Positions 1-36,371 of a DNA stretch of 36,371 nucleotides are shown here, piece after piece (the stretch's first letter is position 1; every line of letters starts with the position of its first letter). The translations under genes were made by a program, and so were the position numbers. Origin of the DNA: Bacteroidaceae bacterium (GTDB taxonomy: Bacteria > Bacteroidota > Bacteroidia > Bacteroidales > Bacteroidaceae); NCBI GenBank assembly GCA_017381015.1, contig JAFOCV010000098.1:1-36371 (forward strand), written 5' to 3'. Under the pieces are notes generated by a model, which did no database searches, had not been told where the DNA came from, and saw only the letters and a list, made by a program, of their open reading frames with translations.

Positions 1-1
1 G

Positions 2-1390
2 TGCGACTCCATGGGTATGATGGTCATGGCCGAGAGTTTCGACATGTGGCTGTATCCCAAGTGCAAGAACGGCTATGCCCTGCATTTCAGGGATTGGGCC
101 GAACGTGATATGACTAATCTAATCTTGTGCCACCGCAACCATCCCTGTATAGTGATGTGGAGCATTGGCAACGAAATACCTGAGCAGTGGAGCGTGCAAG
201 GGCGGCAGTTGAGCCGTTGGCTTCAAAATATCTGTCACCGCCTGGACCCCACACGTCCTGTAACACAAGGCATGGACAAGGCCGAGGTTTCCTTGCAGAG
301 CGGCTTTGCACAGGTGATGGACGTAGCAGGTTTCAATTATCGCGTGCATAAGTTTGACCAAAGCATATCCCAGTTGCCGCAGGGGGTACTGCTCGGTAGT
401 GAAAGTGCCAGTACCGTTTCTTCCCGTGGCGTCTACGATATCTCCTGCTCCTCTCCGCGTGAGGCCAAGGCTGTGACATCAGGAGGTTTTCCCCTTGAGG
501 GACAGTGCTCCTCCTATGATACAGACTTCTGCTATTGGAGCAATTTGCCTGAAGCAGACTTTATCATGATGGACGACCGTCCATGGACCATGGGACAGTT
601 CGTGTGGACAGGCTTTGACTATCTTGGCGAACCTACTCCATACGATGAATATTGGCCCAGCCGTAGCAGTTATTTTGGTATTTGTGACTTAGCTGGATTA
701 CCCAAAGATAGATACTATCTCTATCGTTCGCAGTGGAATAAAAAGGATCATACTTTGCATATCCTTCCGCACTGGAACTGGAAGAAAGGTAATGAAATTC
801 CAGTAATGGTATATACTGATTTCCCCGAGGCAGAACTGTTTTTGAACGGACGTAGTTTGGGAAAGCAGAAAAAACAACCTTATGCTATTCCACCTGGTAC
901 TGCTGAGCAGACAAAATCTCTTGTGGAAGCAAAGGCATTGCTCCGTCGTTATCGTCTGATTTGGGATGCCGTGAAGTATGAACCGGGCGAATTACGTGTA
1001 GTGGCCTACGATGCAGATGGGCGTCCTGCCTTGGAGAAGAAAATATGCACGTCAGGTGTTCCGTCGGAACTGAAACTGGAGGCAGACCGTACCACTATAA
1101 AGGCAGGGGAAGACGACCTATCCTTCATTACCGTGAGTATGCATGATTCAAAAGGCATACTATGCCCAGATGCATCGGACAAAGTTTCCTTTAATGTCAG
1201 CGGTGCCGGTACGTTGCGTGGTCTGTGCAATGGCGATCCCACTTCCATGGAATCTTTCCTCGGTTCGGAAATGCAGTTGTTCCATGGTCAACTTGTATTG
1301 GTAGTGCAGTCTTCTGCTCATCCTGGGAAGATAAGGATAGATGCAACCTCGGGAAAAATTACCTCCACCATAGAAATTTCTGTAGAGTAA
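2..1390 (+). CDS. GH2 family glycosidase (beta-galactosidase-like), 5'-truncated by window edge
   Basis: This is the C-terminal part of a glycoside hydrolase family 2 enzyme; the frame is open to the first base, so the gene starts outside the window. The catalytic TIM barrel is recognisable. The acid/base glutamate is in the SIGNE motif (codon 173-175), and the probable nucleophile is the glutamate of LLGSESAS (codon 401-403). The stretch WTGFDYLGEPTPYDEYWPSRSSYFG closes the barrel in DUF4982-type GH2 enzymes (segment about bases 605-680). After it come an Ig-like domain with WNWKKGNEIPVMVYTDFPEAELFLNGRSLG-like content (about 770-870) and a final beta domain. Many such Bacteroidales enzymes are exported beta-galactosidases; the substrate cannot be fixed from this part, and the N-terminal signal is not visible. 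A strong hairpin follows the stop codon. Family assignment is firm; beta-galactosidase activity is an inference. Confidence 0.88.
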   Translation, partial: CDSMGMMVMAESFDMWLYPKCKNGYALHFRDWAERDMTNLILCHRNHPCIVMWSIGNEIPEQWSVQGRQLSRWLQNICHRLDPTRPVTQGMDKAEVSLQSGFAQVMDVAGFNYRVHKFDQSISQLPQGVLLGSESASTVSSRGVYDISCSSPREAKAVTSGGFPLEGQCSSYDTDFCYWSNLPEADFIMMDDRPWTMGQFVWTGFDYLGEPTPYDEYWPSRSSYFGICDLAGLPKDRYYLYRSQWNKKDHTLHILPHWNWKKGNEIPVMVYTDFPEAELFLNGRSLGKQKKQPYAIPPGTAEQTKSLVEAKALLRRYRLIWDAVKYEPGELRVVAYDADGRPALEKKICTSGVPSELKLEADRTTIKAGEDDLSFITVSMHDSKGILCPDASDKVSFNVSGAGTLRGLCNGDPTSMESFLGSEMQLFHGQLVLVVQSSAHPGKIRIDATSGKITSTIEISVE

Positions 1391-1407
1391 TTCGGTTATA
1401 AAAAGGA

Positions 1408-1450
1408 GTGGCGGCACGAGTCCTTGTCTTCGTGTCGCCACATATTTTTG
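1408..1450. terminator. bidirectional intrinsic terminator between GH2 and nudC
   Basis: A 12-bp stem (GTGGCGGCACGA at 1408-1419 with TCGTGTCGCCAC at 1430-1441, one wobble) encloses a ten-base loop. On the plus strand it is followed by ATATTTTTG. On the minus strand the stem is followed by CTCCTTTTTATAA. It sits between two convergent genes, so it can end transcription in both directions. Confidence 0.8.
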
Positions 1451-1454
1451 TTCT

Positions 1455-2234
1455 TTATTCTCCGTGTATAAGTCTGTGCGCTAATGAACCAGCTGGTGGA
1501 GTGGCAGGGCAATCGTTGCGAGGGAACCATGCAGCGCTCTGAAGTTCGTTTTCCTGAATCTTTATTTCTCCACTCTCATACTCGGCCGTAAAACCAAGCA
1601 TCAACTGGGTAGGGAAGGGCCAACTTTGGCTACCGAAATATTGGATATTGCGAACATGGATACCCGTTTCCTCAAGAATCTCGCGTCTGACGGCATGCTC
1701 TACCGACTCGCCTGCTTCGATGAAGCCAGCCAGGCAGGAATGATACTGAGTGGTGCGTTGACGATGGAGAGCCAGGAGAATATCGTCTCCCTTGCTTACC
1801 AAAACTATGATGCAAGGCTCTATGCGAGGGAAGATAATATTCTTGCATGAGGGGCATTCGAGATACGTTTCCGTGGGCGAGGTGCCAGGCACCAATTTGT
1901 TGCCACACTTGGGACAATAGCGATTCCTTGAGAGCCATTCATACAAGGCCTTGGCACGGAAATATGGCATGGCGGCCATCTCGCCATGAAGGGCAAAGTA
2001 AGCCCTCAGGGGGAGGCGGATGAGGTGCTGGGGCAGGGCTTCTGTGGTATTAAAACCTAGAGCACAAATACCCGAGCAAGGCTCTTCAAAGAGGAGCGAG
2101 TCAGGTATTTGTGCCCTAAGATGAAGCAGGTCTGTAAAGTCCAGTGCGCTATTGTCCTGCTTGAGCAATACATCGCTTCCGCAGATGGCAATGCAGAGGC
2201 ATTCTGACTTTTCGGGTGAAAGTATTATTGCCAT
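1455..2234 (-). CDS. nudC: NAD(+)/NADH diphosphatase NudC (Nudix hydrolase)
   Basis: Predicted Nudix hydrolase of the NudC type, which splits NAD(H) into NMN(H) and AMP and, in E. coli, also removes NAD caps from RNA. The 259-residue length is normal for the family. A four-cysteine zinc ribbon is visible (C107, C110, C127, C130). The Nudix box runs from G170 to G191 with E176, R184, E185, E188 and E189 in the expected spacing. Just after it comes SQSWPFP (202-208), the signature that separates NudC from other Nudix enzymes. The ATG at 2234 lies 36 bp downstream of the formate/nitrite transporter stop codon, so the two are probably co-transcribed. The gene ends facing the GH2 gene across a bidirectional terminator. 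High confidence in the family and in the reaction class. Confidence 0.93.
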   Translation of the reverse strand: MAIILSPEKSECLCIAICGSDVLLKQDNSALDFTDLLHLRAQIPDSLLFEEPCSGICALGFNTTEALPQHLIRLPLRAYFALHGEMAAMPYFRAKALYEWLSRNRYCPKCGNKLVPGTSPTETYLECPSCKNIIFPRIEPCIIVLVSKGDDILLALHRQRTTQYHSCLAGFIEAGESVEHAVRREILEETGIHVRNIQYFGSQSWPFPTQLMLGFTAEYESGEIKIQENELQSAAWFPRNDCPATPPAGSLAHRLIHGE

Positions 2235-2270
2235 AATGCTTGGATGAGAGGTGGATGGTATATGATAGCC

Positions 2271-2879
2271 TTAGCGCGTGGAGCGCATGATGATGCGATA
2301 GAGATTGCAACCGAGGAAGTTGCCCGAAGCTATTGCCAACCAAAAGGTGAGCACCTGAGGCAGGTGGGCAAGGGTAAAGTCGACAGGTACGCACAGATAG
2401 AAGAACGAATCTGCCACACAATGGGGGAAACCACAATTGATGAAGACGGGGATACCAAAGAGCATGGGTAGATTCTTGCCTTCGCGAGCAAAGGTCACTA
2501 TCGTGGTCATGATGAAACCGCATCCGATGGCCAGTATGCCGCCTCTGAGCGGACCTAGTGCCAGGCGTCCTTCCAATATCGCCTGAGCCGTCTCCTGCAG
2601 GGGCATGGGCGAGCATCTCAATATCAGAGACATGGCTCCGCAACCGATGATGTTGCCACAAAGAATCAGTAGCACTTGATGGAATTCGCCTTTCTTGAAG
2701 AAACCTGCCGTACCGGTGTAGAGCTTCAATCCATATCCCACCACGGCCAAAAGACCGAAGGAGAAGAGTGTGGCACCTATGATATTTTTCTCGGCTAGAT
2801 AGCCAAAACCCGCTATACCGATGCACAAACCTGCTATGAAGGCTGAGCGCATGATAAACCAAAAATCTTTCAATTTCAT
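2271..2879 (-). CDS. formate/nitrite transporter (FNT) family protein, short form
   Basis: Predicted inner-membrane channel or transporter of the FocA/NirC family for formate, nitrite or a related small anion. Six hydrophobic segments can be placed at about residues 9-28, 34-52, 66-88, 112-131, 138-162 and 174-197. Conserved family positions include CGNIIG (74-79), GFPHCVADSF (150-159), whose His153 matches the central pore histidine of FocA-type channels, and a second GNFLG (186-190) near the C-terminus. At 202 residues it is shorter than the usual 250-280, having lost most terminal extensions. It is the first gene of a two-gene unit with nudC and has a good promoter upstream. The substrate cannot be decided from sequence alone. 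Confidence 0.78.
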   Translation of the reverse strand: MKLKDFWFIMRSAFIAGLCIGIAGFGYLAEKNIIGATLFSFGLLAVVGYGLKLYTGTAGFFKKGEFHQVLLILCGNIIGCGAMSLILRCSPMPLQETAQAILEGRLALGPLRGGILAIGCGFIMTTIVTFAREGKNLPMLFGIPVFINCGFPHCVADSFFYLCVPVDFTLAHLPQVLTFWLAIASGNFLGCNLYRIIMRSTR

Positions 2880-2935
2880 CCTGGAATAAACTGCTTTTGC
2901 TAGCGTCTGTTAATATAATAATGTCTAATCGTTTG

Positions 2936-2966
2936 CAAAAGTATGAAAATCTGAGCGGAAGGCAAA
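2936..2966 (-). promoter_or_regulatory. Bacteroidetes-type promoter for FNT-nudC
   Basis: On the minus strand the -33 element TTTG (2966-2963) and the -7 element TACTTTTG (2943-2936) are separated by 19 bases. This fits the known TTTG-N19/20-TAnnTTTG consensus. It predicts a leader of about 50 bases. Confidence 0.7.
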
Positions 2967-3062
2967 AGATTGAATCATGTATTTGGAGAAATCCCCCCAC
3001 AATGTAGTAAAAATACCCTCTTCTTTTATATAAAATCCTTAGTAGGGGTTGTTTTCTAGCCG

Positions 3063-3070
3063 TATCTTTG
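3063..3070 (+). promoter_or_regulatory. -7 element for the small secreted protein gene
   Basis: TATCTTTG matches the -7 consensus TAnnTTTG. No clear TTTG lies at the -33 distance, so only half of the promoter is supported. The predicted leader is about 40 bases. Confidence 0.5.
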
Positions 3071-3117
3071 CAATGTGAAAAATCAGAAACGCAACAAACC
3101 CCTAAAACAATAAGACT

Positions 3118-3660
3118 ATGAAAAAGAGAATGATTTTGGCATTTGCAATGATAATGGCAAGCATGCTAGGCAATGTTAGTGAGGTTAAGGCTCAGCGCAA
3201 CAATAAAGAGCGTGCCAGAGTGGAGCACAGAGATGCTCGTGGACATGAGAGAGACGCTCGCAAGGGTAAGGCCATGCGCCCAGATAATAGGAAGGGCAAG
3301 AACAAGCACCACGTGGCACATGCTCCCAAGCCAATGGGAAAAGACCACTCTTATTTCTTGCCCAAGGGCGGTCGTATGGTAAAGTGTGCTCCTCCAAAAG
3401 TACACAGAGGTTGTGCCGTACCAGAATGGGAAGGCAGAGTGCGCAGACATCATGATGGTAGATGGGGATACTATGTAAACGGAGCATGGAGATACTTCGA
3501 TTGCTACTATGATCCATATCACTTCTTTGCAGTACCCGTACCTGCACCAGTTCATCCAAGACCAATGGTATATTATAATGACGCATCTGCCGGTCAGGTA
3601 GCAGCAGGCGTGGCTGTAGGAGCCGTCATAGGTGGTATAATAGGTGCATTGGCACATTAA
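3118..3660 (+). CDS. small secreted basic protein with C-terminal glycine zipper, function unknown
   Basis: I do not recognise a named family. The 180-residue product begins with a signal peptide (KKR, then a hydrophobic run, likely cleavage after VKA at residue 25). Residues 26-75 are very rich in Arg, Lys, His and Asp and probably disordered. A middle section has aromatic repeats: WEGRVRRHHDGRWGYY and NGAWRYFDCYYDPYHFF (about 104-137). The last 22 residues form a glycine-zipper-like hydrophobic segment (AAGVAVGAVIGGIIGALAH), as seen in many small envelope proteins. Four cysteines are present (90, 99, 129 and none elsewhere but those three are certain). It stands alone, with its own -7 element and divergent from the FNT-nudC unit. 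An envelope-associated or stress-related role is plausible but unproven. Confidence 0.72.
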   Translation: MKKRMILAFAMIMASMLGNVSEVKAQRNNKERARVEHRDARGHERDARKGKAMRPDNRKGKNKHHVAHAPKPMGKDHSYFLPKGGRMVKCAPPKVHRGCAVPEWEGRVRRHHDGRWGYYVNGAWRYFDCYYDPYHFFAVPVPAPVHPRPMVYYNDASAGQVAAGVAVGAVIGGIIGALAH

Positions 3661-3683
3661 TAAGCATTTACCCCCTCAGATAG

Positions 3684-3714
3684 TTGTTTTCCACAGATTG
3701 TTTTTATATATTTG
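3684..3714 (+). promoter_or_regulatory. promoter for manC
   Basis: TTG (3684-3686) and TATATTTG (3707-3714) are separated by 20 bases, a good match to the Bacteroidetes promoter. Transcription would start near 3720, upstream of both possible starts of manC. Confidence 0.62.
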
Positions 3715-3766
3715 TGTCATGAAACCATAGAAAATTGTGGTTAATTGGATAAAAATACCATGTAAC

Positions 3767-4828
3767 ATGAGCAATAGAAACTTTTGTTTGATACTGGCTG
3801 GAGGCATAGGAAAGAGGTTGTGGCCAGTGAGCCGTTCCAGCAAGCCAAAGCAATTTTTGGACCTTTGCGGCACGGGACGTACCTTGCTTCAGCAGACATA
3901 CGACCGAGTATCTCAATTTGTGGATGCGGACAAGATTTATATTAGCACCAATGTGCAATACCTGCCCCTCGTGTATGAGCAATTGCCACAGGTGGACGAC
4001 ATGCATATCCTGGAGGAACCGCTCAGACGCGGCACTTTGGCCTCGGTGACCTGGGGCATGGCCATGATTCGCAAGATAGAGCCTGAGGCGAGAGTATTGG
4101 TTACTCCGGCCGACCAACTGATTCTGCGTGAGGACGTCTTTGCCAAGGATATGCTGGAAGGACTGGACTTTGTGGGCAATACAGGTAATATGCTGGTAAT
4201 GGGTATCAAAGCCACACGTCCCGAGACGGGATATGGCTACATACAGAAGAGTGATGTGGGGCACAAGAACGATATCTACAGGGTGAAGACCTTCTCTGAG
4301 AAACCTGCACCCGAATTTGCCCGAATGTTCGTACAAGATGGTGGTTTTTTGTGGAATACGGGGTTGCAAGTATTCCGGGCAGATACATTCCTGAATACCG
4401 TCCTGGACCTGCAATCAGATTATCAGGTAGGCTTGCCACGTATGTTGGCACAAGCCGAGAGCGATGACCCCAAGTTGGTGCCAGAGGTATTCCAGATATT
4501 GCCCAATCTGAGTCTTGCCGTGGGTGTTTTGGAGAAGGCCAATAATGTTTATGTCAAGGAATGCACCTTTGGGTGGGCAGACATGGGCACATGGGCATCA
4601 CTCTACGAAGACCTTCCTGCCGATGAGAGTGGCAATGTGGTGATGAACTCAAAGGCATACTTGTATGAATGCACCAACAATATCATCAGTTTGCCCAAGG
4701 ATAGGATAGCCGTGGTGAAGGGTTTGGACGACTATGTCATAGCCGAGGAAGGCGAGATATTGATGATATGCCCTCGTGGAGATGCCGCAACAATGAGAAG
4801 AATGCATACAGACACCAAATTCAAGTAG
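3767..4828 (+). CDS. manC: mannose-1-phosphate guanylyltransferase
   Basis: Predicted to make GDP-mannose from mannose-1-phosphate and GTP, feeding cell-surface glycan and GDP-fucose synthesis in the cytoplasm. The N-terminal nucleotidyltransferase signature LILAGGIGKRLWPVSR is at residues 8-23, with the lysine of KPKQF close behind. FSEKP in the middle, EEPLRRGT (about 78-85), FLWNTG and WADMGTW are further family motifs. I start at ATG 3767 (353 residues). An upstream in-frame GTG at 3737 would add ten residues that the family does not need. The length equals that of single-domain guanylyltransferases without the isomerase (type II) domain. No other glycan genes are adjacent, so it is probably a free-standing housekeeping gene. 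Its 3' flank is the 42-bp dyad repeat array. Confidence 0.92.
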   Translation: MSNRNFCLILAGGIGKRLWPVSRSSKPKQFLDLCGTGRTLLQQTYDRVSQFVDADKIYISTNVQYLPLVYEQLPQVDDMHILEEPLRRGTLASVTWGMAMIRKIEPEARVLVTPADQLILREDVFAKDMLEGLDFVGNTGNMLVMGIKATRPETGYGYIQKSDVGHKNDIYRVKTFSEKPAPEFARMFVQDGGFLWNTGLQVFRADTFLNTVLDLQSDYQVGLPRMLAQAESDDPKLVPEVFQILPNLSLAVGVLEKANNVYVKECTFGWADMGTWASLYEDLPADESGNVVMNSKAYLYECTNNIISLPKDRIAVVKGLDDYVIAEEGEILMICPRGDAATMRRMHTDTKFK

Positions 4829-4884
4829 GTCCAAGGAACCTGCGCACTCCTTCAGACTGATTATATATACATTCCTCCCTCCGA

Positions 4885-5041
4885 ATTTTAGTATTGCGTT
4901 ACACAATACACAAATTTCGGAGGGATATTTTAGTATTCTGCTACACGATACTAAAATTTAGATTCTATTTTTTAGTATTCTGTTACACAATACACAAATT
5001 TTGGCTTGAGATTTTAGTATTGTGTTACACGATACTAAAAA
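4885..5041. repeat. array of four 42-bp units, each carrying a long dyad (array A)
   Basis: Units begin at 4885, 4927, 4969 and 5011, exactly 42 bp apart. Each opens with (A/T)TTTTAGTATT, followed by ACAC at the same offset. Units 2 and 4 are near-perfect palindromes: left arm TTTTAGTAT, then a GTGT-like/ACAC centre, then right arm ATACTAAAA. Units 1 and 3 share a different right arm (AATACACAAATTT), so the order is ABAB with an 84-bp higher-order period. The array fills almost the whole 250-bp gap between convergent manC and ybeY. It may also act as a terminator or protein-binding region; that is inference. Confidence 0.85.
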
Positions 5042-5078
5042 ATGAGGCCGTTTTATGCCCTGCTACACTCATTTCTCG

Positions 5079-5501
5079 TTAGAAAAAGTTGTGAAGCAGA
5101 GCCAAAGCCTTGTCTTCAGCCATTCGCATCTCTTGTGCCTCTTCATCGGTGAGGTCGTCTATACCACAGAGGTGAAGTACGCTATGTATTACTACGCGGA
5201 GTAATTCTTGGTCGTAGGGAGTGGAAAACCGTTCCGAATTGGTGCGTACGGTGTCAAGAGAGATGAACGTATCGCCCGAGAGAAGATTGCCCTGGCAGGT
5301 GTCAAAGCCAATGTGGTCGGTATAGTAGTCGTGACCGATAAACTGACGGTTGATGCGCAGAATTTCCTCGTCGTCCACGAAGATATAGTTGATGGTGTCC
5401 ACTCGCTTGCCATAACCAAAGGCCACCTCCTCTATCCACTTGGAGATGGCCTCTTGATTGAAATCAGGCAAGTTGACGTTTATTGCATTGTATGTAATCA
5501 T
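5079..5501 (-). CDS. ybeY: endoribonuclease / rRNA maturation factor YbeY
   Basis: Predicted metal-dependent RNase of the UPF0054/YbeY family, acting in 16S rRNA 3' maturation and ribosome quality control. The product has 140 residues, the usual size for Bacteroidetes. The metal motif HGxLHLxGxDH appears as HSVLHLCGIDD: H106 and H110 are present, while the third histidine is replaced by D116 and the glycine after H106 by serine. My recollection is that Bacteroidetes members commonly lack the third histidine, so I still call it functional. The earlier motif FVDDEEILRINRQF-GHDYYTDH (about 41-63) is clear. It lies 19 bp downstream of the S41 protease and is the last gene of the parE-coaD-S41-ybeY run; the 42-bp repeat array follows. 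Confidence 0.9.
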   Translation of the reverse strand: MITYNAINVNLPDFNQEAISKWIEEVAFGYGKRVDTINYIFVDDEEILRINRQFIGHDYYTDHIGFDTCQGNLLSGDTFISLDTVRTNSERFSTPYDQELLRVVIHSVLHLCGIDDLTDEEAQEMRMAEDKALALLHNFF

Positions 5502-5520
5502 ATCGTCTGTGTTGCCTGGT

Positions 5521-7098
5521 TTATTCCTCTAGTAATTGCAAGGCTTTCTTGACGATGTCATCGTCCTCGTAGATGATGGCAAAGTACTCGTTGGTGTCCC
5601 AAATGTCACGTGCGATGAGTGCTCTGAGCATCTGTTTCACCAAGCCCTTGGTCTTCTCGGTATCTTCTTCGGAGACCTCCTCCTTCATGCTCTTCTTGCC
5701 CTCGGCGATGATATTGGCGATGATATTTTCGGGCACCACAAAATTCTTCCTGTAATCATCAAAGGTGGGATACTTGGCCTTGAGCGACTTTCTGTTCTTG
5801 CTCATAAATCTCATGTTCTCTTCCACCAGTATTCTCTTGGCCACAATCTGACGGTACAGCTTGGTATTCTTTGTGGTATCGAGAGGAACGAAATAGTCGG
5901 GCATGATGCCACCACCGCCATATACGGTGCGACCCTCGCGAAGTGTCTGGAACTTGAGCGAATCAGGGAAGTGAATGCTATCGGCATTGGTGAGCTCACC
6001 CTTGTTGAAACGATTGATTACGTCCATGCGATACTCCTTCTGCTTACCCATCTCGTAGGGCTTTTGGATGCAACGACCGCTGGGGGTGTAGTATTTAGAG
6101 ATGGTAAGGCGAATCATACTGCCATCGGGCAGATTGACTGGTCTTTGAACAAGACCCTTGCCAAAGGTACGACGACCAACCACAAGGCCTCTATCCTGGT
6201 CCTGAATGGCACCAGCAAGAATCTCTGCCGCCGAAGCCGAGTATTCGTCCACGAGCACTATTACCTTGCCTTCCTGGAAAGCATTGCCACCACGGCTCTT
6301 GAAGTTCTGACTGGGGTAAGCTCTGCCCTTGGTGTACACAATCATATCCCCCTGAGGCAAGAATTCGCTGGCTATCTCGGCAGCAGCCTGCAGATAACCG
6401 CCACCATTTTGAGTGACGTCGATAATCAGGTTTTTCATTCCCATGCCCTTTAGCTTTTCAATAGCCTCTACCACCTCCTTGTGTGTGGTAGCTGCAAAGT
6501 TGCTAAAACGGATGAGGCCCGTTTCCTCGTTTACCATGAAAGACGCGTCAACCGAGTTGAGAGGAATCTTATCGCGAACCACATCTATAAATATGGTCTC
6601 GTCAATGCCATCGCGCAAGATGCCCAGGTGAGCCTTGGTGCCACGAGGACCTCTCAATCGCTTTACAATCTCCTCCTGAGGCATCTTCACACCGGCAATG
6701 GCGGTATCGTTGACCGAGATTATACGGTCGCCAGGCATTACGCCAGCCTTTTCCGAAGGACCACCAGTGACGGTTTGTACCACCAGCAGGGTGTCGTCAA
6801 GAATATTGAATTGAATACCAATACCGTCAAACGAGCCTTGAAGAGGTTCGTTCAGTTTCTTCGTCTCCTCGGGGGTGCTGTAGGCAGAGTGAGGGTCCAG
6901 CTTCTCTATCATGCCACGAATGGCATTCTCAACCAACTTTTCCAGATTCACCGTATCCACATAGTGGTCATTGATGGTAATGGCAGAAATAATCAACTTG
7001 CGCATCTGTTCGTCTACTTCTTTTTGCGCCTTGGAGGGCAAGATGCTGACGCACAATGCGAATAGTGCGAATAGTGCAAAAAATATCTTCTTATTCAT
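5521..7098 (-). CDS. S41 family C-terminal processing peptidase
   Basis: Predicted periplasmic serine protease of the Ctp/Tsp family. A signal peptide occupies residues 1-25 (Lys-rich start, FALFALFAL core, SKAQ end). A PDZ domain lies at about 85-165 (GIGIQF, GGPSEKAGVMPGDRIISVN), and the S41 catalytic domain at about 190-375. By spacing with E. coli Tsp (Ser to Lys 25 residues, Lys to Gln 4), the catalytic residues are S289 in YSASAAE, K314 in TFGKG and Q318. The C-terminal 120 residues are helical and variable. The first 8 bp overlap the end of coaD, so translation is probably coupled. The hydrophobic core of its signal peptide is encoded by a 9-bp tandem repeat. Protease family is certain; the substrate is unknown. 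Confidence 0.93.
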   Translation of the reverse strand: MNKKIFFALFALFALCVSILPSKAQKEVDEQMRKLIISAITINDHYVDTVNLEKLVENAIRGMIEKLDPHSAYSTPEETKKLNEPLQGSFDGIGIQFNILDDTLLVVQTVTGGPSEKAGVMPGDRIISVNDTAIAGVKMPQEEIVKRLRGPRGTKAHLGILRDGIDETIFIDVVRDKIPLNSVDASFMVNEETGLIRFSNFAATTHKEVVEAIEKLKGMGMKNLIIDVTQNGGGYLQAAAEIASEFLPQGDMIVYTKGRAYPSQNFKSRGGNAFQEGKVIVLVDEYSASAAEILAGAIQDQDRGLVVGRRTFGKGLVQRPVNLPDGSMIRLTISKYYTPSGRCIQKPYEMGKQKEYRMDVINRFNKGELTNADSIHFPDSLKFQTLREGRTVYGGGGIMPDYFVPLDTTKNTKLYRQIVAKRILVEENMRFMSKNRKSLKAKYPTFDDYRKNFVVPENIIANIIAEGKKSMKEEVSEEDTEKTKGLVKQMLRALIARDIWDTNEYFAIIYEDDDIVKKALQLLEE

Positions 7099-7555
7099 TG
7101 TATTTATAGTTTATACCTTGTGGCAACCAAGGTGTTATGTCTCTTCCAAAGTGGTGTAATTCTCTCACCACACTACTGGAAATGCCAGAGATATTGGGGT
7201 CGGCCAGAAGTATCACCGTTTCCACGTTGGCCAATCGGCTATTTATATCGGCTATACCCAATTCGTATTCGTAATCCTTGACGGAGCGCACTCCGCGGAG
7301 GATAAATTCGGCTCCCACGGAGAGAGCGTAATCCACGGTGAGGCCGGTGTAGCAAGCCACCTTGATCTTGGGGTTGTCTTGATACAACTCCTGCAGGGCG
7401 CGCACCCTTTCCTCCACGGGTAGCCACCCTTGCTTGTGCTCATTGTACCCAACGGCAATGATTACCTCATCAAAGAGGCGTTGGGCTCTCTCCACCAAAT
7501 TGGCATGACCTATGGTAAATGGGTCAAACGACCCAGGGAAAATTGCTTTACTCAT
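7091..7555 (-). CDS. coaD: pantetheine-phosphate adenylyltransferase
   Basis: Predicted to transfer AMP from ATP to 4'-phosphopantetheine in coenzyme A synthesis. The 154-residue length is standard. The nucleotidyltransferase motif is [10 protein letters not shown] (8-17, with T14 and H17), and the C-terminal family signature is [12 protein letters not shown]. It overlaps parE upstream by 8 bp and the S41 protease gene downstream by 8 bp, which indicates a single transcript with coupled translation. The parE-coaD-ctp order suggests a housekeeping operon. Confidence 0.96.
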
Positions 7556-9560
7556 ATTCGTCAGCAGCGTCTTCTTCTATCACCAGATTGTCTATGATGA
7601 AGTTTTGTCTCTCCATCGTATTTTTACCCATGTAGTATTCAAGCAGCTCGGCCACTTGGTCGCTCTTGTTCAGAGTAACTTTCTCCAGACGAATATCTGC
7701 ACCGATAAAATTCTTGAACTCATCAGGGCTGATTTCACCCAGACCTTTAAATCGGGTTATCTCGGGGTCAGGACCAAGGTCGGCAATGGCTTGAAGTCGT
7801 TCCTCCTCATTGTAGCAATACTGGGTGATGAAGTCGCTACCAAAGGATATGTGTCTCTTGTGAGAATCAGAATCCTGGTTTTCGGCAATATCAGTACCCT
7901 CGTCATAAGCCTTCAGTTCCTGTTCGATGGCTTCAATCTTCTTTTTGCTTATCTTGCTGCGCTTATTGCGGATGCGGAAGAGAGGAGTTTGGAGTATGTA
8001 TACATGTCCCTTTTTGATCAGGTCGGGGAAGAACTGGAGGAAGAACGTTATCATCAGCAATCTGATGTGCATACCATCCACATCGGCATCGGTAGCCACG
8101 ATAACCTTGTTGTAGCGCAAGCCATCCAATCCATCCTCAATGTTCAGGGCAGCTTGCAAGAGATTGAACTCCTCATTCTCGTAGCACACCTTTTTGGTCA
8201 TGCCAAAGCAATTCAGAGGTTTACCTCTCAGAGAGAACACGGCTTGTGTGTTGACATCACGGCTCTTGGTGATGCTTCCGCTAGCAGAGTCACCCTCGGT
8301 GATGAAGATGCATGAATCCTCCTGCTGAGTACCGCGCGAGTCAGAAAGGTGCACACGGCAATCTCTCAACTTTCTGTTGTGAAGGTTGGCCTTTTTGCTC
8401 ATCTCGCGAGCCTTCTTGGCCACGCCAGCCATCTCCTTGCGTATCTTCTCGCTCTCCTGCACCTTGGCCAGAATGATGTCTGCTATGTCGGTGTTTTTGT
8501 GCAAGAAATTGTCCACCTGCTCCTTGATAAAGTCGCCGATGAATTTGTCTATGCTGATGCCACCTTCAGGAGCTGTGGTGAGCGAACCCAGTTTTACCTT
8601 CGTTTGGCTTTCAAACATAGGTTCCTGGATATTGATGCTGATGGCAGCTACGATACCATTTCTGATGTCACCGTATTCAAAGTTTTTGCCCGAGTAATCC
8701 TTGATAACCTCGGCAATGTACTTCTTGAACACCGCCTGATGAGTACCACCCAGCGTGGTGTGCTGACCATTGACGAAGGAATAATACTCCTCGCCATTCT
8801 GCTTGGTATGCGTGAAGGCTATCTCTATGTCCTCTCCCTTGAGATGGCAGATGGGGTAGAGGGCATCGTAGTCCATGCGGTCGTTGAGCAAGTCGGAAAG
8901 ACCATCGCGCGAGTGTATTCTCCTTCCGTTGAACATGATGGTCAGACCGGTGTTCAGATAGGTGTAGTTGCGCAGCATGGTTTCTATAAACTCGTTTCTG
9001 AATTTATAGTGCTTGAAGAGAGTAGGGTCGGGCTCAAAGTAGATGTAAGTACCGTTCTCGTCCTGAGTGTCCTCGGTGACATCGCTAATGAGCATACCCT
9101 TTTCGAAAACCGTTTTTCTCACCTGGCCATCACGATAGGAATATGCCTCGAAATGGTTGCTCAAGGCATTTACCGCCTTCAGACCCACACCATTCAGACC
9201 TACGCTCTTTTTGAAGGCTTTCGAGTCATACTTACCACCAGTGTTAAGCATAGAAACGGCTTCCACGAGTTTGCCCTGAGGGATACCTCTACCATAGTCG
9301 CGAATGCTTGCACGCAGATTGTCCTGTATGTCCACCTCAATGCGCTTGCCAGCATTCATCTTAAATTCGTCGATGCTATTGTCTATCACCTCTTTCAGTA
9401 GGACATAGATACCATCCTCGGGTTGCTGACCATCGCCAAGACGACCGATGTACATACCAGGGCGGGTACGCACGTGCTCCATGTCGGAGAGATGACGGAT
9501 GTTTTCTTCATCGTAGATAACCGTCTGTTGCTGACTCTCTACTTCCTTGATTTCTTCCAT
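7548..9560 (-). CDS. parE: DNA topoisomerase IV subunit B (ParE-type GyrB paralogue)
   Basis: Predicted ATPase subunit of a type IIA topoisomerase that decatenates and relaxes DNA. The GHKL ATP site has E57 and N61-D64 (EVIDNSIDE), DYGRGIP (88-94) and [11 protein letters not shown] (121-131); the transducer lysine is in SQTK (318-321). The TOPRIM motifs are EGDSASGS (422-429) and the acidic pair in TDADVDGMH (D491, D493). The sequence [14 protein letters not shown] is typical of Bacteroidetes ParE, whereas GyrB has EGDSAGGSAK; the 670-residue length agrees with ParE. The parC partner is not in the window. A small hairpin (9570-9590) lies just before the start codon. ParE rather than GyrB is my choice with good confidence. 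Confidence 0.93.
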
Positions 9561-9639
9561 GCTATGTTTTTGCCCGATTTAAGGGGGCAACTCGTTTCTC
9601 TGTTCAAAAAAAACAATGATAAATCTATTTCTTCCCCGT

Positions 9640-10794
9640 TTAGATGCTCTTCTTCCAGGTGTGTCGCTTTTTGGTTTCTACGGTATCAAGCGAGCGCCAT
9701 ACGCTCAGAGCTTTGCTGTTTGTTACCAATTGAGGGCAGCATTCGGCCACCACAAAACCCAATTCCTGAGCCGTAGGAATCAAGTCGGCAAACAACAGGC
9801 TGATGCATCCGGTGTCCTGGTATTCGGGTAAAGCACCGATGAGCAACAGGTCCAGGATATTGCTGCGCTTCCAATACAGGGCCTTGGCCATGTGCCACCA
9901 TCCAAAGGGCAGCATCTTGGATTTTGCCTTCTTTAGAGCATCTCTGAGGTTGGGCATACATATACCGATGGCAATGGGTTCGCCATCCTTGTTGTCAACG
10001 ATAGACACCAGTCTGTGGTCCAGTACGGGCAGATACATATCGGCATACATGTTCATCTGGCGCTCGGTCATATTGCTATATCCGTATAGGTCTTTGTAAG
10101 AAGCATTGATAATCTCGAAAACCTTCTTCACATAACCACTTTCGCGCAATTCCTTCTTTGATTTGAATTTGTGTATGCTAAAGCCATATCTGTCCTTTAC
10201 CAACTGAGCCACGCGGAAGAACTTTTGCTGGTTGGCCGAGTTTTCACCATCTTTTTGTGGAATGTTGATATTGCGCTCCACCCATACGGCATCTTCCTCA
10301 AATCCCATGGCCTGCATGTGCTCGTTGTAGTACGGATAGTTGTAGATGGTGTACATTGAACCCGGTTTCTCATAGCCTTCGAATAGCATACCCTCCTGGT
10401 CAAGGTCGGTGAATCCCAGAGGTCCCTGAATAGTATCCATGCCACGCTCCTTGCCCCATGCAATAACTGCGTCTAGGAGTGCCTTGCTCACCTCCTTGTC
10501 ATCTATGAAGTCTATCCATCCGAAGCGAACATTTCTGGTGCCCCACTTCTCGTTGGCTCTATTGTTGATGATACCAGCCACCTTGCCCACTATCTCGCCA
10601 TCGCGATAGGCAACAAAGAACTCGGCATCGCAAAACTCGAATGCGGCATTATTCTTCTTATCAAAATTCTTTAGCGTATCCTCTATCAGTTCGGGTACGG
10701 CGTTGCTACAATCTTTGTAGAGCGAATGATTGAAAAGAACGAAATCCTTCAACTCCTTTTGGGTTGAAATACGCTTGATGTGTAGTTTAGACAT
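9640..10794 (-). CDS. GNAT-like acyltransferase-fold protein, function unknown
   Basis: The product (384 residues from ATG 10794) resembles a group of Bacteroidetes proteins annotated as GNAT-like N-acetyltransferases. The N-terminal half has AEFFVAYRDGEIVGKVAGIINNRANE and RFGWIDFIDD, a typical GNAT beta4-like region. It continues with GPLGFTDLDQEGMLFEGYEKPGSMY-like sequence (residues about 125-150). The C-terminal half repeats a GNAT-like layout ending in ALPEYQDTGCISLLFADLI. I reject the longer start at 10830 because the -7 promoter element lies right there and would not transcribe it. It is 79 bp upstream of parE on the same strand and may share its transcript. The acyl acceptor is unknown. 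Confidence 0.72.
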   Translation of the reverse strand: MSKLHIKRISTQKELKDFVLFNHSLYKDCSNAVPELIEDTLKNFDKKNNAAFEFCDAEFFVAYRDGEIVGKVAGIINNRANEKWGTRNVRFGWIDFIDDKEVSKALLDAVIAWGKERGMDTIQGPLGFTDLDQEGMLFEGYEKPGSMYTIYNYPYYNEHMQAMGFEEDAVWVERNINIPQKDGENSANQQKFFRVAQLVKDRYGFSIHKFKSKKELRESGYVKKVFEIINASYKDLYGYSNMTERQMNMYADMYLPVLDHRLVSIVDNKDGEPIAIGICMPNLRDALKKAKSKMLPFGWWHMAKALYWKRSNILDLLLIGALPEYQDTGCISLLFADLIPTAQELGFVVAECCPQLVTNSKALSVWRSLDTVETKKRHTWKKSI

Positions 10795-10829
10795 ATTTAA
10801 AAAGGCTATTATCTTGTTTTTTATCTCCA

Positions 10830-10837
10830 CAAAGGTA
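10830..10837 (-). promoter_or_regulatory. -7 element for the GNAT-like gene (possibly the parE operon)
   Basis: TACCTTTG on the minus strand matches TAnnTTTG. It predicts a start of transcription near 10823 and a leader of about 30 bases before ATG 10794, which decides the start codon. A -33 TTTG is not clear. Confidence 0.55.
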
Positions 10838-10910
10838 ATTTTTTTTCTTCTATTTCTGATGAAAGAATGATGATAATCAGGTTTCTTTTAGCAAAAAGAC
10901 CTCATTTCTC

Positions 10911-10941
10911 TTTGTCAAGGTAATAAATTGTTATAATTTTG
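10911..10941 (+). promoter_or_regulatory. strong promoter directly abutting the wbqC-like start codon
   Basis: TTTG (10911-10914), a 19-base spacer and TAATTTTG (10934-10941) match the consensus fully. Only four bases (CCGT) separate the -7 element from the ATG at 10946, so the mRNA should be leaderless or nearly so. Confidence 0.7.
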
Positions 10942-10945
10942 CCGT

Positions 10946-11461
10946 ATGACCACAGCATATTTAGGTTCAATTCAGTATTACCGCAAGTTATTGCGCGAAG
11001 GTTTGCCAATAGATTTGTCAGTCAGTTATCGCAAGCAAACTTGCATGAATCGTTGTTACATCGATTCACCTCATGGAGCATTGGCATTGTCAGTGCCGGT
11101 TGTTAATCCCCATGGCCGTACTCCAGTGGGTGACATACTCATTTCCGAGCATGGCAATTGGCGCCATCAGCATTGGAATGCCCTGGTGTCCAGTTATCGT
11201 CAGACACCATATTTTGATTACTATGCCGAGGATTTTTATCCATTCTACCATGAGCAGCGCTGGCAGAAGTTGGCCGATTTCAATGCCGACCTGCATACCA
11301 CTGTGATGCGCCTTCTGGAACCATATCCCTTATTGGAGGAGAGCAGATGCTTGCGCGAGCCGTATTATCAGTTGTTTGCTCCGCGCCATGGCTTTATAGA
11401 AGACCTCAGCATCGTAGATTTGCTCTTCAATATGGGCCCCGAATCGGTTTATTATCTCTAG
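10946..11461 (+). CDS. WbqC family protein
   Basis: Belongs to the WbqC-like family, first noticed in O-antigen clusters and of uncertain biochemical role. The N-terminus AYLGSIQYYRKLL matches the conserved family start, so the ATG at 10946 is required. YRKQTCMNRCYI, ALALSVPV, WRHQHWNALVSSYRQTPYFDYYAEDFYPFY and LLFNMGPES follow in the expected order (segments at about 30-40, 46-52, 68-98 and 160-169). At 171 residues it is shorter than the roughly 200-240 of many relatives. RluA follows 51 bp later on the same strand, so the two may be co-transcribed. Family confidence is good; function is not assigned. Confidence 0.82.
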   Translation: MTTAYLGSIQYYRKLLREGLPIDLSVSYRKQTCMNRCYIDSPHGALALSVPVVNPHGRTPVGDILISEHGNWRHQHWNALVSSYRQTPYFDYYAEDFYPFYHEQRWQKLADFNADLHTTVMRLLEPYPLLEESRCLREPYYQLFAPRHGFIEDLSIVDLLFNMGPESVYYL

Positions 11462-11512
11462 GAGCAGAGCCCAACCTCCCCTTTTGAATGTGAACACCCC
11501 TTTCTCTCTCTT

Positions 11513-12847
11513 ATGAAGATATACACCCTAGACGACCGATGCCTCCCGGCCATAGAACAGGTAAAGCGATATTATCTCTCTCAATCCCAATGGCAAAAGG
11601 ACATAGCCGATGGCAAGATGTTTGGCGTATTGATTTACGATAATCCTACCTCGTTGGACAAAGGTATGCCAGAGTGCACTATGCCCATTGTGCATGGTAC
11701 TGACTATGAAGGATTGCCCTTTCTCGCTGCCTTTTCCGGAACGTTGGACGGACAGACATGCCAACCGGGTTTTGTTCCGCCCGTCTTTGATATTCAGAGG
11801 GGAGAAGGACGATATTTTCTCCAGGAGGAGGCAGAAATTAGCGCCATTAATCATTATCTTGAATCCGGTGCTGCCACGCCCAGAGAGGTGTGCGACCTTC
11901 GTCATGAGCGCAAGAACCGCTCACGTGCCCTTCAGCGCTGGTTGTTCAGTCGTTATTCCATTCTTAACACCCTAGGCGAGAAGGTTAATCTTCTGGACGT
12001 CTTTTCGCCCTCCATTCCCCCGGGTGGTGCCGGAGATTGTTGTGCCCCCAAATTGTTGCAGGAGGCCTTCCGATTGGGCCTTCTCCCCATCGCCATTGCC
12101 GAGTGGAATTCGGCAACCGAACACTTTTGTCCACCATGCATCAGCCGTTGCCGACCCATACTTGCTCACATGCTCAAGGGACTCAATGCCGAACCAGACC
12201 CTAGAATAGCTGATTACGATAGGGCAGTGAACAACTTGCAGGTAATCTACGAGGACGAACACTTGATGCTCGTCAACAAGCCCTCGGGACTTCTCTCCGT
12301 GCCAGGCAAGGAGTACTTACCCTCCGTCGAGAGCATCACTCAGTGCCTCTCCGTTCATCGCCTTGACCAAGATACTAGTGGCATATTGCTCTTGGCAAAA
12401 AATCAGGAGGTTCAGAAACTCCTCAGAGCACAATTCGAACAACGACTCACACAAAAACAATACGAGGCTATACTAGAGGGCGAAATGCCTATTGGTCAGG
12501 AGGGCGAACTAACTCTCCCCCTACGTCCCGACATAGACAATAGACCTAAACAAGTAGTTGACCATGTAAATGGCAAGAGTGCCTTGACCAAGTATCGTGT
12601 AACGGACAATCGTGATGGACATGCCCACGTTATCCTATGGCCACACACGGGTCGCACACATCAGTTACGAGTGCACATGGCTCAGGGCTTGCACAACCCC
12701 ATCCTGAATGATAGATTGTACGGCAATGTAGCGACGGCAAGTGCTCGTCTGATGCTACACGCCTCTATGTTGGCATTCACACACCCCATCACGCTAGAGC
12801 CAATGACTTTTACTTGTACTCCAGAATGGAGAGAGCCTCAGGATTAA
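11513..12847 (+). CDS. RluA family pseudouridine synthase with N-terminal extension
   Basis: Predicted to convert specific uridines of rRNA or tRNA to pseudouridine. The catalytic domain covers about residues 240-440. The motif HRLDQDTSG is at 282-290, with the catalytic D285; NKPSGLLSVPG (255-265) and GRTHQLRVHM further on complete the pattern. The N-terminal 230 residues form the extension seen in Bacteroidetes and some gammaproteobacterial relatives. It includes PPGGAGDCCAPKLLQ (169-183) and the Cys-rich HFCPPCISRCRPILAHML (204-221), possibly a metal-binding segment. No S4 domain is present. The last 38 bp overlap the 3' end of the convergent M16 peptidase gene. The target base cannot be predicted with confidence. 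Confidence 0.92.
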   Translation: MKIYTLDDRCLPAIEQVKRYYLSQSQWQKDIADGKMFGVLIYDNPTSLDKGMPECTMPIVHGTDYEGLPFLAAFSGTLDGQTCQPGFVPPVFDIQRGEGRYFLQEEAEISAINHYLESGAATPREVCDLRHERKNRSRALQRWLFSRYSILNTLGEKVNLLDVFSPSIPPGGAGDCCAPKLLQEAFRLGLLPIAIAEWNSATEHFCPPCISRCRPILAHMLKGLNAEPDPRIADYDRAVNNLQVIYEDEHLMLVNKPSGLLSVPGKEYLPSVESITQCLSVHRLDQDTSGILLLAKNQEVQKLLRAQFEQRLTQKQYEAILEGEMPIGQEGELTLPLRPDIDNRPKQVVDHVNGKSALTKYRVTDNRDGHAHVILWPHTGRTHQLRVHMAQGLHNPILNDRLYGNVATASARLMLHASMLAFTHPITLEPMTFTCTPEWREPQD

Positions 12848-14024
12848 ACACCTCTTTGGCCGCCACCCAGATGTCCTCTGCCGTAATGTTTTGAATACGA
12901 GCAACAAAATCCTCCCTCGTCTGAGTCTTGCCATAATGCAACATACGTTTGCCCATACCTATGGCCACACTCTCAAAATTGTCGTACGACATACTTATCT
13001 GGCCAATAATCTGTTGTTTAGCAGCCTTTAGGGCACGGTCCGACAGAGGAGCCTCGCAAAGGCGCATCAACTCCCTCTTGACTAATCTCTTGCACCTTTC
13101 TACATCCTCTCTATCGCAACCAAAGTACACCGCCCACACTCCTGTATCGGTATATGTGGTCAACGTACTTTCCACCGTGTACACCAAGCCACGCTTCTCT
13201 CTCAGAGCAAGATTTAATCTGCTACTCAACCCTGGCCCCCCAAGGATATTATTTGCCATAAATAGTGCCAAGTGATTCTTGTTACTACCACCATAGGCTT
13301 GGGCACCCATCATCACATGCGCTTGATGAGTCTCCTTGTTGACAACCTTTCTTTGGGCTTCACGCTTGGGCAAACTCTTCTGAATGGTAGTTACCTGTGA
13401 ACTAGGGGCAGAAGGCAGATTCTGAGGAATTCTACGCTTTACCTCCTTGGCATCAACATTGCCATAGACAAAGAGCACAGCCCTGTCAGCAGTGTAAAGT
13501 CTATGAATATAATTAAGTACATCTTCCGTTTGGAATTGGCGCAGACGCTCAGCATCACCCAAGATATTTCTACCCAAGGGATGCCCCTGGAACAGCATAG
13601 CCTCAAAATCATCGTAAATCAACTCTGATGGCGAGTCCTTGTAGCTCTCAATCTCGTCTATCACCACCTCAACCTCCTTGTTCATCTCCTCCTGAGGATA
13701 AGTGCTATTGAAAACTACATCAAACAGCAGGTCCATAGCTCTAGCAAAATGCTCTCTCTGGCACGTACAATAATACACCGTCTCCTCCTTGCCGGTAAAG
13801 GCATTCAGGTCGCCACCCACCGACTCCATCCTGGAGATAATCTGTCTAGAGGTCCTGCGCTCAGTACCCTTAAAGCTAAGGTGTTCGGCAAAGTGCGCCA
13901 TGCCACTCTCGCCTTCCTCTTCATTACGAGTACCAGCAGCTATAGCTATACCTAAATATACTGTATTTGTGGGACTTGGAGCTAGAACTACCCTCAAGCC
14001 ATTTGATGCGATAAATGTTTCCAT
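12810..14024 (-). CDS. M16 family zinc metallopeptidase, single-unit form
   Basis: Predicted processing peptidase of the pitrilysin/MPP family. The inverted zinc motif HFAEH is at residues 44-48 (H44, E47, H48); the third ligand should come from the Glu-rich segment MNKEVEVVIDEIESYKD about 75 residues later. The C-terminal half contains the usual catalytically inactive repeat with ALREKRGLVYTV. The product is 404 residues, about the size of a half-pitrilysin such as the YmxG/MPP-beta type. No signal peptide is visible, so it is probably cytoplasmic. It lies 30 bp downstream of the lipoprotein gene on the same strand and its 3' end overlaps RluA by 38 bp. Confidence 0.92.
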   Translation of the reverse strand: METFIASNGLRVVLAPSPTNTVYLGIAIAAGTRNEEEGESGMAHFAEHLSFKGTERRTSRQIISRMESVGGDLNAFTGKEETVYYCTCQREHFARAMDLLFDVVFNSTYPQEEMNKEVEVVIDEIESYKDSPSELIYDDFEAMLFQGHPLGRNILGDAERLRQFQTEDVLNYIHRLYTADRAVLFVYGNVDAKEVKRRIPQNLPSAPSSQVTTIQKSLPKREAQRKVVNKETHQAHVMMGAQAYGGSNKNHLALFMANNILGGPGLSSRLNLALREKRGLVYTVESTLTTYTDTGVWAVYFGCDREDVERCKRLVKRELMRLCEAPLSDRALKAAKQQIIGQISMSYDNFESVAIGMGKRMLHYGKTQTREDFVARIQNITAEDIWVAAKEVFNPEALSILEYK

Positions 14025-14054
14025 CTTATCTATTGTCTTTCTTATGTCTACTTG

Positions 14055-15047
14055 TCACTTAATCTCAAACTCCAGAATATAGAAATGATATGTGTCACCA
14101 TTGTACCCCGTTAGATATAATTTATCATTTGCTATGGAGTTTAGGTTATTCGATTGTAATGCACCATAGTGCTCTTCGTATGCCGATACCGTCGCTGTTG
14201 GAGGAAGCCCCTTAATCAAGTCGCGATAGATAGCATCACCATCAGCATTGGCCACAATGACTGAACACTCATCATATCCATAGTGATTCAAAAATACTCT
14301 ATACTCACCAATCTGACCTTGGTACTGGTGATATTCAGCCTCTGCCTTCAATTTACAATAGCCACTCATCATTTCCCAGATACAGTTTTTTCCTCGATAT
14401 ACATTCTTGAGTGTATTGGGATATTCAAAGCACCAGGTTGTATGATTCTCCTCCCTCCATATCTCCTCTGCATTACGATTATGGGTCAGAATGTAAAATG
14501 TATTTTGCTCCATCATACCAAACGCAATACTATCCTCTGGTGCCATCGGAAGTTTGTATGCTATTGGCGAGCACTCCAGTTCCTTGTCAAGGGAATAGAC
14601 GGTTTTGTTTTGCTCGTCTACAAAATAAATGGAATCGTCACTTGCTACCATCATTGCATCATACGACCCCTCAAGATTGATGTGCAAATCTCTTTTCCCG
14701 AGCAGAGAAGTTCCCTTGTATTTAGCTATACTAACAGGATTTCCACCCAGAATGTAAAACACATCATCCGAATCGACAACAATACCTTTAACTACAAGTG
14801 CGTCGGTCGAATCCCATGGAAAATACTCGTTCTTGTAGTCAAACTCCCACGTCCTATTATGAGCTAAATAAATTTGTGGAGTTTTCTTGATTGTATCCTG
14901 TTTAGAAGGCACTACCGTTTCATCCTGGGGTATCTGTTCGCCCTTTATAGTCTCAATCTTGTGGTCTTCTTGAGACGCCTTTGCTACACAAGAAGCAAAT
15001 ACTATAACAAGCAAAGCCGAGAAAAGATTTCGTATTTTAATTTCCAT
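14055..15047 (-). CDS. lipoprotein of unknown function (propeller-like)
   Basis: I do not recognise a named family. The N-terminus has a basic start, a hydrophobic run and a lipobox-like IVFASC with the candidate lipidated cysteine at residue 20, so the 330-residue product is probably a lipoprotein. A Ser/Thr/Lys/Glu-rich linker (about 25-60) follows. The rest is a beta-rich domain with repeated phrases such as DDVFYILGG, DDSIYFVDEQNKTVYSL, QNTFYILTHN and NDKLYLTGYNGDTYHFYILEF, spaced like the blades of a small beta-propeller. The DNA looks more AT-rich than the neighbouring genes, which could mean recent acquisition or relaxed constraint. It is placed directly upstream of the M16 peptidase and may be co-expressed. 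Confidence 0.72.
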   Translation of the reverse strand: MEIKIRNLFSALLVIVFASCVAKASQEDHKIETIKGEQIPQDETVVPSKQDTIKKTPQIYLAHNRTWEFDYKNEYFPWDSTDALVVKGIVVDSDDVFYILGGNPVSIAKYKGTSLLGKRDLHINLEGSYDAMMVASDDSIYFVDEQNKTVYSLDKELECSPIAYKLPMAPEDSIAFGMMEQNTFYILTHNRNAEEIWREENHTTWCFEYPNTLKNVYRGKNCIWEMMSGYCKLKAEAEYHQYQGQIGEYRVFLNHYGYDECSVIVANADGDAIYRDLIKGLPPTATVSAYEEHYGALQSNNLNSIANDKLYLTGYNGDTYHFYILEFEIK

Positions 15048-15075
15048 GCACCAGATATTTTTGCCAAATCAAATG

Positions 15076-15083
15076 CAAATGTA
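15076..15083 (-). promoter_or_regulatory. -7 element for the lipoprotein gene
   Basis: TACATTTG on the minus strand fits TAnnTTTG and predicts a leader of about 20 bases to ATG 15047. No clear -33 element was found at 19-20 bases. Confidence 0.45.
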
Positions 15084-15178
15084 TAGAAAATTATCCAAAT
15101 GGAGTAATGTTTTAATGGCTTTAAAATATTTCCAGAACTCTAATTGCATTTGCACCATCCGGTTAAAACCAAAGTTTC

Positions 15179-15320
15179 GTTGGAAACTTCCGACAGTACA
15201 AAACAAACCTTGTTGAGCACCATCGGAACTTTCCGACAACGATAAATAACCTGTAAAGGACCATCGGGAACTCCCGAAAGCATAAAAATAATTATTTAAG
15301 CACCGTCGGGTACCTCCGAC
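15179..15320. repeat. four short dyads at about 42-bp spacing (array B)
   Basis: Dyads lie at 15179-15194 (GTTGGAAACTTCCGAC), 15223-15236 (TCGGAACTTTCCGA, perfect arms), 15264-15277 (TCGGGAACTCCCGA, perfect arms) and 15305-15320 (GTCGGGTACCTCCGAC). Centre-to-centre distances are 43, 41 and 42 bp. The last three are preceded by a conserved ACC(A/G), and the linkers are A-rich and variable. Arm sequences change together (GGAA with TTCC, GGGA with TCCC), which suggests that pairing is being kept. Confidence 0.75.
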
Positions 15321-15404
15321 AAAGGAAAAATAACTTGAATCCTGACGCTAAAACTCATTTTCTAGACTTCTGAAGTCCTCTCCCACATCGGGAGAGCATT
15401 TCCC

Positions 15405-15776
15405 AAGCCTCCAAAATCGTTTTCGACCGGTGGAAAATGCCATCGAAGGCCTCCAAAATCACTTTCGACCGGTGGGAGACGCCATCGAAGGCCTCCAAAA
15501 TCATTTTCGACCGGTGGGAGACGCCATCAAAGGCCTCCAAAATCGTTTTCGACCGGTGGGAGACGCCATCGAAGGCCTCCGAAATCACTTTCGACCGGTG
15601 GGCGACGCCATCGAAGGCCTCCGAAATCACTTTCGACCGGTGGGAGACGCCATCAAAGGCCTCCAAAATCGTTTTCGACCGGTGGGAGACACCATCGAAG
15701 GCCTCCAAAATCATTTTCGACCGGTGGGAGACGTCATCGAAGGCCTCCGAAATCACTTTCGACCGGTGGGAGACAC
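15405..15776. repeat. tandem array of nine 42-bp units (array C)
   Basis: The core GACCGGTGG occurs at 15425, 15467, 15509, 15551, 15593, 15635, 15677, 15719 and 15761, always exactly 42 bp apart. The units are contiguous, with no unique spacers. They differ at only a few sites (AAATCA/AAATCG, CTCCA/CTCCG, ATCGA/ATCAA, GACGCC/GACACC/GACGTC). Within each unit CTTTCGA and TCGAAGG, plus TGG and CCA, can pair into a hairpin with a CCGG bulge. The first unit is degenerate (GGTGGAAAATG). All frames that have no stop in one unit stay open throughout. Confidence 0.92.
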
Positions 15777-15879
15777 CTTATTTGGTGCTAGAGTAAGTGA
15801 AAGTCATCGATGAGTTCCTTGGGGAGTCGTAATTCAGATTTAACCAAATAAAATTGACTTGAGGGTGCTGATTCGTACC

Positions 15880-15983
15880 TTTTCGCTCGCTTAATCGTAC
15901 CTTTGAGACTGGGTCTCTAAATTACTCACGCTTGGAAAAAATCAAATATGATTTGTTTTTTCGCTCGCTTAATCGTACCTTTG
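15880..15983 (+). promoter_or_regulatory. promoter for the 16016 gene, with a 26-bp duplicated promoter segment
   Basis: The 26 bases at 15880-15905 recur exactly at 15958-15983. Each copy ends in the -7 element TACCTTTG (15898-15905 and 15976-15983). Only the downstream copy has a good -33 element: TTTG at 15952-15955, 20 bases before the -7 element, a full consensus promoter. A third partial copy, TTCGTACCTTT, begins at 15872. Confidence 0.72.
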
Positions 15984-16015
15984 TCCCGCATAATACAAAT
16001 AATTAGAATAGATAC

Positions 16016-16402
16016 ATGGGAAGAAAGAAATTTTCACAAAGAGAAATTGATATCATCAGCAAATTGCTGCGTCGTAAGATGGCTGGCACTAGATTTCAGC
16101 AGAAGATGGTGCGCCACACCCTTCGCACAACTTTCGAGTTCAATATAGCCGATTTCAACATCCAGGGCAAGGCCTTTGGTCCTGAGGATCTGGAGGAGTG
16201 CGTGCGCAAGGGTCGTATACAAATCCTTGACGAGGCTACCATCGAGGCTATGAAGCAGCGCCATGCCGAGAAGCGCCTGCGCGATGAGGCTCTCCGTCAG
16301 GCAGATGCAGTGGCAGATGGCGAGATAGTAGATTGGCAGGAGGTACAGAAACAGTGGGATGAATACTATGCCCAGCACCCCGAGGAGGCTGAGAACAAGT
16401 AG
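16016..16402 (+). CDS. small conserved basic/acidic protein, function unknown
   Basis: A 128-residue protein with no signal peptide or membrane segment. Residues 1-40 are strongly basic and helical (MGRKKFSQREIDIISKLL, RRKMAGTRFQQKMVRHTLR in two parts), which suggests nucleic-acid or ribosome contact. The middle contains FNIADFNIQGKAFGPEDLEECVRKG, and the C-terminus is an acidic/charged helix ending in QKQWDEYYAQHPEEAENK. I believe similar proteins are widespread in Prevotella-like genomes, but I cannot name a family. Codon use resembles the neighbours, the promoter is strong, and the start ATG is unambiguous. It is the first gene of a possible four-gene run up to 21067. Confidence 0.8.
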   Translation: MGRKKFSQREIDIISKLLRRKMAGTRFQQKMVRHTLRTTFEFNIADFNIQGKAFGPEDLEECVRKGRIQILDEATIEAMKQRHAEKRLRDEALRQADAVADGEIVDWQEVQKQWDEYYAQHPEEAENK

Positions 16403-16427
16403 GTGCCTCTATCTCTTCTCTCCTATC

Positions 16428-16443
16428 AGAAAAGTACTTTTCT
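16428..16443. other. perfect 16-bp palindrome upstream of the ferredoxin-nitroreductase
   Basis: AGAAAAGTACTTTTCT is a perfect inverted repeat without a loop, 27 bases before ATG 16470. It could be an operator for a dimeric repressor or chance; there is no second copy in the window that I noticed. Confidence 0.4.
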
Positions 16444-16469
16444 AGAATCCGCCTAACCCAGAGAATACG

Positions 16470-17303
16470 ATGATTAGTATCAACAAAGAACTATGCAACA
16501 GGTGCGGTAAGTGCCAGAGGGTGTGCCCTGCCTTCATACCCGTGGTGGAGCAGGACAAGGCTCCATATGTGCGCCACCCAGAGGTGTGTATCGGTTGTGG
16601 ACACTGTGTGGATGTGTGTGCCACTGGGGCTTTTCTCAACGACCAATTCTCGCCAGAGAGCATTCATACAATCAATCGCGAACTATTGCCCTCGCCTGAG
16701 AGTTTGATGGAGCTGATTCGCTCGCGCCGCAGCAATCGCACCATCACCACCAAGCCCATACCTCAGAGCTCATTGGATATGATAATGGAGGCGGCCAGAT
16801 ATGCTCCAACGGCTCAGAATAGCAGACAGGTGCAGTTGCATCTTATCACTGACGACGAGGCTCTGCTTCGTGTGGAGGCTGCCACCATAGGGTATTTTAT
16901 GCGATTGGCCAGGGTGCTGCTTTCTCCTCCCATCAAGTGGATAGCCAGGTTGTTTCTGGGCAAGTTGTATGACGAGGTACCTGCCCTCTATGCCATGAAC
17001 GAGCAGTTCAAGCAGGGCAAACGCCCCACGATATGCAACTCTACCGCCCTGCTGGTGATATCTGCTCCCAAGGGATATGACTTCGGTATGCAGGATTGCA
17101 ATCTGGCATATCAGAATGCCTCGCTCATGGCCGAATCTCTTGGCGTCAGCCAGGTGTATATGGGCTTCGTTCAGGTGGGTATGTTTATGATGGGTGTGAA
17201 GAAGGCTTCTCGCATCCTTGGCATCCCTGAGAATCACAAGGCTTTTGCCATTATGGGCCTTGGTATGCCTGCATTCAAATACCAAAAATATACTAATCGT
17301 TAA
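16470..17303 (+). CDS. ferredoxin-nitroreductase fusion (2[4Fe-4S] + FMN nitroreductase domain)
   Basis: Predicted flavoprotein that takes electrons through an N-terminal bacterial-type ferredoxin domain. The two cluster motifs are C9-x2-C12-x2-C15-x3-C19 and C40-x2-C43-x2-C46-x3-C50. From about residue 80 a nitroreductase domain follows, with SRRSNRTITTKPIP, EAARYAPTAQNSRQVQ (FMN phosphate and ring contacts) and MAESLGVSQVYMG. Such fusions are common in anaerobes and often reduce nitro compounds or quinone-like substrates; the physiological substrate is usually unknown. The 277-residue length is normal. It sits 67 bp after the 16016 gene and 98 bp before the GH89 gene, all on plus. Confidence 0.92.
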   Translation: MISINKELCNRCGKCQRVCPAFIPVVEQDKAPYVRHPEVCIGCGHCVDVCATGAFLNDQFSPESIHTINRELLPSPESLMELIRSRRSNRTITTKPIPQSSLDMIMEAARYAPTAQNSRQVQLHLITDDEALLRVEAATIGYFMRLARVLLSPPIKWIARLFLGKLYDEVPALYAMNEQFKQGKRPTICNSTALLVISAPKGYDFGMQDCNLAYQNASLMAESLGVSQVYMGFVQVGMFMMGVKKASRILGIPENHKAFAIMGLGMPAFKYQKYTNR

Positions 17304-17319
17304 CCCTCTCTCTCTCTTA

Positions 17320-17350
17320 AGGTAGGTCCTATAATTTAGGAATGCTACCT
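17320..17350 (+). other. imperfect hairpin between nitroreductase and GH89 genes
   Basis: AGGTAG (17320-17325) pairs with CTACCT (17345-17350), and TCCT with AGGA inside, leaving a small internal loop. No U-tract follows on plus. It may be a weak terminator or a leader structure for the GH89 mRNA. Confidence 0.35.
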
Positions 17351-17401
17351 GATAAAAAAGATAAACTGATTTATAGACCCATTCTCTTAATACCAAAGAT
17401 T

Positions 17402-20056
17402 ATGAAAAAGCATTTCCTCTGTTCTCTCCTCTTATCATTCTTCTGTCTCATCATAGTGCCCATTGCCCACAGTATGGCTTTTGCTGGCAATGTAAAAAGT
17501 GAGCAGCGCATCAAAGCTAGAAAGAACCCACGTGCCGTAGTGGACCTGGTTGACCGTATCGGTGGCAAGGGGGCATCAAAGAAGTTTACCTTTATTCTGG
17601 ACCCCTCCATCAATCCAGAGACAGAGGTTTTTGTGATTGGTGCCGACAGAGGAAAGGTGCTCATCAAGGGAACCACCATCAGTGCCATCACTACGGGTCT
17701 CGGTTGGTATCTGAATTACCATGCCAACATTAACATTGCATGGAATTCGCTCAACGAGAAGACGGCACAGGGTGGTGCTTATACCGACCTCTCCAATATA
17801 CCCGTCCCCACCTCTGAGGACGTTCACGAATGCAATGCTCAGTATCGCTACTTCTTGAACTATTGCACCTTTGGTTATTCTATGACTTCATGGACATGGA
17901 AACGCTGGCAACAGGAGATAGACTGGATGGCTCTGCATGGCATCAATATGCCCCTGCAGATAGTTGGTCTGGAGGAGGTGTGGCGCAAGTTCCTTACCAT
18001 GGAGGAAGACGGCAAACGCAAGTACAACTACTCCGACCAGGAGGCTAAGGCCTTCGTGCCTGGTCCTGCCTTTACAGCTTGGTGGGGCATGAACAATCTG
18101 GAGGGATGGGGCGGCACCAGCCAGGACGGTTGGGGTGGCGTACAGGACGATGCTTGGTACAAGCGTCAAACCACCTTGGCAAGGAATATAGTCAATCGTC
18201 AGCGCGAATTGGGTATGCAACCCGTTTTACCAGGTTTCTCAGGCATGGTGCCCAGCAATTTTACCACCAAGACTCAGGTGCCCACCGATGCCAATGGCGG
18301 CAATTGGTGTGGCTTTGTGCGCCCCAGAATCATAGACCCCACTTACGAGGGGTTTGCCGCTATAGCCCAGGACTACTATCAATGTCTGAAGGAGGTGATG
18401 GGCGAGAGTCAGTACTATTCCATGGACCCCTTCCACGAGGGTGGCAGTATTTCCAGCGGAAAATATTCCGAAGCATACTATGCCGTATATCAGGCCATGG
18501 AGGCTGCCAAGGAGGGCTCGCAATGGGTCATTCAGCAATGGCAATGGGATGCCAATCAGGGCAAATCGCTGCAGGCTGTGCCTGCTGGTCGTTTGGTGGT
18601 GCTGGACCTCTTCTCTGATGGCAAACCAGCCTTCGACCGCTATCGTGGCTACATGCCTCAGGATGCCGTATTCTGTGCCATTCCCAACTTTGGTGGTCGC
18701 TCTGGCTTGATGGGACGTCTGAACAATGTTGCCGACAATTACTTTACCTATAAGGCCAAGTATCCCAGCATCAAGGGTGTGGGTGCTGCGCCCGAGGCTA
18801 TAGAACAAACTCCTGTTACCTACGACCTGATTTATCAGCTCCCATGGATGAGCCAGAAGCCTGATATGAAGGCTTGGGTAAAGCAATATGCCATTGCTCG
18901 CTATGGTTCGGACAATGCCGTTGCTCAGGAGGCTTGGGAATTGCTTCGCCAGGGTGTGCTCAACTATGGTGCGGATGCCATTCAGGGGCCTGTGGAGGAT
19001 GTATGGGGTGCTCGTCCCAACCTAGATGCATGGCCAGCCAGCACCTGGGGTGTTACTATCAACAAGGCTGGTGGCACATACACCAAAGAGCGTCGTCAGA
19101 TGCTCATTGATGCCATGTTCAAACTGCTTAGCCAAAGCGAGGCTCTCAACCTGTCCAAAGGTTCTATCTATGAGAGTAACTACAATTATGACTTGGTGGA
19201 ATTTGGCGGCGCGGTGATGGCTGATTACGCTTACGACCTTTTGCTTGCCATCCGTGATGTCAAGAATGTGAGTGGCACCAATGATGCTTGGTACAAGAGT
19301 CGCATAGATGCCTTCCTGGCTCTCATAGAAGATGTAGATGCCTTCAAGGGCACTAATCTCAATTTCCGTCTGGGCAAATGGACACAGGAGGCTCGCGATG
19401 CGGCTGCCGAGGTAAAGGGGGCTACCAGTGCTACGGCTGACTGGTACGAACTGGTCAACTCGCGCACACTGATTACTACCTGGGGTGATGAGAGTCAGAA
19501 TCGTGGCCTTAAGGACTATTCTTATCGCTCTTGGCAGGGTCTGCTTCGGGATTATTATTTGCCTCGTTGGAAGTATTATTTCGACCACGATTGTACCAAT
19601 CCCGCCAGCTATTTCTTCTTTGAATGGAACTGGGCTCATGCCATGCAACACCATGTGGGACAAACCACGAAGAGCACCGTCAAACTCTCTGAGGGTGAGC
19701 CCGGTTACCGCTACTCGCGCCAGCCAGAGGGCAATACCGTTGTCGAGGCTCAGCGTCTGCTGACCAAATATATCATACCTGTTCATTTCGGTGAGGCAAC
19801 GTATTACGCTTATAGAAATACAGACAACCATATTCCTCGTGCCTATAGCATCAGTGTGTCATCGGATGCTACCATTGACCTGAGCAAATACTTCGGTTCA
19901 TTGACTAATGCCGTTGTCACTTCTGAAATATTTGTGGAGCCCACGGGCAATCTTGCTTCCGTTAGAATCAAACCCAATGTGGTTCCTGGGCAGTATACGG
20001 CCACTCTTACTCTGGGAGATGCCTCCAGAATTAACTTCCTCTTGCAGTGCAAGTAG
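17402..20056 (+). CDS. GH89 alpha-N-acetylglucosaminidase (NAGLU-like)
   Basis: Predicted exported exo-enzyme that releases terminal alpha-linked N-acetylglucosamine, for example from mucin O-glycans or heparan-type glycans. From ATG 17402 the product has 884 residues with a clear signal peptide (MKKHFLCSLLLSFF, ending near FAG). The order NAGLU_N (about 30-125), catalytic TIM barrel (about 130-480) and helical C-terminal domain matches the family. The barrel contains SWTWKRWQQEIDWMALHGIN. By analogy with human NAGLU the catalytic pair is E346 in MDPFHEGG (acid/base) and E465 in GAAPEAIEQTP (nucleophile). An upstream in-frame ATG at 17342 would put 20 charged residues before the signal peptide, so I reject it. 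Substrate is inferred from the family. Confidence 0.94.
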   Translation: MKKHFLCSLLLSFFCLIIVPIAHSMAFAGNVKSEQRIKARKNPRAVVDLVDRIGGKGASKKFTFILDPSINPETEVFVIGADRGKVLIKGTTISAITTGLGWYLNYHANINIAWNSLNEKTAQGGAYTDLSNIPVPTSEDVHECNAQYRYFLNYCTFGYSMTSWTWKRWQQEIDWMALHGINMPLQIVGLEEVWRKFLTMEEDGKRKYNYSDQEAKAFVPGPAFTAWWGMNNLEGWGGTSQDGWGGVQDDAWYKRQTTLARNIVNRQRELGMQPVLPGFSGMVPSNFTTKTQVPTDANGGNWCGFVRPRIIDPTYEGFAAIAQDYYQCLKEVMGESQYYSMDPFHEGGSISSGKYSEAYYAVYQAMEAAKEGSQWVIQQWQWDANQGKSLQAVPAGRLVVLDLFSDGKPAFDRYRGYMPQDAVFCAIPNFGGRSGLMGRLNNVADNYFTYKAKYPSIKGVGAAPEAIEQTPVTYDLIYQLPWMSQKPDMKAWVKQYAIARYGSDNAVAQEAWELLRQGVLNYGADAIQGPVEDVWGARPNLDAWPASTWGVTINKAGGTYTKERRQMLIDAMFKLLSQSEALNLSKGSIYESNYNYDLVEFGGAVMADYAYDLLLAIRDVKNVSGTNDAWYKSRIDAFLALIEDVDAFKGTNLNFRLGKWTQEARDAAAEVKGATSATADWYELVNSRTLITTWGDESQNRGLKDYSYRSWQGLLRDYYLPRWKYYFDHDCTNPASYFFFEWNWAHAMQHHVGQTTKSTVKLSEGEPGYRYSRQPEGNTVVEAQRLLTKYIIPVHFGEATYYAYRNTDNHIPRAYSISVSSDATIDLSKYFGSLTNAVVTSEIFVEPTGNLASVRIKPNVVPGQYTATLTLGDASRINFLLQCK

Positions 20057-20101
20057 GGACCTCAGATATCCGTTTACTCACATTTTATTACTCCCTCAAC
20101 C

Positions 20102-21067
20102 ATGATTGAAAGAAAGACACATCAGGCACAACGTATTGCCGACTATCTGGAGGCGGTGCCCTTTGTTGTGGACCCTCATGAACTCTATTCCACACAAACT
20201 CTCTATGCAGGGCTTGATATCACTCGCCCAGAGAGTTTTGAGCAATGTTATGACCAACGTGTGTATCAGCATTTCCTTGCTCAAGGCAAGGTGACGGACA
20301 ATCCGCTGGAATCTCTGGCACGCAATCTGCACGACTTTTGCATCATGCAAAGCGCAAAGCGCCTTTTGGCTCAGTGGGACAAGTGCAAGGTAGTGGCCGT
20401 GATGGGTGGCAATGCAATGAGGCGCGATGATGCCTCGTATGCCAAGATAGCACGCATCAGCAAGCGACTCACGGAACTGGGTTCGCTGATGGTTTCTGGT
20501 GGCGGTAGCGGCGCAATGGAGGCAACAGGGTTCGGAGCATGGATGGCTGGGCGTAGTGAAGAGGAGTTTGCCGAGGCCCTGGCTCGTCTGGTGGCGGTAC
20601 CTACTCAGCAAGACCCTGATTACTTGCAAACCTCTCTCTCCATCATTCAGGACTATCCCCAAAGCAAGTACATCAATCTCAGTATCCCTACGTGGCTATA
20701 TGGCCATGAATGGACATCGCCTTTTGCCACACATATAGCAAAATTGTTTGAAAACTCCGTGCGCGAGGATACTCTTCTCACCATTGCCTACGGAGGCATA
20801 ATATATGCCCCTGGCAGAGCAGGTACTATTCAGGAAGTATTCCAGGAAGCCGTGCAGAATCATTATCTGACCTTCGGCTTTGCCAGCCCTATGATTTTCC
20901 TGGATACCGAATTCTGGACAAAGACCACCCCCTTCTATCCCTTGCTCACCGACCTTTTGGAAAAGGGTATATACAAGAATCTGCTGCTCTCTCTCACCGA
21001 CGATCCAGATGCCGTCGTCAATACCATCCTCCAATTTCAGGAGAGCATAGAAAAGGCTGGAGAATAA
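20102..21067 (+). CDS. LOG-like Rossmann-fold nucleotide-binding protein
   Basis: Related to the LOG / lysine-decarboxylase-like superfamily, whose known members hydrolyse nucleoside 5'-monophosphates to base and ribose-5-phosphate. A beta strand (KVVAVMGGNAMRRDD, about 96-110) leads to the glycine-rich loop SGGGSGAMEAT (132-142). The second signature, normally PGGxGTxxE, is PGRAGTIQE (237-245), with arginine instead of the second glycine. The 321-residue length exceeds small LOG proteins (about 190) and is below PpnN (about 450); the first 90 residues are an extra helical part. It follows the GH89 gene by 45 bp and is probably the last gene of that run, followed by a hairpin. Hydrolase activity is plausible but uncertain. 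Confidence 0.72.
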   Translation: MIERKTHQAQRIADYLEAVPFVVDPHELYSTQTLYAGLDITRPESFEQCYDQRVYQHFLAQGKVTDNPLESLARNLHDFCIMQSAKRLLAQWDKCKVVAVMGGNAMRRDDASYAKIARISKRLTELGSLMVSGGGSGAMEATGFGAWMAGRSEEEFAEALARLVAVPTQQDPDYLQTSLSIIQDYPQSKYINLSIPTWLYGHEWTSPFATHIAKLFENSVREDTLLTIAYGGIIYAPGRAGTIQEVFQEAVQNHYLTFGFASPMIFLDTEFWTKTTPFYPLLTDLLEKGIYKNLLLSLTDDPDAVVNTILQFQESIEKAGE

Positions 21068-21084
21068 AAATTGGTTAAAGCAAT

Positions 21085-21114
21085 AGCCCCTGATGGCTCG
21101 TGCCATCCGGGGCT
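21085..21114 (+). terminator. strong GC-rich hairpin after the LOG-like gene
   Basis: AGCCCCTGATGG (21085-21096) pairs with CCATCCGGGGCT (21103-21114), 11 of 12 positions, around a six-base loop (CTCGTG). It lies 18 bases after the stop codon. There is no U-tract, which is common in Bacteroidetes terminators, so terminator is the likeliest role. Confidence 0.55.
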
Positions 21115-21121
21115 GGGTAAG

Positions 21122-21220
21122 GAGAATAGTCCGATTACTCTGATTACTCTGAATACTCTGAATACTCTGAATAGTCCGATTATTCCGATTATTCTGATTA
21201 TTCTGATTACTCTGAATAAT
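21122..21220. repeat. 9-bp tandem array, eleven units
   Basis: Eleven consecutive 9-bp units follow the pattern C(T/C)GA(T/A)TA(C/T/G)T. Examples are CTGATTACT, CTGAATACT, CTGAATAGT and CCGATTATT. Units form local runs of like type (two CTGAATACT, two CCGATTATT), as expected from slippage. The array lies between the hairpin of the LOG-like gene and the terminator of the BI-1 gene, with no gene across it. Confidence 0.9.
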
Positions 21221-21244
21221 TACTGTCCGGTAAATATGCGTAAT

Positions 21245-21283
21245 AAAAAAGTAGGAAGAAAACTACTTTGTTTTCCTCCTACT
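21245..21283 (-). terminator. intrinsic terminator of the BI-1 gene
   Basis: AGTAGGAAGAAAAC (21250-21263) pairs with GTTTTCCTCCTACT (21270-21283), 13 of 14 positions, around a six-base loop. On the minus strand the stem is followed by six T residues (complement of 21245-21250). It lies about 40 bases beyond the stop at 21326. Confidence 0.82.
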
Positions 21284-21325
21284 CGATTATTCAATAGGAC
21301 ATGTCCTTGCGTGAGAACCAAAACT

Positions 21326-22036
21326 TTACTTTCTCTTGCCCATGATGCTTAGGAGCTTGAGGAAGAGGTTGATAAAGTCTAGGTAGAGGACAATGCTGCC
21401 CAGGAGAGCTAGCTTGTTGGTCTGGTCATTGACACCAGAGTACTGGGCTTGAGTGAGCATACCCTTTATCTTCTGAGTGTCATAGGCGGTAAGGCCTACG
21501 AAGATAATCACACCTGCATAGTTGAGGATAGATGTAAGTGTGTCGTTATGCCAGAACAGATTGACCAATGTGGCTACAATCAAGCCCCAAAGTCCCATGA
21601 TGAGTACTCGGCCTATGCCTGTGAGGTCGCGCTTGGTGAAATAACCATAAAGCGACATTCCACCAAATGTGGCAGCGGTGACAAAGAAGGCCTGCGCTAT
21701 ACTTTCGGCGGTGTAGATGAGCATGATGAATGACATGGTCACACCATTCAATATGGCATATAGCGCAAAGAGTAGTCCTGCAGTGATGAACGATATCTTG
21801 TTCAGACAGAATGAGATAAAGAATACTAGTCCTATTTCTGCAATGAGCAATGTCCACAGGAGGACAGAGTTGGTAGCAATGGCTTGTACCCAATCAGCAT
21901 TGCGTGCAACAATCATGGCGGTGAGGCCTGTCATCATCAGGGCGCATGTCATCCATGTGTATACGTTGCGCATGAGGACGGCAAAGGTACTCACTTCAGA
22001 ACCAGAGGTTCGGGAATATGATTTTTCGTATGACAT
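21326..22036 (-). CDS. Bax inhibitor-1 / YccA family membrane protein
   Basis: A seven-helix inner-membrane protein of the BI-1 (UPF0005) family. Bacterial members are linked to calcium leak and proteostasis, but the role in Bacteroidetes is not settled. The cytoplasmic N-terminus (1-20) is Ser-rich; helices follow at about 24-44, 55-75, 80-98, 105-125, 140-160, 168-186 and 208-228. The family signature near the C-terminus is FVGLTAYDTQKIKGM, with the conserved aspartate, followed by LYLDFINLFLKLL. The 236-residue length is normal. It begins 23 bp after the stop of the large M16 peptidase on the same strand, so the pair is likely an operon. A good terminator follows. Confidence 0.94.
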   Translation of the reverse strand: MSYEKSYSRTSGSEVSTFAVLMRNVYTWMTCALMMTGLTAMIVARNADWVQAIATNSVLLWTLLIAEIGLVFFISFCLNKISFITAGLLFALYAILNGVTMSFIMLIYTAESIAQAFFVTAATFGGMSLYGYFTKRDLTGIGRVLIMGLWGLIVATLVNLFWHNDTLTSILNYAGVIIFVGLTAYDTQKIKGMLTQAQYSGVNDQTNKLALLGSIVLYLDFINLFLKLLSIMGKRK

Positions 22037-22059
22037 AATGGTAAGATTTTATTTCTGAA

Positions 22060-24867
22060 TTATTCGGGTAGCATTACCACGGTAATTTCATTCTTGCTCT
22101 TGAGCAGAGCCTTAGCTACGCGCTTGATGTCGTTCTGGTTAATAGACTCCAAGGTGGGGAGATATTCCTTCTCTACGTCAATACCGAAGCGATTATAGGT
22201 CTGCAGGTATGAGAGCCATGTGTTGTTCTTGTTTTGCATCTCGTGGAAGCTCTTCTGCATGTACTCCTTCACGCGTTGCATATATTCGGCAGGAATACCA
22301 TTCTGGGCAACCTTTTCAAGTTCCTGACGCATTACCACAAGGCAGGTGTCGTACATGTCGGGCTTTACATTACCCTGAACAGAGTAAGAGTAGAACCACT
22401 TGCCATCATTGCCCTTCATGTGTCCGGCACTGGCGCCCACACCATAGGAAGCACCCATATCTTCACGGATAACCTCGGTGTAGGTCATCTGCATGGCTTG
22501 GCTGAGAATGCTGGTTACCATCTCGTCCTTGATGTTCTTCTTGCCCTTGGCAGGAGCGTGAAGCAAGTATGTGGCAAGAGCCTGAGGCTGCTCCATCTTG
22601 GTCTTGTAGACATTCTTCAGAACACCATTGCGTAGCTTAAGGTCGGTGTAAACTTCCTTGTCGTTACGCTTCTGAGTGGGTAATGTAGCAAGGTACTGAC
22701 AGCAGTAGTTGGTAAGAGTATCCTCGTTGAAAGTGCCCACGAAGTAGAAGGTGAAGTCTGATGCATCGGCATAGCGGTCGGCCCACATCTCCAGAGCACG
22801 CTCATAGTTGACCTTCTGGATATCCTCCTTGCGGAACTTGATGTTCAAGGGGTGATTGCCGTAGCAGAGCATAGACACACTGTCGCTATATGCAGATGTG
22901 GGGTCGTTCTCCTTGCCCTTGAGCATGGTATAGTACTGAGTGAATAGGTTTTGAGCGGCATCGTTGTCTGCCTCGAGGGGCTGGAACTGAAGGTAAACCA
23001 GTTTGAAGAGAGTTTCAAGGTCGTCACGTGATGTGCCACCACCGATTTGTTCACTGAAAGCACCAAGGCTAGCGCTCACCTGAGCATGCTTGCCAGCCAG
23101 CATCTTGCGGAGTGTGGTGCGCTTGTAGCCGCCCAACTTAGAAGCATTGCATAGATTGTCTGCCAACTGAGTGGTGTAGATGTCCTCAATGCCATAGCGG
23201 CTGGTGCCACCAGGACTGTAGGCCTGCATGAGAACCTCATTGTCACTATGTGTGGTGGGGAGCATCACTACCTTTACACCATTGGATAGAGTTAATTCCT
23301 TGCTTCCGAAATGACCTGCTTTGCTCTTCTTGACAAAGCCAGGAGCGGGCAATTCCTTAATTAATTCGCCATCAAGACTTTCCTCCACGTGAGGAGTGGT
23401 CTTTGCCTCGTAGCCAGCTTTTACAGCAAGCAAGAGGCTATCAGTAGAGGGCTGAACATAACCATCCTTTTCGGGGTTCATGGAGAGGATGACCAGATTC
23501 TTGGTATCGCGTTTGAACAACATAGAGAACATCATGTTGCACTCGTCGATGGTCACGGTGGGTAGCATCAACTGATAGATTCTAACCTCGTCCTCCAAGG
23601 GGAGCATGGGCTCGTTGTATAGGAAGTTGTTGAGGCAAGCCTGGATGAACGAACCGTTTTCGCGCTGATTGCGGTTCTGGTACTTTAGTTCAAGACCAGC
23701 AGCCAATTGGGCAGTACGGCGGTCCAATTCGCTCTGAAGGAAACCATGGTCCAATACGGTACACATTTCCTTGATAGCAGCGGTGATAGCTTCGTATAAC
23801 TGACCTTCCTTGGGGATGATATAGCTCTCGGTACACTGGGTAGACTTGCTCAACAGGAAGTCGCCTTCGCCAAAGCTAGCGTTCAGGTAAGGAGTTTCGG
23901 GCTTGAGAAGAATCTCCTGTATGCGAGCCTTGAACATGCCTTCCACAAGAGTCTTGATAATCTTGTAGCGCATGTAGCCCATGTTGTTCTTCAGAGAATC
24001 TGCCCAAACAGGTTGGTGCTTCTGCATAACAGAAACTACGGTCATTGTCTGTTCGGGGTCGTGGTCGCTCACAACGATAGGTTCTTCATTATCGTCAACG
24101 CTATAGTAAATGCGCTTGGCAGGATTCTCTGGCAAGGTGTTGGGGGCAAACATCTCCTTGATCTTGGCTTCGGTGCGGTCAACATCGATGTCACCCACTA
24201 CGATGATACCCTGAAGGTCAGGACGATACCACTTGTGGTAATAGTCACGCAAGTCCTGATAGGGGAAGTTGTCAACTACAGACATCAAGCCGATTGGCAT
24301 ACGATTGCCAGGGCGACTGTTTGACATCAATGTGGGCAACTGGCGGTCCAGAATACGCATCTGAGCAGAGTTGCGCTGGCGCCATTCCTCATGAATAACA
24401 CCACGTTCCTTGTCAATCTGCTTCTCGTCCAAAGTCAGGGCACAGCTCCAGTCATGAAGAATGAGCAATACGCTATCCACGGTGGAAGTGCGTGCTGTGG
24501 GGACGTTGTTGATATTGTACACGGTTTCGTCAATGGCAGTATAGGCATTCAGCTGCTGACCAAACTTAACACCAATACCTTCCAGGTAGCGCAACAAAGA
24601 ATCATCGGGGAAGTGCTTAGTGCCATTGAAACACATGTGCTCCAGGAAGTGGGCAAGACCACGCTGGTGCTCTTCCTCCTGTACGGCACCTACTTTTTGT
24701 GCGATGTAGAAATTGGCCTGGCCAGGTGTGCGCAAATTCTTACGAACATAATAGGTCAAACCGTTGGGCAATTTGCCTTTGCGTGTAACGGTGTCCTGTG
24801 GCAAAGCCTGTGCATTGACACCAATAAAGAAGCATAGTGCCAACAATGTAAATAGTAATCTTTGCAT
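22060..24867 (-). CDS. M16 family zinc peptidase, full-length pitrilysin/PqqL-like, exported
   Basis: Predicted periplasmic or outer-envelope metalloprotease with two M16 halves in one chain (935 residues). A signal peptide spans residues 1-19 (hydrophobic core LLFTLLALCFFIGV, cleavage after VNA). The N-terminal half holds the inverted zinc site HFLEH (73-77: H73, E76, H77); the third ligand is likely one of the glutamates of KERGVIHEEW (153-162). The C-terminal half begins near SKELTLSNGVKVVMLPTTHS (about 520-540) and lacks HxxEH, as usual. It resembles E. coli PqqL and Bacteroides M16 proteases. It shares a short divergent intergenic region with the PBP4 gene and precedes the BI-1 gene by 23 bp. 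Confidence 0.93.
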   Translation of the reverse strand: MQRLLFTLLALCFFIGVNAQALPQDTVTRKGKLPNGLTYYVRKNLRTPGQANFYIAQKVGAVQEEEHQRGLAHFLEHMCFNGTKHFPDDSLLRYLEGIGVKFGQQLNAYTAIDETVYNINNVPTARTSTVDSVLLILHDWSCALTLDEKQIDKERGVIHEEWRQRNSAQMRILDRQLPTLMSNSRPGNRMPIGLMSVVDNFPYQDLRDYYHKWYRPDLQGIIVVGDIDVDRTEAKIKEMFAPNTLPENPAKRIYYSVDDNEEPIVVSDHDPEQTMTVVSVMQKHQPVWADSLKNNMGYMRYKIIKTLVEGMFKARIQEILLKPETPYLNASFGEGDFLLSKSTQCTESYIIPKEGQLYEAITAAIKEMCTVLDHGFLQSELDRRTAQLAAGLELKYQNRNQRENGSFIQACLNNFLYNEPMLPLEDEVRIYQLMLPTVTIDECNMMFSMLFKRDTKNLVILSMNPEKDGYVQPSTDSLLLAVKAGYEAKTTPHVEESLDGELIKELPAPGFVKKSKAGHFGSKELTLSNGVKVVMLPTTHSDNEVLMQAYSPGGTSRYGIEDIYTTQLADNLCNASKLGGYKRTTLRKMLAGKHAQVSASLGAFSEQIGGGTSRDDLETLFKLVYLQFQPLEADNDAAQNLFTQYYTMLKGKENDPTSAYSDSVSMLCYGNHPLNIKFRKEDIQKVNYERALEMWADRYADASDFTFYFVGTFNEDTLTNYCCQYLATLPTQKRNDKEVYTDLKLRNGVLKNVYKTKMEQPQALATYLLHAPAKGKKNIKDEMVTSILSQAMQMTYTEVIREDMGASYGVGASAGHMKGNDGKWFYSYSVQGNVKPDMYDTCLVVMRQELEKVAQNGIPAEYMQRVKEYMQKSFHEMQNKNNTWLSYLQTYNRFGIDVEKEYLPTLESINQNDIKRVAKALLKSKNEITVVMLPE

Positions 24868-24901
24868 GATAATTTTGTTTGTTTTGTAATTTATTCGGGC
24901 A

Positions 24902-24909
24902 CAAAGTTA
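24902..24909 (-). promoter_or_regulatory. -7 element for the large M16 peptidase gene
   Basis: TAACTTTG on the minus strand fits TAnnTTTG. The leader to ATG 24867 would be about 30 bases. The -33 region is not clear. Confidence 0.5.
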
Positions 24910-24951
24910 TAAAGAAGTCGCGGATTTTTAGCACTATTTATTAAAATAATG

Positions 24952-24959
24952 TATCTTTG
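24952..24959 (+). promoter_or_regulatory. -7 element nine bases before the PBP4 start codon
   Basis: TATCTTTG fits TAnnTTTG and lies nine bases from ATG 24969, so the mRNA leader should be only a few bases long. The -33 region is T-rich (24925-24929) but has no exact TTTG. Confidence 0.52.
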
Positions 24960-24968
24960 CAGCCCATT

Positions 24969-26288
24969 ATGAAAAAGAAGGTAAAGAAAAGAAGACTAAA
25001 GCGTTGGGTGAAGATGGTACTCTGGTGCATGTTTCTGGGTATAGGAACATGGATACTGTGGTGGCCAGCCAGCACCCTTTATGAATACTGGGAGAAGGAG
25101 CAGCAGGTATCGGAGACGGTAGATACTCAATCCGTGTCCGAGAGCACCTCTATTGCCGTCGTGAAGGAAGATACAGAGATGTATGACAGATTGGCCAACT
25201 TTGTTGCCTCGCCCACTCGTTTGGATACCTCGCATATAGCCGTGGCGGTGTGGGATTTGAGTAGCAATACCTCGGTTTTGGAGTGGCACAATGAAGAACT
25301 GATGGTGCCAGCCTCCAGCTTGAAGATGCTTACGGCCATCTCTGCGCTCAAACGCCTTGGCCCCAATCATAGCTATGTGGAGAAGGTGCTTGTGACGGGC
25401 AAACAGGTGGGTGGAACCCTGCATGGCGATGTAATACTTCAAGCCGATGACAATCCCCTGGTGGAATCTCTGGATGAATATGTCAATGCCTTGAGGCGAG
25501 CAGGCATATCAAAGATAGATGGCAGATTGATACTCAACCTGATGCGTACAGACACCTTGCGTGCACATCATACCGCCAGCTATTGGGATATTCCATACAA
25601 TCGCACCCCCATTTTGCTGAAGGGCGCACCAAGAATAGTGCAGGAAATGAGAGTAGCCCTTCGTGGAGCAGGGATTGAGGCTCCCAAGGCAGAGATTGAG
25701 CAGGGATTGAGAGTATATCCCGCCAATAGAGTGCTGCTCAGCAAGAGGACAAAGATGACCGATGTGATAGCTCCTATGCTGATATTCAGCAGCAATATCA
25801 AGGCCGATGCTCTATATTATCATATCAACCATCATCAGGATAGATACACACTGAGCACCGGAGAGCGAGAGAATACGCTTGACGTTTTTTTGCGTGAAAA
25901 TCTAGGTTATGACACCAGCAGTTTTACTCTGAACGATGGTTCTGGCCTTTCTCCGGAGAATATGGTTAATGCAGATTTCCTTTTAGCACTCTTGCGCTTT
26001 GCATGGTCTGAGCCAGAGATAAAACACATCTTGCTCAATGAGGCATTGGCCACACCAGGGCATCCTACCCGTCGTGGCTCTTTGTCATACCGCATGAATG
26101 GTCCTTTGTTTTACAATCGTATCTTTTGCAAGACGGGCACTCTCACCAGCATAGGTGCATCCAGCCTTTGCGGATACGCTCATGGCCGCAATAATCACTG
26201 GTATGCCTTTGTGGTAATCAATAGGAATTCGCCCGTAGGAGAAAGCAGACTTTACCAAGACCAGTTGTGCAAGGTTTTGGTGAAATGA
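24969..26288 (+). CDS. dacB: PBP4-type D-alanyl-D-alanine carboxypeptidase/endopeptidase (S13)
   Basis: Predicted low-molecular-weight penicillin-binding protein that trims or cleaves peptidoglycan cross-links in the periplasm. From ATG 24969 the product has 439 residues. A Lys/Arg-rich start and one membrane segment (about 14-36) act as an uncleaved anchor or signal. The active-site triad is complete: SxxK at S116-K119 (PASSLKM), SxN at S274-N276 (IFSSNIKAD) and KTG at 388-390 (FCKTGTLTS). The insertion between SxxK and SxN has the PBP4 pattern (GDVILQADDNPL, then YWDIPYNRTP). The TTG start at 24957 overlaps the -7 promoter element and is rejected. It is divergent from the M16 peptidase and converges with the feo operon only 16 bp before that operon's last stop. 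Confidence 0.9.
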   Translation: MKKKVKKRRLKRWVKMVLWCMFLGIGTWILWWPASTLYEYWEKEQQVSETVDTQSVSESTSIAVVKEDTEMYDRLANFVASPTRLDTSHIAVAVWDLSSNTSVLEWHNEELMVPASSLKMLTAISALKRLGPNHSYVEKVLVTGKQVGGTLHGDVILQADDNPLVESLDEYVNALRRAGISKIDGRLILNLMRTDTLRAHHTASYWDIPYNRTPILLKGAPRIVQEMRVALRGAGIEAPKAEIEQGLRVYPANRVLLSKRTKMTDVIAPMLIFSSNIKADALYYHINHHQDRYTLSTGERENTLDVFLRENLGYDTSSFTLNDGSGLSPENMVNADFLLALLRFAWSEPEIKHILLNEALATPGHPTRRGSLSYRMNGPLFYNRIFCKTGTLTSIGASSLCGYAHGRNNHWYAFVVINRNSPVGESRLYQDQLCKVLVK

Positions 26289-26304
26289 TACTCCCGCCTC
26301 TCCT

Positions 26305-26451
26305 TTAGCAACCACAACAGCCCCCTCCGCAATTGCCATCGCAATCATTGCAATCTCCGCCTTTACCCTTCTTTCTGGAGAAGAGTCGGTAGGCAGAGTG
26401 AAGGGCTACTATGACCACGAATGCGAGAAGTATGATGCTCTGTACGTTCAT
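26305..26451 (-). CDS. FeoB-associated Cys-rich membrane protein, 48 residues
   Basis: Read directly from the minus strand: ATG at 26451, TAA at 26307-26305, 48 codons. The first 20 residues form one membrane helix (MNVQSIILLAFVVIVALHSA). A basic stop-transfer YRLFSRKKGKGG follows, and then seven cysteines in the last 15 residues (DCNDCDGNC, then GGGCCGC). This is the layout of the small Cys-rich proteins that accompany FeoB in Bacteroidetes, and it begins 24 bp after the feoAB stop on the same strand. A role in handling Fe(II) at the inner face of the membrane is inferred. It is below common ORF length cut-offs and easily missed. Confidence 0.88.
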   Translation of the reverse strand: MNVQSIILLAFVVIVALHSAYRLFSRKKGKGGDCNDCDGNCGGGCCGC

Positions 26452-26475
26452 CGTGTTAATGCTTGAGATTATGTG

Positions 26476-28836
26476 TTAAAAAATCAGAGTTATCAGGTAA
26501 GCCACCACCCATGCAATGGCACATTGGAAGAACAGGATGAGCAAGGCCCATGTATTGCCCAATTCGCGGCGTATGGTGGCCATGGCTGCTATGCATGGAG
26601 TGTATAGCAGACAGAAGGCCATCATGGCATAGGCGGTGCTGATGGTAAATATTTCTGATAGAGGTATGTCGCCAAAGAGAGTGGACAGGGTGCTTACCAC
26701 CACCTCCTTTGCCAGCAAACCGCTCACCAGCGAGGTTACGATGCGCCAATCGCCCAGACCAAGGGGTGCAAACAATGGTGACACCAATTCTGCCAACTGA
26801 GCCAGAATGCTCTCGTTTTCCATACCTGGTTGTACCAGTTTGAGGCTGAAGGTGAATGTTTGCAAGAACCATATCAGCATGGATGCCAAGAAGATTACGG
26901 TGAAGGCTTTTCTGAGGAAGTCTCTGGCTTTCTCCCAAATCAATCGCAGGACGTTGCTGGGAACGGGCAAGCGATAGTTGGGCAATTCCAGTACGAAGGG
27001 TACTGCTTCGCCCTTGAACCATGTGTGCTTCATTATGAGGGCTACAAGGATGCTCACAATGATACCCATCAGATAGAGGCTTGTCATTACTAGTGCGGCA
27101 TTGTCGGGGAAGAATGCCGCAGAGAAGAATGCATAGATAGGAATCTTGGCCGTACAGGACATGAAAGGAGTGAGCATGACGGTGAGTCGGCGGTCGCGCA
27201 CACTGGGCAGAGTGCGGCTACTCATAACTCCTGGCACACTACATCCGAAGCCTAGGAGCAAGGGTACGATACTTCTGCCCGAAAGGCCTAGCTTTCTCAG
27301 CGGACGGTCCATTACAAAGGCTATACGTGCCATGTATCCACTATCTTCCATCAGAGACAGGAAGAAGAAGAGCAGCAATATCAAGGGGAGGAATACAATC
27401 ACCGTGCCCACACCTCCGTATATGCCATCAATGATGAGGCTTTGTATGATGGGTGCAATGTTGATGGAAGTGAGAAAAGAGTCGGTCAAATCAGTGATTT
27501 TCTCTATTCCAACCTCCATTTGCTCCTGCATCCATGCACCTATGCCATCGAATGTCAACCAAAATACCACGGCCATAATGAGGATGAACGAGGGGATGGC
27601 TGTCCACTTGCCCGTGAGAATCTTGTCTATGAATTGACTACGCAGATACTCCTTTGTGTCGTTGGGACGAACTACTGTTCGTTGGCAAATACTATTGATA
27701 TAATCGAAGCGCATGGTGGCCATGGCGGCTTGTCGGTCTAGTCCTCTTTCCTCCTCCATCTGACAAAGGATGTGCTCTACCGTCTCCTGCTCGTTTTGGC
27801 TTAGTTTAAGAGCATCTATCACCAGAGAATCGCCCTCTATCAGTTTTGCAGCGGCAAAGCGTATGGGCAGTTTGGCCTTTTGTGCATGGTCTTCAATAAG
27901 GTGCATGATGGCATGGAAGCAACGGTGTACGGCTCCGCCATGCTCCTCTGGCGAGCAATAGTCGTGGCGCAAGGGTCCCTCTTGATAGCGAGCTACGTGC
28001 ATGGCATGGCGCACCACCTCGTCCACGCCTTCATTGCGCATTGCAGAGATTGGTATTACGGGAATGCCCAGGAGAGCCTCCATCTCGTTGATGCGGATAG
28101 TGCCATGATTATTCTTAATCTCGTCCATCATGTTCAAAGCCAGAACCATGGGAATGCCCAATTCCATCAATTGCATGGTGAGGTAAAGGTTGCGCTCTAT
28201 GCAGGTGGCATCAACGATATTAATGATGGCAGAGGGACATTCTTCCAGGATGAAGCGACGGCTCACCACCTCCTCGTTGGTATAAGGCGAGAGTGAGTAG
28301 ATGCCTGGCAAGTCGGTAACGGTACTGTTGGGGTAACCCTTGATTACACCATCCTTGCGGTCAACGGTGACGCCAGGGAAATTGCCCACACGCTGATTGG
28401 AACCAGTCAATTGATTGAACAATGTGGTCTTGCCACAATTCTGATTGCCCACCAAGGCAAATGTCAGGGGCTTGTCCTTTGGGGCTTTGCCTTGCGATTC
28501 GCGCCCTTCGGCTTTCTCCTGCTCATGATGATAATGACCGCCTTCACCCAAGCCAGGATGCTGAGGTTCGGGAGTTTTTAGTATGTTGGTATTGAGTGGA
28601 GCCTTTGGTTGCACAATGGGCGAAACCTCTATCTTCTTGGCATCAGCTCGGCGCAGGGTCAGTTCGTATTCGTGTATTCTCAATTCCATAGGGTCGCCCA
28701 TGGGAGCATACTTTATCAGTGTGACGGGTACGCCAGGTAGCACACCCATGTCCAGGAAATGCTGGCGCAATGTACCGCTACCTCCCACTTTGAGGATGGT
28801 GGCCGATTGTCCAATCTTTAGTTCTGCAAGCGTCAT
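26476..28836 (-). CDS. feoB: fused FeoA-FeoB ferrous iron transporter
   Basis: Predicted GTP-regulated Fe(II) importer of the inner membrane. Residues 1-74 form a FeoA (SH3-like) domain, followed by a linker rich in His, Glu and Gly (about 75-120; it contains GGHYHHEQE). The FeoB G domain has G1 GNQNCGKT (130-137), G2 near FPGVTV (153-158), G3 DLPG (175-178) and G4 NMMD (235-238). About 400 residues of membrane helices follow, with the Gate motif LLGFGCSVPGVMSSRT and ending in LFFQCAIAWVVAYLITLIF. The 786-residue length fits FeoA + FeoB. A full-consensus promoter lies upstream and a Cys-rich partner gene lies 24 bp downstream, giving a complete minimal iron operon. Confidence 0.95.
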   Translation of the reverse strand: MTLAELKIGQSATILKVGGSGTLRQHFLDMGVLPGVPVTLIKYAPMGDPMELRIHEYELTLRRADAKKIEVSPIVQPKAPLNTNILKTPEPQHPGLGEGGHYHHEQEKAEGRESQGKAPKDKPLTFALVGNQNCGKTTLFNQLTGSNQRVGNFPGVTVDRKDGVIKGYPNSTVTDLPGIYSLSPYTNEEVVSRRFILEECPSAIINIVDATCIERNLYLTMQLMELGIPMVLALNMMDEIKNNHGTIRINEMEALLGIPVIPISAMRNEGVDEVVRHAMHVARYQEGPLRHDYCSPEEHGGAVHRCFHAIMHLIEDHAQKAKLPIRFAAAKLIEGDSLVIDALKLSQNEQETVEHILCQMEEERGLDRQAAMATMRFDYINSICQRTVVRPNDTKEYLRSQFIDKILTGKWTAIPSFILIMAVVFWLTFDGIGAWMQEQMEVGIEKITDLTDSFLTSINIAPIIQSLIIDGIYGGVGTVIVFLPLILLLFFFLSLMEDSGYMARIAFVMDRPLRKLGLSGRSIVPLLLGFGCSVPGVMSSRTLPSVRDRRLTVMLTPFMSCTAKIPIYAFFSAAFFPDNAALVMTSLYLMGIIVSILVALIMKHTWFKGEAVPFVLELPNYRLPVPSNVLRLIWEKARDFLRKAFTVIFLASMLIWFLQTFTFSLKLVQPGMENESILAQLAELVSPLFAPLGLGDWRIVTSLVSGLLAKEVVVSTLSTLFGDIPLSEIFTISTAYAMMAFCLLYTPCIAAMATIRRELGNTWALLILFFQCAIAWVVAYLITLIF

Positions 28837-28872
28837 TATCGTATTCTGGTATTATCCTTATTAAAAACGCGT

Positions 28873-28904
28873 CAAAGTTACAACTATGCTTGAGAATAAG
28901 CAAA
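28873..28904 (-). promoter_or_regulatory. promoter for feoAB
   Basis: On minus, TTTG (28904-28901), a 20-base spacer and TAACTTTG (28880-28873) match the consensus completely. The predicted leader is about 30 bases. I see no obvious Fur-box palindrome overlapping it. Confidence 0.72.
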
Positions 28905-28997
28905 TTAATTGGAGAGAAACCATCTCCAATGGTCAGTCTTATGCACCAAAATCACTATATTTAGGTATTTGGCGAGGGGTGTTTTCAAGTAAAAAAA

Positions 28998-29082
28998 TGG
29001 AATTTTCAGACTTTTGGAATGCTTTTTGGTGGGCAAAAGTAGATTTCCGAGGCTTCGGAAATGCGTTTCGCCAGGCTAAAAT
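28998..29082. repeat. diverged two-copy 42-bp repeat (array D)
   Basis: The segment with TTTTGGAATGCTTTTTGG (ending GGGCAAAAGTA) recurs 42 bp later as TTCGGAAATGCGTTTCGC (ending AGGCTAAAATGTA). The GAATGC/AAATGC junctions are at 29022 and 29064. Read on plus, the two units give 14-residue repeats FWNAFWWAK and FGNAFRQAK. Confidence 0.68.
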
Positions 29083-29112
29083 GTATTTTTTTCTCTTTGA
29101 AATAATGATTCT

Positions 29113-29144
29113 TTTGGTAAATACCACGCTTATTAGTACTTTTG
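29113..29144 (+). promoter_or_regulatory. promoter for the S46 peptidase gene
   Basis: TTTG (29113-29116), a 20-base spacer and TACTTTTG (29137-29144) match the consensus completely; the leader would be about 37 bases. Confidence 0.72.
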
Positions 29145-29186
29145 TGCCCGCAATTAAAAATAATGAAATAAAAAGAGAAAAGAAGT

Positions 29187-31331
29187 ATGCGTAAAATGTT
29201 ATTGGCACTTGTTGCCAGCTTGTGCTCCATTATGGCGAGTGCAGACGAGGGTATGTGGATGCTTTCACACATCAACCCCCAAACAGCAGAGAAGATGAAG
29301 GCCTTGGGATTGACGCTCACTCCCGAGGAATTGTACAATGAGAAGGCACCAAGCCTGAAGGATGCCGTAATCAATCTGGGTGACTTCTGCTCGGGCGTGG
29401 TGGTATCTCCCGAGGGATTGTTCTTCACCAACCATCATTGTGGCTATGGTGCCATTCAGGCATTGTCCACTCCCGAGGATGATATTCTGAAGAATGGTTT
29501 TGTGGCCAAGAAGCGTTCGCAGGAGCGCCCTGCCAAGGGATTGTATGTACGTTTCCTGGAGAAGGTGGAAGACCACACCGAATACGTTAGAGGCGAGTTG
29601 GATAGCCTTTACAAGGAGAAGGGTGGTAGCATGACTATGGCAGAGATAGAGAGCACCTATACCGATAGTATCTGCTCTGCTTTGGAGAATAAGTTGGCTA
29701 CGAAGAATCGAGGTTTGGATTGCTGGGTTAAGTCATACTATAGTGGCAATGCCTTTTTTGCTAATTATTATAAGGTGTACCGTGATATTCGCTTGGTATT
29801 CACCGCTACAGAGACCCTTGGCAAGTTTGGTGGAGACACCGACAATTGGATGTGGCCACGTCAGACATGTGACTTCTCCATGTTCCGCATCTATGCCAAG
29901 CCCGATGGCACTCCTGCCGAGTATAGCGAGGACAATGTACCTCTGAAGACTCCCGGCTATGCTCCCGTATCTATCAAGGGGTATTCTCCCAACGATTATT
30001 GCATGACCATCGGTTATCCCGGTAGTACCAATCGCTATCTCTCTTCATGGGGCATAGTGGAGCGCACAGAGGCTAGTAATCAGGCTGTTATCGACGTGCG
30101 CACCGCCAAGCAGAATGTGTGGAAGCATTGGATGGATTCCGACCGTACAATAGAACTGAAGTACTCCAGCAAGTGGGCAAGCAGTAGCAACTATTGGAAG
30201 AACTCCATCGGTATGAACAAGGCCGTGAAGGACTTGGACGTAGTGGGTCAGAAGCAACAATTGGAAGAGCGCATCCGTCAGTGGTATGGCAAGGATGCCG
30301 AACTAGCCGCTACCTATGGCAATGTACTTGCCACTCTGGAGAAGGCCTACACCGAGCGCAAGCAAAAGATGGCTTTGCTCACATACTTTACCGAGACATT
30401 CATGCGCGGTATAGAGTTGCGCAATATTGCCAACAGAATACACATCATGCCCTTTGATGCTTCATCCGAGGACTCCACTCTTTGTGTTTTAAGCCTCAAG
30501 TCCATCTTCAAGGATTACGAATCACGTGTGGACGAGGAAACCATGGGTGTGCTCCTGGAGAAGTACCGCCAATGGGCCAAGGGTGAGCACCTGCCTGCCT
30601 TCTACCAGCTGATAGATAGTGCCTATGCCGGTAATACCATGGCTTATGCCAAGGATGTCTTTGCCAAGACCTGTATCCTGGATACTACATGCGTGGGCAA
30701 GATTCTGGCCGATGAGTCTTTGCGCGAAACCGATATGGCCATGAAATATGCCGATGATATCATGGTGGCATATTACGACCTGTACAATACAGTGAAGGGC
30801 ACCACAAGCCTGATCAAGCACAATGAGCGCCTGCTCAACAAGGCCATCATGGAGATGGATACCAATGAAGCTCACTATTCTGATGCCAACATGACCATGC
30901 GCCTCTCTTATGGCTACATCCAGGATTATACAGCCAATGGTACTCATTATGACTACTTTACCACTAGCCAGAGCCTTCTCGACAAGATTGCTCAGCAGAA
31001 CGAGATAGCTGACTATGTGATGGAGCCCGAGATAGCAAAACTATTGAAGAAGGGCAAGTTTGGCAAGTACAAGGATAAGAAGACCAAGCAGATGCAGCTT
31101 TGCTTCTTGAGCAACAACGACATCACTGGTGGTAATAGCGGTTCGCCCATGTTTGATGGCAACGGTCATGTCATTGGTCTTGCCTTTGATGGCAACTGGG
31201 AGGCCATGGCAGGCGATATCAGTTTCGACCCCACTTTGCAGCGTTGTATCGGTGTGGACATCCGCTTCGTGCTATGGATTATCGAGCGTTGGGGTGGTGG
31301 CAAGAACATCATCAAGGAATTGGGTTTGTAA
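29187..31331 (+). CDS. S46 family dipeptidyl-peptidase, DPP7-like
   Basis: Predicted periplasmic serine exopeptidase that removes dipeptides from the N-terminus of oligopeptides, as in Porphyromonas DPP7/DPP11. A signal peptide spans residues 1-19. The chymotrypsin-like N-terminal part has FFTNHHCGYGA (catalytic His about 84), and the catalytic serine is S651 in TGGNSGSPMFD. The helical regulatory domain (about 270-550) separates the two beta-barrels, as in the family. Eighteen residues after the serine is G669 (AFDGNWEAM). DPP11 enzymes, specific for Asp/Glu, carry arginine there, and DPP7 enzymes carry glycine, so preference for hydrophobic or broader P1 residues is predicted. The length of 714 is typical. 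It has its own strong promoter and is monocistronic. Confidence 0.94.
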   Translation: MRKMLLALVASLCSIMASADEGMWMLSHINPQTAEKMKALGLTLTPEELYNEKAPSLKDAVINLGDFCSGVVVSPEGLFFTNHHCGYGAIQALSTPEDDILKNGFVAKKRSQERPAKGLYVRFLEKVEDHTEYVRGELDSLYKEKGGSMTMAEIESTYTDSICSALENKLATKNRGLDCWVKSYYSGNAFFANYYKVYRDIRLVFTATETLGKFGGDTDNWMWPRQTCDFSMFRIYAKPDGTPAEYSEDNVPLKTPGYAPVSIKGYSPNDYCMTIGYPGSTNRYLSSWGIVERTEASNQAVIDVRTAKQNVWKHWMDSDRTIELKYSSKWASSSNYWKNSIGMNKAVKDLDVVGQKQQLEERIRQWYGKDAELAATYGNVLATLEKAYTERKQKMALLTYFTETFMRGIELRNIANRIHIMPFDASSEDSTLCVLSLKSIFKDYESRVDEETMGVLLEKYRQWAKGEHLPAFYQLIDSAYAGNTMAYAKDVFAKTCILDTTCVGKILADESLRETDMAMKYADDIMVAYYDLYNTVKGTTSLIKHNERLLNKAIMEMDTNEAHYSDANMTMRLSYGYIQDYTANGTHYDYFTTSQSLLDKIAQQNEIADYVMEPEIAKLLKKGKFGKYKDKKTKQMQLCFLSNNDITGGNSGSPMFDGNGHVIGLAFDGNWEAMAGDISFDPTLQRCIGVDIRFVLWIIERWGGGKNIIKELGL

Positions 31332-31368
31332 TTCTTCTCTAGTGTCCTGATTGATAATAAATTAAGAC

Positions 31369-31462
31369 GGAAGCTCTTGGAAAAAGGGGAGTGCGTCGTA
31401 GTGTGCTGGTGTTTTATCCAAGTTTACGCACACAGATGCTCTCTCTCTTTCCAGGAGCTTCT
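31369..31462. other. long nested hairpin between S46 and resB-ccsA genes
   Basis: GGAAGCTCTTGGAAA (31369-31383) pairs along all 15 positions (two G-U) with TTTCCAGGAGCTTCT (31448-31462). Inside it GTGCGT (31391-31396) pairs with ACGCAC (31426-31431). An alternative pairing of CTTGGA (31376-31381) with TCCAAG (31417-31422) also exists. On plus the structure is followed by ACTTTTATG. It could be the terminator of the S46 gene or a stable RNA. Confidence 0.5.
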
Positions 31463-31495
31463 ACTTTTATGTCTGAACCTATTTATAATATTGAT

Positions 31496-32509
31496 TTATA
31501 CATAGCTATGCTTGCTCTCCATCAGGTAATTGACACCCAGATAGGTGGTCAGCAGTATGAGCAGACACAGAATGCTATAGAGGCGATATACACCAGGTTT
31601 GCGAAGGAAGGGGAGGAAGCGTGAATGCATTGGCAAAGCATATACAATCAGGGTGATGAGCGCCCACGTCTCCTTGGGGTCCCAGCTCCAATATGTGCCC
31701 CATGAAATGCTACCCCACACAGAGCCCAGGATGATGCCAATGCTCAGCAGGATGGTGGCATAGGGCAATAATCTTCGGTGCCATGTGGAGAGTATCAGAA
31801 GAATGTAGCTCACTATCACTATGCCCACATGCAGATGGAGTAGGGGAGTGCGCAAAATGGGTTGCAAATAACCCTCAAACATAGGTGTGAGGGGGAGCAA
31901 CACCAGTATCGTGACGAGCACCGTGAGAGCAGTATTTTTTATTATCTTCTGTCCAGAAATCAGTATTTTCTTGCTTCGCTCAAAGCAGGAATGAATTTTG
32001 GCAAAAAAATAATATATCGCACTAATCATGAACAAAAGCATGCCCGCAAAGGCTATGCCTGTGCCCCAGGGGTCATAGATGACATCCAGGTAAACGCCTC
32101 GATAGTCTTCATCGTGTGATGCCTGTATGATACGGTATCCGTGGCTCAGTAGAGGCCTGTTTACTGTTATCCAACAGGAATCCTTGCTCTCGCCATCTCG
32201 CACACTCAGCAGGTTGTAGTAGTCATTGGCTCTGCCTGGTAAGTGCCTGGCCACAGTAAAAGCCTCAAATTTCAGGTAGAAAGGCAATGGATGAGGCGTG
32301 AAAGATTGGTCGGCACGCACTTCCTGGTATTCATGAGTGGTTTCTTGCATCTTGAGGTAGATGGTGCCCGTTTTCTCATGAAAATATGTTATGATACCAC
32401 CCACTATTATGGCAATGAAGCTCAGATGCATCAGCCATAGGGACCATCGGGCAGCTGATGAGGTCCTAGAAGTTGGCGTATTGAGCATTTTCGCATTCTT
32501 TGATAGCAA
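31496..32509 (-). CDS. compact ResB-CcsA fusion, cytochrome c biogenesis (System II-like)
   Basis: Predicted membrane protein for heme delivery and attachment to c-type cytochromes. Residues 22-170 resemble a reduced ResB: one helix (about 23-43), a periplasmic beta part, then YDPWGTGIAFAGM leading into a second helix. From about 195 a CcsA-like part follows, with a histidine in LLHLHVGI (H225/H227) and the tryptophan-rich heme motif SWGTYWSWDPKETWALI (269-285). Later histidines are H295 (ALPMH) and H334 in the C-terminal ESKHSYV, as in CcsA. Total length is 337 residues against 600-1000 for usual fusions. The start at 32509 overlaps the upstream gene by 44 bp; M8 (32488) is an alternative. 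No cytochrome gene is adjacent in the window. Confidence 0.8.
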   Translation of the reverse strand: MLSKNAKMLNTPTSRTSSAARWSLWLMHLSFIAIIVGGIITYFHEKTGTIYLKMQETTHEYQEVRADQSFTPHPLPFYLKFEAFTVARHLPGRANDYYNLLSVRDGESKDSCWITVNRPLLSHGYRIIQASHDEDYRGVYLDVIYDPWGTGIAFAGMLLFMISAIYYFFAKIHSCFERSKKILISGQKIIKNTALTVLVTILVLLPLTPMFEGYLQPILRTPLLHLHVGIVIVSYILLILSTWHRRLLPYATILLSIGIILGSVWGSISWGTYWSWDPKETWALITLIVYALPMHSRFLPFLRKPGVYRLYSILCLLILLTTYLGVNYLMESKHSYV

Positions 32510-33617
32510 TACATTCCATCTCTATGAGCCATGTGGGACGGCAAACGGGAGCCAGAGTGATGACGGTGGGAATGCCGGGATAATGCTCACTGAACATCTT
32601 GCTCACCATATTGTAGTCAGCTGTATCGCGCAGATATACTATTATCTGAGCACAATCCTTCATGGACATGTTGCCCTCGGCAAGGAGTTGTTCCACGTTC
32701 TCCCACATGCGAAGGGTTTGCTTGTATATATCGCCCACGTGCACCACATTGCCTTGATTGTCAATGCTTGCGGTGCCAGAGATGTAGGCATGCTTGCGGT
32801 CGCCATAATGGAGCAGAGTGCCACGCTCGAAGGTCACGCCATAGTCGCTGGTGCGATTGAGATGCGTGGGGGCATAGAGGTATTGCTGCTGCTCGGGGAG
32901 GAAGCCCGTGAGAGCATACGAACCTAGTTGTACCAAGGCTTTAGGGTCGGAAGGATTGCCACCGATGCCAGTGGAAGAAATATAATGTGTATCAGCCGTG
33001 AGCCCGATATAATCAAAGTATTGTCGGCGTGCCACCACAAGGCCCTGGTATTGAGTGTCCACATCCCTCACGAAGAACCACGTGCGTATGCAATTGTCGG
33101 CAATGGAAGCATGCTCCTTGCCCAGGAGTTGTTCGTATTGTGTGAGCAGAGTTTGTGTCTGCATGTGGCTATCTCCATGGTTGTCCATGAGTCCCATTGT
33201 CCAGATGTGGCGATACCCATTGTGCTCCACGATGGTGGAGTTGGCATCGTCTGCCTGGTATATAGTGTTCATGCCTTCCTGCAGATAGAGCCAGAGAGCC
33301 ACCTTGCTTCCATCCAGAGGAGGTTGCTGAATGTAGCTGATGCTGCAATGGGGCTCCTCTTCGTGCATGAGAGGTTGCTGGTTGGTACTGTCCGACAGGA
33401 AATAGCGTTTGAATACCATCTTGGCATCTTTCAGCTCTTCCATCTGAAGCAATTGTTGCTCTGCCTGGCAGAGGCGCTGATACTGTCCGATGAAGGTATC
33501 CTCGAGAGGTGTGATGTGTAATATGGCGTGCCACTCCTTGACACCATTTGCGGTGGAAAAGGATGAAATTTCTATGTGCGCACCCAGTTGGGCTATACTT
33601 AATTGTGAGTATTTCAT
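32466..33617 (-). CDS. Rid/YjgF-like protein with two domains (chorismatase-like layout)
   Basis: The C-terminal half (about 250-375) is a Rid/YjgF-fold domain: KHAYISGTASIDNQGNVVHVGD, DIYKQTLRMWENVEQLL, CAQIIVYLRDTADYNMV and GIPTVITLAPVCRPTWLIEMECIAI. R360 sits where RidA has its carboxylate-binding arginine. The N-terminal half has a related, diverged fold, so the whole recalls two-domain chorismatases or other fused Rid proteins. The 383-residue chain starts at ATG 33617; the longer start at 33632 lies upstream of the -7 element and cannot be used from that promoter. It overlaps the ResB-CcsA gene, so the two are probably translated together. The reaction is not established; imine/enamine deaminase or chorismate hydrolase are candidates. 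Confidence 0.78.
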   Translation of the reverse strand: MKYSQLSIAQLGAHIEISSFSTANGVKEWHAILHITPLEDTFIGQYQRLCQAEQQLLQMEELKDAKMVFKRYFLSDSTNQQPLMHEEEPHCSISYIQQPPLDGSKVALWLYLQEGMNTIYQADDANSTIVEHNGYRHIWTMGLMDNHGDSHMQTQTLLTQYEQLLGKEHASIADNCIRTWFFVRDVDTQYQGLVVARRQYFDYIGLTADTHYISSTGIGGNPSDPKALVQLGSYALTGFLPEQQQYLYAPTHLNRTSDYGVTFERGTLLHYGDRKHAYISGTASIDNQGNVVHVGDIYKQTLRMWENVEQLLAEGNMSMKDCAQIIVYLRDTADYNMVSKMFSEHYPGIPTVITLAPVCRPTWLIEMECIAIKECENAQYANF

Positions 33618-33621
33618 GCCA

Positions 33622-33629
33622 CAAAGGTA
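33622..33629 (-). promoter_or_regulatory. -7 element four bases before the Rid-like start codon
   Basis: TACCTTTG on minus, separated from ATG 33617 by only four bases, so a leaderless mRNA is predicted. No TTTG at the -33 distance. Confidence 0.52.
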
Positions 33630-33672
33630 CAAAAAAATGAATAATGCGATGCGATAGCTGTGGATTTATTTA

Positions 33673-33680
33673 TAACTTTG
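33673..33680 (+). promoter_or_regulatory. -7 element for the hemerythrin-LuxR regulator
   Basis: TAACTTTG fits TAnnTTTG and predicts a leader of about 57 bases. A second match, TACGTTTG at 33714-33721, could give a shorter transcript. Neither has a clear -33 element. Confidence 0.48.
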
Positions 33681-33743
33681 CCTTCAAGAATAAATTAGAC
33701 GTGGTGTATACCATACGTTTGTAAGGGGTAAAAATATAAAAAA

Positions 33744-34724
33744 ATGACAGACAAGTACAGGGCTTCCGACCCAATGAGTGATTTGATAAGCGATGATTAC
33801 AGAATGTTGCAGGTAATCAGTCGTTTCGGTATGGCTTTTGGTTTTGGCGATGCCACTATCCAGAAGGTGTGTGAGGAGTGTGGTGTGGATGTACCTACAT
33901 TTCTGGCCGTGGTCAACTTTGTTCGCGGAGGTCAGCACGTCAAGGTGAGCGAACTGATAGATGATGTGGATGTGGCTGCCTTGATGCAATATCTCAAGCG
34001 CTCGCACTCGTATTTCGTAGACTTTCGTCTGCCAGCCATCAAGCGCAAACTATTGGAGGCAATGACCGTTTCCAATAATCAGATAGCCGTACTGATACTG
34101 AAGTTTTACGATGAATACGCCGCCGAGATATCCCGACATATGGATTATGAGAATCACCACGTGCATCCCTATGTGGAGCAATTATTGCAAGGCAAACTGC
34201 CCACCTCAGAGCACGGCTTTCATGCCCTTTGCCATCGCCATCAGGACAATCATGGCAGTATAGAGCGTAGTGCCTCCGAGCTGAAGAATATCATCATCAA
34301 ATATTACCCTGCCGAGAGCAATATCCAATTGCTCAACGAGGTGTTGATGGACATCTATATGATGGAGGAGGATATGTTCAGTCATTGCAGATTGGAGGAC
34401 CAATTGTTTGCCGAATCCGTTCATCGCCTGGAGGATGAAGTGCGCCTGAAAGCTACTGATAGCAACGAAGAAGATGCTATTCCTGTTACCGCACAGAAGG
34501 CAGATGGTGCTGATGGACTTTCCGAGAGAGAAAAAGAAGTGATAGTGGAGGTGGTAAAGGGGTATTCCAACAAGGAAATAGCCGAGAATATGTTTATTTC
34601 CGTTAATACGGTAATGACCCATAGAAGAAACATTACCAAGAAGTTAAACATCCATTCCCCCGCAGGTCTTACCATCTATGCCATCGTCAATGGCTTGGTA
34701 CGATTGGAGGATATCAAACTCTGA
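33744..34724 (+). CDS. hemerythrin-like (RIC/YtfE-type) sensor fused to LuxR-type DNA-binding domain
   Basis: Predicted one-component transcription regulator. Residues 11-60 resemble the N-terminal DUF542 domain of the iron-centre repair proteins YtfE/ScdA (DLISDDYRMLQVISRFGM), but the usual cysteine pair is replaced by AFGFGD. Residues 80-230 form a four-helix hemerythrin-like domain. Candidate diiron ligands are H88, H132, E136, H170, H214 and E218. Their spacing (44, 4, 34, 44, 4) nearly equals that known for YtfE (H84, H129, E133, H160, H204, E208). Residues 259-315 are a LuxR/NarL helix-turn-helix (LSEREKEVIVEVVKGYSNKEIA, then ISVNTVMTHRRNITKKL). Sensing of oxygen, nitric oxide or iron is inferred. 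A perfect hairpin terminator follows the gene. Confidence 0.88.
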   Translation: MTDKYRASDPMSDLISDDYRMLQVISRFGMAFGFGDATIQKVCEECGVDVPTFLAVVNFVRGGQHVKVSELIDDVDVAALMQYLKRSHSYFVDFRLPAIKRKLLEAMTVSNNQIAVLILKFYDEYAAEISRHMDYENHHVHPYVEQLLQGKLPTSEHGFHALCHRHQDNHGSIERSASELKNIIIKYYPAESNIQLLNEVLMDIYMMEEDMFSHCRLEDQLFAESVHRLEDEVRLKATDSNEEDAIPVTAQKADGADGLSEREKEVIVEVVKGYSNKEIAENMFISVNTVMTHRRNITKKLNIHSPAGLTIYAIVNGLVRLEDIKL

Positions 34725-35198
34725 TTCCCTCGCTTTCCTTTGGGGTTAATGTGCTATTTTTCTGTTTTTCTTATCAATAAGTGAATATCATAAGGGGGGT
34801 GAACATTTCGTTCACCCCCCTTGTTGGTTATAGCATTGAGTCAGAATAATTGTAGGACACAAAACTAACACCATACTAAGCTAAACACTTGTGTAGCAAG
34901 AAAAACGAAAAATAAAAGAGTTAAAGTTGGGTTAGTAAAGTGAAAGCCTTTGGCAGACAGATTTGTGTCGCATGTGCCAACGATACAAGACAGATGAAAA
35001 CGAGATGATAGGAGCGGCACCCCCAGCATCAGTATTCATCAGTCGTTAATCAAGCGAAGATTTGATTAACATCTATCAAAAGAACAAACACTCCACAAGG
35101 AAATAAATCATGTCTTATCATGTTTCATCAGTTGATAGAATATTTTTCCCCAGGTGGAATTGTTGTTGCAATGATTTTATTTTTTGAATAATTTACTT
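34725..35198. other. 474-bp gap between regulator and YeiH genes
   Basis: It begins with the regulator's terminator. The remaining 370 bp is AT-rich with no ORF over 25 codons that I find convincing. It has a hairpin (GTTAATCAA 35045-35053 with TTGATTAAC 35062-35070) and a distant pair CTATCAA (35073) and TTGATAG (35132). It might hold a small RNA; nothing proves this. Confidence 0.6.
34792..34822 (+). terminator. perfect hairpin terminator of the hemerythrin-LuxR gene
   Basis: AAGGGGGGTGAAC (34792-34804) and GTTCACCCCCCTT (34810-34822) form a perfect 13-bp stem with loop ATTTC, 67 bases after the stop codon. Confidence 0.8.
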
Positions 35199-36194
35199 TT
35201 ATAGATTGATATCCGATAATAAGATATATGCCAACGAACCTATACTTATCACCAACCAAAGCAAAACACCCTGTAACAACGGCTTCACCCCGACAGTCTT
35301 CAATACATCAGTAGAAAGAGAAGCACCAATAAAGAACATGGTAATGATCAGTCCTCTTCGAGCTAAGCCTGAAATAGCTTTACCTACTTCGGGAACACTA
35401 TCGAGTACATATGTATTCAACAAAACAGCAACAATGAACCAAAGGATAAACCAAGGAATGCTGATTTTCTTTCCACCATTCTTGAAGATAACCGAAGTAG
35501 CCAATGCCAATGGAATAATCCACAAAGCACGAGTTAACTTGATAGTCGTTGCAATTTGAAGCGCTTCCTCACCGTAAGCAGCACCAGCCCCAACGACCGA
35601 GCTGGTATCATGAATCGCAATGGCCGCCCAAGTACCAAACTCCTGTTGAGTCAATCCTAACCAACCACCCATCACTGGAAAAATAAACAACGCAATAGCA
35701 TTCAATACAAAAATAGTAGCCAACGCCACCGACATATCACTATCTTTCGCTTTGATGACCGGTCCAACCGCCGCAATGGCACTACCGCCACAAATAGCTG
35801 TACCCGAACTAATCAGATAGGAAGTATCCCGATTTACCTTCAATATTTTCCGACCAATGAACATACCGATAATCATCGTACCGATAACAGAGATTATGGT
35901 AAACATCATTCCTTCCTTACCCGAGGCTAGAGAAGCATGAAGGTTCATGCCAAACCCCAACCCCACAACCGAGTATTGCAAAAGCTTCTTTGAAACTTTC
36001 TTGTTAAACTTCGGATAAGCTTGTCCACACAAAAGGGCAAATACCAATCCCAAGAATAATGCTACGGGAGGAGTTACCCATGAAGAAAAAAACGACATGC
36101 CCGGTACATAATCCAACAAGAGACATACAACAAGTATCACCAGAATACCTGAATAAATAGCTTTGTTATTAGTTTTCAAAAATTCCATGATCAT
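35199..36194 (-). CDS. YeiH family (UPF0324) membrane transporter, putative sulfate exporter
   Basis: An integral membrane protein with about ten hydrophobic helices across 331 residues. Family features include PPVALFLGLVFALL near residue 41, LLQYSVVGLGFGMNL (about 71-85), the SSGTAICGGSAIAAVGPVI motif (about 128-146), AIAIHDTSSVVGAGAAYGEEAL (about 190-211) and the C-terminal FFIGASL. Members are labelled putative sulfate exporters; that label rests on weak evidence and the real substrate may differ. The start is ATG 36194, or the second methionine at 36188. A -7 element (TACCTTTG, 36224-36217) lies 22 bases upstream. The base composition looks more AT-rich than the central genes. It is divergent from the rubredoxin gene. 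Confidence 0.9.
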   Translation of the reverse strand: MIMEFLKTNNKAIYSGILVILVVCLLLDYVPGMSFFSSWVTPPVALFLGLVFALLCGQAYPKFNKKVSKKLLQYSVVGLGFGMNLHASLASGKEGMMFTIISVIGTMIIGMFIGRKILKVNRDTSYLISSGTAICGGSAIAAVGPVIKAKDSDMSVALATIFVLNAIALFIFPVMGGWLGLTQQEFGTWAAIAIHDTSSVVGAGAAYGEEALQIATTIKLTRALWIIPLALATSVIFKNGGKKISIPWFILWFIVAVLLNTYVLDSVPEVGKAISGLARRGLIITMFFIGASLSTDVLKTVGVKPLLQGVLLWLVISIGSLAYILLSDINL

Positions 36195-36216
36195 TTCATT
36201 GTCTTATTTACGGGTA

Positions 36217-36224
36217 CAAAGGTA
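36217..36224 (-). promoter_or_regulatory. -7 element for the YeiH gene
   Basis: TACCTTTG on minus fits TAnnTTTG, with about 16-20 bases of leader to the start codon. No TTTG at the -33 distance. Confidence 0.52.
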
Positions 36225-36263
36225 CGAAATAAATTTCATTTATAACGCCATAGATTTTATCTG

Positions 36264-36294
36264 TTGGAAACAAAACACATTTCCCCTACCTTTG
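36264..36294 (+). promoter_or_regulatory. promoter for the rubredoxin-like gene
   Basis: TTG (36264-36266), a 20-base spacer and TACCTTTG (36287-36294); the leader would be about 45 A-rich bases. Confidence 0.65.
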
Positions 36295-36343
36295 CATCAG
36301 AGAAAAACAAAAGAATTGAATAACATTAAAAACAGATAAGATT

Positions 36344-36371
36344 ATGAAAAAGTATGTATGCACAGTTTGCA
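36344..36371 (+). CDS. probable rubredoxin, 3'-truncated by window edge
   Basis: Only nine codons are visible: MKKYVCTVC. This is the characteristic start of rubredoxin, with the first CxxC iron-binding pair (C6, C9); the second pair would lie about 30 residues on, outside the window. A good promoter precedes it. A rubredoxin-like domain at the start of a larger protein cannot be excluded. Rubredoxins pass electrons to oxygen- and peroxide-reducing enzymes in anaerobes. Confidence 0.7.

Follow-up and report, generated by a model that had tools for sequence, protein, structure and literature searches.

Dissimilar intergenic tandem repeats share a unit length of 41 or 42 bp in a draft Bacteroidaceae genome

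Across the sampled portion of a Bacteroidaceae genome, many tandem arrays lying outside genes and differing mostly in sequence have units of 41 or 42 bp, and composite arrays retain this register while their unit sequence is replaced, suggesting that length, not sequence, is what is maintained. The stretch of DNA that was analyzed (the window; 36,371 bp) corresponds to contig C86 in a draft genome of 2.45 Mb and 162 contigs. A sequence-only reading of the window had described four unrelated intergenic repeat families with the same 42-bp period and had proposed a common cause for the shared length, a proposal supported by the sharp enrichment of 41 and 42 in the roughly 30% of the genome sampled.

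Enrichment of 41- and 42-bp periods

The genome sample consists of 60 stretches, or about 740 kb of 2,448 kb (~30%). Fifty-five stretches (662 kb) were picked without regard to repeats and five were chosen for unit matches to array A or B (see below); the enrichment counts exclude these five as well as the window. Genes were approximated as open reading frames (ORFs) of at least 100 aa, and the enrichment counts are of arrays outside such ORFs. Among the 43 noncoding arrays with a period of at least 12 in the 55 stretches, the period is 41 or 42 in 13 and 20-22 in 11. A lag-match count independent of TRF, made over 93 kb of noncoding sequence, gave 1727 positions at lag 42 (36 bins of 300 bp) and 716 at lag 41 (11 bins of 300 bp), while lags 39, 40, and 43 are nearly empty (39, 40, and 31 positions, respectively). 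At the level of families, a period of 41 or 42 is found in 11 of the 17 noncoding families of 30-60 bp (p = 7e-10 versus a uniform spread). The genome-wide test of unit lengths called for by the sequence-only reading therefore shows the predicted enrichment in the 60 stretches, with 41 alongside 42, and the broad spread of periods that would have spoken against it was not seen in the sampled 30%. The 41/42 pattern is real across this portion of the genome.

The arrays of 40-42 bp number 33 overall and were grouped into 24 families, a set that also takes in the five stretches chosen for their matches, individually retrieved loci, the window, and ORF-overlapping arrays. Four of the 40-42 bp arrays in the 55 stretches overlap ORFs by a crude rule; these are inside the count of 24 families and outside the 11 of 17. 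The family clusters rest on a 68% threshold, and one array (L132) was entered as two families despite a gradual transition between its units.

Arrays in the window

The repeat features of the window are as follows.

Array A: 4885..5041, unstranded; four 42-bp units, with an 84-bp double unit and imperfect palindromes (e.g., TTTTAGTAT...ATACTAAAA)
Array B: 15179..15320, unstranded; four diverged units with spacings of 43/41/42 and a core resembling TCGGGAACTCCCGA
Array C: 15405..15776, unstranded; about nine 42-bp units
Promoter-like dispersed element: 15880..15983, unstranded; adjoins array C and has 74-77-bp relatives
Array D: 28998..29082, unstranded; two weak 42-bp units with the hairpin ATTTCCGAGGCTTCGGAAAT, containing GGAAATG

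All four arrays were recovered where they had been placed, A, B, and C being real and D weak yet above chance. Arrays A, B, and C occupy gaps between larger ORFs. The neighbors of array A are convergent genes, one for a nucleotidyltransferase-domain protein and the other ybeY. Its period of 42 is borne out by TRF (4885-5035, 3.6 copies, 0% indels), though the 84-bp double unit (4886-5040) scores higher. Relatives of this array occur at three further loci in the genome (contigs C57, C107, and C145), and in two copies (L036 and L048) decayed outer units merge in register with the flank, as judged by eye. Array B was missed by TRF; a repeat search and an offset test returned the same spacings of 43/41/42 that had been read from the sequence, and contig C92 has a clean 41-bp array to which array B is related, though diverged from it. 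The exact 42-bp period claimed for array C holds in TRF (15407-15774, 8.8 copies, 92% matches, 0% indels), and 42 is the best offset in 7/7 adjacent unit pairs tried. Relatives of array C are found on contigs C44 (89%) and C78 (81%), and there were no matches to it across the 60 other same-genus genomes searched. The element adjoining it has its 74-77-bp relatives at four other sampled loci, where they are often tandem themselves.

Array D is situated between feoB and an S46 peptidase gene, inside a 102-aa ORF without a Pfam match. The 42-bp period given for it stands in part: 26 of 42 bases match between its units and its best lag-42 score of 27 was reached by 0 of 1000 mononucleotide shuffles of its intergenic region, yet only two units are clear, and among three adjacent blocks tried around it the best offset is 42 in two and 44 in one. 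A profile built from L030, a 42-bp array unlinked to it, also matches array D (E = 5.6e-4). In the same-genus genome G004, the stretch around the corresponding genes (L062), whose order is partly altered, lacks a 42-bp array, and no close strain capable of revealing an empty site was found.

Register and sequence within and between families

Composite arrays keep their register while the unit sequence is replaced. In L045 (contig C92), sixteen successive 41-bp blocks pass through three unit sequences, including one unit that is half of one sequence and half of another; a linker resembles neither neighbor, and the register resumes beyond it at a whole multiple of 41. The best offset there is 41 in 13 of 15 adjacent pairs, with both exceptions at the linker. 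On contig C78 (L003), nine units of the C family run in register into four full units and one partial unit of a different sequence, and 42 is the best offset in 12 of 12 adjacent pairs. The twelve 42-bp blocks of L132 drift, the array ends having few bases in common, and the best offset is exactly 42 in 11 of 11 adjacent pairs with matches as low as 23/42.

Between families, most sequences are dissimilar. In an earlier set of 28 arrays in 20 clusters, between-cluster identity had a mean of 0.43 and a maximum of 0.57, versus 0.42 and 0.55 for shuffled units. The word GGAAATG is present in 7 of the 24 families, where 0.25 are expected (p = 3.7e-9 before correcting for 831 words), and is missing from the representative unit in 17 of the 24. 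It is also carried by the L030 stretch, and the L030 profile matches weak 42-bp stretches in L057, L148, L133, and array D. Together, the word and the profile matches indicate that some families are old relatives, and the shared core would fit a radiation from few ancestors. The original statement that the arrays lack shared sequence is therefore partly wrong, and what survives of it is a difference in sequence between mostly dissimilar families; "unrelated" is too strong, since GGAAATG is carried by array D and also by the array directly adjoining the C family at L003. The sequences seem to turn over fast, as two families that were tested are private to this genome (0 of 60 other genus genomes), each being present in it at several loci (three and five).

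In most cases the homology between copies breaks off at an array edge or no more than about 20 bases from it. The exceptions are a linker common to L045 and L133 and a few bases past the last unit in L041 and L175. The latter locus (contig C39) is a 52-bp single-unit copy of one family that has further AATTACAA in common with the end of array L041, making it a possible seed of a new array. Those noncoding arrays of the 55 stretches that have periods of 19-24 or 38-47 bp show no preference for gene orientation (codirectional, 11; convergent, 5; divergent, 6; contig edges, 8), the mix being equal to that of background gaps of at least 150 bp (codirectional, 74; convergent, 30; divergent, 32).

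Conservation of unit length

Copies of five families compared across loci contain 17 gaps and 533 substitutions, in pairs that are not independent. The 74-77-bp element, used as a yardstick, has 30 gaps per 239 substitutions (Fisher 8e-6 versus the arrays), and together with a second dispersed family the figure is 44 gaps per 311 substitutions (Fisher 9e-8). Gaps per substitution are therefore about four-fold lower in array copies than in other dispersed repeats, a comparison in which both yardsticks are partly tandem themselves, the second being a 21/44-bp GGTTAA family of looser register (14 gaps per 72 substitutions). The C, G, and F families show a marked deficit (4 gaps per 331 substitutions), that in A is small (11 per 187; p = 0.046), and B shows none (2 per 15; p = 1.0). 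Drift was also simulated crudely, under assumed indel sizes: 13% of families stay at 41/42 at the yardstick rate of 8 substitutions per indel, and 11 of 17 at 41/42 then has P = 1.45e-6; at the low rate of the arrays, P is 0.006 (31 substitutions per indel) or 0.15 (58 substitutions per indel). Most, although not all, families thus conserve length beyond drift with ordinary indels, and either selection or the loss of out-of-register units may be the cause. Because the simulation requires the low array indel rate, the loss of length variants is an assumption of the model preferred below.

Palindromes, composition, and helical phasing

Units of the arrays are more palindromic than expected (score 6.56 in 18 families versus 5.02 in 1706 control 42-mers; p = 3e-5), with an individually significant palindrome (p < 0.05) in just 6 of 30 of the genome's own arrays. 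Composition varies once per unit above control 42-mers (GC, p = 0.027; AA/TT, p = 0.010; both uncorrected). A four-per-unit harmonic was not found in GC (p = 0.33) and is marginal in AA/TT (p = 0.025, one of eight tests), and curved DNA was rejected as a candidate on these results. Binding sites on one helical face had been put forward because 42 bp is four turns at 10.5 bp per turn. At this pitch 21 bp is two turns, but neither 41 nor 22 bp gives a whole number of them; arrays of these units would rotate by ~34 degrees per unit, and the 16 x 41 array would drift by about one and a half turns. Strict helical phasing is therefore doubtful and the proposal is weak, although a ruler of a kind other than one helical face is possible. 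An origin from heptamers (42 = 6 x 7) was also rejected, with no enrichment of within-unit lags 7 and 14 (z = -1.0 and -1.3) and a slight one of lag 21 (z = 2.0).

Distribution in relatives

Twenty same-genus genomes contributed 40 stretches, whose noncoding families of 15-40 bp have a period of exactly 22 bp in 15 of 36 cases. Arrays of 22 bp are present in 13 of these 20 genomes, with ~30 kb sampled per genome, and arrays of 41/42 bp in G010 and, as 2 x 21, in G013. Other families of the order (20 stretches, 15 genomes) and the class (8 stretches, four genomes) have periods of 21-23 or 41-42 bp in 8 of 12 noncoding arrays; these counts are small, and four of the 12 arrays come from one genome, and three of the 8 with matching periods come from one genome. 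Noncoding arrays with a period of at least 12 were absent from twelve stretches (six genomes, 240 kb) of the phylum beyond the class. According to Klein and colleagues (PMC4596501), Porphyromonas gingivalis carries tandem repeats of 41, 23, and 22 nt, and its 23- and 41-nt repeats are without mutual homology. The 22-bp peak in the genus and the 41/23/22 series of P. gingivalis suggest that a set of lengths recurs, with a species-specific preference among them.

Comparison with known repeat systems

The MITE464/PgRS and BrickBuilt elements of P. gingivalis resemble the present arrays in belonging to the Bacteroidales, in having nearly the same unit lengths, and in their stem-loop potential, and the 23-nt BrickBuilt repeats are always intergenic, like the arrays here. 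In P. gingivalis (PMC4596501), the 23-nt repeats lie within a MITE with a leader and a tail, the 41-nt repeats lie within a MITE with repetitive flanks, and both MITEs have IS5-like terminal repeats. Unlike these, copies in the present genome mostly share the array alone, and many dissimilar families have one length. Apart from the pairs L045/L133 and L041/L175, leader or tail flanks are not shared, homology mostly ending at the array edges, and neither IS5-like terminal inverted repeats nor target duplications were noticed by eye in the flanks of fifteen arrays or array stretches.

REP/BIME elements (PMC3733652, PMC2817692) are extragenic, palindromic, and regularly spaced, like the arrays here, whose palindromic character was established above for 18 families against control 42-mers (p = 3e-5); the alternating unit types of REP/BIME elements also resemble the 84-bp double unit of array A. 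The REPs of one genome bear GTAG or CGTC tags and form a small number of sequence classes (in part PMC3733652). Unlike REPs, the present arrays vary in sequence between families, and the tags are not generally enriched. Gyrase and IHF bind REP/BIME elements. The arrays also have the tandem, homogenized units of about 10-100 bp that define minisatellites, and, as at bacterial VNTR or minisatellite loci, units are homogenized within a locus. The usual VNTR sets have assorted unit lengths; unlike these, the length here is fixed across many loci and the register outlasts replacement of the sequence. A survey of periodic repeats in 7006 prokaryote genomes names heptamers as the commonest between genes, and its period figure could hold peaks of this kind (PMC6344855). 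At the level of titles and abstracts, no account was found of a length-locked set of dissimilar intergenic repeats. As far as the literature was searched, the pattern is apparently undescribed as such, and its nearest published parallel is that of P. gingivalis.

Possible explanations

The arrays are tentatively regarded, at a confidence somewhat short of even, as hairpin-bearing intergenic minisatellites that are amplified in whole-unit steps, with length conserved while sequence drifts. Arrays would grow and homogenize by whole units, the copying step presumably being replication slippage or exchange between neighboring units. Unit length would be copied faithfully, while substitutions would arise, spread along the array, and finally replace the sequence; units of changed length would drop out of register and be lost, which may be why the length is held. 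Occasionally, one unit or a short array would be copied into another intergenic site and start a further array there, seeding from a single unit being suggested by the one example at L175. In this minisatellite model, common descent does not obviously explain the 22 peak in relatives or the 41/23/22 repeats of P. gingivalis. A sequence-independent length ruler in the Bacteroidales, in which a protein or the replication or recombination machinery makes or keeps units of ~22 or ~42 bp and is tuned to 41/42 here and to 22 in relatives, is somewhat unlikely. The main rival to the minisatellite model, and a rather unlikely one, is a structure-selective DNA-binding protein (of the HU/IHF type or a filament former) occupying one hairpin module per unit, with selection holding the unit spacing to the size of its footprint irrespective of sequence. 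The better conservation of length than of sequence, the enrichment of dyads (p = 3e-5), the once-per-unit variation in composition (uncorrected p), the indifference to gene orientation expected of a DNA-level site, and the five HU-family matches in the genome are all consistent with such a protein. However, no binding protein was identified or could be tied to the arrays, and with HU-family matches in 60 of the 61 genomes searched, the presence of such matches discriminates nothing. In addition, one helical face is not kept by the 41- and 22-bp arrays at 10.5 bp per turn, and the four-per-unit harmonic is lacking in GC and reaches p = 0.025 in AA/TT as one of eight tests.

A role at the RNA level, with transcribed arrays forming rows of hairpins that act as terminators, stabilizers, or RNase sites, would account for the excess of palindromes and could be reflected in L132, whose hairpin shifts from a TTCCAAC/GTTGGAA-like to a TTTCGTCA/TGACGAAA-like form. 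Given a structure derived from the same sequences, 85.7% of cells in the L132 units pair, versus 30-60% when slid, and few shuffles equal the observed paired fraction (1/500), covariation score (9/500), or number of both-side-changed cells (21/500). This role is nonetheless quite improbable: the pairs of L132 changed on both sides are at the level of shuffles (312/500), no doubly changed pair was found at the best dyad in 16 of 25 arrays, Rfam gave no match at the gathering threshold in four sources, and no fixed period is required for RNA to fold. Across the best dyads of the 25 arrays, G-U and A-C mismatches show no skew (95 versus 88), contig strand being arbitrary. The background-like orientation mix means that neither 3' ends nor 5' leaders are favored, and promoter or terminator arrays were rejected on the same mix. 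Mobile hairpins, whether MITE-like in the manner of P. gingivalis or REP elements mobilized by a RAYT transposase, with arrays as a by-product, are improbable as well, though one family at several loci, the single-unit copy at L175 with its AATTACAA common to the end of L041, and the linker common to L045 and L133 all point towards them, and the genome's one Y1_Tnp gene is of RAYT size, is flanked by 49-bp repeats, and has a 42-bp array downstream. Outside these two pairs of loci, the ends of homology lie at most about 20 bases from the array edges; the GTAG tag is present in 2 of 24 families (4.0 expected) and CGTC in 7 of 24 (2.9 expected; p = 0.02). Of 61 genus genomes, 7 have a strong Y1_Tnp match (E < 1e-15) and 23 have any match at E 0.001, compared with 22-bp arrays in 13 of 20, and a RAYT finds no support as the general cause because the presence of Y1_Tnp does not track the arrays across the genus. 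Coding repeats of 14 residues, diverged in sequence, had been suggested by the equivalence of 42 bp with 14 codons, and ORFs do cross array C and overlap four arrays of 40-42 bp by the crude rule. This reading was rejected on period, as neither the 41-bp arrays of this genome nor the 22-bp arrays typical of the genus have units that are multiples of 3, and its probability is very low.

If these arrays preserve length rather than sequence, then either variants of other lengths are weeded out by copying in register, or there is something that gauges the length of DNA whatever its sequence. That P. gingivalis and this genus have nearly identical sets of lengths extends the question beyond a single species.

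Repeats and genes other than arrays A to D

Features in the window and in other individual DNA stretches (L numbers)
Window 15880-15983; L028, 13675; L058, 6659; L061, 4721; L135, 8934: 74-77-bp noncoding dispersed element
Window 16016-16402, + strand: gene for a 128-aa protein, adjoining array C
L150 (contig C55), around 25083-25427: Y1_Tnp gene, RAYT-sized
L046, 9191-9389; L029, 14727-14878; L035, 12227-12299; L139, 15028-15188: 42-bp family, also in inverted-pair form
Window 21124-21218; L033, L027, L061 (2 sites), L040, L139, L025, L035: 9-bp tandem family, units GATTACTCT/GAATACTCT

At the sampled loci, copies of the 74-77-bp element are frequently in tandem; the window copy adjoins array C (about nine 42-bp units), and that in L058 lies close to a copy of array A (four 42-bp units). 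Within the window copy is TTTTCGCTCGCTTAATCGTACCTTTG, a sequence resembling the promoters of Bacteroidales, whose consensus is TAnnTTTG. The 128-aa protein, which had no match in a Pfam search, is present in six of the 41 genomes searched (its own included), all of the same genus; two of these relatives (L066 and L067) carry, downstream of its gene, 22-bp palindromic arrays that are almost identical.

The Y1_Tnp gene is accompanied by the palindrome GCCCTTTCAGGGC, with 49-bp repeats both upstream and downstream and an array of 42-bp units downstream. Inverted pairs of ~70 bp, spaced 82-83 bp, constitute the second form of the 42-bp family in L046, L029, L035, and L139, arranged as if forward and inverted units alternated.

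The 9-bp tandems were found again at many sampled loci (the sites given above are among the 12 matches listed of 16). Besides the 41/42-bp arrays, this family is a second repeat class across the genome.
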